64,000 nt of DNA. Origin: Verrucomicrobiaceae bacterium (GTDB lineage Bacteria; Verrucomicrobiota; Verrucomicrobiia; Verrucomicrobiales; Verrucomicrobiaceae). Below are positions 1-64,000 of this stretch, one piece after another; positions within the stretch are counted from its first letter, which is position 1; the number at the start of each line of letters is the position of its first letter. The DNA is taken from contig JAEUHK010000046.1 in NCBI GenBank assembly GCA_016795465.1, positions 1 through 64,000 on the forward strand, in the 5' to 3' direction. A model generated the notes under the pieces. It had not been told where the DNA came from. It searched no databases and saw only the letters and a program-made list of their open reading frames with translations. Both the position numbers and the translations under genes were made by a program.

Positions 1-87
1 TTCTTTGCCATGAAGCGTCATCTGCGACCGGCGCAGGCACGCAAACTCGTCGAATGGACTCATGATAGCCTCGCCCGCGAGCACTGA
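1..87 (+). CDS. 3' end of an unidentified gene (partial)
   Basis: Reading from base 1 in frame 1 gives 28 residues without a stop, ending KLVEWTHDSLAREH at a TGA that overlaps the start of the sigma-factor gene by 26 bases. A basic, helical tail upstream of an ECF sigma gene could be the end of a small periplasmic sensor of the CnrX/Spy type (inference, weak). Frame 3 is also open and ends at a TGA at 63-65, giving an ATGA junction with the sigma start; I cannot decide between the two frames from so little sequence. Confidence 0.3.
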   Translation, partial: FFAMKRHLRPAQARKLVEWTHDSLAREH

Positions 88-673
88 CCTCCTGCTGCCC
101 GCGGCGGACGTGTCATCGTCGCCGGACATCGAGCAGGAAAAAATCCTCGCCGCGCAGGCAGGGGACACGGTCGCGTTTGAATGGCTCGTGCGGCAGCACG
201 AAGCAAGGTTGCTCGGCTTTTGCCGTCGCTGGCTGCGCTGCGAGGAAGATGCCCGCGAGGCCTGCCAGGATGCCTTTGTGCGTGCGTGGCAGGCGCTGCC
301 AGAGTTTGAGAGCCGTGCGAAGTTTTCGACGTGGCTGTATCAAATCGCCCTCAATGCCTGCCGGGATCGTGCGAAGGCCAAAACGACTCGTCAACGCGAC
401 AGCACCGTGACACTCGACGAGATGCCGGATGCTCCCGCCTGCCCCAAACTCTCGCCCGACACCGGTGCCGAATGGCGTGGCGAGCTCGACAAGCTCCAGC
501 GCGGTCTCGCCCTGCTGCCCGAGAAGCTCCGCGCCGCCCTCATCCTCGTGACCATGGAAGGCCTCAGCCAAAAAGAATGCGCCGACGTGCTCGGCTGCTC
601 CATCCGCGGCGTCGAAGGCCGCGTCCACCGCGCCCGCCAGATGCTGTTGGAATGGTGGGAGGAGGAGAGGTAG
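62..673 (+). CDS. ECF-type RNA polymerase sigma factor
   Basis: A 203-residue sigma-70 family protein that would direct RNA polymerase to a small regulon. Region 2 lies at about residues 37-104 (core ACQDAFVRAWQALPEF and FSTWLYQIALNACRDRAK, the -10 recognition and core-binding helices). Region 4 lies at about 145-200 (LPEKLRAALILVTMEGLS then a helix-turn-helix and VEGRVHRARQMLLE). Regions 1 and 3 are absent, as in ECF sigmas. The first ~35 residues are a low-complexity leader, so a later start is possible. A TonB-dependent receptor gene follows after 60 bp on the same strand, which suggests the receptor is its target or partner. No FecR-type anti-sigma gene is visible; an anti-sigma could lie upstream of the window. 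Confidence 0.93.
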   Translation: MIASPASTDLLLPAADVSSSPDIEQEKILAAQAGDTVAFEWLVRQHEARLLGFCRRWLRCEEDAREACQDAFVRAWQALPEFESRAKFSTWLYQIALNACRDRAKAKTTRQRDSTVTLDEMPDAPACPKLSPDTGAEWRGELDKLQRGLALLPEKLRAALILVTMEGLSQKECADVLGCSIRGVEGRVHRARQMLLEWWEEER

Positions 674-733
674 TCACGAGAGGCATCAAAGGCATTTTGT
701 GGGCTCCGCCCTTCGAGGTCGTCACATCCCACG

Positions 734-2800
734 ATGACCTCCCGACCTCTCTTTTGCCTCTCGTTCCTGCTTTCACTACCGTTGTCGGCTCAAACAGTCG
801 CGGAAAGTGTCACGGAGCTTCAGGAAGTCGTCATCGAAGGCAAGGCGGAGTCGCTGCTGGGGATCGCCACGTCGGCGTCGAAGGGGCAGACGAATGCGAA
901 GGAGTTGATGGAGCGGCCGTTTTCGCGGCGGGGCGAGCTTTTGGAGAGCGTGCCGGGCCTCATCGTGACGCAGCACAGTGGCGATGGGAAGGCGAACCAG
1001 TATTTCCTCCGCGGCACGAACCTCGATCACGGCACGGACTTCGCCATCTACGTCGATGGCATGCCGGTGAACTTCCGCACGCATGCGCATGGCCAGGGCT
1101 ACGCGGACCTGAACTTCATCATCCCGGAGCTGGTGGGCGAGCTGGAATACTGGAAGGGCAATTACTACGCGCAGCATGGCGATCTCAGCAGCACCGGCGC
1201 AGCGAGGTTCAAGCTCGTGGATTCGCTGCCTCAGGGCATTCTCTCCACGACGTGGGGCGAGTATGAGTACACCCGCACTTTGATCGCCGATAGCATTCAA
1301 GCGGGCGCGGGCATGCTCACCGCGGCCATCGAGCATCAATTCTACAACGGCCCGTGGGACCTGCCCTCCGATGCACGACGCTGGAACGGCCTGCTGCGCT
1401 GGCATTGGGAAGACTCGCGTGATCGCATCAACGTGACACTCATGGGCTACAAAGGCGACTGGATGAGCACCGACCAGGTGCCGCAGCGGGCGCTCGATGC
1501 GGGCCTCATCGGTCGCTACGGCAACATGGACCCCACCGATGGTGGCAACTCGCAGCGCTACAGCCTCAGCTTCGATTGGGAACGCCGTGAAGGCCGCACC
1601 ACGACGCGAGCCAATGCCTACGCGGGTTACTACGACCTCGATCTCTTCTCAAACTTCACCTACTTCAAGGACAGCATCGCGCGTGGTGACACGCTGGGCG
1701 ATCAGTTTGAGCAGAAGGACGGCCGCTGGTTTGTCGGCGCGGGCATTTCGCGGGACTGGCGCTTCGACGCGCTCGGTCATGAGCAGCGGCTGACGATCGG
1801 CTTTGCCACGCACCACGACTTCATCAACGCGCTCGGCCTTTACAACACCTCCGCCCGCCAGCGCTGGAACACCGTGCGCCAGGACGACATCTACCAGGCC
1901 ACCTACGGCCTCTACACGGAGCTCGAATTCAAGCCGGTGTCGTGGTTCCGCGTCATCCCCGGCCTGCGGGCGGACCTATTCCACTTCAACTCCCGCAATG
2001 GCAGCCTGCAGGACAACAATGGCAACCTCACCAAAGGCATCGTCAGCCCGAAGCTGGCCATGGTCTTCGGTCCGTGGGCCAAGACGGAGCTGTATCTGAA
2101 TGCGGGCCTCGGCTTTCACTCGAACGACACCCGCGGTGTGACCATCATGACTGATCCCTCCACCGGCCTGCCCGCGGATCGCGTCGATCCGATTGCCCGC
2201 ACCTACGGCGCGGAGTTTGGCATCCGGAATGAATCCATCTCGAAGATGGTGAACACTCTCTCCTTCTGGTGGCTGCGCAGTGACTCGGAGCTGCTCTATG
2301 TCGGCGATGCCGGCACCACCGAGCCCGGGCCCGGCAGTGACCGCCTCGGCATCGAGCTGGCCAGCTACTGGCGGCCCACCGAATGGGCCATGGCCGACCT
2401 GGAGGCCACCTGGACCTGGGCGCACCTGCGCACCGCCAACCCTCCCAGCGCTTCCATCCCCGGCAGCATCCCCTATTCGCTGAACGCCGGCTTCACGCTC
2501 GGCCGCGAGGAAGGCTTGTTTGGCTCCCTGCGAGCACGCTACTTCGGTCCGCGACCCCTCACCGAAGACTACGCCGACATCCGCGCCCGCGATTCTCTCC
2601 AAGTGAACGCCCGCGTCGGCTACCGTCGCAAAAACTGGGAAGTCGCCCTCGAATGCCTCAACCTCCTCAACCGCGCCGACAACGACATCGCCTACTCCTA
2701 CGAAAGCCAGCTCGCCACCGAAGCCGCTACGGTCGAGGATCGTCATGTGCATCCGATTGAGCCACGCATGCTCCGGGTGTCAGTGACGTGGCGGTTTTGA
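734..2800 (+). CDS. TonB-dependent outer-membrane receptor
   Basis: A 688-residue outer-membrane receptor for TonB-driven uptake of a ligand that the sequence does not reveal. Residues 1-20 are a signal peptide ending LPLSAQT. A TonB-box-like stretch (ELQEVVIEG, about 28-36) precedes the plug domain (about 40-165, with VPGLIVTQHSGDGKANQYFLRG and IYVDGMPVN). The rest is a 22-strand-type barrel of alternating aromatic/polar strands closing with a C-terminal phenylalanine (VSVTWRF), the usual outer-membrane insertion signature. There is no N-terminal STN signalling domain, so it is not a FecA-type transducer even though it sits 60 bp behind an ECF sigma gene. The His-rich plug segment (NFRTHAHGQGY) and the C-terminal DRHVHPIEPR are compatible with a metal or metallophore ligand, but this is inference. 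Confidence 0.93.
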   Translation: MTSRPLFCLSFLLSLPLSAQTVAESVTELQEVVIEGKAESLLGIATSASKGQTNAKELMERPFSRRGELLESVPGLIVTQHSGDGKANQYFLRGTNLDHGTDFAIYVDGMPVNFRTHAHGQGYADLNFIIPELVGELEYWKGNYYAQHGDLSSTGAARFKLVDSLPQGILSTTWGEYEYTRTLIADSIQAGAGMLTAAIEHQFYNGPWDLPSDARRWNGLLRWHWEDSRDRINVTLMGYKGDWMSTDQVPQRALDAGLIGRYGNMDPTDGGNSQRYSLSFDWERREGRTTTRANAYAGYYDLDLFSNFTYFKDSIARGDTLGDQFEQKDGRWFVGAGISRDWRFDALGHEQRLTIGFATHHDFINALGLYNTSARQRWNTVRQDDIYQATYGLYTELEFKPVSWFRVIPGLRADLFHFNSRNGSLQDNNGNLTKGIVSPKLAMVFGPWAKTELYLNAGLGFHSNDTRGVTIMTDPSTGLPADRVDPIARTYGAEFGIRNESISKMVNTLSFWWLRSDSELLYVGDAGTTEPGPGSDRLGIELASYWRPTEWAMADLEATWTWAHLRTANPPSASIPGSIPYSLNAGFTLGREEGLFGSLRARYFGPRPLTEDYADIRARDSLQVNARVGYRRKNWEVALECLNLLNRADNDIAYSYESQLATEAATVEDRHVHPIEPRMLRVSVTWRF

Positions 2801-2878
2801 GGAGAGACGCGGCGGCAAGCTTATGAATCAAACCAGCCAAGGCAGTAAAGCACTCCAAAGTGCCTCGATGTGAAGAGC

Positions 2879-3301
2879 TTATTGGATGTTTGTTTGCCTG
2901 ACAGACTTTGCGACAACAAACCCTTCCATTCCGTAGCTTGATCCGATCCTATAAACGCAGAGTTGATGTCGCCTCACAAGCCCTGCCAAGGAATCATCCT
3001 GCTTTTCGAGGCGAGGCCATCCGTAGTTTCGAAGTCGCTCAAAAACGCCAGCAAACTCATGCTCCACTTGTCCGAGGCTCACCTCCTCAATGTCGAAAAT
3101 GATGTTTCCCTCTTGGACCGACTCCAAGTGGTGGCACCAAACTCCTTCGAAAACGATATCGCTTTGCCTACCTTCCTTCTCCGATCCACACGGGTATTCA
3201 GTTTCGAGGACTAGCTGGCGCCTGACTCCCGAAAATCGATATCCCCTGCAAATATTGTCGTGAACTGAAAGCATTCTGTTGGAGCACAATTGTTCATACA
3301 T
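2879..3301 (-). CDS. Small hypothetical protein
   Basis: A 140-residue acidic protein with no signal peptide or membrane segment. Its composition looks like real coding sequence (LVLETEYPCGSEKEGRQ, NIIFDIEEVSLGQVEHEF, FERLRNYGWP, YRIGSSYGMEGFVVAKSV). I cannot name a family. The start chosen is MYEQLC; a second Met ten codons in (MLSVHD) is possible. A 44-codon minus-strand reading frame ends 22 bases upstream, and the two may form a short operon or be halves of one broken gene. No recognisable partner lies downstream. Confidence 0.6.
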   Translation of the reverse strand: MYEQLCSNRMLSVHDNICRGYRFSGVRRQLVLETEYPCGSEKEGRQSDIVFEGVWCHHLESVQEGNIIFDIEEVSLGQVEHEFAGVFERLRNYGWPRLEKQDDSLAGLVRRHQLCVYRIGSSYGMEGFVVAKSVRQTNIQ

Positions 3302-3323
3302 TGGTTCTGGCTAATCGAGCCAG

Positions 3324-3458
3324 TCAAAAATCGAAAAGTGCGTTCTCGTATAGAATCAGGTTCATTTCCGGGCGAATCGGCGAAGCAAAGTTGTCCTCTA
3401 GCTCCGCGAGAGGAACGAGACGCGTGGGAGGCTCTGAGATAACCAAGCTCCAAGGCAT
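3324..3458 (-). CDS. Possible 44-residue gene or gene remnant
   Basis: ATG at 3456-3458, preceded by a purine-rich GGCAGGGAA that can act as a ribosome binding site. The product (begins MPWSLVISEPPTRLVPL, ends LYENALFDF) reads like genuine protein rather than antisense noise. It ends 22 bases before the start of the next minus-strand gene in a different frame. Directly upstream lies a patchwork of short inverted repeats (3479-3648), so this could be the intact remainder of a gene whose 5' part was displaced. Dropping one T from the TTTTT run near the stop only extends it by a few residues, so a simple frameshift joining both frames is not obvious. Confidence 0.35.
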   Translation of the reverse strand: MPWSLVISEPPTRLVPLAELEDNFASPIRPEMNLILYENALFDF

Positions 3459-3478
3459 TTCCCTGCCTTGCTCACACG

Positions 3479-3505
3479 CCTCTTTGCCGCAGAGGGGCAA
3501 AGAGG
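3479..3505. repeat. Hairpin in a repeat-rich spacer
   Basis: Perfect 10-bp inverted repeat (CCTCTTTGCC at 3479-3488 and GGCAAAGAGG at 3496-3505) with a 7-base loop. Neither side is followed by a T-run, so it is not a convincing terminator. The following CCTCTCTGCGCTCT/CCTCTGCTCCTCTGCGG stretch to about 3580 has the look of a dispersed intergenic repeat. The 3302-3699 spacer otherwise holds only the small frame at 3324-3458 and the hairpin at 3630-3648. Confidence 0.6.
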
Positions 3506-3629
3506 CAGAGGACACCAAGATTTCCTTTTGCCTTCCTCTCTGCGCTCTCGGCTCCTCTGCTCCTCTGCGGCGAAACCGTGGACGGGTGCGGACTGCGAGC
3601 GGTTGAGGTGTAAGCGAAAGCGTTTCGCT

Positions 3630-3648
3630 CATCTTGCGGAGCAAGATG
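3630..3648. repeat. Short perfect hairpin
   Basis: CATCTTGC (3630-3637) and GCAAGATG (3641-3648) form an 8-bp stem with a GGA loop about 50 bases beyond the stop codon of the radical SAM gene. The minus-strand side has no T-tract after the stem. It may assist termination or belong to the same dispersed repeat mosaic as 3479-3580. Confidence 0.5.
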
Positions 3649-3699
3649 GCTACTTTGCTGGCGCGTGGTTCGGAGGCTGGGATGGGTTTCGAACCCAAC

Positions 3700-4920
3700 T
3701 CAGCTCACCAAGCTCATCTCGACCTGGCGTTCCTGATCGTTGAGGTAGCAGCCGGGATCGCTGCCCCAAAGCGTGCCGCCATTGCCGTAGGCGGCGCGGG
3801 TGCGGAAGCCGCCGCCGCAGATCTTGAACCAGCGGCAGTTCGCGCAGGGGCCGACCATGCGGGCCTGGCGCTCCTCCTGCGTGAGGGTGCCGATGGAGCG
3901 GATGTCGCCGAGGGTGTCGGCGCTGGCGGCGTTTTGACCGTCCCAGATCTGGGAGAAGGGCTGGAGCTTCACATTGCCGAGCGTGATGTCCTGCCAGAAC
4001 TGGTCGGGATGCACATTGCCCTGCGTGTCGATGTTCGCGATGCCGCGGCCGGAGCTGTTCGCGCCGCCGCCGTTCCAGGAGAGCAGGCGACGCGCCTCAT
4101 CGAAGTTCGGGTGGCTCTCACGCTGCATGCGCAGGAGCAAATACGCGCCGTCCGCCGGCTGCGCCACGGTGAGCAGCTCGCGGTTGACGCCCTGGCGGCC
4201 CCAGGCCTCGACACGGGCGATGAGGGTGTCGAGCGCATGGCGTGACTCATCCGGCGTGAGCACTTGCAACGAGGCGCCGCGACCCGCGGGCACGAGGTGG
4301 TAGAAGCACACACGCTGAATCTGCTCCTCCTCGATGAAGTCGAGGATGCGCTCGATGTTTTCCACGTTGTGTCGGGTCAAAGTGAGGCGCAAGCCGGTCT
4401 TCTGGCCGACCTCATGACAGGCACGGAAGCCACGCACGGCGGCATCGAAGGCACCTTCCTTGCGGCGGAACTCATCGTGCACCTTGCCGATGCCATCGAG
4501 CGAGATGCCCACGTAGGCGACGTTCGCTTTTTTCAGCAGCGCGGCCTTCTCCGGCGTGATGAGCGTGCCGTTGGTGGAGATGGTGAGCTTCAGCCCGGCG
4601 GACGAGGCCTTCTCCACGAGGTCGAAGAAGCGCGGATGCACGAGCGGCTCGCCGCCGGAGAGCAGCAGCGAGGGCACCTGGTAGGCGGCGAGGTCGGATA
4701 CGACGGACTCCATCTGCTCCCACGTCAGCTCGCCGGGATAGCCCATGGCCTGCGAATCGGAGTAGCAGTGCACGCAGCGCAAGTTGCAGGTGCGGGTGAT
4801 GTTCCAGACGGTGATGGGCTTGCGGCTGGTGGCACTGTGCTGGGCCTTGTGGCCGGTGCCGTAACGAAGGCCGTCCGCAGGCTGCGCGGCGCCGGTCCAG
4901 AGTTTGGTGAGGTTGATCAT
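3700..4920 (-). CDS. Radical SAM/SPASM enzyme, NirJ/AhbC-like
   Basis: A 406-residue radical S-adenosylmethionine enzyme with a C-terminal SPASM-like cysteine domain. The [4Fe-4S] motif CNLRCVHC has cysteines at 45, 49 and 52; the SAM-binding GGEP is at 89-92. The C-terminal cluster region runs from CANCRWFKICGGGFRTRA to DPGCY. The opening MINLTKLWTG, the VHPDQFW stretch and the C-terminal signature match the NirJ/AhbC branch, which removes side chains from (didecarboxy)siroheme in the alternative heme or heme d1 pathway (family knowledge). Specific assignment to 12,18-didecarboxysiroheme deacetylase is inference, because no ahbA/B/D or nir genes are nearby. The gene is monocistronic, divergent from the DUF1080 gene. 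Confidence 0.85.
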   Translation of the reverse strand: MINLTKLWTGAAQPADGLRYGTGHKAQHSATSRKPITVWNITRTCNLRCVHCYSDSQAMGYPGELTWEQMESVVSDLAAYQVPSLLLSGGEPLVHPRFFDLVEKASSAGLKLTISTNGTLITPEKAALLKKANVAYVGISLDGIGKVHDEFRRKEGAFDAAVRGFRACHEVGQKTGLRLTLTRHNVENIERILDFIEEEQIQRVCFYHLVPAGRGASLQVLTPDESRHALDTLIARVEAWGRQGVNRELLTVAQPADGAYLLLRMQRESHPNFDEARRLLSWNGGGANSSGRGIANIDTQGNVHPDQFWQDITLGNVKLQPFSQIWDGQNAASADTLGDIRSIGTLTQEERQARMVGPCANCRWFKICGGGFRTRAAYGNGGTLWGSDPGCYLNDQERQVEMSLVS

Positions 4921-5054
4921 AACAGGTGGGTGAAGAGGTGCGCATCATAACGCCCCCTCCCCCGCCCTGTCGGTGCCGTGCCTGCCGAAGGCTGCGCCGA
5001 TTTTGTCGCGGTGGGAAGGCGAGGCACGGAAGACTCCCGCGTCCCGTCTCGTTC

Positions 5055-5696
5055 ATGCTCACGATGAAACACCTCGCTCTCTTTTGCCTCCTGCTTCTCT
5101 CCACCTCCGCTTTCGCCCAACACCCGGCGGCCGATGACGCGGGCTTTGTGCCGCTTTTCAATGGCAAAGACCTCACCGGCTGGAAAACGACTGGCAACTG
5201 GCTTGTCGAGGCCGATGGCAGTGTCTCGCTGCATCCGCGTGAAGGCGAGAAGGGCTGGAAACGCTTCGATGCCTACATCGCCACCGAGAAGCTGTATGGC
5301 GACTTCGTGCTGGACCTGGAATTCAAGATCAACGCCAAGGGCAACAGCGGCGTCTTCATGCGCGTGGCGGACATGAAGGAGCCAGTGAAAACCGGCTTCG
5401 AGGTGCAGATCCTCGACACCTACGGCCTCGCGAAGCCCGGCCACCACGACTGCGGTGGCATCGTCCACGGCACCGGCCCGTCCAAAAACATGGTCAAACC
5501 CGCTGGCGAGTGGAATCGCTACACCATCACCGTCCAAGGCCGCAGCGTGAAGGTCGTCTTCAACGGCGAGCAAGTCATCGACACCACCCTCGAAGCCATG
5601 AACATGGCCGACCGCCCCGCTCTCGGCCACATCGCTTTCCAGGACGAGGCGCTGCGCGTGTGGTATCGCAACGTGCGGATCAAGGAGCTGAAGTAG
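5055..5696 (+). CDS. Secreted DUF1080 (3-keto-disaccharide hydrolase-like) protein
   Basis: About 213 residues. A signal peptide (MKHLALFCLLLLSTSAFAQ, from the second Met at 5064) is followed by one DUF1080 domain, a concanavalin-like beta sandwich. Diagnostic segments are FVPLFNGKDLTGWKTTGNW near the N-terminus, NSGVFMRVADMKEP in the middle and the closing GHIAFQDEALRVWYRNVRIKEL. Members are abundant in Planctomycetes and Verrucomicrobia; some hydrolyse 3-keto-glycosides in the periplasm (family knowledge). The open frame extends upstream to 4926, but the added residues are proline/arginine-rich and would bury the signal peptide, so I place the start at 5055 or 5064. Confidence 0.9.
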   Translation: MLTMKHLALFCLLLLSTSAFAQHPAADDAGFVPLFNGKDLTGWKTTGNWLVEADGSVSLHPREGEKGWKRFDAYIATEKLYGDFVLDLEFKINAKGNSGVFMRVADMKEPVKTGFEVQILDTYGLAKPGHHDCGGIVHGTGPSKNMVKPAGEWNRYTITVQGRSVKVVFNGEQVIDTTLEAMNMADRPALGHIAFQDEALRVWYRNVRIKELK

Positions 5697-5829
5697 GCCT
5701 TCGGAGGCCGCCCGCCCTTGGCATGGACTTTCCCGCTTCTAGGAGGCAAAACGGCCTGCCGGGGCAAGAATGCCCATCGCTTGTCGTATTCGCCGCTGAT
5801 TTTGAGCTAACCTACACCCCTCGCACGTC

Positions 5830-7299
5830 ATGTTCCGCATCCCTGGAGTCCCCGGCAAAGACCTTTGTGACAACCACCTCGGCAGCAGCCGTCGCGACAT
5901 TTTGCGCGTCGGTGGCGCGGGCATCATGGGCCTCACTTTGAACAACATCCTCCGCGGTCAGGCTATGGCCAACACCTCGCCGAATGCAGGCCGCGCTGGC
6001 TGGGGCAAAGCGAAGCACGTCCTCATGATCTACCTCCAGGGCGGCCCGTCGCACCTCGACCTGTGGGACCCGAAGGAAAACGTGCCGGACAAGGTGCGCT
6101 CCGCTTTCAAAACCATCCCGACGAAGATCCCCGGCAAGCATTTCACCGAGATCCTCCCGCAGCTCGCGAAGGTGAATGACAAGTTCACCATGATCAATTC
6201 GATGAGCTACACGCCAAACGGGCTCTTCAACCACACCGCCGCGATCTACCAGATCATGACCGGCTACACGACGGACAAGGTGAGCCCCTCCGGCCAGCTC
6301 GAACCGCCGAACGCCAAGGACTTCCCGAACTTCGGCAGCAACATCATCCGCCTCAAGCCGCCGCAGGAGCCCATGCTGCCCTTCGTGCAGCTCCCGCGTC
6401 CCTTGCAGGAGTCCAACGTCGTCGGCAAAGGCGGCGGCGCAGGCTTCCTCGGCAAGGCTTTCGATCCCTACACCCTCTTCCCCGATGGCGACGACCTCGA
6501 CATGGGCAAGATGGACCGCATCAAGATCGACGACCTGCAGCTCCGCCCCGACCTCTTCAGCGTGCGCCTCGAACGCCGCGCGAAGCTCCGCGATGCCATC
6601 AACGACCAGATGCCCGTCATCGAGGCCGCCACGAAGGACATGAGCCTCGACAGCTACTACAACCAGGCTTTGAACCTCATCTCCAGCGGCCGTGCCCGCG
6701 ATGCCTTCGCGCTCGACCGCGAACCTGAAAAACTCCGCGACCGCTACGGCCGCAACACCTTCGGTCAAAGCTGCCTCCTCGCCCGTCGCCTGCTCGAAGC
6801 CGGCACCCGCGTCGTCGAGGTCATCTGGCCCAAAGTCGCCAACTCCGACAATCACAGCTGGGACCACCACGTCGGCCTCACCGAGCGCATGAAGGGCAAA
6901 TCCGGCCCCATGCTCGATCAGGGCCTCAGCGCCCTCTTTGAAGACCTCGACGCCTCCGGCCTGCTCGATGAGACGCTCGTCGTCGCCCTCGGCGAATTCG
7001 GCCGCAGCCCTGAAAAAGGCGTCTCCACCTCTGGCAACGGCAACAGCGCCGACGGTCGCGACCACTGGCCTTACTGCTACACCGCTGTCATCGGCGGTGC
7101 CGGCATCAAGCGCGGCTACGTCCACGGCAAATCCGACAAAACCGGCTCCGCCCCCACCGAAGACGCCGTCCACCCGATGGAACTCCTCGCCACGATCTAC
7201 CACAGCGTCGGCATCGACCCCGAAACCATCGTTTACAACCACCTCAACCAGCCCCGCGAGCTGGTGAAGGCGAAACCGGTGACGAAGCTGTTTGCGTAA
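5830..7299 (+). CDS. DUF1501 domain protein, Tat-exported
   Basis: 489 residues. The N-terminus has a twin-arginine signal ([19 protein letters not shown], arginines 21-22). The body is a DUF1501 domain, an alkaline-phosphatase-superfamily relative found widely in PVC bacteria. Recognisable blocks are [20 protein letters not shown], the central [11 protein letters not shown] region, [11 protein letters not shown] and [10 protein letters not shown], and a terminal [21 protein letters not shown]1501 genes usually sit beside a DUF1549/DUF1553 gene; here the nearest one is 14.7 kb away at 21969. A strong terminator follows 28 bp after the stop. The enzymatic role is unproven in the family. Confidence 0.92.
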
Positions 7300-7326
7300 C
7301 AGCAGGTCAAAACGTCAAAGTCTCGT

Positions 7327-7370
7327 CAAGGGGTCAAGAAGGCAGCTTCTTGACCCCTTGACCGTTTTTT
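7327..7370 (+). terminator. Rho-independent terminator after the DUF1501 gene
   Basis: A perfect 15-bp stem (CAAGGGGTCAAGAAG at 7327-7341 and its complement at 7346-7360) with a 4-base GCAG loop, followed by ACCG and six T's (7365-7370). It lies 28 bp past the stop of the DUF1501 gene and upstream of the next gene, so it separates two plus-strand transcription units. Confidence 0.85.
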
Positions 7371-7441
7371 GACGGCGAAGCCATCTTGACCTCTGCTCCA
7401 AAAACCCTTGGCACTTCGCCGTGCTTTCGACTTCATGACGC

Positions 7442-8236
7442 ATGTCTTCCATGCAGCTCACCTTTCTCGGCACCGGCACGTCCGTCGGCATCCCGGTGAT
7501 CGGCTGTGACTGCGCGGTGTGCCGCAGCACGGACCCGAAGGACAAACGACTGCGCAGCTCCGTTTACATTCAGACGCCGGAGTTTGCCTGGGTGGTGGAC
7601 ACGGGGCCGGATTTCCGGGCGCAGTGCCTGCGTGAAAACATCCGCCACCTCGACGCGGCGATTTTCACACATCCCCACATGGACCACCTCACCGGCTTCG
7701 ACGAGCTGCGCCGTTTCACGGTCGATGTGGATCAGTTCATGCCCATCTACGGCACGCCGGAGTGCCTCGCCGTGCTCGAGCGGATGTTCGAGTATGCCTT
7801 CAACGGCGAGAACCGTTACCGCGGCTACTTGAAGCCTTTTCCAAAGCCCATTCACGGCCCGTTTCACCTCGGTGAAACCACCGTCACACCGCTCCCAGTG
7901 CAACACGGCAAGGTGGTGACCATTGGCTACCTCTTCACCCGCGGCGGCAGGAAGCTCTGCGCCTACATCCCCGACGCGAAAACCATCAGCCCCGAGGCCA
8001 TGGAGCTCATCCGCGGCGTGGACACGCTCATCGTCGATGCCCTGCGCCACACGCCGCATCCCACGCACATGAACTTCGAGGAATCGCTGGCCGTCGTTAG
8101 CGAGCTAAAGCCACGCCAGACTTGGTTCACGCATTTGCAATGCGAGATCATGCACGCGGTCGAAGACCCGAAACTACCGCCGGGGGTCAATCTGGCCTTT
8201 GATGGCCTACAGCTTCGCTGGAATGACGAAGGCTGA
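7442..8236 (+). CDS. MBL-fold metallo-hydrolase, PhnP-like
   Basis: 264 residues. A metallo-beta-lactamase-fold hydrolase with the zinc motif HPHMDH at 77-82 and later ligands in LPVQHGKV and near the aspartate of IPDAK. The N-terminus (MQLTFLGTGTSVGIPVIGC) and the CDCAVC zinc-knuckle-like cysteines (22, 24, 27) followed by DKRLRSS are typical of the PhnP/phosphoribosyl-1,2-cyclic-phosphate phosphodiesterase branch. No phn genes are nearby, so it more likely acts on another cyclic phosphate (inference). The protein is cytoplasmic. Met-4 is an alternative start. Confidence 0.9.
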   Translation: MSSMQLTFLGTGTSVGIPVIGCDCAVCRSTDPKDKRLRSSVYIQTPEFAWVVDTGPDFRAQCLRENIRHLDAAIFTHPHMDHLTGFDELRRFTVDVDQFMPIYGTPECLAVLERMFEYAFNGENRYRGYLKPFPKPIHGPFHLGETTVTPLPVQHGKVVTIGYLFTRGGRKLCAYIPDAKTISPEAMELIRGVDTLIVDALRHTPHPTHMNFEESLAVVSELKPRQTWFTHLQCEIMHAVEDPKLPPGVNLAFDGLQLRWNDEG

Positions 8237-8304
8237 ATGACGAATGTCGAATGAACCACCATCGATGAAATGCTTTCGAGCCCTCTGGCTCGTCATTCGT
8301 CATT
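8236..8304. repeat. Inverted repeat AATGACGAATG overlapping a signal-peptide coding region
   Basis: Perfect 11-bp arms at 8236-8246 and 8294-8304 (CATTCGTCATT) across a 47-base centre. The same arm sequence occurs in a second, longer element at 32566-32692. The right arm is translated as part of the hydrophobic signal peptide of the TIGR03790 gene (LWLVIRHCL). Confidence 0.65.
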
Positions 8305-9824
8305 GCCTCCTTCTCGCTCTCACGCTCCCAAACCTCTCCCACGCCCAGTTTGCGCAAGAATGGGAGCCCGCGACGGAAACAGTCGTCGTTTACAATCCAA
8401 AGTTTCCAGGTTCTGAAGCCCTCGCGAAGCATTACGCGACCAAACGGAAAATACCGGCGGATCGCGTCATCGGGCTCGATTGCCCGGTGACGGACTCGAT
8501 GAGCCGCATGGAGTTCAACCAGCAACTGCGCGAGCCTTTGCGGAAGATCTTCGCGGCGAAGAAATGGTGGACGCTCGACACCGATGGCAAATCGGCATCC
8601 GCCGGCAGCGTGACGCACTCCAACATCCGCGTGCTCGCGCTCATGCGTGGTGTGCCTTTTCAAGTGCGGCGGGATCGTGATGCACCACCGCCGCAAAAAG
8701 AGGACGAGGCCAGTGTCGATGCCGAGCTCACGGTCCTCGCGATGAATGCCCCGCCGACGGAGGGAGCACTGAAAAACCCGTATTTCGGTGCCAGCGTGCG
8801 TTTGCCGCGCTTCACGAAGGCTCCTGGTCTCCTCCTCGTCGGCAGGCTCGATGGACCGAGCGATGACATCGTGCGCCGCATGATCGATGACGCGTTGTTT
8901 GCCGAGGAAAACGGGCTGCATGGCCGTGCCGTGATCGATCTCGCATTGAAGTCCGGCGGCTTTCAGGAAGGCGAAGACTGGCTCACGGCCTCCGCGGCCA
9001 CATTTCAGCGTCATGGCATCCCGCTTTACATCGACCGGCATGAGCTCGTCCTGCGTGATCACTGGCCGCTGCCAGACACGATCCTCTATTTCGGCTGGTA
9101 CACGATGGATGCCGCCGGCGCGGTGGCCTCGCCGGAGTTTCAATTCAAACGCGGTGCCGTGGCCTGCCACATCCACTCGTTCAGCGCCAGCGTGATGCGA
9201 GATCCAAAGCAGCACTGGACCGGCCCGCTGCTCGTGAAAGGCGCGGCGGCCACTTTTGGCAATGTGTTTGAACCTTACCTCTCGCTCACCGTACACTTTG
9301 ATCTGCTCAACAAACGTCTGCTGGAAGGTTTCACCATTGCGGAGGCCGCGTGGTCGGCCACGCCCGCACTTTCGTGGATGAGCGTCGTGATCGGCGATCC
9401 GCTCTACCGGCCCTTTGCGAAGACCGGCGGCTCATCGCTGGGCAGCGACGACGTGCGTGACTACCTTCTTTATCAAGGCGCGGCCCGTCGCTCGCCGCTC
9501 GATCCCGATGCGGCGATCAAAACGACCATCACCACGCTGGCGGAGCGACGCAAAAGCTCACGCCTGCTCGAATTCACCGGCCTGCTATCCGCGCTGCAAG
9601 GCAAGCACGCCGAGGCCATCGACCTCCTCGACCACGCCGAAGCCCTCGCCCCCACGCCCGCCGACCGCGTGCGACTCCGCCTGTACCGCGCCGAACTCTT
9701 CCGCCGCGATGCCAAGCCGCAAACCGCCGCCGATTTGCTCCGCGACCTCCTTTCCGACGACACCGTCCAAGCCGAGCCCGCCCGTGCCGCCGCCGAATCC
9801 CTGCTGCGTGATGTGGGCGGGTGA
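8265..9824 (+). CDS. TIGR03790 family secreted protein
   Basis: About 519 residues. The signal peptide begins at the Met at 8265 (MKCFRALWLVIRHCLLLALT, then PNLSHAQ); an ATG seven codons earlier (8244) is the alternative. The core matches the TIGR03790 family, described mainly from Verrucomicrobia/PVC genomes: VVYNPKFPGSEALAKHYA, IPADRVIGLDCP, the central ILYFGWYTMDAAGA and AVACHIHSFSA, and PALSWMSVVIGDPLYRPF. The C-terminal ~130 residues (from about 410) are helical and TPR-like. Function is unknown. It starts 28 bp after the MBL gene on the same strand, so the two are probably cotranscribed. Confidence 0.85.
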   Translation: MKCFRALWLVIRHCLLLALTLPNLSHAQFAQEWEPATETVVVYNPKFPGSEALAKHYATKRKIPADRVIGLDCPVTDSMSRMEFNQQLREPLRKIFAAKKWWTLDTDGKSASAGSVTHSNIRVLALMRGVPFQVRRDRDAPPPQKEDEASVDAELTVLAMNAPPTEGALKNPYFGASVRLPRFTKAPGLLLVGRLDGPSDDIVRRMIDDALFAEENGLHGRAVIDLALKSGGFQEGEDWLTASAATFQRHGIPLYIDRHELVLRDHWPLPDTILYFGWYTMDAAGAVASPEFQFKRGAVACHIHSFSASVMRDPKQHWTGPLLVKGAAATFGNVFEPYLSLTVHFDLLNKRLLEGFTIAEAAWSATPALSWMSVVIGDPLYRPFAKTGGSSLGSDDVRDYLLYQGAARRSPLDPDAAIKTTITTLAERRKSSRLLEFTGLLSALQGKHAEAIDLLDHAEALAPTPADRVRLRLYRAELFRRDAKPQTAADLLRDLLSDDTVQAEPARAAAESLLRDVGG

Positions 9825-9833
9825 CGCACTGGC

Positions 9834-9867
9834 AAAAAAAACCGCCGGATCGAGGTGATCCGGCGGT
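9834..9867 (-). terminator. Rho-independent terminator of the Gfo/Idh/MocA gene
   Basis: Stem of 11 bp (ACCGCCGGATC at 9841-9851, GATCCGGCGGT at 9857-9867) with a 5-base loop. On the minus strand it is followed by eight T's (the A-run at 9834-9841; its last base is also the end of the stem). It sits 19 bp past the minus-strand stop at 9887 and only 9 bp from the end of the convergent TIGR03790 gene. Confidence 0.85.
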
Positions 9868-9886
9868 GGTGAAGTGCGAGGAGCTT

Positions 9887-11317
9887 TTACGCGCCGAACT
9901 TGATCAGCGGGAAGGGATTCGCCTGGGGTTCCATGGCGTACTCGCGATCCTTGAACTGGCCGGCCTTCGGGAAGGGGTAGTTGCCATCTTTGTCGGCAAC
10001 GATGGGCGGAGGGCCATCCATAGTGAGGTTTTCCACGCCGGGGGAGAACTCGAAGGGGCTGTTGATGTAGTCTTCGTATGTGATCTTCTGGCCGGTGTGC
10101 GCCGCCCAGCGGCCCATGGCGGTGGTGACGCTCGATTTGATGCCGCGCTCGACTTCGTTGTATTCGGTGTCGTCGCTGATGGCCTTCACGAGGTCTTCCC
10201 ACTCGAGATCATAGGGGTTCGGCTCCGGCTGCTTGCCGCGCCAGAGGAGGTTCGCACGATTGGTGAAGTCCTGGCCTTTGAAGCTCATGGCCTTCGACGG
10301 GAAGTGGCCCGCGGTGGAGACGATGGCGCAGCCCTTCGTGCCATGCACCTGCGTGGCGAATTGCGTGTGCACATTGAGAGCTGTGCGGCCTTCGAGGTAA
10401 AGCTTCGCGCCGTCCTTGAAGGTGTACTCGCAGGAGTAGTGGTCGAAATTCTGGTCCACGTTGTCGCCACGGTCGCTGCGGCCGCCGCTGGCCTGCACCT
10501 CGACCGGCCAGTCGTTCTTCATCCAGCAGGCCTCGTCAATGTTGTGGATGTTGAAGTCGCTGAAGCCGCCGCCAGAAGCCCAGAGGAAGCTGTGGAAGTT
10601 TTTGATCTGCCAGAGCAGCTCGTTCGGATGCGCCTTCGGATCACGACGCGGCGTGAACACGCTGCCAATGATGCCCTGCATGCGGTAGGCACGCATGAGC
10701 AGCAGATCGCCGATTTCACCGTCCTGGATGCGGTTGAAGAGCTCACCACGGACGCGGCAGTGACGGCACATGAGGCCCACGCCGACCTTCAGGCCCTTCT
10801 TCTTCGCTTCTTCATTCAACGCGAGCAGGCGGCGGGCCGTCGGGCCGTCCGTGCAGATCGGCTTTTCCATGAAAACGTTCACGCCCTTCTCGATGGCATA
10901 CTTGTAATGCACCCAGCGGAAGGCCACCGGCGTGGTGAAGATGGCCACGTCACCTTTGCGCAGCGTGTCGATGGCGTTCTTGTAAGCGTCGAAGCCGATG
11001 AACTTGGTGTCCTCGGACACGGACATGCGGTCCGGGTGCTTCTTGGTGAGGTTTTCAAAGCTCGCATCGAGGCGGTCCTTCATCACATCGGCCATCGCCA
11101 CGAGGCGCGGCATGCGCTGCTTCACCGTCATCGCGTTGCTGGCCGCGCCCGTGCCGCGACCACCGCAGCCGATGAGCGCCGCGCGGATTTCATCACTGCC
11201 CGCGGCGTGTACATACGGGATGCTGATTCCGGAGAGCACCGAAAGGCCCGCGGTGGCCTTGGTGGCAGTTTTCAAAAAGTCACGACGGGAGGTGTTTTCG
11301 ACGATGGGTGAGTTCAT
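9887..11317 (-). CDS. Gfo/Idh/MocA family oxidoreductase, Tat-exported
   Basis: 476 residues. A twin-arginine leader (NTSRRDFLKTATKATAGL, arginines 11-12) precedes a Rossmann NAD(P)-binding fold with GCGGRGTG at about 50-57. The conserved EKPIC motif of the family is present, followed by the C-terminal alpha/beta substrate domain (FHSFLWASGGGFSDFNIHN). The length and the leader match the large periplasmic Gfo/Idh/MocA proteins of PVC bacteria, thought to act on sugars or cyclitols (family knowledge; substrate unknown). It lies downstream of ilvC on the same strand but behind the ilvC terminator, so it is probably transcribed separately. Confidence 0.93.
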   Translation of the reverse strand: MNSPIVENTSRRDFLKTATKATAGLSVLSGISIPYVHAAGSDEIRAALIGCGGRGTGAASNAMTVKQRMPRLVAMADVMKDRLDASFENLTKKHPDRMSVSEDTKFIGFDAYKNAIDTLRKGDVAIFTTPVAFRWVHYKYAIEKGVNVFMEKPICTDGPTARRLLALNEEAKKKGLKVGVGLMCRHCRVRGELFNRIQDGEIGDLLLMRAYRMQGIIGSVFTPRRDPKAHPNELLWQIKNFHSFLWASGGGFSDFNIHNIDEACWMKNDWPVEVQASGGRSDRGDNVDQNFDHYSCEYTFKDGAKLYLEGRTALNVHTQFATQVHGTKGCAIVSTAGHFPSKAMSFKGQDFTNRANLLWRGKQPEPNPYDLEWEDLVKAISDDTEYNEVERGIKSSVTTAMGRWAAHTGQKITYEDYINSPFEFSPGVENLTMDGPPPIVADKDGNYPFPKAGQFKDREYAMEPQANPFPLIKFGA

Positions 11318-11428
11318 GGGCTGGAATTAACGAGATTGGAGATGCGAAGTTTACGCAGGATGCGGTGGCGTGGTCAAGGATTCGTCAGAAGGGTCAAGAG
11401 GTGGTCAAAAGGACGCAAAAGCAGCGCT

Positions 11429-11513
11429 GGAGGGCCGGATTGCATTCCGGCCGATGCCGAGGTGCGGAGACGAAAGACCGGCCAAATGGGCGGGAATACA
11501 ATCCCGCCCTCCA
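11429..11513. repeat. Nested inverted repeat (REP-like)
   Basis: Two hairpin-forming 24-25-bp arms face each other: GGAGGGCCGGATTGCATTCC (11429-11448, continuing GGCC) and its approximate complement GGGCGGGAATACAATCCCGC (11489-11508, continuing CCTCC). Each arm is itself a palindrome (GGCCGGAatGCATTCCGGCC-like; GGGCGGGAT/ATCCCGCCC). The element sits between ilvC and the Gfo/Idh/MocA gene. The structure is that of a repetitive extragenic palindrome pair; copy number elsewhere cannot be judged here. Confidence 0.6.
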
Positions 11514-11547
11514 AAATAAAAAACGCGGACCGTTTCCGGTCCGCGTT
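11512..11547 (-). terminator. Rho-independent terminator of ilvC
   Basis: An 11-bp stem (AACGCGGACCG at 11522-11532, CGGTCCGCGTT at 11537-11547) with a TTTC loop. On the minus strand it is followed by a T-rich tract (the A-rich AAAATAAAAA before the stem on the plus strand). It lies 24 bp past the ilvC stop. Confidence 0.8.
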
Positions 11548-11571
11548 GTGAGGGGTCGCTGGGGATGCCGA

Positions 11572-12600
11572 TCACGCGTAGCTGGCCTGCGCGCCTTTGA
11601 TGTCGCGCTTCTTGATCCAGGGCATGAGGCTGCGGAGGCGGGCGCCGGTCTTTTCGATCGGGTGCTTCTCGCCAGCTTTGAGCAGCTTGTTGAAGGTCTT
11701 GTAACCGGTTTCGGTCTCCTTGATCCATTCCTTGGCGAATTTGCCGGTCTGGATGTCCTTGAGAGCGGCTTTCATGCGCTTCTTGACGGACTTGTCGATG
11801 ATCTTCGGTCCGACTTTGACGTCGCCCCACTTGGCGGTCTCCGAGATGGAGAAGCGCATGCCGGCGATGCCGGACTCGTTCATGAGGTCCACGATGAGCT
11901 TCAGTTCGTGCAAGCACTCGAAGTAGGCCATCTCGGGGCTGTAGCCAGCCTCGGTGAGCACTTCAAAGCCGGCCTGGACGAGGGCGCTGGCACCACCGCA
12001 AAGGACGGTCTGCTCGCCGAAGAGGTCGGTTTCGGTTTCTTCCTTGAAGGTGGTCTCGATGACGCCGCCGCGGGTGCCGCCGATGCCGTGCGCCCAGGCG
12101 AGAGCGATCTTCTTGGCCTGCTTGTCGGCGTTCTGATGGATGGCGATCAAAGAGGGGACGCCTTTGCCTTCGGTGTACTGGCGGCGGACAATGTGGCCGG
12201 GGCCTTTCGGGGCCACCATGATCACGTTCACGTCCTTCGGCGGGACGACAGTCTTGTAGAGAATGGCGAAGCCGTGGGAGAAGAGCAGCGTTTTGCCCTT
12301 GGTGAGGTTCGGGGCGATGTCCTTCTTGTACACGCCGCCGATCTTGGTGTCCGGCACAGCGACGAAGATCACGTCGGCAGCTTTCACCGCATCAGCGGTG
12401 TCCATGACCTTGAGGCCCTTTTCTTCAGCCACCGCGCGGCTCTTGGAGCCGGGGTAAAGGCCGATGACGACTTTGACGCCGCTCTCCTTGAGGTTCAGGG
12501 CGTGGGCGTGGCCTTGGGAGCCGAAGCCGATGACAGCGCAAGTCTTGCCTTTGAGGGGGGCGAGGCTCGCGTCTTTTTCAGTGTAGATTTTGGCGGGCAT
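11572..12600 (-). CDS. ilvC: Ketol-acid reductoisomerase
   Basis: 342 residues, the length of class I enzymes. It catalyses the NADPH- and Mg-dependent isomeroreduction of 2-acetolactate or 2-aceto-2-hydroxybutyrate in valine/isoleucine synthesis. The Rossmann motif [17 protein letters not shown] is at about 25-41. The catalytic domain contains [20 protein letters not shown], the metal/knot motif [14 protein letters not shown], and [18 protein letters not shown]. The start is the ATG at 12598-12600 ([13 protein letters not shown]); the frame stays open far upstream but the extra residues are not family-like. No other ilv or leu gene is adjacent. A terminator follows. Confidence 0.97.
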
Positions 12601-12721
12601 TAGTGTGGTCTGGTTTAAGGGGCGGCGATAGTGGTTCATGGCCCCCGAGGGGTCAAACGGCTTTTTCCCGGCCCGGAAGCCGGACAAATCGGGACTGCGA
12701 GGTCCGTTTGATGCCGCTCCT

Positions 12722-13966
12722 ATGATCAAACGCCTTCTTTTTGTCCCGCTCGCCCTCGCCTCCGCCGCCCTGCATGCCGCCGATTGGACGGAGTTTCGCG
12801 GCCCTGGTGCGCAGGGCCATTCCGATGCCACCGGCCTGCCGCTGACGTGGAGCCCCACCTCGCACATCGCGTGGAAAGCCGCCGTCGCAGGCGTGGGCTG
12901 GTCCTCGCCGGTGGTTGTGGGCGACCGCATCTTTTTGACGAGCGCCGTCTCTCTCAGCGGCAAAGAGGAAGCCACCGCCGATCGCTCGCTGCGGGCCCTC
13001 GCCCTCGATGCAGCCACCGGCAAGACCGTGTGGGACGTGGAGCTTTTCCAGGCGAAATCCCCGCGAGCCCATCGCAAGAACAGCCACGCCAGCCCCACGC
13101 CCGTTTACGAAGATGGCAAGCTCTACATCCACTTCGGCCATCTCGGCACCGCATGCCTGAATGCCGCGAATGGCCAGACCGCATGGGCCACGCAAGCCTT
13201 TGCCTACTCGCCCGTGCATGGGAATGGCAGCAGTCCGGTGCTCTTTGAAGACCTGCTCATCTTCTCCGCCGATGCCGAAACGGAGCCGAAGGTCATCGCG
13301 CTCGACAAGACTACCGGCCAGCAGCGCTGGGCCTTTGCCCGCCAGTCCGATGCGAAGAAGAAATTCTCCTTCTGCACGCCATTGATCATCGACGTGAACG
13401 GCCAGAAGCAGCTCATCACACCCGGCAGCGGCGTCGTGAACGCCCTCAATCCAAAGACCGGCGAGGAAATCTGGCGCTGCTACTACGACCAGGGTTACAG
13501 CGTCGTGCCGCGCCCGGTTTATGCCCACGGCATGATCTTCCTCTCCAGCGGCTATGACAAGCCGGTGCTGTATGCCATCAAGGTGGACGGCAAAGGCGAT
13601 GTCACCGCCACGCACATCGCGTGGAAGATCGAGAAGGCCGCGCCGCACAATCCCAGCATGGCCGTCATCGGCGATGAACTCTACTTCGTGGCCGACAACG
13701 GCATCCTGAGCTGCGTCGATGCGAAAAGCGGGCAGGTACATTACTCCGAACGCTGCACCGGCCCCATCTCCGCCTCGCTGCTGGCCGCCGATGGCAAACT
13801 GTATCTGCAGGATGAAAAGGGCCTCGGCGTCGTCGTGAAGCCCGGCAAGCAATTCCAAATCCTCGCGCAAAACGATCTCGCCGAACGCAGCCTCGCCTCG
13901 TATGCGGTCATCGGGTCAGATCTCCTCATCCGCACGGAGGGGAACCTGTATCGGATCAAGAAGTGA
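12722..13966 (+). CDS. Secreted PQQ-binding-like beta-propeller protein
   Basis: 414 residues from the ATG at 12722, chosen because it begins a signal peptide ([20 protein letters not shown]). The mature protein opens [11 protein letters not shown], the usual start of PVC PQQ-like proteins. It contains repeated propeller blades with W-docking motifs ([39 protein letters not shown]). No dehydrogenase metal or disulfide signature is visible, so it is probably a structural or BamB-like propeller rather than a quinoprotein dehydrogenase. A paralogue with the same architecture lies at 26761-28068. A small membrane-protein gene starts 7 bp after the stop. Confidence 0.9.
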
Positions 13967-13973
13967 CCGCCTC

Positions 13974-14198
13974 ATGCCTCTCGACTCCAGCATCGTCGAA
14001 TTCTTCATCCGCATCGGCGCGGCCTTGCTGGAGCTGTGCGGGATCATTCACGGTGCGCAGGAGGACATGACCACCGGTTCGCGTCTCGGTGAGTCGAGGA
14101 TGGACCGCGAGAGCAGGCAGTGGTTCCGACGCCTCACGATCGTCGTTTCGTGCGTCACTCTCGCGCTGCTGATCGTGTGGGCGGTGATGGAGTGGTGA
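13974..14198 (+). CDS. Small membrane protein
   Basis: 74 residues from the ATG at 13974, 7 bp behind the PQQ propeller gene and probably cotranscribed. Residues 1-30 are amphipathic (FFIRIGAALLELCGIIHGAQ). The C-terminal ~21 residues (LTIVVSCVTLALLIVWAVME) form a transmembrane helix preceded by arginines, predicting a single-pass anchor. I do not recognise a family. Confidence 0.6.
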   Translation: MPLDSSIVEFFIRIGAALLELCGIIHGAQEDMTTGSRLGESRMDRESRQWFRRLTIVVSCVTLALLIVWAVMEW

Positions 14199-14215
14199 TG
14201 GAGTGGTGAGTTTGA

Positions 14216-15097
14216 TCAAGCCTCGATGAAGCGCTGCAACGCCTCGCGGGCCTTCAACGCCTCGCGCCACGGCCTCGGAATCGCTTCGAGGCCGTGCGCA
14301 GCGCCGAGCAGCATGCCGAGGACCAGCGCACGAGCGCAGTTGTCGCCGCCGGCCATGGCGTTCTCGATGCTGGCGAGCTCGAAATCATGCCCGTGATGCT
14401 TCACCAGCCACAAAACGGCCGGAAGAGCCTGCGGGATGGGACAGGCACGACCGAGCTTGCCGATGGCATCGGGACCTTGAGCGGCCTCCGCGGCTTCGAG
14501 AGCCCATTTCGGAGCCGTTTGAGCGATCACCTCCGAAAGCTCCGCGCCATGCAAAAGCCGGTGCGAGGCACGGGCGAGGAATTCGGCGCACGCGATGGTC
14601 TCCGGCGAGCGATGTGTGAGGATCGTTTGCTCGATCGCAGCCGCCACGGCCTCTGATTCGGGCTTCTCGGCAAAAAACGCCATCAGCGGAGCGATGCGGG
14701 CCGGACCCGCGAGCTCATCCGAGGCCGCGCCGCTCGTCACGGGCGTGGCACCGGCTTGCAGATTCGCCAGCGTGCCCTTCGTGGCCTTGTCCACATAGTC
14801 ATCGTAGGCCGGCCACATCGCCTGCCAGTCCGTGAGGAAGGCCGCGGCATCCCAGCGGCGCTCGCGTTGAAGAAAGGCCAGCAGCCGTAGCGCCTGATCA
14901 CCGGCGTGGCCCTGCTCGCCAGCTTGTTTGCGAGGATGATACGATTCCGCGCCGGGAGCTTGGTAGCCGGTCACCCGCCCGTGACGACGCACGATGACCT
15001 CTGAATCATAAATCCAGTGCACACCGAGCGAGAGGGCTTCAGCGATGAAACTGCCATGCAGCATGCCTGCGACGCGAGAGGAGAAATCCGGGACCAT
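14216..15097 (-). CDS. ADP-ribosylglycohydrolase family protein
   Basis: About 293 residues from the second Met (MVPDFSSRVAGML); the frame opens seven codons earlier. All-helical ADP-ribosylglycohydrolase/J1-crystallin fold. The N-terminal VAGMLHGSFIAEALSLGVHWIYD and the C-terminal AMAGGDNCARALVLGMLLGAA correspond to the two Mg-binding segments of the family (usually GD(A/S)..G and GGD.D..a). Here the first acidic cluster is altered (HGSFIAEALS in place of GDALG). The residual acidic residues may or may not support hydrolysis of ADP-ribose conjugates. It converges on the small membrane gene and diverges from the flavoprotein gene. Confidence 0.82.
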   Translation of the reverse strand: MVPDFSSRVAGMLHGSFIAEALSLGVHWIYDSEVIVRRHGRVTGYQAPGAESYHPRKQAGEQGHAGDQALRLLAFLQRERRWDAAAFLTDWQAMWPAYDDYVDKATKGTLANLQAGATPVTSGAASDELAGPARIAPLMAFFAEKPESEAVAAAIEQTILTHRSPETIACAEFLARASHRLLHGAELSEVIAQTAPKWALEAAEAAQGPDAIGKLGRACPIPQALPAVLWLVKHHGHDFELASIENAMAGGDNCARALVLGMLLGAAHGLEAIPRPWREALKAREALQRFIEA

Positions 15098-15202
15098 GCC
15101 GCGGACGTAGCCCTGCACGCCACGACTCGCAAGCCATGCGCAGCACTTCGCATTTCCGCCCTTGCCGCGGCGGCTAAAAAGAGCACTTCATCCACCATTC
15201 CC

Positions 15203-16456
15203 ATGCAAACCGATTACGATGCCATCATCATTGGCGGCGGCCCCGCCGGAGCCACGGCGGCCATGACGCTGCGCCAGGCCGGCCGGAAGGTGCTCGTGCT
15301 CGAAAAGGAGAAGTTTCCGCGCTTTCACATCGGCGAGTCCCTGCTGCCCTACAACCGCCCCATCTTCGACGAGCTCGGCGTGTGGGACAAAATCCAATCC
15401 GCAGGCTTCATGCGGAAACGCGGGGCGCAGTTCTGGATGGGCGATGGCTCGATGCACACGCGGCTGAATTTCTCCCGCGGCTCCTTCACCGAGTTCCCCG
15501 AGGCCATCCAGGTCGAGAGGGCCAAATTTGACGACATCCTGCTGCGTCATGCCGAGCAGCTCGGTGCCGAGGTGCGTGAGGAAACGCTCGTCACGAGCCA
15601 TCAGGTCACCCAGGACCGCGTCACCATCCGTGTGAAAGCCAAGGACGGCAGCGAGCAGGAGGTCAGCGCGGCCTTCCTCGTCGATGCCAGCGGCCTGAAC
15701 AACTTCACCGCCAACCGCGAGAAGCTCCGCGAGTATTACCCCGGCCACAAAAAGATCGCCATCTTCGGCCATTACAGCGGCGTGCTCATGACCGAGGGCG
15801 AGGAGAAAGGCGACATCCTCATCGTGCGGCGGAAAAACTCGTGGTTCTGGATGATCCCGCTCGCGGATGACAAGGTCAGCGTGGGCCTCGTGCTCGATTT
15901 GAATGACTTCAAAGAGCTCAAGCAGGAGCCGCAGGCCGTGTTTGATGAGGCCGTAGCCACCACCGCCGCCGTGCGTGACCGCATGATGAACGCCCAGGCG
16001 ATCACGCAGGGCCATGTGCTGAGCGATTTTTCCTACACGAACAAGAAGCTCGTCTCCGACCGCGTCGTTCGTGTGGGCGATGCCGCGGGCTTCATCGATC
16101 CCATCTTCTCCAGCGGCGTGATGCTGGCCATGCACAGTGCTCAAAAGGGTGCCCGCGTGGTGGATGAAGCGCTGAAGGCCGGACGCACGATGACCTTTGC
16201 CATGAAGCGCTACGAATGGAGCACGCGGAAGCACGTGGGCCGCTTCTGGCAGTTCATCGAGAAGTTTTACACGAAGCACTTCGCGCAGCTCTTTTTCCAG
16301 CCCAGCAACAAGTTCCGCATGGTCTGCGCCATCAACTGCGTGCTCGCCGGGCGGCCTGAAATGAACTTCGCCACCTGGTGGCGGCTGAAGTTTTTCTTCG
16401 GCCTCGTGTGGATCCAGAAGCGCTTCGCCCTCGCGAAGCCCATCGAGATCGGTTGA
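15203..16456 (+). CDS. FAD-dependent oxidoreductase, flavin halogenase-like
   Basis: 417 residues from the ATG at 15203. The N-terminal FAD-binding GGGPAG is at 11-16, followed by LEKEKFPRFHIGESLLP, typical of the tryptophan-halogenase/geranylgeranyl-reductase group. The flavin-halogenase signature W-x-W-x-I-P is present as WFWMIP (214-219), and the second FAD motif is VVRVGDAAGFIDPIFSSGV. These features favour the FADH2-dependent halogenase branch (inference). No flavin reductase, PKS or NRPS gene is nearby to show a product. The ORF continues upstream of this Met but with implausible residues. A 6-bp palindrome (16447-16464) spans its stop and that of the convergent monophosphatase gene. 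Confidence 0.88.
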   Translation: MQTDYDAIIIGGGPAGATAAMTLRQAGRKVLVLEKEKFPRFHIGESLLPYNRPIFDELGVWDKIQSAGFMRKRGAQFWMGDGSMHTRLNFSRGSFTEFPEAIQVERAKFDDILLRHAEQLGAEVREETLVTSHQVTQDRVTIRVKAKDGSEQEVSAAFLVDASGLNNFTANREKLREYYPGHKKIAIFGHYSGVLMTEGEEKGDILIVRRKNSWFWMIPLADDKVSVGLVLDLNDFKELKQEPQAVFDEAVATTAAVRDRMMNAQAITQGHVLSDFSYTNKKLVSDRVVRVGDAAGFIDPIFSSGVMLAMHSAQKGARVVDEALKAGRTMTFAMKRYEWSTRKHVGRFWQFIEKFYTKHFAQLFFQPSNKFRMVCAINCVLAGRPEMNFATWWRLKFFFGLVWIQKRFALAKPIEIG

Positions 16457-16464
16457 TACCGATC
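16447..16464. other. Palindrome spanning two convergent stop codons
   Basis: GATCGG (16447-16452), TTGATA loop, CCGATC (16459-16464). It covers the plus-strand TGA at 16454-16456 and reaches into the minus-strand TGA at 16463-16465. It is a short hairpin without a T-tract; it could help stop converging transcripts, but the stem is only 6 bp. Confidence 0.35.
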
Positions 16465-17230
16465 ACAGATAGCTCTCGATGCCGAGCTTGCCGTTCGTGG
16501 CGCAGATAAACATCGTGCCGGGCTTCGTCGTGCTCGGTTTGGTCATCACCTTGCCGCCGCCGCATTCGACCATGAGCTGGCCTGCGGCGATGTCCCACAG
16601 GCTGATCTGCTCCTCGACATACGCATCGAGGCGACCGCAGGCGATGTAGGCCATCGCCAGCGCGGCGCTGCCCAGCATGCGGGTCTTGCGCACCTCGTAG
16701 GCGATGCGCTTGTATCGCTCAAAGCCCAGGTCGAGCGCCTCCTTGCTCTTCGAAAAGCCCACCGTCACCACCGCCTCGCGCATCTCGGCGCGGTCGCTGC
16801 ACTTCACCGGCTTGCCATTCAGCAACGTCGTGCCGCCGGCCATCACGGTGAAGGTTTCCTTCTGCATCGGGTCAAAGATCACGCCGATGAGCAGCTTCTT
16901 CGTGTCCCGCTCGCGGGCGGCGATGGACACGCAGAAGTGCGGGATGCCGAAGAAGTAATTCACCGTGCCGTCAATCGGGTCCACGATCCACTCGATGGGA
17001 CCGTCGCCGCCGGTGTCGCCGCCTTCCTCGCCGAGGATCGCGTGCTCGGGAAACTTCGCCAGGATCATCGCCGTGATCAGCTTCTGGCTGCGCACATCCA
17101 GCTCCAGCTTGATGTCATGCCGCTGCATCTCATTCACCGTGAGTTCGGAGCCAAAATTCGTCTGGATGAGTTCACCCGCGGCATGCGCGGCTTCAGTGGC
17201 GGTGGCGAGGAGGGCTTGGAGGTCGTTCAC
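16463..17230 (-). CDS. suhB: Inositol monophosphatase family protein
   Basis: 255 residues with a GTG start (17228-17230). Mg-dependent sugar phosphatase fold with the metal-binding LGEEGGD (67-72), the signature WIVDPIDGTVNYFFG (81-95; D84 and D87) and the C-terminal WDIAAGQLMVECGG. It would hydrolyse myo-inositol-1-phosphate or a similar sugar phosphate; substrate specificity cannot be read from the sequence. The GTG overlaps the stop codon of coaB by four bases (GTGA), implying translational coupling. SuhB-type and CysQ-type enzymes share these motifs, so the symbol is tentative. Confidence 0.92.
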   Translation of the reverse strand: MNDLQALLATATEAAHAAGELIQTNFGSELTVNEMQRHDIKLELDVRSQKLITAMILAKFPEHAILGEEGGDTGGDGPIEWIVDPIDGTVNYFFGIPHFCVSIAARERDTKKLLIGVIFDPMQKETFTVMAGGTTLLNGKPVKCSDRAEMREAVVTVGFSKSKEALDLGFERYKRIAYEVRKTRMLGSAALAMAYIACGRLDAYVEEQISLWDIAAGQLMVECGGGKVMTKPSTTKPGTMFICATNGKLGIESYL

Positions 17231-17865
17231 GAGTTCTTCAGGGGCAAAATCTCGGCGAGCAAGGCACGCGCGAGCTGGGTTTTAGGCTGCCGGGGCAGGC
17301 TTTTCGTCCGGCCGCCGGGGAGGCAGAGGGTGACGGCGTTTTCCGCACTGTCAAACCCGATGCCCGGCTGCGTGATGTCGTTCGCGATGATCACATCGCA
17401 GCCCTTGCGCTCCAGCTTCTCGCGGGCGTGCTCGACGAGCTTTTCCGACTCCGCCGCAAATCCGGCCAAAACACCGCGAAACCCGAAAACCGACCTCGCC
17501 GAGCCCAAAATATCCTCCGTGCGTTCCAGCTCCAAAACCAGCCTCTCGCCGGTCTTTTTGATCTTCTGCTCCGAAACACTCACCGGCCGGTAATCCGCCA
17601 CCGCCGCGGCAAAAATGGCCACGTCGCATCCCGCGAGGCTCTTTTCCACCGCTTCAAACATCTGCCGCGCCGATTCCACCGCGATCACCTCCACGCCCGC
17701 CGGCTTCGCCAGGCTTACCGGCCCCGAAACCAGCACCACCTCATGCCCCGCCTCCACCGCCGCCTCCGCCAGCGCATACCCCATCCGCCCCGAAGACCGG
17801 TTCGTGAGATACCGGACCGGATCAAGAGCCTCCCGCGTCGGCCCGGCAGTGATGAGAATGCGCAT
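17227..17865 (-). CDS. coaB: Phosphopantothenate-cysteine ligase domain protein (CoaB)
   Basis: 212 residues from the ATG at 17863-17865. It matches the CoaB half of the usual Dfp/CoaBC fusion: RILITAGPTREALDPVR at the start, the NRSSGRMGYALAEAA nucleotide-binding segment, AAVADYRP, and the KIKKTGERLVLELERT/DI region with VLAGFAAES and ANDI. It would join cysteine to 4'-phosphopantothenate in coenzyme A synthesis. The CoaC decarboxylase domain is absent, so it must be encoded elsewhere. The stop overlaps the GTG of the inositol monophosphatase gene by four bases. Confidence 0.9.
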   Translation of the reverse strand: MRILITAGPTREALDPVRYLTNRSSGRMGYALAEAAVEAGHEVVLVSGPVSLAKPAGVEVIAVESARQMFEAVEKSLAGCDVAIFAAAVADYRPVSVSEQKIKKTGERLVLELERTEDILGSARSVFGFRGVLAGFAAESEKLVEHAREKLERKGCDVIIANDITQPGIGFDSAENAVTLCLPGGRTKSLPRQPKTQLARALLAEILPLKNS

Positions 17866-17953
17866 CCGCCGAACTAGCCGCAGCCATGCGAGGGCGCAAG
17901 CGAGCCATCTTTGAAGGGTTGCCTTTAAACGGAAGGTTCGAGTATGCTGCGGC

Positions 17954-18556
17954 ATGAAATCCTTTCTGAAGGCGTTTGGCTGGCCTGGATTCGTTGGGCT
18001 GCTTGCAGCACTGCTTCTCGCTTGGCTTGCTTTGCCAAGAGGCCCCATCGACAGGATACCTGGAAATCGACTGCTGACAGATGCCGCTCGTGTTGGGATT
18101 GAATCGGCACTCGAACGCTACTTGGAAGTCCACGGCGTCTATCCACAACCGGCCAATCCCGAAGAGACGGCGGAGATTGAACCCGGCGTGATCTGTCGGA
18201 TTGGAGGGGCCAAGTGTCTTTACCAAGCTCTCACCGGGGAAGGAAACGATGCCATCCAAGGTAGCGGTGAGAACGCAAAGCCCTCCGACGGCATTTGGGA
18301 CGACGAAGATCTAACCAGGGTCTTATTCAAAGACATGCCATCCACGATGCGCCGCAAAATCGGCAACCACTACCTCCTCGTCGATGGCTACGGCCGCCCC
18401 TTTCAATACATCAAAGCCGATCCCGCCAAGAAGAACACCCTCAACACCACCTACGACCTCTGGTCCTACGGCGACGACGAAACCCACCTCCGCGCCACCT
18501 CCAAGGACACCGAGGCCGATCCGTCACTCGGAGCGAAGTGGATCAAGAACTGGTGA
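17954..18556 (+). CDS. Membrane-anchored GspG-like protein
   Basis: 200 residues. An N-terminal transmembrane segment (residues 8-27, FGWPGFVGLLAALLLAWLAL) is followed by a soluble domain resembling the C-terminal part of type II secretion pseudopilin GspG: VGIESALERYLEVHGVYPQP, KCLYQALTGEG, then DGYGRPFQYIKADP and YDLWSYGDDE. A prepilin peptidase site (G/F-T-x-x-E) is not visible, so it is probably an anchored pseudopilin-like protein rather than a processed subunit. No other secretion genes are adjacent. It is followed by a repeat-rich, gene-free stretch. Confidence 0.7.
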   Translation: MKSFLKAFGWPGFVGLLAALLLAWLALPRGPIDRIPGNRLLTDAARVGIESALERYLEVHGVYPQPANPEETAEIEPGVICRIGGAKCLYQALTGEGNDAIQGSGENAKPSDGIWDDEDLTRVLFKDMPSTMRRKIGNHYLLVDGYGRPFQYIKADPAKKNTLNTTYDLWSYGDDETHLRATSKDTEADPSLGAKWIKNW

Positions 18557-18593
18557 CGCACATTCACCGCCGTGTTTGCCCCATCGAGAGCGG

Positions 18594-18741
18594 CCCCTCA
18601 CCCCAGCCCTCTCCCCGGAAATGGCCTGGTCGAGAATGAACGCTTTCCGCCGGGGAGAGGGAGGGGGCATTCTGGTCCCTCTCCCCGCTGAAGGCCTTCG
18701 ATAGGTTTCAGGTAAGCGGCGGGGAGAGGCTAGGTGAGGGG
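18594..18741. repeat. Intergenic inverted-repeat element (CCCCTCACCCC type)
   Basis: The outer arms CCCCTCACCCCAGCCC (from 18594, running on to about 18616) and GGGGAGAGGCTAGGTGAGGG (18721-18740) are imperfect complements. An inner perfect 12-bp pair, CGGGGAGAGGGA (18651-18662) and TCCCTCTCCCCG (18676-18687), forms a second hairpin. The CCCTCACCCCAGCCCTCTCC motif is a widely seen bacterial intergenic repeat (general knowledge). It starts 38 bp after the GspG-like gene. Confidence 0.7.
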
Positions 18742-18754
18742 GCACCCAGGCCTA

Positions 18755-19030
18755 TTTGGCGGAGCGGTGAGGCTTGTTCAGCGTCGTGGCAGCCCTTTTG
18801 CGGAGCCGCGAGGCTTGTTCGCCGCCGTGGCTGGACCTTTGCGGAGCCGCGAGGCTTGTTCGCCGCTGTGGGAGGACCTTTGCGGAGCCAAGAGGCTTGC
18901 TCGCCGCCGTGGCGGGACCTTTGCGGAGCCATGAGGCTTGCTTGCCGCCGTGGGAAGACTTTTGCGGAGCCATGAGGCTTGCTCGCCGCCGTGGGAAGAC
19001 TTTTGCGGAGCCGTGAGGCGTGTTCGCGGG
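18755..19030. repeat. 41-bp tandem repeat (minisatellite)
   Basis: The anchor TTTGCGGAGCC occurs at 18797, 18838, 18879, 18920, 18961 and 19002, exactly 41 bases apart each time. A diverged copy begins at 18755 and a partial one ends near 19030. Each unit reads roughly TTTGCGGAGCC-RTGAGGCTTG-CTCGCCGCCGTGG-GAAGAC. Units 5 and 6 are nearly identical, earlier ones more diverged. The spacing is not a multiple of three, so a coding frame would step through all three phases; no credible gene runs through it. No spacers, so not CRISPR. Confidence 0.85.
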
Positions 19031-19141
19031 CGAGATCAGGGCCGTTGGTGAACGGAAACAGCTCGCCCGAAGAGTTCATTCCCTCCTTCGAGCAAGAAAT
19101 CCGCTTCACAGGCCGCAACCGCTCGAATTATAAACAACGCC

Positions 19142-20566
19142 ATGAAGCTCCCCGGCCTCCTCTTTGCTCTCACTGCCTCGCTCGCTCTCGCCGCGCCGTC
19201 GGATCCGCCGAATGTCGTGCTCGTGATGGCGGACGATCAAGGCTGGGGCGACATGGCTTATAACGGTCACCCGCACGTCCAGACGCCGAACTTCGACGCG
19301 ATGGCCCGCGAGGGCATCCGCTTCGATCAATTTCATGCCGCGGCACCCGTGTGCTCGCCCACGCGGGGCAGTGTGATGACGGGGCGCACGCCGAATCGCT
19401 TTGGCTGCTTCTCGTGGGGCCACACCCTGCGGCCGCAGGAGGTCACCATCGGCGAGGTGATGCAAAAAGCCGGCTACCGCACCGGTCACTTCGGCAAGTG
19501 GCATCTCGGCTCCGTGCAAAAAGCGAGTCCGGTGAGCCCCGGCGCGAGCGGTTTCGATACCTGGGTCTCCGCGCCGAACTTCTTCGACCTCGATCCCATC
19601 CTCAGCGATCAAGGCAAGGCCGTGCAGTTCAAAGGCGACAGCTCGGACATCACCGCGGATCTCGCTTTGAAATTCATCCGCCAGTGCGCGGAGAAGGACC
19701 AGCGCTTCCTGGCCGTCGTGTGGTTTGGTTCACCACATAGCCCGCACAAGGCTCTCGATGGGGATCGCGACCTCTACGCGGACCAGCCGAAGAACGTGCG
19801 TGACTTCTACGGCGAGATCACCGCCATGGACCGGGCTTTTGGCCGCATCCGCGAGGAGTTGAAGAAGCTCGATCTGCGTGATGAGACCGTGCTGTGGTAT
19901 TGCAGCGACAACGGCGCGTTGCCGAAGATCGGCTCCAGTGGCGGGCGTCGCGGCAACAAAGGCAAAATCTACGAGGGCGGCCTGCTCGTGCCCTCGTTGC
20001 TCGAATGGCCCGCGCAGTTCAAAACGCCCAAAGTCATCTCCACGCCCTGTGTCACCAGTGACATCCTCCCCACCCTCGCCGACATCACCGGCGCGGCCAT
20101 CGGCCACGACATGCCGCTCGACGGCCAGAGCCTTCTCCCGGTGCTCGAAGGGGACTCCAACAAGCGCAGCAAGCCCATCGGCTTTTGGGATGCGAACAAG
20201 GGCGGCATCGGCACGCCGTCCGATAAATGGATGGCCGAACTCCTCGCCGATCAGGCGAAGGGCATCGAGCCGAATGATCCGGCCCGCGTGGTGCCTGATG
20301 CGGCCAAGATCGGCCCGCCGGTCTCGCTCACGAGCTTTCCCGGCCACGCCGCCTGGATCGACGGCTCGTGGAAGCTGCATCGCATCGAGAAAAAAGGTGC
20401 CGCGGAGGTCGAGTGGGAACTTTACGACCTTTCCAAAGATCCGAACGAGGAGGACATCCTTATCGCCGAGCAGCCCGAACGCTTCGCCGCGATGCGCAAC
20501 GCCCTCGAAGACTGGCTCGAAAGCGTGGCGAAGAGCCTGAACGGCGAGGATTACAAAAAGCCGTGA
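19142..20566 (+). CDS. Secreted sulfatase
   Basis: 474 residues. Signal peptide 1-18 (MKLPGLLFALTASLALAA), then the alkaline-phosphatase-superfamily sulfatase fold. Metal aspartates lie in MADDQGWGD (29-37). The formylglycine motif CSPTRGS has the modifiable cysteine at 71, in the C-x-P-x-R form, so an anaerobic or FGE maturase is expected elsewhere. GYRTGHFGKWHLG follows, and YCSDNGALP carries the second metal-binding site. Type I sulfatases remove sulfate esters from polysaccharides or other substrates and are expanded in PVC bacteria (family knowledge). The minisatellite ends about 110 bp upstream. Confidence 0.95.
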   Translation: MKLPGLLFALTASLALAAPSDPPNVVLVMADDQGWGDMAYNGHPHVQTPNFDAMAREGIRFDQFHAAAPVCSPTRGSVMTGRTPNRFGCFSWGHTLRPQEVTIGEVMQKAGYRTGHFGKWHLGSVQKASPVSPGASGFDTWVSAPNFFDLDPILSDQGKAVQFKGDSSDITADLALKFIRQCAEKDQRFLAVVWFGSPHSPHKALDGDRDLYADQPKNVRDFYGEITAMDRAFGRIREELKKLDLRDETVLWYCSDNGALPKIGSSGGRRGNKGKIYEGGLLVPSLLEWPAQFKTPKVISTPCVTSDILPTLADITGAAIGHDMPLDGQSLLPVLEGDSNKRSKPIGFWDANKGGIGTPSDKWMAELLADQAKGIEPNDPARVVPDAAKIGPPVSLTSFPGHAAWIDGSWKLHRIEKKGAAEVEWELYDLSKDPNEEDILIAEQPERFAAMRNALEDWLESVAKSLNGEDYKKP

Positions 20567-20662
20567 CGCCAACCGGGAACGGCGAACACTGAACCGAGAA
20601 CAGCGAAGCGTTCCCCACCTCCCGCTTGCACCGCGGCGCAATCCGTTGTTTCTCCCTTTCGC

Positions 20663-21967
20663 ATGCCCTCCACCGTCCCCACGCATCTTGATCTGAGCCA
20701 CCTCGGCGAGCCCGTCTATCGCGGCTCCGTGCAGAACCTCCACGCGATCCCCGATCATCCCGGCTTTGTGGCCTGCGAGACGACGGAGGCGGGCTCGGTC
20801 TTCGATGTGGGCTCGATCTTCAAAATCGAGGGCAATGACCTCAACCGCGCCCTTTTCCGCCACGCGATGTATTCCCGCCTCGCCCAGCCGGAGACGTGGA
20901 AACGCGTGAAGGCCGCCATCGAGGCCTCGTCGATCTCTCCCGAGCTGCGCGAGGAGCTGCTCACGGGTCCGTTTGAGCGCATGCTTGAGCAGGGGGCGGT
21001 CACGCACCACATCGGCATGGTCGATGCCCGCAGCGGGGCCATCGTGCGCGAGGGCATGCCGGAGCATCCGAGCTGCTTCAATGTCGTGCGCCGCTTCCCC
21101 GTGATGCATCCGCCGCAGCGGAAGCTGCTCGGCACCTTCGTGTTCGACTACGCGCAGTTTCATCAGAGCACGAGCTATGTGGTGCCGCTGGAATACATCG
21201 TGCGCTTTGGCGTCACGAGCGGCTCGTCCATCTTCAAAAAGTATCAAAGCCTCGGCGAGGCCGCGAAGCGTGCCTACGAGCAGGAGATGGGCCTCACGAA
21301 GCCGATGAAGGTCTGGGAGATGCTGGAGCGTCCGGTGTATGACCTCACCAGCAAATACGAGCCGGAAGACCGCGCCGTGAGCAAGCAGGAGGCGCTCATG
21401 ATGAGCGGCCTCAGCAGTCAGGACTTCCTCGATACAATCAAGATGTCCATCCTCGGCGGCTGGGCCGTGCGCGAGCTGCTGGAGACCGCGGGGCTGCTGC
21501 TGTGGGATCTCAAATGGGAATTCGCCGTCGATGGCGAGGACCTGCTCTTCGTCGATACGATCGACGCGGACTCTTTCCGCGGCACTTCCTTCCTCAACGT
21601 GGACGGCCGCAAGCTGGTGATCCATTTCAACAAGCAGGCCATGCGTGATTACTACCGCCTCGCGCATCCCGAGTGGTTCGCCGGCATCAACGACGCGAAG
21701 CAAGTGGCTCAAAAGAACGGCCAGCCCTTCAAGCAGGTGCTGCGTGAAGGCCAGGCTGCTGGCAAATGGCCCGCCACGCCGGTCGTCGATCCCGTTTTCC
21801 TCGATCTGCAAGCCCGCAAGACCGCTCTCATCCGCGAGCATGTGCTGGCCGCTCGTCCAGCTGCCGCGATCAAAGCTGATCTCGAGGCCGCTGGCGAGGC
21901 CGAGGTGGACTTCTACCGCTCGAAGAGCCTCCTCCCTGCCCTGCTCGATATGAACGCGGTGGCGTAA
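20663..21967 (+). CDS. PurC (SAICAR synthetase) superfamily protein
   Basis: 434 residues, cytoplasmic. Segments align with the SAICAR synthetase fold: YRGSVQNLHAI (glycine-rich loop), SVFDVGSIFKIEGNDLNRAL near the N-terminus, VPLEYIVRFGVTSGSS (the VPLE.VVR motif) and LLWDLKWEFAVDGEDLLFVD...DADS at the C-terminal acidic metal site. It is longer than ordinary PurC (about 240-300) and its motifs are diverged, so it may be a lineage-specific PurC or a paralogue with another substrate (inference). The next gene starts one base after its TAA, implying cotranscription and coupled translation with a DUF1549/DUF1553 protein, an unexpected partner for purine synthesis. Confidence 0.7.
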   Translation: MPSTVPTHLDLSHLGEPVYRGSVQNLHAIPDHPGFVACETTEAGSVFDVGSIFKIEGNDLNRALFRHAMYSRLAQPETWKRVKAAIEASSISPELREELLTGPFERMLEQGAVTHHIGMVDARSGAIVREGMPEHPSCFNVVRRFPVMHPPQRKLLGTFVFDYAQFHQSTSYVVPLEYIVRFGVTSGSSIFKKYQSLGEAAKRAYEQEMGLTKPMKVWEMLERPVYDLTSKYEPEDRAVSKQEALMMSGLSSQDFLDTIKMSILGGWAVRELLETAGLLLWDLKWEFAVDGEDLLFVDTIDADSFRGTSFLNVDGRKLVIHFNKQAMRDYYRLAHPEWFAGINDAKQVAQKNGQPFKQVLREGQAAGKWPATPVVDPVFLDLQARKTALIREHVLAARPAAAIKADLEAAGEAEVDFYRSKSLLPALLDMNAVA

Positions 21968-21968
21968 A

Positions 21969-23735
21969 ATGATGGATCGGGCCAGTTGGGCTCGTTTGAG
22001 CGCCGCCGTGATCCTTCGTTCTTTTTGTGCTCTGAGCCTCGCCGTGGCCTCCGCCCACGCCGCGGCCATCCGTGCCTCGAACGATCCCGTGAAGGACGAG
22101 CGGCCCATCACCGCGAAGGACCGCGAGCACTGGGCGTGGCGACCACTCATCAAGGTGGACGCGGCGAATCTGGATGCCGTGGTGGCAAAAAAGACTCCCA
22201 TCGAAAACGAAGCCGATGCCGCCACGCTCATTCGCCGCGTGACTTTTGACCTCACGGGGCTGCCGCCTTCCGCGTCTGACTTGTCGGACCTGTCTGACTG
22301 GTCCGACCAAAAGTATGAAGCGCTTGTCGGCCGTCTTTTGGACTCTCCACGCTATGGCGAGCACTGGGCGCAGTGGTGGCTGGATCTCGCCCGCTTTGCC
22401 GAATCGGATGGCTTTGAGTTCGACGCGGTGCGGGAGCGTGCATGGCAGTATCGGGACTGGGTCATCGCGGCCCTGAATGCGGACACGCCGCTCGATGTGT
22501 TCGTGCAGCAGCAGCTCGCTGGCGATTTGACGGGCGCGGAGACGGCCACGGGCTTTCTCATGGCCGGCCCCGACATGCCCGACGTGAACAACCAGGTCGA
22601 GCGTCGCCACATCTTCCTGAACGACATGACCGCCACGGTCGGCACCGTGTGCCTCGGGCTCACGTTTGGCTGTGCGCAGTGCCACGACCATCCGTATGAT
22701 CCCATCAGCCAGGCGGACTTTTATCGTCTGCGGGCCTTCTTCGATGCCACGGTGATGCCGAAGGAACGCAAGCCCATGGGCCCCGTGGCCCGCGTGGTCA
22801 CCGATGGTGTGCCCGCGAGTGTTGTCTTCGTGCGTGGCGAGTCGAAACGCCCCGGTCCGGCTGTGCAGCCGGCTTTTCCTCGCATCGGCCTCATGGCCCC
22901 AACAGAGGCTGAAAAGCTCGATCGCGTGGCTTTGGCCAAATGGATCACGAGTCGCGACAATGTGCTCTTTGCCCGCTCGATGGCCAACCGGCTCTGGCAG
23001 CAGCACTTTGGCAAACCGCTGGCCGGCAATCCGGGCGATCTCGGCCATCAAGGCGAGGCTCCGACGCATCCCGAGCTGCTCGACTGGCTCGCCGCCGAGC
23101 TTCCGCGTCAAAACTGGAGCCTCAAAAAGCTCCACAAGCTCATCGTCATGTCCCGCACCTATCGCCAGGCTTTGCCGCAGCAGAGACGCCTCACGGGCGA
23201 GATGCTTCGCGATACGCTCATCAGCCTCGGCGAAGGCCTGAACACGCAAACCGGTGGCTCGAGCGTGCGCCTGCCCTTGCCGAAAGAGATCAGCGATACG
23301 CTCCTCAAAAAACAAGCCGACATCACGCCTGATGCCGCGCAGCATCGCCGCCGCAGCATTTATACCTTTGCCCGTCGCAACCAGCGGAACCCCTTGTTTG
23401 AGCTGTTTGACCGTCCCGATGCGCAGGCAAGCTGCAGCCGCCGCAACGAGTCCACCACCGCGCCGCAAGCCCTCGCGATGCTGAACTCCGATTTCGTCCA
23501 CGAAACCGCCGCCAGCCTCTCCAAACGCCTCACCACCGCCCACGGCTCCGAAACGGAGAAAATCATCGAAGAGGTCACGCGGCTCTGTCTGTCCCGAAAT
23601 GCCTCCCAAGCCGAAATCGAAGCCGGAAAGGCCTTCATCGAAAAGCAGGTCACTCTCGCCGGAAGCTTCGATGAAGCCGTGAAGGACTACTGCCTCGCCG
23701 TGCTGAACTCGAACGCGTTCGTGTTTGTGGATTGA
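21969..23735 (+). CDS. DUF1549/DUF1553 domain protein
   Basis: 588 residues with a signal peptide (about 1-32, ending ASAHAA). A DUF1549 domain (about 55-260: DAATLIRRVTFDLTGLPPS, SPRYGEHWAQWWLDLARFAES, RYRDW-type segment) is followed by a DUF1553 domain (about 310-560: WITSRDNVLFARSMANRLW, GNPGDLGHQGEAPTHPELLDW, MSRTYRQ, ESTTAPQALAMLNSDF). CAQCHDH supplies a CxxCH-like motif at 235-239. The N-terminal PSCyt1 cytochrome domain common in the family is missing, making this a short member. The family is confined mostly to PVC bacteria and of unproven function. It is usually paired with DUF1501, but here is coupled to the PurC-like gene. Confidence 0.9.
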   Translation: MMDRASWARLSAAVILRSFCALSLAVASAHAAAIRASNDPVKDERPITAKDREHWAWRPLIKVDAANLDAVVAKKTPIENEADAATLIRRVTFDLTGLPPSASDLSDLSDWSDQKYEALVGRLLDSPRYGEHWAQWWLDLARFAESDGFEFDAVRERAWQYRDWVIAALNADTPLDVFVQQQLAGDLTGAETATGFLMAGPDMPDVNNQVERRHIFLNDMTATVGTVCLGLTFGCAQCHDHPYDPISQADFYRLRAFFDATVMPKERKPMGPVARVVTDGVPASVVFVRGESKRPGPAVQPAFPRIGLMAPTEAEKLDRVALAKWITSRDNVLFARSMANRLWQQHFGKPLAGNPGDLGHQGEAPTHPELLDWLAAELPRQNWSLKKLHKLIVMSRTYRQALPQQRRLTGEMLRDTLISLGEGLNTQTGGSSVRLPLPKEISDTLLKKQADITPDAAQHRRRSIYTFARRNQRNPLFELFDRPDAQASCSRRNESTTAPQALAMLNSDFVHETAASLSKRLTTAHGSETEKIIEEVTRLCLSRNASQAEIEAGKAFIEKQVTLAGSFDEAVKDYCLAVLNSNAFVFVD

Positions 23736-23744
23736 AGGCGCGTT

Positions 23745-24824
23745 TTACTCCGCCCAGGCCTCACGCAGCAGGCGGAGGTAGTTCCCGTGCATGATGTTGG
23801 CGATGTCCTCGGGCTTGTAGCCGCGTTTTTCGAGCATCGCGGGGATGCGGGCGAGATCGGCGATGGTGTCGAGGTCTTCCGGGGTTTGCTCGGTGCCGTA
23901 ACCGCCATCGAGATCGGTGCCGATGCCGCTGTGAAGAGCATTGCCCGCGAGCTGGCAGACGTGGTCGATGTGATCGCAAATGACTTCGAGCTTCAGGCCG
24001 GTCTCCTGCGGCGTGGTTTTGCCGCGAACCCAGCCCGGAATCATCATCCAAGCATCGAGCGCCGCGCCGATGACAGCACCACGCTCGATGAGCGCCTTGA
24101 TTTGATCATCGCTGAACTGCCGCGGATCGGGCACGAGGGCGCGGCAGTTGCTATGAGAGGCCCAAACGGGGCCGTGGTAGATGTCGAGCGCCTGCCAGAA
24201 ACTGGCATCGCTGAGGTGCGTGACATCGAGGATGATGCCGAGGCGGTCCATCTCCTGGATCAATTCCTTCCCACCGGGACGCAGCGGGCCTTCAGGCTGG
24301 TCATGCCCATGAGCGTAGCGGCACACGCCGTAGTGCGCGGGGCCGAGGGCGCGGAGGCCCTGCGCATACGCATCCTCAAGGTGACCGACACTGCGGATGC
24401 TGTCCGCGCCTTCGAGGCTGAGGATGTAGCAGATGGGCTTGGTATCATCCGGGATGGTGTCATCGCTCCAAAGCGCCACGGCTTCATCGAGCTCACGCAG
24501 GTTGGTGATTTGCGACATCTGGCCGACCTCCTCCATGGCGCGATACCACGCGAGCTGGCCCTGCGTCTCCGCCCAGGCCTGCTCGGGGGACATCCAGTTC
24601 GCGATGGGCGAGACGCCGGGCATGCAGCCGGCGAGTTGCGTGGCCACGCAGATGCCCACTTTCCCCTGACGCATCTCCGGGAAGGCGGTAGTGCCGCAGG
24701 CGCGGCCTTTGCCGGTCATGCCAGCCTCGCGACGGCGGACCTCATGCACCGGGAGGCGCAGGTCACGATTGAAGCCGCCGAGGGCGTTGAGGGAGAGGTC
24801 GAGATGGGCGTCGAAGGTGAGCAT
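23745..24824 (-). CDS. Membrane dipeptidase (peptidase M19)
   Basis: 359 residues. A zinc TIM-barrel dipeptidase of the renal-dipeptidase family. The N-terminal DAHLDLSLN carries the HxD zinc ligands, the middle has ILDVTHLSDASFWQAL and ASHSNCRALVPDPRQ (further His ligands), and the C-terminal part GIGTDLDGGYG precedes LEKRGYKPEDIANIMHGNYLRL. No signal peptide, so cytoplasmic. It would cleave dipeptides, including those with D-residues (family knowledge). Last gene of a probable nuoA-Dabb-dipeptidase unit; its end is 9 bp from the convergent DUF1549/1553 stop. Confidence 0.92.
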   Translation of the reverse strand: MLTFDAHLDLSLNALGGFNRDLRLPVHEVRRREAGMTGKGRACGTTAFPEMRQGKVGICVATQLAGCMPGVSPIANWMSPEQAWAETQGQLAWYRAMEEVGQMSQITNLRELDEAVALWSDDTIPDDTKPICYILSLEGADSIRSVGHLEDAYAQGLRALGPAHYGVCRYAHGHDQPEGPLRPGGKELIQEMDRLGIILDVTHLSDASFWQALDIYHGPVWASHSNCRALVPDPRQFSDDQIKALIERGAVIGAALDAWMMIPGWVRGKTTPQETGLKLEVICDHIDHVCQLAGNALHSGIGTDLDGGYGTEQTPEDLDTIADLARIPAMLEKRGYKPEDIANIMHGNYLRLLREAWAE

Positions 24825-24879
24825 GATGAGATTCCGGGATCAAAAGCGCCGAACAAACGGCCTTCGTGCCCGAATTGCA

Positions 24880-25197
24880 TCAGGAATACTTCACGTCCTT
24901 GCGCGGCTCCATCTCGAAGGCGGTGCTCTCCTGCTCGGCGATGTTCGGCTTGAGCACTTCCTCGCGGTATTTGATGTAATACGGATCGTCCTGGCAGATG
25001 GCGAGCTTGTCCATGCTCTCGACCTCGATGTGGACGAACCACGGATACGGGTCGGCGGGGTTCACCCGCTTGCCGGTCTTCACGGCGAGCACCTCCGGCA
25101 CGCGGAGCAGCAGCACACGGGTCTGCGCCATGAGGGTTTCCAGCTTCTCAGTGGTGACCTCGGGCTTGAGCTGAAAAAGGCTCAGGTAGGCGATCAT
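24880..25197 (-). CDS. Dabb (stress-responsive alpha/beta barrel) family protein
   Basis: 105 residues. A dimeric ferredoxin-like fold of the Dabb family is suggested by MIAYLSLFQLKPEVTTEKLE, the central KTGKRVNPADPYPWFVHIEVES and a DDPYYIKYREEVLKPNI segment. Function of such proteins is mostly unknown; some bind aromatic or polyketide substrates. It lies between nuoA (30 bp upstream) and the dipeptidase gene (55 bp downstream). Confidence 0.78.
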   Translation of the reverse strand: MIAYLSLFQLKPEVTTEKLETLMAQTRVLLLRVPEVLAVKTGKRVNPADPYPWFVHIEVESMDKLAICQDDPYYIKYREEVLKPNIAEQESTAFEMEPRKDVKYS

Positions 25198-25227
25198 GGC
25201 GAGGTCGTGGAGGGAAAGGAGGACCGG

Positions 25228-25602
25228 TTACGATTTCCAGTCCAGCACGCCCTTCTTCCAGGCATAGCCAAAGGCTCCCAGCAGGATGGCGGCAAACACA
25301 AAGGCGAAGGCGAGGATCGAGGGACCGAAGGCAGCGAGGTAGTCCTTGTAAACGATGGACCAGGGATAGAGGAAGACGACCTCGATGTCGAAGAGCACGA
25401 AGAGCATCGCCACGATGTAAAACTTCACGCTGAAGCGGGGCTGGGCCTCGCCGACCGGAAGCATGCCGCACTCGTAGGCGCTGTCCTTGATCTGGTTCCG
25501 CGGGGATGACTTCCCAAGCAGGGCGGAGGCGATCAGGGTGACGACCGCGAACCCGGCGGCGATGACGAATTGGATCAGGATGGGCAGGTAATTTTCCAGC
25601 AT
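25228..25602 (-). CDS. nuoA: NADH-quinone oxidoreductase subunit A
   Basis: 124 residues, the usual length. Three transmembrane helices (about 8-28, 62-82 and 92-112) flank the family signature SAYECGMLPVGEAQPRFSVKFY and LFDIEVVFLYPW. NuoA is a small membrane subunit of complex I at the quinone-binding junction. It is normally followed by nuoB; here the next genes are Dabb and dipeptidase, and no other nuo gene is in the window. This may be an isolated second or separated copy. Confidence 0.95.
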   Translation of the reverse strand: MLENYLPILIQFVIAAGFAVVTLIASALLGKSSPRNQIKDSAYECGMLPVGEAQPRFSVKFYIVAMLFVLFDIEVVFLYPWSIVYKDYLAAFGPSILAFAFVFAAILLGAFGYAWKKGVLDWKS

Positions 25603-25660
25603 GGGCGGGGGAAGTGGGCGCTGCTGGACGGGTAGCGAGCCGGGAAGCAGGCGTCAAATC

Positions 25661-25705
25661 TTGTTCACAAACAAACAGGCCGCCCGGCATTCCGGACGGC
25701 CTGTT
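25661..25705 (-). terminator. Probable terminator of the 25730-26071 gene
   Basis: Stem AACAGGCCGCCCGG (25674-25687) and CCGGACGGCCTGTT (25692-25705) with a CATT loop; 13 of 14 pairs match. On the minus strand it is followed by a TTTGTTTGTG tract. It lies 24 bp past the stop at 25730 and before nuoA, separating the two units. Confidence 0.6.
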
Positions 25706-25729
25706 CGCGAGGAGGCTGGCTTGAAAAAA

Positions 25730-26071
25730 TTAGCGGCGGGCGGCGATGGCGGCGGCATTGCGGGCGGCAATGGCGGCCTGATGGGCTTCGCGGAGGCCTT
25801 CGAGACCACGGTAGGTCTTGCCGACCTTGGCGCAGAGGCCGCGGCTTACGAGGTTCTGGAGCTTTTCGTAGCTGCGGAGACGGAGCATCTCTTCACCACC
25901 GCTGACGGCGTTCTTGACCTTCAGATTGTCGTAAACGAGGCGGAAAAGCTGGTTGAACTCGTAGGTTTCCTGGCTGGAAAGGACATTGACCAGTTCGTCT
26001 GTCACATGGTCGGGGACTCGGCGGGAGAAACGTGTCTTGCGTGCAGGAGCAGTAGTAGTCGTGGTAGCCAT
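25730..26071 (-). CDS. Small conserved-looking basic protein
   Basis: 113 residues, rich in Arg/Lys at the start (MATTTTTAPARKTRFSRRVP) and Ala/Arg at the end (AIAARNAAAIAARR). The middle is a helical acidic stretch (YEFNQLFRLVYDNLKVKNAV) and RLRSYEKLQNLVSRGL, reminiscent of a small helix-turn-helix or oligomerisation domain (inference). No signal peptide or membrane segment. I cannot assign a family. It has its own candidate promoter and a terminator, consistent with a separately regulated, fairly strongly expressed gene. Confidence 0.65.
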   Translation of the reverse strand: MATTTTTAPARKTRFSRRVPDHVTDELVNVLSSQETYEFNQLFRLVYDNLKVKNAVSGGEEMLRLRSYEKLQNLVSRGLCAKVGKTYRGLEGLREAHQAAIAARNAAAIAARR

Positions 26072-26120
26072 AGGAGACTACATACTAACATCACTCTGCC
26101 ACCTTTGCGACGGTTTTGTG

Positions 26121-26149
26121 AGAATATTAGCCGCACGTCCCATCGACAA
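26121..26149 (-). promoter_or_regulatory. Candidate sigma-70 promoter for the 25730-26071 gene
   Basis: Read on the minus strand: TTGTCG (26144-26149) and TATTCT (26121-26126) separated by 17 bases, in an AT-rich stretch about 50 bp upstream of the start codon. Each box matches consensus at four of six positions. Inferred from sequence alone. Confidence 0.35.
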
Positions 26150-26210
26150 TGAGCAGAAATGGCAAATCGAATCTTGACTTGTGAATAAGTCGCCGCTGAC
26201 AACTTCCCTC

Positions 26211-26753
26211 ATGCCCGCATCCCAAACACGCTCTTTCACTCACCTGAACACCCTGCTTCCTGCCATGGTGCTTTTGGCTTTCAGCCTCCTGCCGAGCCCT
26301 GCCGGAGCGGCGGACAAGCCGGTGACGAAGAGGCTGCGCATGGACGAGTGCTTCAATGCCCACACAAACGTTGCCGCGGAAACCCTCGACGCCGCCAATT
26401 GGATGATTTTCAACCAGCAGGGCCGCTTAGAAGACATGCCCGAGACACCAGCAGCGCTAATCGCTCTGTATCGTGCTCACGATCCAAAGCGCACGAGAAA
26501 CGGCGTCATTGTTTTCAGCAACACGCACTCCATTCCAGACGAAAAGAAGGAAACCGAGTCAATGAGCCCCCAATTGACCAAGCTCTACCGCCTCAAAGCC
26601 TGGCGTGATGCGGAAAACAAGCTCGTGGAGGCTCTCGTGACCGAAGCGAACAAAGAAGGCGTGCCGGTGTGGATCAACACGACACGCTATGTGGGCAACC
26701 GGGTGGCCACTTTCCAGCTTCTCACCGATCCGAAGCTGACGCTCAAAAAGTGA
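26211..26753 (+). CDS. Secreted hypothetical protein
   Basis: About 180 residues from the ATG at 26211; an in-frame GTG ten codons upstream is possible. A signal peptide (hydrophobic core LLPAMVLLAFSLLPS, cleavage near AGAA) leads into a ~145-residue domain without cysteine clusters. It contains the repeated aromatic/charged stretch WMIFNQQGRLED, VIVFSNTHSIPDEKKE and a C-terminal VPVWINTTRYVG. No recognised family. It converges with the second PQQ propeller gene. Confidence 0.7.
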   Translation: MPASQTRSFTHLNTLLPAMVLLAFSLLPSPAGAADKPVTKRLRMDECFNAHTNVAAETLDAANWMIFNQQGRLEDMPETPAALIALYRAHDPKRTRNGVIVFSNTHSIPDEKKETESMSPQLTKLYRLKAWRDAENKLVEALVTEANKEGVPVWINTTRYVGNRVATFQLLTDPKLTLKK

Positions 26754-26760
26754 GGCAGGC

Positions 26761-28068
26761 TCACTTCTTCACGATTTTATACAGCGCACCAGCGGAGCGA
26801 ATGAAGAGAGCACCATCCGCCACGACAGGCGAGGAGGTGATGAGCTCCGGCAGCGCATTGGTGCCGAGGAGCTCAAACTTTTCGGGGCTGGCTTTGACGA
26901 GGTAGCACTGGCCGGGATCGTTGCAGATGAGCAGCTTGTCACCGAGCACGATGGGGCTCGGCAGGAAGCGGCCTTGAAGACGGTCTTCCCAGAGGTCTTT
27001 GCCCGTTTTGGCATCGGTGGCGGAGAGGATGCCGCCGCGGGTGATCTGGTAGTAGGTGCCGTTGATCAGCACCGGGCAGGCCTCGCTGGCATTGCGCTTG
27101 TCTTTGTCCCACACGGTGTGGCTCTCGGTGATGTCACCGGCCATTTTGGCATCGATGCGGATGCCCACGGTGTGGGCACGTTCGGAGCCGGTGTTGAGGA
27201 TGAGCAGATCGCCGAGACGCACCGGCGGGATGGCGGCATTGAAGCCACCGTGACGCACGGTCCAGAGTTCCTTGCCCGTTTTGACGTCGTAGCCGAACGC
27301 GGCACGCGAGCCGATGGAGACGAGCACTTCGGTGCCATTCAAATCGAAGACGGCGGGTGTGTGGTAGGCCTTGCGCATGTCTCCATCACGGGTGGGCTTG
27401 CCTTCCTTGTCGAGGTCGCCGTAGTCGGTGGTGCGGGGCGTTGTCCAGATGGTCTCGCCAGTCTTCTTGTTAAGGGCGGTCACGAATTGCTTGTCGATGC
27501 CGTCGAAGGTCAAAACGAGCAAATCGCCATGCACGATGGGCGAGGAGCCGGGGCCGCGGAAGTGGCGGGCATTGATGTCACGACGCAGCCACACGGTCTT
27601 GCCCGTGGCGGGATCGAGGCGCGCGGTGCCGTAAGTGCCGAAGTGGACATACAGCGCATCTTCCTCCAGCACGGGCGAGGGCGCGGCGTAGTTGTTCAGC
27701 GGGTTGCCGAGCTCCTCGGGCGTGGCGTTTTCAAACTGGAGGATGTGATGCAGGATCTTCCCGGTATGACGGTCGATGCCATAGACATACATCTGCTTGC
27801 CGTCCGTCGTCGCCGCAGTGAACCAGATCACATCGCCGCCGATCACCGGCGTGCTGTGGCCGCTGCCTTCCAGCGGCGTGCGCCACGCGATGTTTTTGCC
27901 GGAAGCACCATCCCATTCGAGCGGCAGCTTCGCCACATCAGCCGCGGGCACGACGCCATCACGAGTGGGGCCTGCCTTCACCGGCCAGAACAGCGGCGTG
28001 GTGGCCGGCTGGGCGGCGGCATTCAAAGCGAGGGCAAAAACAGCGGTGAGAGTGGTGCGGAGAGACAT
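26761..28068 (-). CDS. Secreted PQQ-binding-like beta-propeller protein
   Basis: 435 residues from the ATG at 28066-28068, which begins a signal peptide (MSLRTTLTAVFALALNAAAQ). Propeller blades are marked by GIDRHTGKILHHI, LDPATGKTVWLRRD, ALNKKTGETIWT, YDVKTGKELWTV and DAKTGKDLWEDRL. It is a paralogue of the protein at 12722-13966, with similar order of blades and a YKIVKK C-terminus like the other's YRIKK. Role unknown; perhaps a periplasmic scaffold or sugar-oxidation partner. It follows the ABC exporter gene by 80 bp on the same strand. Confidence 0.9.
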   Translation of the reverse strand: MSLRTTLTAVFALALNAAAQPATTPLFWPVKAGPTRDGVVPAADVAKLPLEWDGASGKNIAWRTPLEGSGHSTPVIGGDVIWFTAATTDGKQMYVYGIDRHTGKILHHILQFENATPEELGNPLNNYAAPSPVLEEDALYVHFGTYGTARLDPATGKTVWLRRDINARHFRGPGSSPIVHGDLLVLTFDGIDKQFVTALNKKTGETIWTTPRTTDYGDLDKEGKPTRDGDMRKAYHTPAVFDLNGTEVLVSIGSRAAFGYDVKTGKELWTVRHGGFNAAIPPVRLGDLLILNTGSERAHTVGIRIDAKMAGDITESHTVWDKDKRNASEACPVLINGTYYQITRGGILSATDAKTGKDLWEDRLQGRFLPSPIVLGDKLLICNDPGQCYLVKASPEKFELLGTNALPELITSSPVVADGALFIRSAGALYKIVKK

Positions 28069-28148
28069 GCAGGCAAAGGGGACGAAGACGCGGTGCGCAT
28101 TCTTTCGATGCGAAAGACCGCCGCAAGCCTCGAAACGGTCTTTTGTCA

Positions 28149-29918
28149 TCAACTCGAAGCCAGCGCCGAATGCGCTACGAGCTCGCGGTAGTAGCCGTTT
28201 TGCGCCTGAAGCTGCTCGTGCGTGCCACTGGCGATGATGCGCCCATGCTGCATCACATGAATCACATCCGCGCCGGTGATCGTGGCCAGGCGATGCGCGA
28301 TCACAAAGCACGTCCGGTCCTTTCGCAACGTGTCGAGGGCCTGCTGGATGAGGTGCTCCGATTTCGCATCCACAGCCGAGGTAGCCTCATCGAGCAGCAA
28401 AACGGGCGCATCCTTCAAAAAGGCCCGCGCCATGGCCAGACGCTGCCTTTCACCACCACTGAGCAGCACACCACGCTCACCCACCTCCGCGTCGAGACCA
28501 CCCGGCATCGCCCGCACAAAGTCCTCCGCACACGCCAACCGCAGTGCACGCCACAACGCCTCATCGGAAGCCTCCTCGCGGGCGATGCGCAGATTCTCAC
28601 GCACCGTGCCTGCGAACAAAAACGCCTCCTGCGTCACATAGCCCACCGCTTGTCGAAGCGACGCCTTGCTCACGTCACCCAAAGGCATGCCATCGAGTGT
28701 GATCACGCCTTTTGGTGGATCATAAAAGCGTGTGAGAAGCTGAAACAGCGTGCTTTTCCCGCTGCCTGTCGCGCCCACAAACGCCACCGTCTGCTTGGGT
28801 AACACATGAAACGTAATCCCATGCAGGATCTCGCGATCCTCGCGGTAGCCAAAGCTCACTTCGCGAAATTCCACCTCGCCCCGCACGTCTCGCAGTTCAT
28901 GCCCGCTTGCCAGGTCCTCGACATCTTCATGGTCGAGGATCGCAAACACACGCTTCGCCGCCGCGAGGCCGTTCATGAGCGTTTGATTCACGCCATGCAG
29001 CCGGGCGATCGGTTCATACAAAAAGCCCACGAGCAGGATGAACTGCATCAACTGGCCCGGCGACATCTCCCCGCGGATGCACCACACCGCGCCCGCCATC
29101 AGCAGCAGGATGAGCCCCGCATTGCCCAGCAGCGTCATCGACGGCGCGTAAAAGGCCCAGGCCGCCATCAGATGCGTCTGCCGCTTCTTCAAATCATCGC
29201 TCGCCATCGCGAACTGTGCCTGCCGTGCCTCCTCCGCCGTGAAACTCTTCACCTGGCGGATGCCTGTGATCGTGTCGTGCAGCGTGTCGTTGAGCCGACT
29301 CGTTGCCTCCCGTGCTGCTGTGCTTCGCGGCGATACCCAGCGACTGTAAATCCAGCCTCCCGCCGCGATCAGCGGTGTCGGTGCCAGCACGATCAAAGCC
29401 AGCCGCATGTCCACCACGAGCATCACAATGCCCGTCAGCACGATTTGCAGCACCGCGGTGGCACCTTGCTCGATGCCTTCGAGGATCACACGCTGCGTCG
29501 CCGGCACATCATCCGCCAAATGAGTCATCACATCGCCTGTCGTTTGATGATCAAACCACCGCAGCGGCAGATGCGCGATCTTGCGATGAAGCTGGCCGCG
29601 CAGGTCCGTGATCATCGCCTGCTCGAAAGCGCAGTTCAGCCGCGTCCGCGCATAAAACAACGCCTCACGCACCGTGAAGGCCCCCAGTGCCAGCAGCCCC
29701 GCCTGCCAGATGCCATCCACCTTTTTGGACGGAATGATGTCATCCATGAACCAGCGCACCACGCCCGGAAACACGAGAATGAGGAGCGTCCCCGCCACCG
29801 CCAGCGCCAGTTGCCCCGCCGCCATCCGCCAATGCCCCCGCCCAAACGCCACCAGCCGACGCAGCGCGTCGGAATGCGTCATCGGAGCCGTGGAAGAGAT
29901 CACGCTGGCAGTTTGCAC
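28149..29918 (-). CDS. ABC exporter, fused permease-ATPase (MsbA-like)
   Basis: 589 residues. The N-terminal transmembrane domain has six helices (about 25-330). The C-terminal ATPase (about 345-589) shows Walker A GATGSGKS, Q-loop YVTQEAFLF, ABC signature LSGGERQRLAMARAF, Walker B VLLLDEATS and the H-loop IAHRLATIT. It is a half-transporter that would homodimerise, of the lipid A/lipid or multidrug exporter type. Substrate cannot be assigned. It is the first gene of a probable unit with the PQQ propeller; the spacer holds an 8-bp inverted repeat at 28113-28143. Confidence 0.93.
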   Translation of the reverse strand: MQTASVISSTAPMTHSDALRRLVAFGRGHWRMAAGQLALAVAGTLLILVFPGVVRWFMDDIIPSKKVDGIWQAGLLALGAFTVREALFYARTRLNCAFEQAMITDLRGQLHRKIAHLPLRWFDHQTTGDVMTHLADDVPATQRVILEGIEQGATAVLQIVLTGIVMLVVDMRLALIVLAPTPLIAAGGWIYSRWVSPRSTAAREATSRLNDTLHDTITGIRQVKSFTAEEARQAQFAMASDDLKKRQTHLMAAWAFYAPSMTLLGNAGLILLLMAGAVWCIRGEMSPGQLMQFILLVGFLYEPIARLHGVNQTLMNGLAAAKRVFAILDHEDVEDLASGHELRDVRGEVEFREVSFGYREDREILHGITFHVLPKQTVAFVGATGSGKSTLFQLLTRFYDPPKGVITLDGMPLGDVSKASLRQAVGYVTQEAFLFAGTVRENLRIAREEASDEALWRALRLACAEDFVRAMPGGLDAEVGERGVLLSGGERQRLAMARAFLKDAPVLLLDEATSAVDAKSEHLIQQALDTLRKDRTCFVIAHRLATITGADVIHVMQHGRIIASGTHEQLQAQNGYYRELVAHSALASS

Positions 29919-30002
29919 GGCTCGTAGGTGGTTGGGAGATGATTTTATTCAGGTGAAGACGCGCAGGCGGGCCGCAACGCATTAACGTGATCTGCGGCGC
30001 GA

Positions 30003-30154
30003 AGCGTCTTGGAGTGCGGTGGCAGAGATGCAAGGGCACCCTTGCATCGACGACACCGCTTTCGAGCGCCGGAAGAATGTTCAAAGGCCGAAGATCGCCG
30101 CCCGGCTGACCAAAGCGGTGTCGCGCTTCGCTTCCCACCGCACTCCACGACGCT
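30003..30154. repeat. Nested inverted-repeat element
   Basis: Outer arms AGCGTCTTGGAGTGCGGTGG (30003-30022) and CCACCGCACTCCACGACGCT (30135-30154) match at 19 of 20 positions. Inside are two further pairs: GATGCAAGGG/CCCTTGCATC with a two-base loop (about 30028-30049) and CGACACCGCTTT/AAAGCGGTGTCG (30051-30062 and 30112-30123). The 262-bp spacer between the exporter start and the next gene is otherwise empty. Nested symmetric structure suggests a mobile or REP-like element. Translating it yields MECGG... peptides that should not be annotated as genes. Confidence 0.75.
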
Positions 30155-30180
30155 GGCGCGAGGTTTGATGACTCCGCATG

Positions 30181-30396
30181 TCATCGAATGCTGAAAACCT
30201 CCGACAGCATCTCTTTGATGGAATTCCATGAAGGATGTTCTCCAGACTTGGCTCGAATCAATTCGGCCGTTCCAAGCAAGGTGACTAAAATGACGATGGG
30301 GAGCCTCTTCCATATGATCTCCCACAGCATCAGCCAGTGCTCAGGCTGCCAGTTTGGCTTCTTCGGATTCTGTGGGGCATGACGTTTCGCGCTCAT
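30181..30396 (-). CDS. Small membrane protein
   Basis: 71 residues. A basic N-terminus (MSAKRHAPQNPKKPNW) precedes a single hydrophobic stretch (RLPIVILVTLLGTAELI), then a soluble tail (EHPSWNSIKEMLSEVF). Composition suggests a real single-pass inner-membrane peptide, although the ORF is short and has no recognised family. The nested repeat begins 27 bp beyond its stop. Confidence 0.5.
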   Translation of the reverse strand: MSAKRHAPQNPKKPNWQPEHWLMLWEIIWKRLPIVILVTLLGTAELIRAKSGEHPSWNSIKEMLSEVFSIR

Positions 30397-30465
30397 GCAT
30401 GCGTACCTTTAACATAATCCCCATCCGGCAATGTTTTTTTGTCATACAAGCTCTCGAACTATCTG

Positions 30466-30490
30466 AACAGGGGATTCGGAATCCCCTGTT
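30466..30490. other. Perfect 11-bp hairpin between two minus-strand genes
   Basis: AACAGGGGATT (30466-30476) and AATCCCCTGTT (30480-30490) with a CGG loop. It lies 60 bp past the stop of the aldolase/dehydrogenase gene. There is no adjacent T-tract on the minus strand, so termination is possible but unproven; it may also be a repeat. Confidence 0.45.
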
Positions 30491-30550
30491 TCCACGTTCG
30501 AGCACACAAACAGCTAATCAGCTTGCTACCCGAGTTGATGATCGAAATCG

Positions 30551-32527
30551 CTAAATGACACGATCGTTTCCACCATCCACCGGAATCTGGGCACCGGTGA
30601 CCTTCGCGAACAACGGGCTCGCCATGGCGGCGACCATGTTGCCGATGTCTTTGGAGCGGATCTCGACCTTCATGAGGTTCTTGGTCTTGTATTCCTCGAC
30701 GGTCATGTTGTAGCGGGCGGCGCTCTTGGCGAGGGCTTCGGGGGTCCACAGCTTGGTGTCGAAGACGGCGTCGGGGTGCACGATGTTGACGCGGATCTTC
30801 CACGGGGCGAGTTCGAGGGCGGCGACGCGGCAGAGCTGCGTGAGGGCGGCCTTGGAGCAGGAGTAGGCACTGGCGCCGGGGCCGGGGGCTTTGAAGTTGC
30901 GGCTGCCGACGAAGATGATGCTGCCATCGACGCTGTGCTTCACATACGGGATGACCTTGTTCATCAGCTTTTGATGGCTGGTGAGGTTGATCATGAGCGT
31001 GCGATCCCAATCGGTCTGCGCCATGACATCGAGCGGGTCGTTCTTCGGGAAGATGCCGGCGTTGCTGACGACGATGTCGATGCCGCCGAACTCGCGGACG
31101 GTGAAGTCGATGGCGTCCTGCACGGGCTGGTCCTCGGTGAGGTTCACGACGATGCCGATGGCCCCGATCTTCGCCATGATGTCGGGGATTTCCTTGTCGA
31201 TGTCGAGACCGACAACCTGTGCGCCCTGCTCGGCGAGGGATTCAGCGATGGCGAAACCAATGCCGGCGGCGCAGCCGGTGACGAGGGCGACCTTGCCCTG
31301 ATGCACCTTGCGGGCGGGGCCTTTGCGGAGCTTGGCCTGCTCGAGGTCCCAGTATTCGATGTCGAAGATGTCTTTCTCGCTGAGCGGAGCCCAGCCACCG
31401 GTGCGCTCGCCGAGCGCGACAGTGGCGGCGGTGCTTTCAGCAATGTCGGCGACGATTTTGGCGTCCTTCAAGGTATCGCCAAAGCTCACGATGCCGTTTC
31501 CAGGCCACACGGCGAAGCGCGGGGCGGCGTCGAGCATGGTCTGGCCGCTGGCGTGCTTCGTGAAGTAAGCGGCGTAGTCGTCGGCGAACTTCTGCACGCT
31601 GGCGGCGTGGTCATCACCGAGCACGACGGGGATGCGCTTCGTGCGGATGCTGTGATCGGGGGTCAAAGGCCCGCGTGCGCCGCAATCGGCGATGTTGGGG
31701 AGTGCACCGTAGCTCAAAGCGGCCTCGCTGGTGCTGAGGCGGGCGATTTGCGGGAAACCGCGGGTCTTGGAGACGAGCTGGCGGAGCTTGGCCAGCTCCA
31801 TCAATTGATTGTCGTTCGCCGCAGCAAAGGCTTCAGGGGCTTTGCTAGCTTTCTTGGCCAAATACTCCTCACCCTTCGTGACGAGCTCGATGTGCTTTTC
31901 GTAGCTGGCCTTGGCGTCATCCGCGAAAGTGAAAAGGCCGTGTTTCATGAGCACGATGCCTTCGATGCCTTCTTTTCGCAAATCGGTCTTCTGGAGCACC
32001 TCAAAGACCTGTTTGGCCAAAACGAAGCCGGGCATCACGTAGGGCAGCACGAGCACTTTGGAGCCGAAAAGCTCCTTCGTGCGGGCTTCGCCGTCTTTGG
32101 CGCAGGTGAGGGCGGAAATGGCGTTCGCGTGGCTGTGATCGACGAACTTGAACGGCAAGATGGCGTGCAAGATGGCCTCGATGCTCGCGGCGGGTGCATT
32201 CGGGTTCGTCATCGCGGCGCGTTGCTGCAGGACCATGTCCTCATCGGTCATGGTGGGCAGTTTGGCCATTTTGAGCAGCGCCTCCATGCGCACGGGGGCG
32301 AAGCCGGCACGCTCGATGGTGGCGAGATCCCAGCCGCTGCCCTTCACATAGCAAATGTCCACGGAATCGCCGAAGTAGTCCTTCTCGGTGACTTTGACGG
32401 AGGTGTTGCCACCGCCATGGAGCACGAGTTCCGGGTTCCGGCCGAGGAGGCGGCTGGTATAGACGCGCTGTCCGAGGGCGTCGGTTCCGAAAGTGGCGGC
32501 TTCTTCGTTGTTCCAAAGGGACTGCAT
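30551..32527 (-). CDS. Bifunctional rhamnulose-1-phosphate aldolase/short-chain dehydrogenase
   Basis: 658 residues. The N-terminal class II aldolase domain (about 1-400) contains LVLHGGGNTSVK, the GSGWDLATIE segment, zinc-ligand-type HSHANAISALT and VLMKHGLFTF. It is fused to a C-terminal SDR domain (about 420-658) with the cofactor loop TGCAAGIG, VSNAGIF, and a catalytic Tyr555/Lys559 pair (YSCSK). This fusion is known for bacterial L-rhamnose degradation: aldol cleavage to dihydroxyacetone phosphate and L-lactaldehyde followed by lactaldehyde oxidation (family knowledge). No rhamnose isomerase, kinase or transporter gene is adjacent. The 165-bp gap upstream, towards sufT, holds a repeat. 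Confidence 0.93.
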   Translation of the reverse strand: MQSLWNNEEAATFGTDALGQRVYTSRLLGRNPELVLHGGGNTSVKVTEKDYFGDSVDICYVKGSGWDLATIERAGFAPVRMEALLKMAKLPTMTDEDMVLQQRAAMTNPNAPAASIEAILHAILPFKFVDHSHANAISALTCAKDGEARTKELFGSKVLVLPYVMPGFVLAKQVFEVLQKTDLRKEGIEGIVLMKHGLFTFADDAKASYEKHIELVTKGEEYLAKKASKAPEAFAAANDNQLMELAKLRQLVSKTRGFPQIARLSTSEAALSYGALPNIADCGARGPLTPDHSIRTKRIPVVLGDDHAASVQKFADDYAAYFTKHASGQTMLDAAPRFAVWPGNGIVSFGDTLKDAKIVADIAESTAATVALGERTGGWAPLSEKDIFDIEYWDLEQAKLRKGPARKVHQGKVALVTGCAAGIGFAIAESLAEQGAQVVGLDIDKEIPDIMAKIGAIGIVVNLTEDQPVQDAIDFTVREFGGIDIVVSNAGIFPKNDPLDVMAQTDWDRTLMINLTSHQKLMNKVIPYVKHSVDGSIIFVGSRNFKAPGPGASAYSCSKAALTQLCRVAALELAPWKIRVNIVHPDAVFDTKLWTPEALAKSAARYNMTVEEYKTKNLMKVEIRSKDIGNMVAAMASPLFAKVTGAQIPVDGGNDRVI

Positions 32528-32565
32528 GGCGGGGAAAGGGAGTGGTGCGTGTTAAAGAAAAGTGA

Positions 32566-32692
32566 AAATGACGAAATCAGAATGAGGAATGCCGAATCAA
32601 TGACGAATGGCTCATGGCAGGCAGAGATGGCGAGGTTCGTTCTTCGGGAATTCGAGCTTCATTCATCATTCGTCATTCTGGTTTCGACATTT
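32566..32692. repeat. Long imperfect inverted repeat, second copy of the AATGACGAATG family
   Basis: Arms at 32566-32591 and 32667-32692 match at 23 of 26 positions; AATGACGAATG also recurs inside at 32599-32609. The arm core is identical to the 11-bp arms at 8236-8304. It lies in the 165-bp gap between sufT and the aldolase gene and shows no reading frame of interest. Confidence 0.75.
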
Positions 32693-33250
32693 CTAAATCA
32701 TGCCGAGCTTCATTTTGCCCTCGATGCTGATCATGCCTTGGTTCCAGGCGGGGTCCCAGACGAGCTCGACGGCGGCGTCATCCATCTCCTCGATGGTCAT
32801 GATGCGGCTCTGGGCGTCGGCGGCGATGGTGGGGCCCATGCCGCAACCGGGGGCGGTGAGGGTCATTTTGACGGTGGCCTTGTTTTTGCCCTCGGCGTCG
32901 GTTTCGACCTTGCAGTCATACACGAGGCCGAGATCGACGATGTTCACCGGGATTTCGGGGTCATAGACGTTCTTGAGCTGGTTCCAGACCTGGCCTTCGA
33001 GGTCGCTGACGTCGGCGGGAACGTTGGAAGAGGTGCTCTGCTCGGCTTTTTTGTCCGCCTCGGGGTCGATGCCGAGGGCGTCGGCGTCCTTCGCCTGGAT
33101 GCGGGCGAGGCCGAAGTCGGTGGCGACGGTGTAGGTGCCACCGAGCGACTGGGTGATGATGACCTTCATCCCGAGCGGCAGCTTGATGCTGTCCCCGCTG
33201 GGGATCTGGATGGCATCGACTTCGCGTTTGAGTTCGAGGGAGGAATGCAT
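32693..33250 (-). CDS. sufT: Fe-S cluster assembly factor SufT (DUF59)
   Basis: 185 residues. The N-terminal ~70 residues are the SufT-specific leader. The DUF59/MIP18-like domain follows, with DPEIPVNIVDLGLVYD (97-112) and the cysteine-bearing TAPGCGMGP (132-140). SufT supports maturation of [4Fe-4S] proteins (family knowledge). It is not in a suf operon; the flanking genes are an endonuclease/exonuclease/phosphatase family protein and the aldolase. Cytoplasmic. Confidence 0.9.
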   Translation of the reverse strand: MHSSLELKREVDAIQIPSGDSIKLPLGMKVIITQSLGGTYTVATDFGLARIQAKDADALGIDPEADKKAEQSTSSNVPADVSDLEGQVWNQLKNVYDPEIPVNIVDLGLVYDCKVETDAEGKNKATVKMTLTAPGCGMGPTIAADAQSRIMTIEEMDDAAVELVWDPAWNQGMISIEGKMKLGMI

Positions 33251-33340
33251 GGGCGGTTGGGGGCGCGTTTTTGAGGGGGAGGGGCCGGGCAGTTACAATG
33301 GTTTGCGCCGGTCTGCCTCAAAAAAATGGGCCTCCCGGCA

Positions 33341-34294
33341 TCACTTGGCCCCGGCGGGGACCTTGGAGACGAAGGGCTCCAGCCGGATGGTGGTCACGAT
33401 GGGGCGATGATCGCTGGCCTTGTCAAAATCCCGCGAAGAGTAGATGAAGCTGCGGCGGTAATCGAGATGCGGACGCAGCAGGCGGCTGGCGAAGAAGTAG
33501 TCGAGCCGCGAATAGGTGTCCGCCGAGTCCCAAAAGTGGGTCCACACCTCACCCTGGCGGTCGCGGAGCTGCACATCGAGCATGGCGGAGTCGCTTTGAC
33601 GGTCGCCCATGATGGTGTCGATGGCAGGCTCGTTTCGGTGCTCGTTGAAGTCGCCGTAGGCCAGCAGGCGGACCTTCGGATCAGCAGCAAAGATGCTGTC
33701 CATGTGCTTGCGGAGCAGGCGGGCCTCATGGCGGCGCATCTGGGCCTGATCAGCCTCGTCCACCTCACGCTTCGATTTGAGATGGAGGCCGAGAAAACGC
33801 ACCTCAAAGGCCGGTGTGATGCGGATGGTGGCATCGAGGATGCCGCGCTGGAAGGGCATCGTCTTGCCATCGAGCTGGTAGGTGAGGCTCGTCTGTGAAT
33901 TCCTCGCCGTGATGGGAAAGGCGGAGAGCAAGGCCAGGCGACGATGCTCGTCACCACCATGGGCCAGCTCGGTATGAGGCAGGTCGAGGCCGATCTTTTT
34001 CAGGTGCGCCTGGAGATCGGCGAGGTCCTCCGCGGTGCCGATCTCGCACACGCCGAGGATTTGAGGCTTGATGGCACCGATGATCTCCGCGACGCGGCGC
34101 TTTTCGTCCTCCGGCTTCGGCGAGGCCACTAGCGTCTTCTTGGTCGCCATGTCAAAGCGGTCCATCGTGAGCCAGTTTTTGACGTTGTAGGCGCAGAAGA
34201 CCAAGCTCTCCGGCTCCACGGCATGGATGAGGCTGGCGAGGGCAAAAAAAACGGCGGGCAAAAGAGCCCGCCGCGTGATGAGGATGCGATTCAT
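33341..34294 (-). CDS. Secreted endonuclease/exonuclease/phosphatase family protein
   Basis: 317 residues from the ATG at 34292-34294, chosen because it starts a signal peptide (MNRILITRRALLPAVFFALA, cleavage near IHAV). The EEP fold shows FCAYNVKNWL (Asn metal contact), the GVCEIGTAEDL glutamate region, LGLHLKSKR, YGDFNEH, and the C-terminal SRLDYFFAS...SDHRPIV, whose Asp-His pair is catalytic. Substrate could be nucleic acid, a phosphoinositide or another phosphodiester. It follows tatA by 16 bp, so it is likely cotranscribed, but the leader resembles a Sec rather than a clear RR-type Tat signal. Confidence 0.88.
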   Translation of the reverse strand: MNRILITRRALLPAVFFALASLIHAVEPESLVFCAYNVKNWLTMDRFDMATKKTLVASPKPEDEKRRVAEIIGAIKPQILGVCEIGTAEDLADLQAHLKKIGLDLPHTELAHGGDEHRRLALLSAFPITARNSQTSLTYQLDGKTMPFQRGILDATIRITPAFEVRFLGLHLKSKREVDEADQAQMRRHEARLLRKHMDSIFAADPKVRLLAYGDFNEHRNEPAIDTIMGDRQSDSAMLDVQLRDRQGEVWTHFWDSADTYSRLDYFFASRLLRPHLDYRRSFIYSSRDFDKASDHRPIVTTIRLEPFVSKVPAGAK

Positions 34295-34310
34295 GCGAGG
34301 TGAATGACGA

Positions 34311-34574
34311 TTAGACGTCCACGTTGGCCACCGGCTGGCGCTTTTCCTGGGGCTGGGCAGGCGGAGCGGGGCGTTCGGCTTCGATCTGGGCCTGGTGGAG
34401 TTCGTGCTCGAACTCATCGCGGGCCTTCTTGAACTCACCCATGCTCTTTCCGAGGCTGCGGGCAAAGGTGGGGAGCTTCTTCGCGCCGAAAAGCACGAGG
34501 ACGAGGATGGCAATGATGATGAGCTCGGGGGTGCCAAGCGGGCCGAGACCGGCAAGGATGATGGGGGTGTTCAT
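34311..34574 (-). CDS. tatA: Twin-arginine translocase subunit TatA/TatE
   Basis: 87 residues. Short N-terminus, one transmembrane helix ([18 protein letters not shown], about 18-35), then the amphipathic helix [19 protein letters not shown] and a charged, proline-rich tail. This is the pore-forming component of the Tat system for folded proteins. The window encodes at least two clear Tat-signal proteins (5830-7299 and 9887-11317). No tatC or tatB is adjacent. Confidence 0.93.
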
Positions 34575-34740
34575 GACTGAGGTGGAGTTTGGGTGTGGAA
34601 CGGCCTGTGTGCAACGCGGACTTTCAGTCGTTCCCAGTGGGGCTCATCGTCCGATGCGGAGGGCTAAGGAAGCACGCAGATGGCATGCAACCGGATGCCT
34701 AAACGTGCCCGCGAGAGCCTTCTTAACATCGAAGGCACAT

Positions 34741-34778
34741 AAAAAGAAAAACGGGAGCAGCCTCGCAGCCGCTCCCGT
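34741..34778 (-). terminator. Rho-independent terminator of the lipoprotein gene
   Basis: ACGGGAGC (34751-34758) and GCTCCCGT (34771-34778) form an 8-bp stem with a GC-rich 12-base loop that can pair further. On the minus strand a T-rich run follows (the AAAAAGAAAA at 34741-34750 on the plus strand). It lies 22 bp past the stop at 34801. Confidence 0.75.
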
Positions 34779-34800
34779 CTCAAATCAGATGCCTCGAAGA

Positions 34801-35463
34801 TTACTTCGTGGCGGTGGCACGGCCGCCGGAGGCCATGCTGTAGTCGTCCACGACCGGAACTGACGGCGGACGGCCTTTCCAGCCGGAGCCGGGGAGGTCA
34901 TAGCGGTTCGGATACTGGTCGTTCACGCTGCCGACCATCCAAGGCTTGGGTTCGACAGGCTTGACGGGCTTCCAGACGCCGAAAAGAGGGATTTCGGTGC
35001 CGTCAGCGTAGGTGGCAAGGGTGCTTTGGGTAACCTTGCGGGTGGAACCTGCACCGCGATGGAAGAGGCGGTAGATCCAGCTCGGGTGACGCTCGATGGC
35101 ATTGGAGGCGATGTCAGCGCCCCCGTCCACGGTATCCATGGCGTAATCGCTGTAACGACCGGCTTCACGGGCGACGAGATCATCACCACGGCTGACGGTG
35201 TTGTAACCGATGCCAGTGTAATCGCGGGCCTGACGGACGCCGACCTTGCCGCCGGCATCCAAGACGTCTTCGCTGAAGTCCATGCCGCTGGTGGCGGTCT
35301 GACCGACGGTCTTGCTTCCATGGCGCAGGCCCTTATTGACCTGGGGAGCGGAGTATTCAGTGAGCTCGGCGGAGGGACGGGGGTCTTTCGGATCACGCTG
35401 GTCAACGCTCTTGCAGGAGACGAGGGCGCAGGCAACGAATGCGGGCAGCAAAATGTTTTTCAT
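34801..35463 (-). CDS. Putative lipoprotein
   Basis: 220 residues from the ATG at 35461-35463. The leader MKNILLPAFVACALVSCKS contains a lipobox-like VSC (cysteine at 17), consistent with lipidation at the outer or inner membrane. The mature part is polar, rich in Arg, Asp and Tyr, with no recognised domain; a Pro/Trp stretch (WKPVKPVEPKPWMVGS) precedes the C-terminus. It follows the SDR gene by 35 bp on the same strand and ends at a good terminator. Confidence 0.72.
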   Translation of the reverse strand: MKNILLPAFVACALVSCKSVDQRDPKDPRPSAELTEYSAPQVNKGLRHGSKTVGQTATSGMDFSEDVLDAGGKVGVRQARDYTGIGYNTVSRGDDLVAREAGRYSDYAMDTVDGGADIASNAIERHPSWIYRLFHRGAGSTRKVTQSTLATYADGTEIPLFGVWKPVKPVEPKPWMVGSVNDQYPNRYDLPGSGWKGRPPSVPVVDDYSMASGGRATATK

Positions 35464-35498
35464 GGGAAATTCATTGTGGCTGGAGACCGGCGGGTTTG

Positions 35499-36323
35499 TC
35501 AAAGTTTTTTCAGGCCAATTGCCTCCTTCCGCATCCTACGGCGCAGGAGAATGCGCATCAAAAAACGCGGCATGAGGCGGAAGAGGCTGCCGGCCACCTT
35601 CACACCCGTGCCGGGGAAGACGCAGGGGCGTCCGCTTTGCAAGGCGGCGAGTGCCTCGGCCACCACTTGGGAAGGCGGGATGCGCAGCAGGGCCTGGCCA
35701 TCGCGATTCGTATCGCTGCCATCGCTGCGTTTGGCGGTCTTGCTGAAGTTCGTCGGCGTCGGGCCGGGGCACACGCAGGTGACGGTAATGCCGCGGGGTG
35801 CCAGCTCGATGGCGAGAGCTTCGGAAAAGCTCGTCACATAGCTCTTCGACGCCGCGTAAACAGCCAACTCCGGCATCGGCAGCGTGCTGGCGAGCGAGCT
35901 GACATTCAAAATACCGCCGCGGCCTTCCATTTTCAGCAGCAAGGCATGCGTCAGCATGGTGAGAGCGGTGATGTTGAGGTCGATTTGCAGCCGCGTCTTG
36001 TCGGCGGGCGAGGTGTCGAAAGGGCCGTAGTCACCGAGGCCGGCATTGTTGATGAGCAAATCGGGCTTCAGTCCGGTTTGATCGAGAAAGGCCATCAACG
36101 AGGCTCTTCCGGCATCACTGCCCAAATCGGCCGCGAAGCATGTCACGCGGGCTTTTTGACCGGCGAGGCTGGCTTTGACCTCTTCGAGCACGTCACCGCG
36201 GCGGGCCACGAGGATGAGTTCGGCGGCTTGCGGGGCCAGTTGACGCGCAAACTCGGCACCGAGGCCGGAGGAGGCGCCGGTGATGAGGGCGCGGCAGTTT
36301 TCGAGAGGGAAGCCGTGGGTCAT
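35499..36323 (-). CDS. Short-chain dehydrogenase/reductase
   Basis: 274 residues from the ATG at 36321-36323. Classical SDR: cofactor-binding TGASSGLG near residues 15-22, NNAG, catalytic Ser in VSSLAS, and YAASK as the Tyr-Lys pair; PGPTPTNF follows. A basic hydrophobic C-terminus (SLFRLMPRFLMRILLRRRMR) suggests membrane association. The substrate is unknown. It diverges from the kinase-like gene; the downstream lipoprotein is probably in the same transcript. Confidence 0.92.
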   Translation of the reverse strand: MTHGFPLENCRALITGASSGLGAEFARQLAPQAAELILVARRGDVLEEVKASLAGQKARVTCFAADLGSDAGRASLMAFLDQTGLKPDLLINNAGLGDYGPFDTSPADKTRLQIDLNITALTMLTHALLLKMEGRGGILNVSSLASTLPMPELAVYAASKSYVTSFSEALAIELAPRGITVTCVCPGPTPTNFSKTAKRSDGSDTNRDGQALLRIPPSQVVAEALAALQSGRPCVFPGTGVKVAGSLFRLMPRFLMRILLRRRMRKEAIGLKKL

Positions 36324-36414
36324 GAGAGAGGCTGCATAGCACCTCCGGGCAAAATCCGCCACATCTCCTGCCTTGCGCGTAGTGCCTGTGCTCGGGAAGT
36401 TTGGCATCACCCCC

Positions 36415-36813
36415 ATGCAAGAAGCCAAAAACACCCAGCGAGCCCTCGTCCGCATCGGTTACGACGGTCGCGTCCACAAGCATTTCCGAGGTCCGAACGC
36501 CGCGGAGCGCTTTGCCAACGAGGTGAAAGTGCTCCGCGTGCTCGAAGAACGCGGCTGCGACTATGTGCCGCGTGTTTTGGAGGCGAAGGAAGACGAGCTT
36601 TACCTCGTCACGACCAACTGCGGCTCCCGCGTCGAAAGACTGAGCGAAGGAAAGGTGAAGCAGCTGTTCGGCGATCTGGAGGCCGAGTATGGCGTGCGCC
36701 ATGATGATCCCTTTGACCGCAATGTGACCTACCGCGCCAGCGATGGACGCTTCTGCTTGATCGACTTTGAGCTGGCGACCATCCTCGACCCGCCTGCGAA
36801 ACCCGCTGCATGA
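36415..36813 (+). CDS. Miniature protein-kinase-like protein
   Basis: 132 residues from the ATG at 36415. It carries the catalytic skeleton of the protein-kinase fold in about half the usual length: Lys22 (VHKHF), Glu36 (FANEVKVL, the alpha-C glutamate), a hinge-like LYLVTTNCG, the HxDxxxxN catalytic loop as His96/Asp98/Asn103, and IDFE with Asp117 in place of DFG. The C-terminal lobe beyond this is absent. It overlaps the PP2C gene by four bases (ATGA), so the two are translationally coupled. I infer a small RIO/aminoglycoside-kinase-like enzyme that may oppose the phosphatase; a pseudokinase role is equally possible. Confidence 0.75.
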   Translation: MQEAKNTQRALVRIGYDGRVHKHFRGPNAAERFANEVKVLRVLEERGCDYVPRVLEAKEDELYLVTTNCGSRVERLSEGKVKQLFGDLEAEYGVRHDDPFDRNVTYRASDGRFCLIDFELATILDPPAKPAA

Positions 36814-37628
36814 GCGAACCCAACCCGCCCCAACCACCCAACCACGTCCGCTGGTCAGGCATGACCCATCCCGGCCGCGTGCGCACCAACAACGAGGACA
36901 CCTTCCTCGCGCTCAATTTCGACGCGAAGGAGGTACGCTACCTCGGCAAGATCGGCGAGAGCACGCTCGACACGGGCGATTTCGTCTTCGCGGTGAGCGA
37001 TGGCATGGGCGGCGCGAAGTCGGGCGAGTTTGCCAGCAAGATCGCGGCGGAAAAAATCACGCGGCTGCTGCCGAAGAGCTTCAAACAATCCGCACAGCAG
37101 ATCGCCGCGGGCCAGGGTGATGTGCTCATGGAGCTGGCGCATCGCATCCACGAGGAGCTGGGGAAGCTGGGACGCTACTATGAGGAATGCCGCGGCATGG
37201 GGGCCACGCTGAGCCTGGGATGGTTCATGCCCGGCTGGATGCATTTCGTGCATGTGGGTGACAGCCGCATTTACTGGCTGCCGAAGGGTGGGAAGCTCAA
37301 GCAGATCACGGAAGATCATTCACAGGTCGGCTGGTTGCGGCGCAAGGGCCAGATCAATGAGCGGGAGGCCCGCCATCATCCGCGTAAGAGCGTGCTGAGC
37401 CAGGCCCTCGGCGCGGGGCATCAGTATTTGGAGCCGCAGGTCGGCTGCTTGCGCTGCGAAAGCGGCGACCGGTTCCTGTTTTGCACCGATGGTGTGATCG
37501 ATGGCATCTGGGATCATGCCTTGGAGGACATGCTGCTCGCGGGCAATGATGCACGGGCCTTTGTGGAGCATGCCGTCGCGGAGTCAGGTCGCGACAACGC
37601 CAGCGCGGTGGTGGTCGAGGTGGCGTGA
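36810..37628 (+). CDS. PP2C-family protein serine/threonine phosphatase
   Basis: 272 residues. Metal-binding and signature blocks of PPM phosphatases: GRVRTNNEDTF, FAVSDGMGGAKSG, GATLSLGWF, HVGDSRIYW, TDGVIDGIWD, and the terminal GRDNASAVVVEV. It would remove phosphate from Ser/Thr residues using Mn/Mg. Soluble; no sensor domain. The ATG overlaps the stop of the miniature kinase gene, so they probably act together. Its stop is 9 bp from the convergent stop of the metallopeptidase gene, with a hairpin (37626-37647) across both. Confidence 0.93.
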   Translation: MSEPNPPQPPNHVRWSGMTHPGRVRTNNEDTFLALNFDAKEVRYLGKIGESTLDTGDFVFAVSDGMGGAKSGEFASKIAAEKITRLLPKSFKQSAQQIAAGQGDVLMELAHRIHEELGKLGRYYEECRGMGATLSLGWFMPGWMHFVHVGDSRIYWLPKGGKLKQITEDHSQVGWLRRKGQINEREARHHPRKSVLSQALGAGHQYLEPQVGCLRCESGDRFLFCTDGVIDGIWDHALEDMLLAGNDARAFVEHAVAESGRDNASAVVVEVA

Positions 37629-37647
37629 GGAAAAAAATTATTCCTCA
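37626..37647. other. Hairpin spanning two convergent stop codons
   Basis: TGAGGAA (37626-37632) and TTCCTCA (37641-37647) with an 8-base AT loop. The left arm contains the PP2C stop codon, and the loop contains the minus-strand stop of the metallopeptidase gene (37638-37640). The T-rich loop might support weak bidirectional termination. Confidence 0.4.
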
Positions 37648-39056
37648 AACACGGCACCATCCCGCTTGATGAAGACGAGCTCGATGCCCGCGTGCTTGTA
37701 GGCCTGAAGCAGATCGGCCTCGAGCTTGGCCACGCTGCGACCGGCGAGAAGGTGCGTGCGAGCGGCTTGATCGGCAGGCACGCCTTTTTCGATGTCACGC
37801 AGCCAGGCGATGATGCCGGCGGCGTCCTTGCTGCCGTCCAGGTGATAGAAGAAATAGGTCAGCAGGAGGGCGGAGGTGTAGTTCTCGCTGCCGGAGGTGC
37901 CGCCGATAACATTGACCCAAGCATTGTGCTCAAGGGCTAGCAACTCGTTGATGTTGAGCATGGGCATGCGGGTGCGGCCGTTCACGGACTCGGCACCACG
38001 CTGACGGAGAGCGTTCTTCAAACGCACCTCCATGCCGGAGAGGAAGAAGCGGCCGTGGACGAAATCCGCGATGCCAGTGTACTCGGCGGAGCCTTCGGAA
38101 AACCAAACGGGCAGGCGTGGCAGCCAGCGGCTCATCATTTGATGCGTGATCTCGTGGATGAGCGTGTCGTTCGACTCGACGGAGCGTTCCATCTGCACGC
38201 GTTTGTCGGCGATGAGCTTCATGCCGAGGTTGGAGATGGGCACGTAGATCGTTTTATCGGCTCGTGAGTAGTAGCCGCCGCTGCCTTTCGGTGCGCCGGT
38301 GGCGGTGTAGGCATCGTCGGTGCTGAGGATGCGGGCGCGGAACCACTTCCGCATGGTCTCGGGCGCGGGCTTCAAATCGAGCGGGAGCTGGCAGTTCAGC
38401 ATCCACGTGGCCTCAAAGACGCGGGCAAAGTGGCGCACGGCGTCAGGACCGATGGGCGCATCACAGGAAAACTCGAAATGCTCGGTATGATACACGAACT
38501 CGTTGTTCGAAGAATCTTCCGTGACGATGCGGACCTCCGGCGTGCCGGTGAGAGCCACGCTGCGCGGCCATTTGTCGAGCGCGGGCACTTCTTGTGTGGC
38601 GGGTGCGATGAGCGGACCTTGGGGCGGCGTTTCGGTGGCTTTGCTGATGAGCGTCGAAAGCGCATTCAAAGCCTCTTTGGGTGCTTCCGCGGCGAAAGTG
38701 ACCTTTTTCGATGGTGGCTCTTTTTGAGGCTCTGCGGCCTTTTTGGCCGTCACGGGCTCTGGGGCGGTCTCAGGCGCGGGTTCTTCCTTGCCGAGCATTT
38801 TCAAACTATGGGCCTCGTTGATGGCTCCTTCCACGCTGGCGCGGCGGAAACTGCCCTGGCGGGCCTCGCTGTCATGCTGCCACGAGACCAGCAGGAATCC
38901 CGAGACGACGACGAGAGCCGCGACCATCAACCAGCCGGACATGCGCACGAAGGAGCGCATGGCGAAACGCTTCCGTTTGCTGCGTCGCGGCAGCGGCGGC
39001 GGCTGCGAGGCGGCAATCGTGAAGGGTGATTTCGGCTTGGGAACGGGATAGCTCAT
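37638..39056 (-). CDS. Membrane-anchored HEXXH metallopeptidase
   Basis: 472 residues. A basic cytoplasmic tail (1-40) and a transmembrane segment (41-59) are followed by a Pro/Glu/Lys-rich spacer (about 90-160) and a catalytic domain. The zinc motif HEITH is at 301-305, with a third ligand candidate in WFSEGSAEY (Glu321). This gluzincin-like pattern resembles DUF1570/peptidase-MA-type proteins found in PVC bacteria. It would act outside the cytoplasmic membrane. The gene starts 9 bp after the stop of the giant surface-protein gene, so cotranscription is very likely. A role in processing, anchoring or releasing the giant protein is inference. Confidence 0.82.
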   Translation of the reverse strand: MSYPVPKPKSPFTIAASQPPPLPRRSKRKRFAMRSFVRMSGWLMVAALVVVSGFLLVSWQHDSEARQGSFRRASVEGAINEAHSLKMLGKEEPAPETAPEPVTAKKAAEPQKEPPSKKVTFAAEAPKEALNALSTLISKATETPPQGPLIAPATQEVPALDKWPRSVALTGTPEVRIVTEDSSNNEFVYHTEHFEFSCDAPIGPDAVRHFARVFEATWMLNCQLPLDLKPAPETMRKWFRARILSTDDAYTATGAPKGSGGYYSRADKTIYVPISNLGMKLIADKRVQMERSVESNDTLIHEITHQMMSRWLPRLPVWFSEGSAEYTGIADFVHGRFFLSGMEVRLKNALRQRGAESVNGRTRMPMLNINELLALEHNAWVNVIGGTSGSENYTSALLLTYFFYHLDGSKDAAGIIAWLRDIEKGVPADQAARTHLLAGRSVAKLEADLLQAYKHAGIELVFIKRDGAVFEE

Positions 39057-39065
39057 TGCGAATGA

Positions 39066-42000
39066 CTACGGGAGCCAGAGCAGAGGTGTGGTGCGGATGA
39101 GGAAGAGGGATTCGAAGGGCTTCGCGGTAGGCGCGGCGGGGGTCCACTGGCCGTTTTCGAGGGTGTGGGAGGAGTAGTCGCTGGTGGCGGGCTGCCAGAA
39201 GCGGAGGCGGTCGCCTTCGGCGAGATTGGTGGGGACTTCGCCGGAGGTCAGCGAGCCGGTGGTGATGAGCTGCGTGCCTTTGACGAGCGGAATGCGCAGG
39301 GCTTTGGAGCGCACTTCGCCGGTGTAGGCGCGGGTGAAGCCGCTGCCGGTGACCTTCACGAGGATGCCGCTGAAGGCGGTGAAGGGTGCGTCGGCCTCGG
39401 CGGGGACGAAGGTGCTCTTCGCGGTGTCGTAAGCGAGCAGGCGATCGTCGTCGGAGAGATCAGCGGCGGGAAGGAGGGCTTCGAGGGTGTGATGCGGACG
39501 CAGCGTGATGCGGGCGGAGGGGAGATGGAGGGCTGGAGTGGTGGAGTGATGGAGGGTGGTGGCGGTCGCGGTGGGTTTGAGGGTGAGCGTGCGGCCGGCG
39601 TGAGGTCCGTCGAGGATTTCGAGTTCGGTCGTGGCGGGGAGTTTGAGGGATTGAGGAAGGGTGATGGTGCCGTCTTCGCTGATGGTGGCGGTGCCGGTGA
39701 AGAGGGCGGGCTGGGCGAGCGGCATGCTGAAGGTGCGGGCACCGCTGGCGAAGGTTTGGAAGGTCCAGGCCTGCGTGGCGCTGGTGGTGGTGGCTTCGGG
39801 CTTGCCATCGCGATTGGCATCGAGATCGACGCGGAGGCGGAGGAAGCCGAGTGTGGCATTCGCCGGGGCGAGATCGGCGTAACGGCGGGTGACGGTGCCA
39901 TCGCTGTTGAATGTGGCAGCGGCAGGCAGCGCGAGAGGTTTCCAATCGGCCTTGTCGAGGCTGGTGGCGGCTTCGAGGGTGAAGCGGAGGTCGTCGCGGC
40001 CATCAATCGGACGCGTGATGAGAGCGTCGATGGTTTGCTTGGATTGATCGGCTTCGAGCGTGAAGCGTGTCACGAGCAGGCCGCTGCGTGGATCGGTGCC
40101 GAGAGCGTATTCGAGGAGGTTGGAGAGGGTGTCGCCATCTTCATCGGCGGTGGCGAGGGTGAGGTCGTTTTGCGTGCTCCATGAGGCGAAGGTGATCGTG
40201 GAGGCGGTGAGGCTATTCGTGGCGGTGTTGGAGCTTGGCGCGGTGGCACCGAGCATGTTGCTGACGACGTTGGAGGCACTCGGGAAGCCGGTGCCGGAGC
40301 CGCTGACGAGGCCGAGGTCACGCGTGAGATCGGTGCGGGTATCGGTGCCGTCATCGGTGCTGCCTTCGAAGCCGTTTTCCGCCGTGCCGGAGGGGCAAAG
40401 GGTGGGTCGCAGGCTGAAGACGGCGGTGCTGGCACCCGTGGTGCCCGGTGTGGCGGCGGCGAGGAGATCCTGACCGGCATTGTCATCGCCGGCGACGATG
40501 CTGCTCATCGGGATCATGCCTTCGAGCGGCATGCCGCCGCCGAATTGTGAGGCAGGCAGATGCAGGAAGTAGCTGCCAGGATTGAGACCTTCGATGAGGT
40601 AGCGGCCTTTGTTGTCGGTGATGGCGACGCCGGCGGGCGTGGAGGTGCCGGGTGTGCTGCCCTGCGTGTAAATCTGCACGAGCACGCCTTCGAGGCCTTC
40701 GTTGAAGTCGTAGCTGCCGTCGTTGTTGAGGTCGAAATAGACGAGGTTGCCGACGGAGACGGTGTTGAAGACGCCGAAGTCGATGGTGGTGTTCGTGTCG
40801 GCATCGGTGTCCGCATCGAAGGTGGACTCGGTGCCGGCGGCGAGGGCAAAGACGGGGCTGAAGAGCGGTGTGCCGGGTCCGCCGGGCTGCGAGCCGTCGT
40901 TGTTGTTGTCCACGTTGTTGTCCGTGGTGGCCGGCGTGCCGCCGGTTTCGGCGTAATCGGCCGGTGGCGTGACTTTGATGTAGTAATTGCCCGCGGCGAG
41001 GTTGGTGAAGCTGTAAGCACCAGTGGAGGTGGTGGTGAAGTCCGTGCCGACCTGCGTGTCCGGTGAAGCGCCGCCGATGACGTTGTCGGCACCCGGATTG
41101 AAGAGCTGCACGAGGGCACCGGCCACGCCGGGCTCGCCCGCGTTGAAGAGGCCGTTGTCGTTGGAGTCTTCAAAGACGAGGTTGCCGACGGTGAGCGAGC
41201 GGGTGGTGAGCGTGTAGTTGCGGGAGGTATTGCAGCCGTAGGTATCGGCCACGCGGACGGTGAGGGAGGCGCTGGTGGTCGTGGTGGGCGTGCCGCTGAG
41301 GAGGCCGGTGGTGCTGTTCAGCGAGAGACCGGCAGGCAGCGTGCCGCTGGTGATCGAGTAGGTGTAAGGCGAGGTGCCGCCGATGGTGCTGAGCGCCTGT
41401 GAGTAGGCCGCGCCGACGTAGCCGATCGTGAGGGCACCATTCGCCGGGCTGAGCGTGATCGTGGGGCACACCGGGGTGATGGAGTAGGGCTGCGTGCCCT
41501 GGCAGGCATTCGCATCGGTGGCGCGGATGGTGAAGGAGGCGGCCGTGGTGCTGGTGGGTGTGCCGGAGATGACGCCGGTGGTGGTGTTGAGGCTCAAGCC
41601 AGCAGGGAGACTGCCGACGCTGACCGCGAAGGTGTAAGGCGCGACACCGCCGGACGGTGTGATGGTTTGTGAATACGCGGTGCCGACCGTGGCACCGGGC
41701 ATCGAGGCCGGTGCGAGCGTGATCATGCCGCAGGTCGGTGTGATGGTGTAGGCTCGCGAGCCGAAGCAGCCATTTCCATCGGTGACGCGAAGCGTGAAGA
41801 TGGCGGTGGTGAGGCTGGTGGGGGTGCCGCTGATGAGGCCGGTGGTGCTGTTCAGCGTGAGACCGGCGGGCAGGCTGCCGCTTTGCACCGTGTAGGTGTA
41901 AGGCGTGGCGCTGCTGCCGCTGGCGGTGATGGTCTGCGAGTAGGGCGTGCCCGCGGCCATGCCGGAAAGTGTGGCGGGGGCGATGGTGAGGACGGGGCAG

Positions 42001-45000
42001 ATCTTCAGGTTGTAGGTGCGGGTGCCGGTGCAGCCGTAGGTATCGCTGACACGGACGGTGATGCTGGTGCCGGCACCATTTTGAGTGGTGGGCGTGCCGC
42101 TGATGACGCCAGTGGAGGCGTTCAGCGTGAGGCCGGCGGGCAAGGTGCCGCTGGTGACCGTCCACGAGCCATACGGCGATGTGCCTCCGCTGGCGGTGAG
42201 CGTCTGCGAGTAGGCGAGGCCCACGGTGCCATTGGCGAGCGAGGTGGGATTCACGGCCAAAACAGGGCACGCAGGCGTGACCGTGTAACTCCGCGTGCCG
42301 GCGCAGCCGTTCGCATCCGCCGCACGGAGGGTGAAGGTGGCAGCGGCGCTGCTGGTGGGTGTGCCGGTGATGGCTCCCGTGGTGGCATTGAGGCTCAAGC
42401 CGGAGGGCAGTGTGCCGCTGCTCACGCTGTAGGTGTATGGCGTGGCCCCGCCGCTGGCGGTGACTGTCTGCGAATACGCGAGGCCCACGGTGCCGTTCAC
42501 CAGCGTGGTGGGGCTCAGCGTGATGACCGGGCAGATCTTGATCGTCACGGCCTGATCCTTGAAGCAGCCATACACATCCGTGGCACGCACGGTGACGCTC
42601 ACGCCAGCTCCATTCGTCGCGGTGGGTGTGCCGCTCACGACACCGGCGCTGCTCAAGGTCAATCCAGCAGGCCAGGTGCCGCTTGTGGTGCTCCAGGTGT
42701 AAGGCACGGTGCCGTTCGATGCCGTGAGCGTCTGCGAGTAGGCGAGGCCGAGCGTGCCGTTCGTCAGCGAGGTGGGCGTGATGGCGATCGCAGGGCAAAC
42801 GGGTGCCAGCGTGTAGCTGCGCGAGCCCGCACAGCCATTCGCATCGGTGGCGGTGATGGTGAAGGTGGCGCTGGTGGTGCTCGTCGGCGTGCCATTGATG
42901 GCTCCGGTGTTCACATCAAGGCTCAGACCGGCCGGCAGCGTGCCCGTGGTGACTGCATAGACATAGGGTGCGGCTCCGCCACTGGCCGCCGCAAGCGCTG
43001 CGTAAGAAGTGCCGACCGTCAACGTGGTGCTGATGGCAGGCAGCGTGATGGTGGGGCAAATCTTCAACGTCACGGTGCGTGTGCCGGTGCAGCCATAGGC
43101 ATCCGTGGCAGTGAACGTGAGCGAGACCCCCGCTCCATTGCCGGCTGTCGGCGTGCCGGAAATGACACCGGTGCCCGCCGCGAGCGTCAGGCCGGCTGGA
43201 AGCGTGCCGGAGGTCAGCGTGAAGGTGCGCGGAGCGGTGCCGCCAGTGGCGGTGAGTGTCTGAGAATAGGCGACGCCCACCGCGCCGTTGGCGAGCGAGG
43301 TCGGATTCACCGTGATCACCGGGCAGGCAGGAGCCAGCGTGTAGCTGCGGGTGCCGGCGCAGGCATTCACATCTGTCGCGGTGATGGTGAATGTCTGGCT
43401 GGTGGTGCTCGTCGGCGTGCCGGTGATGGCACCCGTCGTCGTGTTGAGACTCAGCCCCGCAGGGAGCGTGCCGGCGGAGACAGCATAGGTGTAAGGCGAG
43501 ACACCGCCCGTGGCCGCGGAGCTGGCCGAGTAGGCGGTGCCGACGGTGAGCGCGGTGCTGATGGCGGGCAGCGTGATGACGGGACACACCTTGACGCTCA
43601 CCGCCTGGTCTTTGAAGCAGCCGTTCGCATCGGTGGCACGCACCGTGACACTCACGGCGGCACCGGTGGAGGTGGTGGGCGTGCCGCTGACGATGCCGCC
43701 GCTGCTCAACGCGAGCCCGGCAGGCCAGGTTCCGCTTTGCGTCGTCCAGGCATAAGGTGAGGTGCCATTGCTGGCGGTGAGGGTTTGCGAGTAGGCGATG
43801 CCCACGGTGCCATTGGCGAGCGAGGTCGGTGAAACCGTGATCGCAGGGCAAACCGGAGCCAGTGTGTAGCTGCGGGAGCCGACACAGGCATTCGCATCCG
43901 TCGCGGTGATCGTGAAGGTCTGCGAAGTGGTGCTCGTCGGTGTGCCGGTGATGGCTCCGGTGGCGGTGTTGAGGCTCAAACCAGCTGGAAGAACGCCGCT
44001 GGTCACCGCATAGACATACGGTGAAGCACCGCCGGAGGCTGTAGCGGCGCTGGAGTATGCCACGCCGGTCGTCGCGGTGGTGCTGATGGCCGCGAGGCTG
44101 ATCACCGGGCAGATCTTGATCGTGTAAGCACGCGTGCCGAGGCAGTTGAACGCATCGCGAGCCTGAACCGTGATCGAAACGCCCGCACCGTTGGAAGCCG
44201 TCGGCGTGCCGCTGAGCACGCCCGCCGTCGTCAGCGTGAGGCCTGCGGGCAAGGTGCCTGCAATGACGGTGTATTGATACGGCGCGGTGCCGCCGGTGGC
44301 ACTGAAAGTCGTCGAAGCATAAGCACTACCGACAAGCCCCACCGGCAGCGAAGCCGGGTTCACGGTGATCGGCGGGCAGCTCATCGCCAGCGTGTAGTTC
44401 CGCGTGCCGGGGCAGCCGTTGGCATCCGTGGCCGTAATCGTGACCGTGGAGCTGATTTCGACGTTTGGCGTGCCGCTGATCACACCCGTGCTCGCATTCA
44501 GCGTGAGGCCTCCAGGCAGCGAACCCGTTGTGACGGCGAAAGTATATGGCGTGGCTCCACCGGTCGCGGTGATCGTTTGCGAGTAAGCGGTGCCCACGGT
44601 GCCTGTGGTCGTGATGGTGCCCAAAGTGACCACCGGGCAGATTTTCAAGGTCAGCGGACGTGAGCCGGTGCAACCGAGCGAGTCAGTGGCGGTGATGGTG
44701 ATGCTTGTTCCGGCTCCGTTGGAGGTTGTCGGCGTGCCGGTGATGGCACCAGAGGTCGAATTGAGCGTCAATCCTGCCGGCAGCGTGCCAGCGGTGATCG
44801 AGTAGGTATAAGGAGCCGTGCCGCCGGTGGCGCTGGCGGTTTGCGAGTAGGCAATGCCGACGGTGCCATTGGCGAGCGAGGTGGGATTGACGGTGATGGT
44901 GGGGCACACCGGCGTGAGCGTGTAGCTGCGGGTGCCGATGCAGCCGTTCGTGGCCGTGGCACGGATGGTGAAGATCTGCGTGGTGGTGCTGGTGGGCGTG

Positions 45001-48000
45001 CCAGTGACGGCTCCGGTGGTCGTGTTGAGGCTCAAGCCGGCTGGCAGCGTGCCCGAGGCGACCGCGTAGGTGTAGGGCGCGGTGCCTCCGCTGGCCGTGG
45101 CGCTGCTCGAGTAGGCTGAACCGACGGACAGCGTGCTGTTGAGAGCGGCGAGGGTGATGACCGGACAGATCTTGATCGTGTAGGCACGCGTGCCGGCGCA
45201 GCCATAGACGTCCGTGGCACGCACCGTGACCGAGACACCAGTTCCGTTGGTGGCCGTGGGCGTGCCGCTGAGCACACCCGTGCTCGTGTTGAGCGTGAGG
45301 CCGGCTGGCAGCGTGCCTGCCGTGATGGCGAAGGCATACGGCGCGGTGCCGCCGCTGCCGCTGAAGGTCTGCGAGTAGGCCAGGCCGATGGTGCCGTTTG
45401 CCACCGAGGTGGGATTCACGGTGATCGTCGGGCATACCGGCGCGATGGTGTAGCTGCGGGAACCGGGGCAGCCGTTCGCATCCGTGGCCGTCACGGTGAA
45501 GGTCTGCGAGGTGGTGCTCGTGGGCGTGCCGCCGAGCACACCGCCGCTCGTCAGCGAAAGCCCCGCAGGCAGCGTGCCGGTGGTGACGGCATACGTGTAA
45601 GGCGAGGCCCCGCCGCTGGCGGTGATGGTTTGCGAGAAGGCGGTGCCCACCGTGGCAGTCGTGGTGATCGTGCCGACCGTGATGACCGGGCAGATCTTCA
45701 AGTTCACGGTGCGGCTGCCCTGGCAGCCGTAGGCATCCGTGGCGGTGAAGGTGAGTGTGACACCGGCGCCATTGCTCGCGGTTGGCGTGCCGGCAATGAT
45801 GCCGGTGGAGGCGGTGAAGGTCAGTCCGGTGGGCAGCGTGCCATTCGTGAGCGCCAGCGTGTAAGGAGAGGTGCCCCCCGTGGCGCTGATCGTCTGCGAG
45901 TAGGCCGTGCCGACAGTGCCATTGGCCAGCGTGGCCGGGTTCACCGTGATGGCCGGGCAGACAGGCGTGAGCGTGTAGGCCCGGGCCACGGAGCAGGCAT
46001 TCGCATCCGTGGCGGTGATGGTGAACGAAGCGCTGGCGGTGCTCGTGGCGGTGCCGGTGATGGCTCCGGTCGTCGTGTTGAAGGTCAACCCGGACGGCAG
46101 GGCTCCATTGGAGATCGCATAGACATACGGCGAGGCACCACCTGTGGCCGCGACACCATTCGAGTAGGCCGTGCCGACCACCGGAGTGCCTGTGATGGCC
46201 GGAAGCGAGATCACCGGGCAGATCTTCAGCGTGACGACACGCGTGCCCGTGCAGCCCAGCGCATCGGTGGCGGTGATCGTGAGGCTTGTCCCGGCTCCGT
46301 TGCCCGCGGTTGGCGTGCCGCTCAAAACACCGCCAGAGGTCAATGTGAGTCCGGCTGGCAGCACGCCGCTGGTGACAGCAAAATTGTGCGGCGCTGTGCC
46401 GCCCGTGGCGGTGAAGGTGGTGGAGGTGTAGGCCGTGCCCACGAGGCCCACGGGCAGCGTGGCCGGGTTCACCGTGATCGCCGGGCAGGTGATGGAGAAA
46501 GTATAGCTGCGGGTGCCGGGGCAGCCGTTTGCATCGGTGGCTGTCACGGTGATCGAGGCAGTGCTGGTGGCCGTGGGAGTGCCGGTGATGGCTCCCGTGC
46601 CCGTGTTCAGCGTCAAACCGGCGGGCAAGGTGCCTGTGGTGACGGCAAAGGTGTAAGGCGTGGCACCGCCGGACGCGGCGATCGTTTGCGAGAAGGACGC
46701 GCCGACAGCGCCGCTGGTGGTGATGGCACCCAGCGAGACCACCGGGCAGATTTTCAAGGTGTAGGCACGGTTGCCCGCGCAGCCGTTCGCATCTGTCGCG
46801 GTGATCGTGACGCTCGTTCCGGCACCATTGGCCGCGGTGGGCGTGCCGCTGAGCACGCCGGCCGTCGTCAGCGTGAGCCCGGCAGGCAGCGTGCCGCTGG
46901 TGACGGTGAAGGAATGCGGTGTGGTGCCGCCGGTGGCGGTGATCGTTTGCGAGTAAGCGATGCCCACGGTGCCATTCGCGAGCGAGATGGGATTCACCGT
47001 GATCGCGGGGCACACCGGCGTGAGCGTGTAGCTGCGGGTGCCCAGGCAGCCATTCGCATCCGTGGCACGGATCGTGAAGGTCTGGCTGGCCGTGCTCGTG
47101 GGCGTGCCGGTGAGGGCTCCCGTCGTCGTGTTGAGGCTAAGGCCGGTCGGCAGCGTGCCTGTCGTCACCGCATAGACATAAGGCGAGACGCCGCCGGTGG
47201 CCGCGGCGCTCGATGAGTAGGCGCTGCCCACCGTGGCGCTGGTGCTGATGGCAGCGAGGCTGATCACCGGGCAGATTTTCAGCGTGATCGTGCGCGAACC
47301 CGTGCAGCCGTAGGCGTCCGTGGCACGGAAGGTGAGCGAGACACCCGCTCCATTGCTCGCGGTCGGCGTGCCGCTGAGCACACCGCCCGTCGTGAGCGTC
47401 AGGCCGGCAGGCAGCGTGCCGCTGGTCAGGGTGAAGCTGTGCGGCGCGGTGCCTCCGGTGGCGGTCAGCGTCTGTGAATAGGCCAGGCCCACGATGCCGT
47501 TGGCGAGCGAGGTGGGGTTCACCGTGATCGTCGGACACACCGGGGCCAGCGTGTAGGCTCGCGAACCGGCGCAGGCATTCGCATCCGTGGCGGTGATGGT
47601 GAAAGTTTGCGAGGTGGTGCTCGTCGGCGTGCCGGTGATGGCTCCGGTGCTCGAATTCAGGCTCAATCCGGCCGGCAGCGTGCCGGTGGTCACCGCGTAG
47701 GTGTAAGGCGAACGCCCTCCGGCGGTGGTGATGCTTTGCGAGTAGGCGCTGCCGACTGTGGCGGCGGCCAGCGTCGTGGGTGAAAGCGTGAGCGTGGGGC
47801 ATGCGATGCTCACGATGTAGTCCTCGATTTCACCGCTGCCCACGGCACCGGTCGGCGCGGTGACGGCTTGATTGGTGAGACGCACACGCACACCGCGTCC
47901 GGCTCCGGGGCTGGAGATAAGCGGCACGGTAAAGGTGATGTTTTGCGTGGTGGCGGCCGTGCCTGTGGCAATGGCACGAGAGGCCTCCAGACGCTCACCA

Positions 48001-51000
48001 CCGCTGGAGAGCAGCGTGTCACTGAAGACGCCGTCGTTGTTGAAGTCGATCCATGCGTTGAGGTAGGCGGTGCCGCCGGTGTTGTTGAAGACGGAGACAG
48101 GCAGCGTGGCGTTCGCATTCTGCGTGATGCTCGCGGGCATCGTCACGCCATCCTCGTCATCGGCGCTGCCGGTGTTTGTGGTGTCGTCCACATTCGCGGC
48201 GGAGGTCGGCGAGACGACGGCCTCCACGTCCACCGTGGCACCGAGGCGCAAATTTGTATTCGCCACGCTCGTCGTGCTCGTGGTGGCGGCTCCAGCGGCA
48301 TTCGTCGAGTGCGCCCAGTCGCCCATGTCATTCACAGCGCAGACGGTGGTGCCGAGCAGGGTGAAGTTATCCACCTCCAGACGGCCGCCGCTGCCACCCC
48401 AGAAGTACACTTCACACAGGAAGGTCTCGGCGGAGAGCGCCGTGCCGGTGGGCAGCGCATCGCCGAGCGTGAAGCCCGGGAAGTGCAGCGACTGCCAGTT
48501 CGACACCGGCGTGGGCGGGCTGAAGACGCTGTGGATGTTTTCCAGGCTCACCGCGGCCGTGCGGGCGGTGCGATATGCGGTGCCATCATGCCAGGTGAGG
48601 AAGATCTGCGCATTGAGAGGCGAGGTGGCGGCCTCACGCGCCACATCGAGCGTGAAGCCCGTGATGGCCGTGCCGGCATCCATGCCGCCAAAGGTCATCG
48701 TGAAGGGCGCGGTGCGGATCACCGGCGTCAGGCTCGTGCGGGCAGTGGTCAGAGCGTTGTTGAAGGTGGTGTCCCAGCCGGAGGTGCAGCGGCCAAAGGT
48801 GCCATTGCCCATCGTCACATTCGGATAGAGCGGCCCTTCGCCATACTGGTCATCGCTGGTGGTGATGCCGTTGTTGGTCGTGAAGAGCTGCAGGTTCAGC
48901 GGCGTGATGCAGGTGGCGGAGCGGTAGTTCCACGGCACCGGCGAGTTCGCCGTCATGAGGCCGGCGTTCTCCTTCAAATTCATCGCGTACATCACGATGG
49001 GGCTGGTGACGGTCACCGGATGGTCTTCCACCTCACCGCGAAGCGGAGATTCACCGCTGAAGGTGGGAACGGTGGTGCCTTCGGTGACACGCACGCGGAG
49101 GTACTTCGTGCCAACCGTGGTGCCAGCGGGCGGATTCAGCGTGGCGGTGATGCTGTTCACGCCGCTGACGAGGTTTGCGCTGCTCAGCGTGACGGTTTCG
49201 TTCGTGTCGAGCACGTCGTTGTCGCCATTCCAGTCGATCCAAACACCGATGCGGCCGCTGGTGATGCCACTGAGAGTCACCGGGATGACGAAACGCGGCT
49301 GCGCCGTCGGCGTGAGGCCGGTGAGCACGACGGGGATGTTCAAGTTTTCATCGTCGGAGCCGGTGGTGTCGTCCGCATCCGCGGTGCCAGTGGTGGGCGG
49401 AGCAGTTTCACCGTCCGTGGCCACCGCGGTGGCACCGTGATGAATGTAAATGCCGCTGCTGATGGCCTGCGCCGCGGCGGCGAAGGGCGGATAGTCACCG
49501 AAGTCCGCCGAAGCAGGGGTAATCGTGTAGGCACGGGTGCCGGTGCAGGCATTCGCATCCGTGGCCTGCAGGGTGAAAGTGGCCGCAGTAGCGCTGGTGG
49601 CCGACCCGCTGATCACACCGGTGGATGTGTTCAGGCTCAAACCGGCAGGCAATGAACCAGCGACGATGGCATAAACATACGGCGTGGCTCCACCCACGGC
49701 CGTCACCGTGTCGCTGTAAGGGCGACCGACCAGCGGCGTGACAAAGGAAGCAGGATTGAGGCTGATGACCGGGCAGATCTTGATCGTGTAAGCACGCGTG
49801 CCGAGGCAGTTGAACGCATCGCGAGCCTGCACGGTGATGCTCACCCCTGCCCCGTTGCTCGCCGTCGGCGTGCCGCTGAGCACGCCCGCCGTCGTCAGCG
49901 TCAAACCTGCGGGCAAGGTGCCAGCGATGACCGTGTATTGATACGGCGCGGTGCCGCCGGTGGCACTGAAGGTCGTCGAAGCATAAGCACTACCGACAAG
50001 CCCCACCGGCAGCGAAGCGGGATTCACCGTGATCGGCGGGCAGCTCATCGCCAATGTATAGCTGCGTGTCCCCGGGCAGCCGTTGGCATCCGTGGCCGTG
50101 ATGGTGACCGTGGAGCTGATTTCGACGTTTGGCGTGCCGCTGATCACACCCGTGCTCGCATTCAGCGTGAGACCGCCGGGCAGCGAACCGGTTGTGACGG
50201 CGTAAGTGTATGGAGTGGCTCCACCACTTGCCGTGACGGTTTGTGAGTAAGCGGTGCCCACCGTGCCTGTGGTGGTGATGGCTCCCAAAGCGACCACCGG
50301 GCAGATCTTGAGGTTCAGCGTGCGGTTGCCCGTACAGCCAAGCGAATCGGTAGCGGTGATCGTGATGCTTGTTCCCGGACCGTTCGAGGTCGTCGGCGTG
50401 CCTGCGATGACACCAGTAGTCGAATTGATGGTCAAACCGGCTGGCAGCGTGCCAGAGGAGATCGTGTAGGTGTAGGGCGCGGTGCCGCCGGTGGCACTGG
50501 CGGTCTGCGAGTAGGCGATGCCGACGGTGCCATTGCTCAGCGAAGTGGGGTTGACGGTGATGGTGGGGCACACCGGCGTGATGGTGTAGCTGCGGGTGCC
50601 GGAGCAGCCATTCGCATCCGTGGCGGAGATCGTAAAGGTCTGCGGCGTGCCGCTGGTGGGCGTGCCCGCGATGGTGCCGGTGCTCGTGTTCAGCGTGAGA
50701 CCGGCTGGCAGCGTGCCGCTGGCCACGGCATACACATACGGAGCACCACCACCGCTGGCCGTGGCCGTCTGCGAGTAGGCGCTGCCCATCGTGGCGGAGC
50801 CGCTGATGGCGGCGAGACTGATCACCGGGCAGATTTTCAGCGTGAGCGTGGCCTGCCCCGTGCATCCGTAGGCATCCGTGGCACGGAAGGTGAGCGTGAC
50901 TCCACCACCGTTCGAGGTCGTGGGAGTGCCGCTGAGCACACCGCCGGAGGTCAGGGCGAGTCCCGCAGGCATCACACCGGAGACGAGCGCAAAACTGTAG

Positions 51001-54000
51001 GGTGCCGTGCCGCCGCTGGCTCCAAACGTTTGCGTGTAGGGCGATCCCACGAGGCCGTTGGCGAACGAGGTGGGGCTCAATGTGATCGTGGGGCACACGG
51101 GTGTGAGCGTGTAGGCACGCGAGCCCTGGCAGGCATTCGCATCCGTGGCCGTCACGGTGAAGGTGGACCCCGTGGCACTCGTCGGCGTGCCGCTGAGCAC
51201 GCCCCCGGTGCTCATGGTAAGGCCAGCGGGCAGTGATCCCGACGTGATAGCAAAGGTGTAAGGTGTGGCTCCACCCGTCGGCACGATGGTCTGCGAGTAA
51301 GGCGTGCCTACCGTGAGAGAGGTGGCGATTGCCGGCAGCGAGACCACCGGGCAGATTTTCAGCGTCACCGTGCGCGTGCCCGTGCATCCGTAAGCATCCG
51401 TGGCGGTGAAGGTGAGCGAGACGCCCGCACCGTTCGAGGCCGTCGGCGTGCCTGCGATGACCCCGGTGCCTGCGGTCAGCGTCAAACCGGCCGGCAGCGT
51501 GCCCGCGGTGAGCGTGAAATTATACGGAGCCGTGCCGCCGGTGGCCGTGAGCGTCTGCGAATAGGCCGTGCCGACCAGACCCGCGGCAACCAGCGCCGGG
51601 TTCACCGTGATGGCCGGGCACACTGGCGTGATCGTGTAGCTGCGGGAACCGGCGCAGGCATTCGCATCCGCGGCGGTGATCGTGAAGGTCTGCGCCGTCG
51701 TGTTGGTCGGCGTGCCGGTGATGGCTCCCGTCGTCGTGTTGAGGCTCAAACCAGCCGGCAGCGTGCCGGTGCTCACCGCAAAGGTGTAAGGCGAGACACC
51801 GCCGCTGGCGGTGGCTGTTTGACTGTAGGCCGTGCCCACCGTGGCGCTGGAGGTGATGGCCGCGAGAGACACCGTGGGGCAGATTTTCAGTGTGATGACA
51901 CGCGTGCCGGTGCAGCCAAGCGAATCGGTGGCGGTGAACGTGAGCGAGACGCCTGCGCCATTGCCCGCGGTCGGCGTGCCGCTGAGCACGCCAGTGCTCG
52001 TGAGCGTCAATCCGGGCGGCAGCGTGCCATTGGTCACGCTGAAGGTGTAAGGACCGGTGCCGCCACCCGCGGAGAGCGTCTGCGAGTAGGCGATGCCGAC
52101 CGCGCCATTCGCCAAGCTCGTGGGATTAACCGTGATCGTGGGGCAAACAGGTGTGAGCGTGTAGCTGCGGGTGCCGGCGCAGGCGTTCGCATCCGTCGCG
52201 GTGACGCTGAAGGTCTGCGAGGTCGTGCTCGTCGGTGTGCCGGTGATGGCGCCCGTGGTCGTGTTAAGGCTCAAACCAGCCGGAAGCGTGCCGCTGGTCA
52301 CCGCATAGACATACGGCGTGGCTCCACCCGAGGCCGTGGCGGCGCTGGAGTAGGCCGAGCCGACGGAGAGCGTGGTGTTCAGCGCCGCGAGCGAGATCAC
52401 CGGGCAGATCTTGATCGGAATCACACGCGTGCCGGTGCAGCCGTAGGTGTCAGTGACGGTGAAGGTGAGCGAGACACCTGCCCCATTGCTCGCGGTCGGT
52501 GTGCCGGTGATGGCTCCGCTGCTGGCGAGCGTGAGGCCGGCGGGCATTGTGCCGCTTGTCAGCGCAAAACTAAACGGCGCGGTGCCGCCGGTGGCAGTGA
52601 GGCTTTGTGAGTAGGCGGTCCCCACAAGGCCGTTCGCGAGCGACGCCGGATTGATCGTGATGGTGGGGCAAACGGGTGCCAGCGTGTAGCTGCGGGTGCC
52701 GGGGCAGGCATTGGCATCGGTCGCCGCGATGGTGAAGGTCTGGCTCGTGGTGTTCGTCGGCGTGCCGCTGATGATACCCGTCGTCGTGTTGAGGCTCAAA
52801 CCGGTCGGCAGAGTGCCGCTGGTGACCGCGAAGGTGTAAGGCGTGGCTCCGCCGCTTGGCACGACGGTTTGCGAATAAGCAGTGCCCACCACCACGGTGG
52901 GACTGATGGCTCCGAGGCTGATCACCGGGCAGATCTTGAGGTTGTACACCCGCGTGCCCTGGCAGCCATAGTTGTCCGTGGCGCGGATGGTGATGCTCGT
53001 TCCTGCGCCGTTCGAGGCTGTTGGCGTGCCGGTGATGGCTCCGGTGCTCGCATTGAGCGTCAATCCGGCCGGCAGCGTGCCCACGCTCACCGCGAAGGTG
53101 TAAGGAGCCGTGCCGCCGCTGGCCGTCACGGTCTGCGAGTAGGCCACTGCGAGCGTGCTATTCGCCAGCGAGGTGGGATTCACGGTGATCGTGGGGCAGA
53201 TCGGAGCCAGCGTGTAGGCTCGCGAGCCCGTGCAGGCATTCGCATCCGTGGCGGTGATGGTGAAGGTGGCGCTCGTCGAGTTCGTCGGCGTGCCGGTGAT
53301 GGCTCCGGTGGTCGTGTTGAGGCTCAAACCAGTCGGCAGAGCTCCGCTCGTCACCGCATACACATACGGCGTGGCACCGCCGCTGGCCGCCGCGCTCGAT
53401 GAGTAGGCGGTGCCCACATTGATCGTCGTGCTGATGGCCGCGAGCGAGATGACCGGGCAGATCTTGATCGTGTAAGCACGCGTGCCAAGGCAGTTGAAGG
53501 CATCACGAGACTGCACCGTGATCGACGTGCCTGCACCATTCGCCGCCGTCGGCGTGCCGCTGAGCACCCCGGCTGTCGTGAGCGTCAAGCCGGCTGGCAA
53601 CGTGCCAGCGATAACGGTGTATTGATACGGCGCGGTGCCGCCGGTGGTCGAGAAGGTCGTCGAGGTATAAGCCGAGCCCACCAGGCCGATCGGCAGCGAG
53701 GCAGGATTCAGCGTCATCGGCGGGCAGCTCATCGCCAGCGTGTAATTCCGCATGCCGGTGCATCCATTGGCATCCGTGGCCGTCACGGTGACCGTGGAAC
53801 TGATCTCGACATTCGGCGTGCCGCTGAGCACACCGCCCGTTGTGAGGCTCAAACCGCCCGGCAGGGCTCCGCTCGTCAGCGTGAAGGTGTAAGGCGCGGC
53901 GCCGCCGCTGGCGGTGATCGTTTGCGAGAAAGCCGTGCCCACCGTGCCCGTGGTGGTGATGGCACCCACCGCGATCACCGGGCAGATCTTGAGCGTCAGC

Positions 54001-57000
54001 GCACGAGTGCCCTGGCAGCCATTCGCATCCGTGGCACGGATCGTCACGCTCACACCGGCCCCATTGGCCGCGGTCGGCGTGCCGCTAAGCACACCGGCTG
54101 AAGAAAGCGTCAAGCCGGCCGGCAGCGTGCCAACCGACACCGCGTAGGTGTAAGGAGCGGTGCCACCGCTGGCGGACATCGACTGCGAGTAGGCCAGCCC
54201 CACCGTGCCGTTGGCGAGCGAGGTGGGATTGACAGTGATCGTGGGGCACACCGGGGCCAGCGTGTAGCTGCGCGTGCCCGGGCAGCCGTTCGCATCCGTG
54301 GCACGGATCGAGAAGGTCTGCGAGGCCGTGGAGGTCGGCGTGCCGGTGACCGCCCCCGTCGTCGTGTTCAGGCTCAGACCAGCGGGAAGCGTCCCGCTGC
54401 TTACCGCATAGGTGTAAGGTGCCACGCCGCCGCTGGCCGTCGCGGCCGACGAGTAGGCGGAACCGACCGTGAGCGTGCTGTTGAGCACCGCGAGCGAGAT
54501 CACCGGGCACACTTTGATGCTCACCGCCTGGTCCTTCGTGCATCCATCTGCATCCATGGCACGCACGGTGACGCTCACGCCGGCCCCGTTTGCCGTCGTC
54601 GGCGTGCCGGTGACCACACCAGCCGTGGTGAGGCTCAATCCAGCAGGCCAGGTGCCCGTGACCGTGCTCCATGAGTAAGGAGTGGTGCCGCCGGCGGCGG
54701 AAAGCGTCTGTGAGTAAGCCGTTCCCACGGTGCCGTTCGCCAGCGAGGTGGGCGAGACCGTGATCGCAGGGCACAACACGGTCAGCGCATAGGTGTTCAG
54801 GGCAAAGCAGCCGTTCGGATCAGCAGCTCGAACGTTGAAATTGTACACGCCAGGCGGGCTGGTGATGCTCACGGCGCTCAGGAAGCCCGTGCCGGCATTC
54901 AAACCAAGGCCCTGCGGCATGCCGTCATTACCCGTGGTCCAGGCGGTGTATCTCGCGGTGACCTCCGCGGCCGTGAGCGCCCGGTTGTAGATCTGCACCT
55001 CATCGATGCCGCCCTTCCACGGGAAGTTGCCACCGCCTGCGTTGCCGATCTCCAGCGCCGCGGTGCTGTGATTGATGGCGGCGGTGTAGGCAAAGCTGCT
55101 GCGCTGCGTGCCATTCACATACAGGCGGATGTTTGCGCCGTCATACGTGGCCACCACATGCTGCCAGACGCCGGTGGTGAGCGTCGTGGTGGCGCGATTC
55201 GTGGCGTAGTTGTTGATCCAGAAGCCGAAGGTCGTGTCATTACCGAGCTGGCCGAGGCCGTAGCCGTTGTTCCAACTGCCGCTCGTGGTCTTGCTCACCA
55301 CGCCGCCGAAGGCGTTCATCGTGTAAGTCGGGTTCACCCAGGCCTCGATGGTGATCTGCGTGGGACGCAGCGCGGCGCTATCTGGCACGGTCACCTGATC
55401 ATCGACACCGTCGAGGCTGAAAGCCCTGCCCGCCATGCCCGTCGCAAGCGTGCCGGTGCCGAGATCGAGCGTGCCATTGGACGTGCCACCGATGCTCATC
55501 GCGCTGCCTTCCGCAGGCCACCAGGCCGCGAGACCGCTCGGAGCCGCCGGAGCCGCGCTCCACGAGTAGCTGATGCCCGTCGTGCCCGTCGTCGTGGCAG
55601 TGAGGCCTTGATTGTAGGCGACATACTTCGTGCCATTCGGCAGCGTGGTGGGTGTGATGCTGATCGGCGGGCAAAGGACATTGATCGTCATCGCCTGTGT
55701 GGTGGCGCAGCCGAGCGAATCCGCCGAACGCACCGTGAAGCTGTAGGTGCCTGGAATCGCCGCGACGGTCGTGGTGCCGCTGATCGTGCCCGCGCTGCTC
55801 AATGTGAGACCACCGGGCAGCGAACCGCTGGTGATGGAGTAAGTATAAGGTGCCACGCCGCCCGTGGTGCTCAGCGTCTGCGAGAAAGCGGCATATTGCG
55901 TGTTCGTGAAACTGATCGGAGCGATCGTGAAGGCCGGGCAGGGCCGGAAGCCGATGTCGAGCGTGTTTTCACTGTTCGTCGTTCCCGCCGTGCCAGGCTC
56001 CGAAGCGGCTGCAAGAGTCACCAGCGGCGTCACGACGCTGTTTCCGAGCCCGCCGCTCTGCGTGCCGTTGTTGTCATTGTCGATGCCATTGTCCGTGGAG
56101 ACGCTGTTGATCGCCAAAAGGGCCGCGGCGGCCGGTGGTGTCGGAATACGCACGCGATACTGGCCCGGCGTGTAAATGGTGAAACCATACTGGCCGCTCG
56201 CATTCGCCGTGGTGCTCGTGACGACGGTGCTGGTGCTGTCGAGCAGCTCCACACTAAGTCCGGTGAAGGTGCTGACGGTGTCCGTTCCGGCGTCGTAGAG
56301 GCCGTTGTTGTTCGTATCGATCCAGATCTGGTTGCCGAGGGCGATGCCGCTCCACAGGCCGAAATCGACGGTCATTTCCGTGTCCGGATTCGTATCACCA
56401 TCGGTGATGGACTCCGTGCCGCCTTGCAGGGCAATCATCGGGCTGCGGATCAGCGTGCCCGGTGCGCCGCTCTGCACGCCGTTGTTGTCGTTATCGACCT
56501 GGTTGTCGAGGTTCACCGGCGTGCCGCCGCTCTTCGCCAGCGAGGCGGGGGGCGTGAACTGCACATAATAGTTCCCCGCGGCGAGGTTGGCGAAGCTGTA
56601 ATTGCCGCTGCCATTGGTGGTGGCGGTGGTTTGCAGCACGTCATCGGCATCACCCACGATGGTGTTGGTCGATTTGTAGAGCGAAAGCGTCACCACGCCG
56701 GTGCCGACGCCAATCTCCGTGCCGCCTTTGAGGCCGTTGTTGTTCGCGTCGTTCCACACCGTGCCACCCAGCGTGAGCGTGGCACTCGGGGTGACGTTGC
56801 AAAGCGCCACATGGTCGAGCACGAGCGGGTTCGTGGCACTGCCGCCGGAGACGACGAAGCTGGCGCTGTCGATCTGAGCGGCCGTTGCGAGCGGATTGAC
56901 ACGGAAACGATAGCGGAACTGCTTCCAGGTCGGCATCGCGGTGTTCGCGGTGGCTTCCGTCCAGGTCGTGTTCGTGTAATCGGCGGCGGTGAAGGTGGGC

Positions 57001-60000
57001 ACAGGCGTGCCGGTCATCTCGCTCTGCTGCACCTGATAGTATTGGTAGAAGCCCGGCGTGGCTCCGCTGATGATCTGGAAGACCTGGCCGCTGGCGGCGC
57101 CGAGATCCCAGATGACGCTCGCATTAGCCGCGGAGGCGTTGGCAGCCCACACGCTCAATTCATACTCGCTGCCCGCCGTGAGCACTGTGCTCCATGCACC
57201 GCCACCGGCAGCCCGCAGGCTCACGCAGGAGTTTGTCCCCTGCACCAGCACCATGCGCTTGCCATGGCGTGCCTTGCCGGATTCCGTCCACGACACGATG
57301 CCGCCCGAGGCACCCGGCAGCACCTGCACACGCTGGATCGGCTCACCAAGACCGGAATTGACCCCACCGGACCAGCGGAAGGCATTGAACGCACCCAGCG
57401 AGGTGCCGGCACCATTGTAGCCGAGCACCGAGGTGCCGGTGCCGGTGACATTCGGCAGGCCCTGGATTTCAAAGCTGGGGTTGTCGAAGAGATTGGTGAC
57501 GTAGCAGGGATCGGTGTTCGCGAAGCCGAAGTCGATGGTGCCATCACAATCCGTGTCATCGCCATCCACGCCGCTCGCAGGCTCGCCACCGACACTCAGT
57601 GTGATGATCGGTGAGAAGACCTCCGCGCCGCTGCCTCCGGTCTGGATGGCATTGCTGTCGTTGTTGATGCCGTTGTCCAAATTCACACCGCCCGTGCTCA
57701 CCGAAGGATGATACACCGGGGGTGTGGGAATACGGACAAAGTAGTTCCCCGGTGCGAGACCGGCGAACTGATACGCACCGTTCCAATCGGTGATCGTGGT
57801 GGCCACCTGCGTGTCATCCGCATCACCCCGCGTGAGATTGGTGGAACGCCAGAGTTGCATGGAAATGTTCGGAGCGCCGCTTTCGGTGCTTTGACGCGTG
57901 CCGTTGTTGTTCATGTCGATGAACACCAGATTGCCGACACACAGTCCTTTGACGGTGACGACGACCGCCGTGGCGGCGCTCTGGCATCCGTTCACATCCG
58001 TGGCACGCACGCTGAAGCTGGTGGAGGCCGTCGCCGTGGTGGGAGTGCCGCTCACCACACCGGCGCTGCTGAGTGTGAGACCGGCGGGCAGCGTGCCCGT
58101 CGTGATCGCATAGGTGTAAGGCGCGGTGCCGCCGCTGGCGCTGAAGCTTTGCGAGTACCCCACGCCGACGTAACCATTCGCCAGCGAGGTCGGCGTCACG
58201 GTGATCGTGGGGCAGGCAGGCGAGACATTGTAGGCGCGGGAGCCTGTGCAGGCATTGGCATCCGTGGCGGTGATGGTGAAAGAGGCCGCGGCACTGCTCG
58301 TGGGCGTGCCCGTGATGGCACCGGTGGTCGTATTGAGGCTCAAGCCGACCGGGAGTGATCCACTCGTAACCGCGTATGTATAGGGCGCGACTCCTCCCGT
58401 GGCCGCGGCACTCGACGAGTAAGCGGTGCCAACCACAATCGTCGGCGAGATGGCCGCTGGCGTGATGGTGGGGCAGATCTTGATCGTGTAAGCACGCGTG
58501 CCGAGGCAGTTGTAGGCATCACGAGCCTGCACGGTGATGGAAACACCCGCGCCATTGCCCGTGGTAGGCGTTCCGGAAAGCACACCCGCCGTGCTGAGGG
58601 TCAAACCGGCCGGCAGCGTGCCCGCGGTGACGGTGTACTGATACGGCGAGGTCCCGCCGGTGGCCGTGAAGGTCTGCGAGTAGGCGATGCCCACCGAGCC
58701 GTTCGCGAGGGAGGTGGGATTCACGGTGATCGGCGGGCAGCTCATGGCCAGCGTGTAGTCACGCGTGGCCGTGCAGCCATTGGCATCCGTCGAGCGGATG
58801 GTGACGGTGCTGCTGATCTCCTGCGTGGGCGTGCCACTGAGCACGCCTGCGGTGCTCAAGGTCAGCCCGCCAGGCAGCGAACCGGTGGCGATGGCGTAGG
58901 TGTAAGGTGCCACGCCGCCACTGGAGGTGATCGTTTGCGAGAAGGCTGTGCCGACGGTGCCTGTGGTGGTGATGGCACCGAGGGTGAAGACCGGGCAGAT
59001 CTTGATCGTGTAGGCACGTGTGCCCTGGCAGCCGTAGGTGTCGGTGGCACGGATCGTCACGCTCACCCCTGCCCCGTTTGCCGTCGTCGGCGTGCCGCTG
59101 AGGACGCCCGTGGTGCTCAGTGTGAGGCCTGCGGGCAGCGTGCCTGCGGAGACGGCAAAGGAGTAAGGAGCCGTGCCGCCGCTGCCGCTGAGGGTCTGCG
59201 AGTAGGCGATGCCCACCGTGCCGTTTGCCACGGAGGTGGGATTCACCGTCACCGTGGGACACACGGGTGTCAGTGTGTAACTGCGAGTGCCCTGGCAGCC
59301 ATTCGAGTCCGTGGCGCGGATAGTGAAAGTCTGCGCCGTGGTGCTGGTGGGTGCGCCAGAGATGCCGCCATCACTGGCCAGCGTGAGTCCTGCGGGCAGC
59401 GTGCCGGTGGTGACCGCAAACGTGTAAGGCGCCAGACCTCCCGTGGCGGTGACGGTCTGCAAGTAACTGGCCCCCACGGTCGGTGTGCCCAGCGTGGCGG
59501 GATTCACCGTGAGCGAGGAGCAATTGATCGTGACGACGTAGTCTTCGATTTCACCGCTGCCCACCGCGCCGGTGGGTGTGGTGACGGCCTGGTTCGTCAA
59601 ACGCACACGCACACCTCGGTTCGTGCCCGGGCTGGAGGCCTGCGGCACGGTGAAGGTGATGTTCTGCGTGGTGGCCGTGGCTCCGCTGGCAATGGCACGG
59701 GAGGCCTCCAGACGCTCACCACCGCTGGAGAGCAGCGTGTCGCTGAAGACGCCGTCGTTGTTGAAGTCGATCCACGCGTTCAGATAGGCCGTGGCTCCGG
59801 TGTTGTTGAACACGGAGACCGGCAGCGTGGCGTTCACATTCTGCGTGATGCTCGCTGGCATCGTCACACCGTCTTCGTCATCCGCGCTGCCGGTGTTTGT
59901 GGTGTCGTCCGCCGTGGCGGTGTTGCTGGCGGTGACGCTGGATTCGACGTCCACGGTGGCACCGAGGCGCAGGTTGGTGTTCGCGACGCTCGTCGTGGTC

Positions 60001-63000
60001 GCCGTGGCGGCACCAGCGGGGTTCGTGGCGTGCGCCCAGTCACCCAGATCGGTGGTGGGAGCGGCGCGGAAGCAGAGCTTGCGGAGAGCGGCGGAGGCCT
60101 GGCCCGTGGTGGGCGCGGTATTGAAGGTCGAAGCCGCGGTCGAGCGCCAGAACTGGATCTCGATGCGGCGGATGGGCGTGTTCCCCCACGAGAAGCTGGC
60201 ATTGCCGTACACCGGCGTGGCGGCCTGCTGATCATCAAGGCCCCCGAGATAGGCACCCGCCGCGCCGTTGTTGATGATCTGCGGCCCGGTGCCGGTCGTC
60301 ACTGCATCACAGGTGACCGTCTGGCCGACGATCGATACCGGTGCAATGCCTGTGCCCGCCGCGTTGTAAGCACGCACAAAGGCCCATTCACGCGCCCCGC
60401 CGATCGTGCCGATGCTGCCGATGCCCAGATCGTCCATGAGCACATCCTTGTCGAAGGTGAGCTGCACCTGCGCATGGCCCGTGGCCGTGCCGACGCCGGT
60501 GGTGACGCTCGTGCTGGTGTCACCGGTGTTGTTGGTGAAGCGCAGACCGCCGAAGAACATCGGATTGCACTGCACATCGTTCGGATTGCCCTGCGTGTTG
60601 ACGTTGTCGTAGGTCGGATCGAAGCGCGGCACATAGATGTTCGGCGACTGCGCATCGTACATGTTGCTGGAGTAGCTCACCGTCACGCTGGTGTTGGTGG
60701 AGAGCACGTTGGAGAAGGTCTGGCTCGTGTAGGCGGCGTTCACCAGACGCGGCTGGCTGATCCAGCCGGTGCCCGCGGTGGGCGCGGTGCGGGTCAGCGT
60801 GCGCCAGTCCGGCCACACGAGGTAGGGCGGGCACTGCGGCATCGGCGCAAAGCCGAAGTCGATGGTGAGGTTCGTGTTGTTGTTGGTGTCACCATCCGTG
60901 ATGGACTCCGTGCCGATGGCGAGATTGACCAGGCCGCTCGTCACCGCCGTGCCGATGCCGAGCGTGTGAATGGCGTTGTTGTCATTGTCGTCGTCATTTT
61001 CAGCAAAAGCCGAGGGCGTGCCGAAACCATCCGGCACGCCGCTCGACATCGTGAAGCCCGCCGGAACGCTCGGCAGCCTCACAAAGTATTTTCCGGCCGC
61101 CAGCGAGGTGAACGAATACAAGCCGCCGCCCGCCGTGGTGATGTTCGAGCCCACCTGCACGTCATCGCCATTGCCGATGTAGTTGTCCGTGGTGCGGAAG
61201 AGCTGCACCGTCACGCCATCGAGGCCGGGCTCGCCCACATCACGCACGCCGTTGTTGTTGTCATCACGCCACACGAGGTTTCCGATGGTGAGCGAGGGCG
61301 CGATGACGACCGTGTAAGCACGCGAGGCCGGGCAGCCATTCGCATCGGAGGCACCGATGGTGAAGTTTGAGGTCGCGGCGGTGGTCGGTGTGCCGGTCAA
61401 AGCCCCTGTGCTGGTGTTCAGCGTGACGCCCGCGGGCAACGTGCCGCTGCTGACATTGTAAGTGTAAGGTGCCACACCGCCGCTGGCGCTTACGGATTGA
61501 TTGAAGGCCAGGCCCACCACGCCATTCGAGAGACTCGTGGGGCTCAGCGTGATGACCGGGCACACTTTGATGGAGACGATCTGCGTGCCCTGGCAGCCAT
61601 AAGTGTCATTCACACGCACCGTCACATTCACACTCGGGCCCGTGCTCGTCGTCGGCGTGCCGCTGATGACGCCGGTGGAGGCATTCAGCGTCAAACCTGC
61701 CGGCAGAGTGCCGCTGGTGATCGTCCACGTGCCATACGGCGCGGTGCCGCCGCTGGCGGTGAGGGGTTGCGAGTAAGCCGTGCCCACCGTGGCATTTGGC
61801 AGCGTGACCGGCGTGATCGAGATCGTGGGGCAGGCCGGTGTCAGCGTGAAGCTGCGTGAACCCGGGCAGGAGTTCGCATCCGTGGCGGTGATGGTGAAGG
61901 TGGCCGCGGTGGTGCTCGTCGGCGTGCCGGTGATGGCACCGGTGCTCGTGTTCAAGCTCAAGCCTGCCGGCAGACTGCCGCTGGTCACCGCATACACATA
62001 CGGCGAGATGCCCGCGCCGGCCGCGGCACTCGACGAATACGGCGTGCCGATGGTGAGCGTGCTGTTCAGCGTGGAGAGCGTGAGCACCGGGCAGATCTTC
62101 AAGGTCATCGTGCGGGTGCCGACGCATCCGCGAGCATCCGTGGCGGTGAAGGTGAGCGAAGTGCCAGAGCCATTGCTCGTCGTCGGCGTGCCGCTGATCG
62201 TGCCGGTGCCGGCGTTGAAGGTCAGCCCGGCAGGCAGCGTGCCATTCGTGAGTGCCAGCGTGTAAGGCGCGGTGCCGCCGCTGGCGCTGATGAGCTGGCT
62301 GTAAGCCGTTCCCACGGTGCCCACCGCTGGCAAAATCGGGCTCACCGTGATCGTGGGGCAGGTGAAGAGGCCAAAGTCGATGGTGAGATTGCTGTTCGAG
62401 TCCGAATCACCATCCGCCACCGATTCCGCGGCGAGCGCCAGATTGATAACCGGGCTCAAAAGCGCCGTTCCCACGCCACCGGGCTGCGAACCATCGTTGT
62501 TGTTGTCGATGTTGTTGTCCGTCGTGGCGACATTGGCGGTGGTGACGGTGTTCGCCGGCGTGGTGACACGCACATAGTAGTTCCCCGGCGAGAGATTGGT
62601 GAAACGATAAGCCCCGGCAGTATCCGTCGTCGTGTTCGCTCCGACCTGCGTGTCTTGATTGGCACCGGTGCCGCCGACGGCGTTGTCCGCGCCCGGATTG
62701 AAGAGCTGCACGGTGAGCCCAGCCACGGCGCTCTCACCCGCTTCCTTGATGCCGTCGTAATCCGCGTCGTTCCAGACGTGGTTACCGATGGTCATGCTCG
62801 GCTGGCAAAGCACGATGTCATCGATGGCCACCGGGCCGCTGCCCGCCGTGGCGCTCAAAATCAATGAGGCGGAGTCAATCTGCGCCGCGGTGGCCGTGGG
62901 CGAGATGGCGAAGGTGTAGATGTAGCGGCGCCAGTTCGGCTGTGTGACCGTGGCGGTGGCCTCGTTCCATCCATTGTAGTCCGTCGAGGTAAAGCTCGTT

Positions 63001-64000
63001 GGCCCACCGGAAGGCGAAACCCAGCGATTCTGCGTGGCGGCATAGTAGTGAAGCTGCGTGCCGCTCGTGCCGATGCGGAAGATAGGCTGGCTGGCACCCA
63101 GATCGAGCTCGAAGGACGAATTTGCCGTGCTCGCCGTGTCCGCCCACACGCTGAATTGATACGTTCTGCCGGCTTGCAGCACGCTGCTCCAGGTGCCGCC
63201 GCCTGCGGGCTTCACCTCCACGCAGGACAGCTCACCTTCGAGAAGCATGTACCGCTTCCCTTGATGCGCCCGGGCGCTTTCCGTCCAGGCCACCTTCGCG
63301 CCGGTGCCCACCGCCAACACCTTCATGCGCTGGATCGGGTCATTCAAAGCCGACATCGGGTTCACACCACTCACCCAGCGCAGGGCATTCACGTTGCTGC
63401 CAAAGGTCGTTCCGGTGCCGTTGTAGCCCAGCGAGGCAAAAAGCGCTCCGGTGGCATTTGCGCCGCCGTTGAGCTCAAAGCTCGGGTTGTCGATCAAATT
63501 GGTGCTGTAGCATGGATCAGTGCTCGTGAGGCCAAAGTCGATGGTGAGGTCTCCATTCGTGTCATCACCATCCACACCCGCGGCAGGCTCCGCACCGGCG
63601 GTGAGCGTGATGATCGGACTACGAATGGCAGTGCCCACGCCACCGACCTGACGGCCGTTGTTGTCTCCTTCCTGCTGATTGTCCGCCGTGTCCGGCACAC
63701 CCGAGGTCATCGGGAAGTCCGCTGGAGGCGTGGGAATGCGGACATAGTAGGTTCCCGCCGCGAGGCCGCTGAAGACGTAGTTGCCATTGAGGTCCGTAAC
63801 GAGATCGCTGCCGATCTTCACATCGTCCCCTGCCCCGTTTTCCTCCGTGGCGTTCGCTCCCGGCGTCCAAAGCTGCACCGTGACACCCGGCTCACCTGTC
63901 TCGCTGGTATCTTTGACGCCGTTGTTGTTTGCATCGATCCACACGAGATTGCCGATGGACAAGACACCGGCACTCACTGTGACCGCATAGTCTTCCACCT
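39066..64000 (-). CDS. Giant multidomain surface protein (5' end beyond window)
   Basis: An uninterrupted frame of at least 8,310 codons (~25 kb), open at the window edge; the first codons read (V)EDYAVTV, the end of a GEVED domain. N- to C-terminal order (bases): SdrD-B-like 63965-63530; NPSFE-type module 63520-62810; SdrD-B 62800-62365; 4 putative-Ig repeats; SdrD-B to 60850; unknown module and GEVED to 59530; 6 Ig; SdrD-B, NPSFE module, two SdrD-B to 55950; 2 Ig with an inserted LamG (55540-54940); 20 Ig; GEVED 49505-49000; unknown module; GEVED to 47810; 25 Ig; two SdrD-B to 40300; an EYALGTDP hinge (~40100); and a ~330-residue C-terminal region resembling TIGR02597. No LPXTG or PEP-CTERM tail is visible. 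Probably a cell-surface adhesin or matrix protein (inference). Confidence 0.9.
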   Translation of the reverse strand, partial: VEDYAVTVSAGVLSIGNLVWIDANNNGVKDTSETGEPGVTVQLWTPGANATEENGAGDDVKIGSDLVTDLNGNYVFSGLAAGTYYVRIPTPPADFPMTSGVPDTADNQQEGDNNGRQVGGVGTAIRSPIITLTAGAEPAAGVDGDDTNGDLTIDFGLTSTDPCYSTNLIDNPSFELNGGANATGALFASLGYNGTGTTFGSNVNALRWVSGVNPMSALNDPIQRMKVLAVGTGAKVAWTESARAHQGKRYMLLEGELSCVEVKPAGGGTWSSVLQAGRTYQFSVWADTASTANSSFELDLGASQPIFRIGTSGTQLHYYAATQNRWVSPSGGPTSFTSTDYNGWNEATATVTQPNWRRYIYTFAISPTATAAQIDSASLILSATAGSGPVAIDDIVLCQPSMTIGNHVWNDADYDGIKEAGESAVAGLTVQLFNPGADNAVGGTGANQDTQVGANTTTDTAGAYRFTNLSPGNYYVRVTTPANTVTTANVATTDNNIDNNNDGSQPGGVGTALLSPVINLALAAESVADGDSDSNSNLTIDFGLFTCPTITVSPILPAVGTVGTAYSQLISASGGTAPYTLALTNGTLPAGLTFNAGTGTISGTPTTSNGSGTSLTFTATDARGCVGTRTMTLKICPVLTLSTLNSTLTIGTPYSSSAAAGAGISPYVYAVTSGSLPAGLSLNTSTGAITGTPTSTTAATFTITATDANSCPGSRSFTLTPACPTISITPVTLPNATVGTAYSQPLTASGGTAPYGTWTITSGTLPAGLTLNASTGVISGTPTTSTGPSVNVTVRVNDTYGCQGTQIVSIKVCPVITLSPTSLSNGVVGLAFNQSVSASGGVAPYTYNVSSGTLPAGVTLNTSTGALTGTPTTAATSNFTIGASDANGCPASRAYTVVIAPSLTIGNLVWRDDNNNGVRDVGEPGLDGVTVQLFRTTDNYIGNGDDVQVGSNITTAGGGLYSFTSLAAGKYFVRLPSVPAGFTMSSGVPDGFGTPSAFAENDDDNDNNAIHTLGIGTAVTSGLVNLAIGTESITDGDTNNNTNLTIDFGFAPMPQCPPYLVWPDWRTLTRTAPTAGTGWISQPRLVNAAYTSQTFSNVLSTNTSVTVSYSSNMYDAQSPNIYVPRFDPTYDNVNTQGNPNDVQCNPMFFGGLRFTNNTGDTSTSVTTGVGTATGHAQVQLTFDKDVLMDDLGIGSIGTIGGAREWAFVRAYNAAGTGIAPVSIVGQTVTCDAVTTGTGPQIINNGAAGAYLGGLDDQQAATPVYGNASFSWGNTPIRRIEIQFWRSTAASTFNTAPTTGQASAALRKLCFRAAPTTDLGDWAHATNPAGAATATTTSVANTNLRLGATVDVESSVTASNTATADDTTNTGSADDEDGVTMPASITQNVNATLPVSVFNNTGATAYLNAWIDFNNDGVFSDTLLSSGGERLEASRAIASGATATTQNITFTVPQASSPGTNRGVRVRLTNQAVTTPTGAVGSGEIEDYVVTINCSSLTVNPATLGTPTVGASYLQTVTATGGLAPYTFAVTTGTLPAGLTLASDGGISGAPTSTTAQTFTIRATDSNGCQGTRSYTLTPVCPTVTVNPTSVANGTVGIAYSQTLSGSGGTAPYSFAVSAGTLPAGLTLSTTGVLSGTPTTANGAGVSVTIRATDTYGCQGTRAYTIKICPVFTLGAITTTGTVGTAFSQTITSSGGVAPYTYAIATGSLPGGLTLSTAGVLSGTPTQEISSTVTIRSTDANGCTATRDYTLAMSCPPITVNPTSLANGSVGIAYSQTFTATGGTSPYQYTVTAGTLPAGLTLSTAGVLSGTPTTGNGAGVSITVQARDAYNCLGTRAYTIKICPTITPAAISPTIVVGTAYSSSAAATGGVAPYTYAVTSGSLPVGLSLNTTTGAITGTPTSSAAASFTITATDANACTGSRAYNVSPACPTITVTPTSLANGYVGVGYSQSFSASGGTAPYTYAITTGTLPAGLTLSSAGVVSGTPTTATASTSFSVRATDVNGCQSAATAVVVTVKGLCVGNLVFIDMNNNGTRQSTESGAPNISMQLWRSTNLTRGDADDTQVATTITDWNGAYQFAGLAPGNYFVRIPTPPVYHPSVSTGGVNLDNGINNDSNAIQTGGSGAEVFSPIITLSVGGEPASGVDGDDTDCDGTIDFGFANTDPCYVTNLFDNPSFEIQGLPNVTGTGTSVLGYNGAGTSLGAFNAFRWSGGVNSGLGEPIQRVQVLPGASGGIVSWTESGKARHGKRMVLVQGTNSCVSLRAAGGGAWSTVLTAGSEYELSVWAANASAANASVIWDLGAASGQVFQIISGATPGFYQYYQVQQSEMTGTPVPTFTAADYTNTTWTEATANTAMPTWKQFRYRFRVNPLATAAQIDSASFVVSGGSATNPLVLDHVALCNVTPSATLTLGGTVWNDANNNGLKGGTEIGVGTGVVTLSLYKSTNTIVGDADDVLQTTATTNGSGNYSFANLAAGNYYVQFTPPASLAKSGGTPVNLDNQVDNDNNGVQSGAPGTLIRSPMIALQGGTESITDGDTNPDTEMTVDFGLWSGIALGNQIWIDTNNNGLYDAGTDTVSTFTGLSVELLDSTSTVVTSTTANASGQYGFTIYTPGQYRVRIPTPPAAAALLAINSVSTDNGIDNDNNGTQSGGLGNSVVTPLVTLAAASEPGTAGTTNSENTLDIGFRPCPAFTIAPISFTNTQYAAFSQTLSTTGGVAPYTYSITSGSLPGGLTLSSAGTISGTTTVAAIPGTYSFTVRSADSLGCATTQAMTINVLCPPISITPTTLPNGTKYVAYNQGLTATTTGTTGISYSWSAAPAAPSGLAAWWPAEGSAMSIGGTSNGTLDLGTGTLATGMAGRAFSLDGVDDQVTVPDSAALRPTQITIEAWVNPTYTMNAFGGVVSKTTSGSWNNGYGLGQLGNDTTFGFWINNYATNRATTTLTTGVWQHVVATYDGANIRLYVNGTQRSSFAYTAAINHSTAALEIGNAGGGNFPWKGGIDEVQIYNRALTAAEVTARYTAWTTGNDGMPQGLGLNAGTGFLSAVSITSPPGVYNFNVRAADPNGCFALNTYALTVLCPAITVSPTSLANGTVGTAYSQTLSAAGGTTPYSWSTVTGTWPAGLSLTTAGVVTGTPTTANGAGVSVTVRAMDADGCTKDQAVSIKVCPVISLAVLNSTLTVGSAYSSAATASGGVAPYTYAVSSGTLPAGLSLNTTTGAVTGTPTSTASQTFSIRATDANGCPGTRSYTLAPVCPTITVNPTSLANGTVGLAYSQSMSASGGTAPYTYAVSVGTLPAGLTLSSAGVLSGTPTAANGAGVSVTIRATDANGCQGTRALTLKICPVIAVGAITTTGTVGTAFSQTITASGGAAPYTFTLTSGALPGGLSLTTGGVLSGTPNVEISSTVTVTATDANGCTGMRNYTLAMSCPPMTLNPASLPIGLVGSAYTSTTFSTTGGTAPYQYTVIAGTLPAGLTLTTAGVLSGTPTAANGAGTSITVQSRDAFNCLGTRAYTIKICPVISLAAISTTINVGTAYSSSAAASGGATPYVYAVTSGALPTGLSLNTTTGAITGTPTNSTSATFTITATDANACTGSRAYTLAPICPTITVNPTSLANSTLAVAYSQTVTASGGTAPYTFAVSVGTLPAGLTLNASTGAITGTPTASNGAGTSITIRATDNYGCQGTRVYNLKICPVISLGAISPTVVVGTAYSQTVVPSGGATPYTFAVTSGTLPTGLSLNTTTGIISGTPTNTTSQTFTIAATDANACPGTRSYTLAPVCPTITINPASLANGLVGTAYSQSLTATGGTAPFSFALTSGTMPAGLTLASSGAITGTPTASNGAGVSLTFTVTDTYGCTGTRVIPIKICPVISLAALNTTLSVGSAYSSAATASGGATPYVYAVTSGTLPAGLSLNTTTGAITGTPTSTTSQTFSVTATDANACAGTRSYTLTPVCPTITVNPTSLANGAVGIAYSQTLSAGGGTGPYTFSVTNGTLPPGLTLTSTGVLSGTPTAGNGAGVSLTFTATDSLGCTGTRVITLKICPTVSLAAITSSATVGTAYSQTATASGGVSPYTFAVSTGTLPAGLSLNTTTGAITGTPTNTTAQTFTITAADANACAGSRSYTITPVCPAITVNPALVAAGLVGTAYSQTLTATGGTAPYNFTLTAGTLPAGLTLTAGTGVIAGTPTASNGAGVSLTFTATDAYGCTGTRTVTLKICPVVSLPAIATSLTVGTPYSQTIVPTGGATPYTFAITSGSLPAGLTMSTGGVLSGTPTSATGSTFTVTATDANACQGSRAYTLTPVCPTITLSPTSFANGLVGSPYTQTFGASGGTAPYSFALVSGVMPAGLALTSGGVLSGTPTTSNGGGVTLTFRATDAYGCTGQATLTLKICPVISLAAISGSATMGSAYSQTATASGGGAPYVYAVASGTLPAGLTLNTSTGTIAGTPTSGTPQTFTISATDANGCSGTRSYTITPVCPTITVNPTSLSNGTVGIAYSQTASATGGTAPYTYTISSGTLPAGLTINSTTGVIAGTPTTSNGPGTSITITATDSLGCTGNRTLNLKICPVVALGAITTTGTVGTAYSQTVTASGGATPYTYAVTTGSLPGGLTLNASTGVISGTPNVEISSTVTITATDANGCPGTRSYTLAMSCPPITVNPASLPVGLVGSAYASTTFSATGGTAPYQYTVIAGTLPAGLTLTTAGVLSGTPTASNGAGVSITVQARDAFNCLGTRAYTIKICPVISLNPASFVTPLVGRPYSDTVTAVGGATPYVYAIVAGSLPAGLSLNTSTGVISGSATSATAATFTLQATDANACTGTRAYTITPASADFGDYPPFAAAAQAISSGIYIHHGATAVATDGETAPPTTGTADADDTTGSDDENLNIPVVLTGLTPTAQPRFVIPVTLSGITSGRIGVWIDWNGDNDVLDTNETVTLSSANLVSGVNSITATLNPPAGTTVGTKYLRVRVTEGTTVPTFSGESPLRGEVEDHPVTVTSPIVMYAMNLKENAGLMTANSPVPWNYRSATCITPLNLQLFTTNNGITTSDDQYGEGPLYPNVTMGNGTFGRCTSGWDTTFNNALTTARTSLTPVIRTAPFTMTFGGMDAGTAITGFTLDVAREAATSPLNAQIFLTWHDGTAYRTARTAAVSLENIHSVFSPPTPVSNWQSLHFPGFTLGDALPTGTALSAETFLCEVYFWGGSGGRLEVDNFTLLGTTVCAVNDMGDWAHSTNAAGAATTSTTSVANTNLRLGATVDVEAVVSPTSAANVDDTTNTGSADDEDGVTMPASITQNANATLPVSVFNNTGGTAYLNAWIDFNNDGVFSDTLLSSGGERLEASRAIATGTAATTQNITFTVPLISSPGAGRGVRVRLTNQAVTAPTGAVGSGEIEDYIVSIACPTLTLSPTTLAAATVGSAYSQSITTAGGRSPYTYAVTTGTLPAGLSLNSSTGAITGTPTSTTSQTFTITATDANACAGSRAYTLAPVCPTITVNPTSLANGIVGLAYSQTLTATGGTAPHSFTLTSGTLPAGLTLTTGGVLSGTPTASNGAGVSLTFRATDAYGCTGSRTITLKICPVISLAAISTSATVGSAYSSSAAATGGVSPYVYAVTTGTLPTGLSLNTTTGALTGTPTSTASQTFTIRATDANGCLGTRSYTLTPVCPAITVNPISLANGTVGIAYSQTITATGGTTPHSFTVTSGTLPAGLTLTTAGVLSGTPTAANGAGTSVTITATDANGCAGNRAYTLKICPVVSLGAITTSGAVGASFSQTIAASGGATPYTFAVTTGTLPAGLTLNTGTGAITGTPTATSTASITVTATDANGCPGTRSYTFSITCPAITVNPATLPVGLVGTAYTSTTFTATGGTAPHNFAVTSGVLPAGLTLTSGGVLSGTPTAGNGAGTSLTITATDALGCTGTRVVTLKICPVISLPAITGTPVVGTAYSNGVAATGGASPYVYAISNGALPSGLTFNTTTGAITGTATSTASASFTITATDANACSVARAYTLTPVCPAITVNPATLANGTVGTAYSQTISATGGTSPYTLALTNGTLPTGLTFTASTGIIAGTPTASNGAGVTLTFTATDAYGCQGSRTVNLKICPVITVGTITTTATVGTAFSQTITASGGASPYTYAVTTGTLPAGLSLTSGGVLGGTPTSTTSQTFTVTATDANGCPGSRSYTIAPVCPTITVNPTSVANGTIGLAYSQTFSGSGGTAPYAFAITAGTLPAGLTLNTSTGVLSGTPTATNGTGVSVTVRATDVYGCAGTRAYTIKICPVITLAALNSTLSVGSAYSSSATASGGTAPYTYAVASGTLPAGLSLNTTTGAVTGTPTSTTTQIFTIRATATNGCIGTRSYTLTPVCPTITVNPTSLANGTVGIAYSQTASATGGTAPYTYSITAGTLPAGLTLNSTSGAITGTPTTSNGAGTSITITATDSLGCTGSRPLTLKICPVVTLGTITTTGTVGTAYSQTITATGGATPYTFAVTTGSLPGGLTLNASTGVISGTPNVEISSTVTITATDANGCPGTRNYTLAMSCPPITVNPASLPVGLVGSAYASTTFSATGGTAPYQYTVIAGTLPAGLTLTTAGVLSGTPTASNGAGVSITVQARDAFNCLGTRAYTIKICPVISLAAISTTATTGVAYSSAATASGGASPYVYAVTSGVLPAGLSLNTATGAITGTPTSTTSQTFTITATDANACVGSRSYTLAPVCPAITVSPTSLANGTVGIAYSQTLTASNGTSPYAWTTQSGTWPAGLALSSGGIVSGTPTTSTGAAVSVTVRATDANGCFKDQAVSVKVCPVITLPAISTALTVGTAYSASSAATGGVSPYTYAVSAGTLPAGLSLNTTTGAITGTPTSTTSQTFTITATDVNACAGTRSYTLAPACPVITVNPTSLANGAVGVAYSQTLTATGGTAPRTFTLTSGTLPAGLTLAAGTGVISGTPTAGNGAGVSLTFTATDAYGCTGTRTVTLKICPTITLPAISTTLTVGTSYAALAAASGGAAPYVYAVTTGTLPAGLSLDVNTGAINGTPTSTTSATFTITATDANGCAGSRSYTLAPVCPAIAITPTSLTNGTLGLAYSQTLTASNGTVPYTWSTTSGTWPAGLTLSSAGVVSGTPTATNGAGVSVTVRATDVYGCFKDQAVTIKICPVITLSPTTLVNGTVGLAYSQTVTASGGATPYTYSVSSGTLPSGLSLNATTGAITGTPTSSAAATFTLRAADANGCAGTRSYTVTPACPVLAVNPTSLANGTVGLAYSQTLTASGGTSPYGSWTVTSGTLPAGLTLNASTGVISGTPTTQNGAGTSITVRVSDTYGCTGTRTYNLKICPVLTIAPATLSGMAAGTPYSQTITASGSSATPYTYTVQSGSLPAGLTLNSTTGLISGTPTSLTTAIFTLRVTDGNGCFGSRAYTITPTCGMITLAPASMPGATVGTAYSQTITPSGGVAPYTFAVSVGSLPAGLSLNTTTGVISGTPTSTTAASFTIRATDANACQGTQPYSITPVCPTITLSPANGALTIGYVGAAYSQALSTIGGTSPYTYSITSGTLPAGLSLNSTTGLLSGTPTTTTSASLTVRVADTYGCNTSRNYTLTTRSLTVGNLVFEDSNDNGLFNAGEPGVAGALVQLFNPGADNVIGGASPDTQVGTDFTTTSTGAYSFTNLAAGNYYIKVTPPADYAETGGTPATTDNNVDNNNDGSQPGGPGTPLFSPVFALAAGTESTFDADTDADTNTTIDFGVFNTVSVGNLVYFDLNNDGSYDFNEGLEGVLVQIYTQGSTPGTSTPAGVAITDNKGRYLIEGLNPGSYFLHLPASQFGGGMPLEGMIPMSSIVAGDDNAGQDLLAAATPGTTGASTAVFSLRPTLCPSGTAENGFEGSTDDGTDTRTDLTRDLGLVSGSGTGFPSASNVVSNMLGATAPSSNTATNSLTASTITFASWSTQNDLTLATADEDGDTLSNLLEYALGTDPRSGLLVTRFTLEADQSKQTIDALITRPIDGRDDLRFTLEAATSLDKADWKPLALPAAATFNSDGTVTRRYADLAPANATLGFLRLRVDLDANRDGKPEATTTSATQAWTFQTFASGARTFSMPLAQPALFTGTATISEDGTITLPQSLKLPATTELEILDGPHAGRTLTLKPTATATTLHHSTTPALHLPSARITLRPHHTLEALLPAADLSDDDRLLAYDTAKSTFVPAEADAPFTAFSGILVKVTGSGFTRAYTGEVRSKALRIPLVKGTQLITTGSLTSGEVPTNLAEGDRLRFWQPATSDYSSHTLENGQWTPAAPTAKPFESLFLIRTTPLLWLP
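41205..47802 (-). repeat. Putative-Ig repeat block D (25 units)
   Basis: Twenty-five units (6.6 kb) from a GEVED domain down to an SdrD-B-like domain, with the same two-type alternation as block C except in the last four or five units, which diverge (APATLSGMAAG, APASMPGATVG, SPANGALTIGYVG). Contains the dyad 44107-44634, nearly identical to 49771-50298. Confidence 0.85.
49515..54775 (-). repeat. Putative-Ig repeat block C (20 units)
   Basis: Twenty units of about 88 codons (5.26 kb) alternating between two types: CPTITVNPTSLANG...KICPV and CPVISLAAIST...TPVCP. The pair makes a ~527-bp dyad. Contains near-duplicate dyads at 49771-50298 and 53455-53979. Confidence 0.85.
54940..55540 (-). other. 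LamG (concanavalin-like) domain inside an Ig repeat
   Basis: About 200 codons reading AAWWPAEGSAMS, FSLDGVDDQVTVPDSAAL, TIEAWVNPTYTM, GVWQHVVATYDGANIRLYVN and GGIDEVQIYNRALTAAEVTA, the standard LamG/Laminin-G-3 order. The preceding residues (ISYSWSAAP) are the first half of a putative-Ig unit and the following ones (MPQGLGLNAGTGFLSA) are its second half, so the lectin-like fold is nested in that unit. Confidence 0.8.
57965..59525 (-). repeat. Putative-Ig repeat block B (6 units)
   Basis: Six He_PIG-like units between a GEVED domain and an SdrD-B-like domain. It includes an EISSTVTIR/AMSCPPITV unit pair (58472-58993) that recurs in blocks C and D. Confidence 0.8.
61300..62362 (-). repeat. Putative-Ig repeat block A (4 units)
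   Basis: Four He_PIG-like units of about 88 codons inside the giant gene, each opening with CP(T/V)(I/L) and containing VGTAYSQ, a GGTAPY-like turn, LPAGL(T/S)LN and a TDANGCPGTR-like end. Flanked by SdrD-B-like domains. Confidence 0.8.

Follow-up and report, generated by a model that had tools for sequence, protein, structure and literature searches.

A giant Ig-repeat gene of a Verrucomicrobiaceae bacterium and its relatives within the genus

Extent and domain organization of g1

The window, which denotes the whole stretch of 64,000 nucleotides that was analysed (contig C82:1-64000), carries on its minus strand a reading frame, g1, that is still open at the window edge, and the question raised by this locus is whether g1 is a genuine gene and, if so, what its product does. 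In the window, g1 is open over 39069-63998, which corresponds exactly to the 8,310 codons counted in the first-pass annotation, and it ends in a stop codon at 39066-39068; the runner-up open frame contains 1,003 codons. The segment 39066..64000 (the C-terminal 8,310 codons plus the stop codon, minus strand) continues beyond the window edge to C82:68642 (L001:8642), where a stop is reached, and the whole frame (39069-68642) comprises 9,858 codons. A putative start (ATG at C82:68516 or 68510) is preceded by GGAGG, both read by eye, and the predicted N-terminus shows a Sec-type signal peptide, also read by eye, that ends near QAQ. Extension past base 64000 thus recovers a start region and a signal peptide, and the concern that an upstream stop might lie near the edge with neither of them falls away; g1 is a complete gene. 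From the ATG at 68516, the product has 9,816 residues, a mass of ~980 kDa and a pI of 4.6. The claim that this frame is among the longest in bacteria is overstated, since the g3 frame of the same assembly (11,332 codons) is longer and frames of Omnitrophota reach 39,678 aa, as given in the available part of PMC10066038. Giant proteins of PVC bacteria are therefore already in print, and size alone is not new.

Read towards the stop codon, with all features on the minus strand, the window part of g1 begins with a GEVED domain that crosses the edge (63978..64000; whole domain, C82:63978-64208), as had been proposed. This domain is followed by an SdrD_B domain (63519..63962), NPSFE module 1 (62793..63518), which has a CBM_4_9 match below cutoff, a second SdrD_B domain (62361..62792), four Ig-like domains (61305..62360) and a third SdrD_B domain (60843..61298). 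Module X2 (60051..60842), for which no family is found, precedes a GEVED region (59523..60050), six Ig-like domains (57969..59522), an SdrD_B domain (57525..57956), NPSFE module 2 (56787..57524), two SdrD_B domains (55941..56786), a lone Ig-like domain (55677..55940) and an Ig-like domain (54780..55673) that is split by a LamG insertion (LamG query stretch 54948-55526). An array of 20 He_PIG Ig-like domains (49521..54773) leads to a GEVED region (48999..49514), module NTD2 (48327..48998), which is 42% identical to the N-terminal module of g1, and a further GEVED region (47805..48326). An array of 25 He_PIG Ig-like domains (41208..47801) and two SdrD_B domains (40293..41198) then lead to the C-terminal module of 374 aa (39069..40190), which consists of a DxDGD..LLEYALG element, an Ig/FnIII-like domain and a TIGR02597-like region. 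Besides the N-terminal module and its related second copy NTD2, g1 holds modules X1 and X2, and a GEVED domain directly follows each of X1, X2 and NTD2.

Over the whole of g1, 64 He_PIG HMM pieces represent 63 Ig-like domains, the domain split by LamG being counted once, and these are arranged along the protein in groups of 4, 2, 4, 6, 1 plus 1, 20 and 25; 57 of them lie in the window part, in agreement with the earlier estimate of about 57 repeats. The PF05345 (He_PIG) scores of three g1 pieces are 1774.5, 567.1 and 248.8 bits (42+15+6 stretches; cutoff 24 bits). The earlier SdrD-B, GEVED and LamG calls are borne out by the Pfam HMM search, which gives totals of eight SdrD_B, six GEVED and one LamG, and the NPSFE module proposed from the window is present in two copies. 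PF20009 (GEVED) exceeds its cutoff in six g1 stretches; a seventh GEVED row on C82 is weak (8e-5) and lies within an SdrD_B stretch. The Pfam SprB repeat model exceeds its cutoff as a whole score on two g1 pieces, with no individual stretch passing. CshA_NR2 was sought in X1, X2 and NTD2, and no Pfam family matches them at E<=10, a threshold that divergent folds could escape. The sole Pfam match of the N-terminal module is a sub-cutoff hit to Allantoicase, and a protein search for homologues of this module returns none at E<=0.001; in genome searches, the module is present in 22 of 56 genomes, often within giants. No catalytic domain over cutoff and no RTX family are found in g1 by the Pfam and NCBIfam searches.

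The Ig-like domains carry one cysteine at the domain start and another near the F-G loop, and both are present in 129 of 131 Ig domains scoring over 45 bits in four proteins (g1, g2, g3 and the G016 protein), a near-invariance that makes intra- and interdomain pairing indistinguishable by co-occurrence. Both sites presumably sit at the same end of the Ig fold, so that a disulphide within each domain is likely. An Ig domain is ~4 nm long, and the 63 Ig domains alone would span ~250 nm.

A family of giants with a common C-terminal module

With the C-terminal module as query, the own genome yields g1 together with g3 (C129), g2 (C16, 7,906 codons), g4 (C21, 7,720 codons) and g5 (C16, 2,316 codons). 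The whole module is present in all five proteins, as seen in a five-row alignment, and three weaker rows in the same genome match solely its first third; the five frames sum to 39,132 codons, which corresponds to 1.7% of the assembly. The TIGR02597 model has no match on g1 or g2, and its scores on the other three paralogues (37.7, 43.3 and 45.7 bits) do not reach the curated cutoff of 50; the module is therefore called only TIGR02597-like. A structure comparison of the module yields no convincing structural relative, and its last 230 residues, modelled alone, give a weak model (pLDDT 66.6). Three other big frames (G000 C93:19922-29539, C26:14233-21690 and C12:1-3378) end in a DxDGD..NLLEYAxG-like element that lacks the remaining module, and verrucomicrobial proteins may use this C-terminal element generally.

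In a survey of 56 genomes with the module alignment, of which 35 belong to the genus, the own one included, a match at E<=0.001 is obtained in at least 52 of the 56, many of them in the first part of the module alone. For many genomes, scoring covered 30 candidates. A strong match (E<=1e-50) is found in 27 of the 35 genus genomes, among the matches listed. Frames over 5,000 codons that carry the module are present in at least 17 of these 35, and in at least 20 when frames found by the N-terminal module are added; one large-frame match each in G016, G027 and G030 runs through a stop codon. Among the matches listed, large frames also occur in G049, which lies outside the genus, with 6,659 and 7,695 codons. 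Of 17 database relatives, two are annotated as GEVED domain-containing protein and assigned to Prosthecobacter sp. A partial protein of 268 aa, P0024, is 95% identical to the g1 C-terminal module over 27% of the query and is filed under Candidatus Obscuribacter, possibly as a misplaced contig.

In a tree of 62 C-terminal modules (57 selected genome matches and the five own), the g1 clade contains 10 rows, and its other nine frames range from 2,626 to 7,558 codons; the 4,342-codon frame of G004 in this clade reaches a contig end. The nearest to g1 is a 6,992-codon frame of G016, whose protein is collinear with the last ~800 residues of g1 at 51-65% identity and has an N-terminus that resembles that of g2 (by eye). 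Residues 3520-4560 of g1 (SdrD_B, NPSFE, SdrD_B, Ig and LamG) are collinear with g3 at 37-75% identity. Some g1 Ig stretches are 82-88% identical to g2 versus 56-59% to the G016 protein, a comparison in which the 10 Ig pieces of the G016 protein offer fewer chances of a close match than the 21 of g2. These relations suggest that the paralogues of a genome likely exchange stalk blocks but retain the C-terminal module, and the family would illustrate how a giant gene keeps its end while its stalk is rebuilt from blocks common to its paralogues.

Such a mosaic relation to its paralogues could also arise if the g1 frame were an assembly artefact, in which several surface-protein genes were joined or a repeat was collapsed or expanded. 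The assembly is a draft of 132 contigs (6.76 Mb, completeness 95.41) with a contamination of 7.48%, so that the other giants need not all share one cell with g1 (the GC3 of g4 is lower, 0.72 versus 0.80-0.81), and the G016 protein joins its g2-like N-terminus to a g1-like C-terminus, as a misjoin might. However, the longest exact repeat within g1 is 68 bp, the longest exact stretch common to g1 and g2 is 42 bp, and no exact repeat is thus of a length that would readily collapse, so that the feared frame break or repeat collapse did not occur in so far as this assembly allows a judgement; Tandem Repeats Finder returns one 53-bp row on the window part. GC3 is even along g1 (0.73-0.84, with 0.73-0.87 in five neighbouring genes). 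For the youngest duplicates, residues 6110-6290 and 7998-8178, dS is 0.344 and dN is 0.033, and 76 pooled Ig pairs of equal length and over 72% DNA identity give a pS of 0.43 and a pN of 0.17; purifying selection acts on the g1 protein. Additionally, comparably long frames that carry this C-terminal module occur in at least 16 other genus genomes, including G016, which is assembled in 6 contigs. The short exact repeats and the dN/dS of 0.1 indicate that g1 is a selected gene and that a repeat artefact is unlikely; an artefactual frame in the broader sense is regarded as highly improbable.

A tandem pair of bacterial tubulin genes is located at G000:C74:33959-36052, separate from an FtsZ-like gene. 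Bona fide tubulins in prokaryotes were known from Prosthecobacter only, according to the part of PMC3349469 available, and the pair is consistent with Prosthecobacter, which is the likely host. Among the matches listed, the strong giant module is present in 23 of 24 genus genomes with tubulin (E<=1e-45) and in 4 of 11 without it, an association that is confounded by descent and genome size, the module-less genomes measuring 3.5-4.7 Mb. Such an association would fit a structural role of the giants in the cell envelope or the prostheca (stalk) instead of one in adhesion; this reading is very improbable in view of the confounding and of the adhesin-like domain content. Prosthecobacter has cultured members, and attachment and floc phenotypes are therefore testable.

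Genes adjacent to the giants

The gene D1 (37638..39056, minus strand, 472 aa) begins 9 bp past the g1 stop codon, and its product has a membrane-anchor-like N-terminus and a HEITHQ motif (both by eye). Pfam assigns no family to D1, and a distant flagellinolysin match lies below cutoff. A relative of D1 with 59% identity starts ~48 bp past the matched end of the G016 giant, the closest g1 orthologue. D1 homologues are present in 53 of 56 genomes, giants present or not, and D1 was rejected as a family-wide core partner, as it adjoins a giant at only 1 of 57 fetched loci (L055). That this membrane-metalloprotease-like protein processes or releases g1 may be a possibility specific to g1.

On the upstream side of g1, an M56 (BlaR1-type) peptidase is fused to secretin and SLBB domains (L001:10119-12134; C82:70119-72134), and a GDSL lipase gene lies between this gene and g1. 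The left part of the window contains TonB-dependent receptor, DUF1501, halogenase-like, sulfatase and PSCyt2/PSD1 genes (734-2797, 5830-7296, 15017-16453, 19142-20563 and 21969-23732). No type 1 transporter is found among 19 ORF translations scanned (near g1, elsewhere in the window and in L001). The T9SS marker SprA has no match in the own genome, and none of 14 control genomes matched either. An L,D-transpeptidase was considered as a cell-wall anchor and rejected: in the g3 clade, 10 of 14 rows have a YkuD-type gene downstream of the giant (Pfam-checked in two; examples are L036, L037 and L063), yet its orthologues also occur in G010, G014 and G026, which have no strong module, and apart from giants elsewhere, so that the adjacency may reflect one inherited event.

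Downstream of both g4 and g5 lies a small gene whose product has a signal peptide and a tail of PEP-CTERM type; the g5 partner gene sits between g5 and g2. A profile was built from five such proteins, all picked for standing beside giants, and retrieves 73 rows in 56 genomes. Adjacency, defined as a position within 600 bp on the same strand and directly up- or downstream of a giant or module-bearing frame, was scored on the 37 strongest rows of the 73 (E<=6.8e-30). The partner adjoins such a frame in 31 of the 37 rows, or in 26 of 32 when the five query rows are set aside; seven upstream cases were observed directly, and the frame starts of the remaining ones were computed from frame length. 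The 31 adjacent rows are related by descent and are spread over three families of one order. Among the six failures, three have no giant in the fetched stretch (G016:C3, G027:C224 and G000:C122), G049:C5 is encoded on the other strand, G021:C306 borders a contig edge and G024:C96 is a second copy 955 bp off. TIGR02595 (cutoff 16 bits) scores 27.5 and 23.8 bits on two of four partners and falls just under cutoff on the other two, the own g4 partner and that of G016 (14.4 and 14.3 bits). Distant partner homologues at L083 and L085 have a different tail. Four exosortase matches over cutoff are present in the own genome, three of them strong; the control search matched in 1 of 14 genomes.

No PEP-CTERM gene is found beside g1 or beside its closest orthologue in G016, and the PEP-CTERM model has no match on g1 at E<=10, whose end lacks the tail (PEP motif, membrane helix and basic cluster). 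Two similar partner-type genes occur at G000:C122:75349-76077 and G016:C3:24918-25694, with no giant in the fetched surroundings, and they might serve giants elsewhere, e.g., g1. PEP-CTERM was first encountered in Verrucomicrobium spinosum and has been linked with exopolysaccharide and an attached lifestyle, as stated in the accessible part of PMC1569441, and PEP-CTERM proteins contribute to floc formation elsewhere, as seen in excerpts of PMC9850573 and PMC9012009.

Proposed role and comparison with known systems

A complete gene, a signal peptide (by eye) and adhesin-type modules support the earlier proposal of a surface fibre or matrix component, whose size claim was too strong and whose display, length in nanometres and role are inferred. 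The reading that is considered reasonably probable is a Sec-exported, surface-held long Ig fibre that has a conserved C-terminal module, is used in attachment or flocs and is maintained by purifying selection. Sec is predicted to carry the g1 product out of the cytoplasm, and the Ig arrays would form a stalk that is probably stapled by disulphides. LamG, the NPSFE modules and the modules directly before three GEVED domains may bind polysaccharide or other cells, and docking at the cell surface would fall to the C-terminal module. In several relatives, a likely anchor or assembly partner is the adjacent small PEP-CTERM protein, presumably processed by exosortase; g1 has no such neighbour, and the downstream D1 may instead process or release it. 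Attachment or floc formation is the likely use. The sequence data establish the gene, its family, the selection on it, the retained C-terminus and, in relatives, the linkage to the partner gene; export, outer-membrane passage, anchoring, disulphides and ligands of the giants are predictions.

The giant could alternatively be a released matrix or coat component that cross-links exopolysaccharide, with the C-terminal module as a secretion or assembly signal. Its C-terminus carries no known anchor signal (no PEP-CTERM model matches), the metalloprotease-like gene 9 bp downstream could free it, and PEP-CTERM systems are linked to exopolysaccharide (PMC1569441, in part). However, the conserved C-terminal module and the PEP-CTERM-type gene adjacent to the giants of relatives suggest docking, and release is considered rather unlikely. 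The giant might also act in contact or predation by touching or degrading other cells, a role proposed for giants of Omnitrophota. This role would fit the PVC lineage, the LamG domain and a giant size like that of some Omnitrophota frames (PMC10066038, as far as its available text goes); such a role appears improbable, as g1 has no catalytic domain over cutoff in Pfam or NCBIfam and the Omnitrophota frames are described in that text as poorly conserved and rich in membrane helices, unlike the g1 family.

The surface-held fibre may be extended, tentatively and at less than even odds, to a two-part system of Prosthecobacter and relatives in which the giants are docked by an exosortase-processed PEP-CTERM protein of the same operon, and stalks are recombined among the giant paralogues of one genome, so that fibre lengths and binding modules would differ from strain to strain. 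To our knowledge, most giant proteins of PVC bacteria offer no genetic handle, and only a small number of assemblies are known to require sorting by PEP-CTERM/exosortase; the occurrence of a PEP-CTERM-type gene beside giants across three families of a single order connects these two topics and opens each of them to experiment. In the open-licence literature, no mention of TIGR02597, no paper on Prosthecobacter together with PEP-CTERM, no giant-protein partner for a PEP-CTERM gene and no report of a genus-wide giant family with a TIGR02597-like end and PEP-CTERM linkage was found.

With the TIGR02597 family, the giants share the sub-cutoff matches of three of the five own paralogues, g1 and g2 having none. 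Type 1 secreted giants such as LapA and BapA carry a C-terminal secretion signal. The SiiE-type giant Ig-repeat adhesins, which are type 1 secreted, resemble g1 in their giant Ig-like stalk, and the known ones, as far as the sources seen describe them, serve attachment; g1 differs in its Sec-type signal peptide (by eye). PEP-CTERM/exosortase systems, as presented in part of PMC1569441, are matched by the small tailed neighbours of the relatives and the exosortase matches of the genome, whereas g1 itself is without the tail.

According to the portion of PMC10952558 at hand, the CshA_NR2-type binding domains of fibrillar adhesins always stand before a GEVED domain, and stalks are formed by SdrD_B-like domains. 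The CshA-type adhesins described there share with g1 the GEVED domains, an SdrD_B-like stalk, domain shuffling and modules placed before GEVED. In g1, by contrast, no CshA_NR2 is detected before the three GEVED domains, He_PIG arrays dominate and no LPXTG-type end is seen. The Giant1-5 proteins of Apilactobacillus kunkeei (PMC12863079, seen in part) resemble the g1 family in that several giant surface-protein genes occur per genome and undergo intragenic recombination; they are set apart, by their description, as Gram-positive proteins with beta-solenoid N-termini that are encoded by five consecutive genes. Huge proteins are frequent in PVC phyla (PMC11573180), and the giants of Omnitrophota and other PVC bacteria, as covered by the available parts of PMC10066038 and PMC11573180, share with g1 the PVC lineage, frames of >20 kb and, in some, LamG or adhesion domains. 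Compared with the Omnitrophota giants as described in that material, the g1 family differs in that it keeps one C-terminal module and has clear orthologues across the genus.
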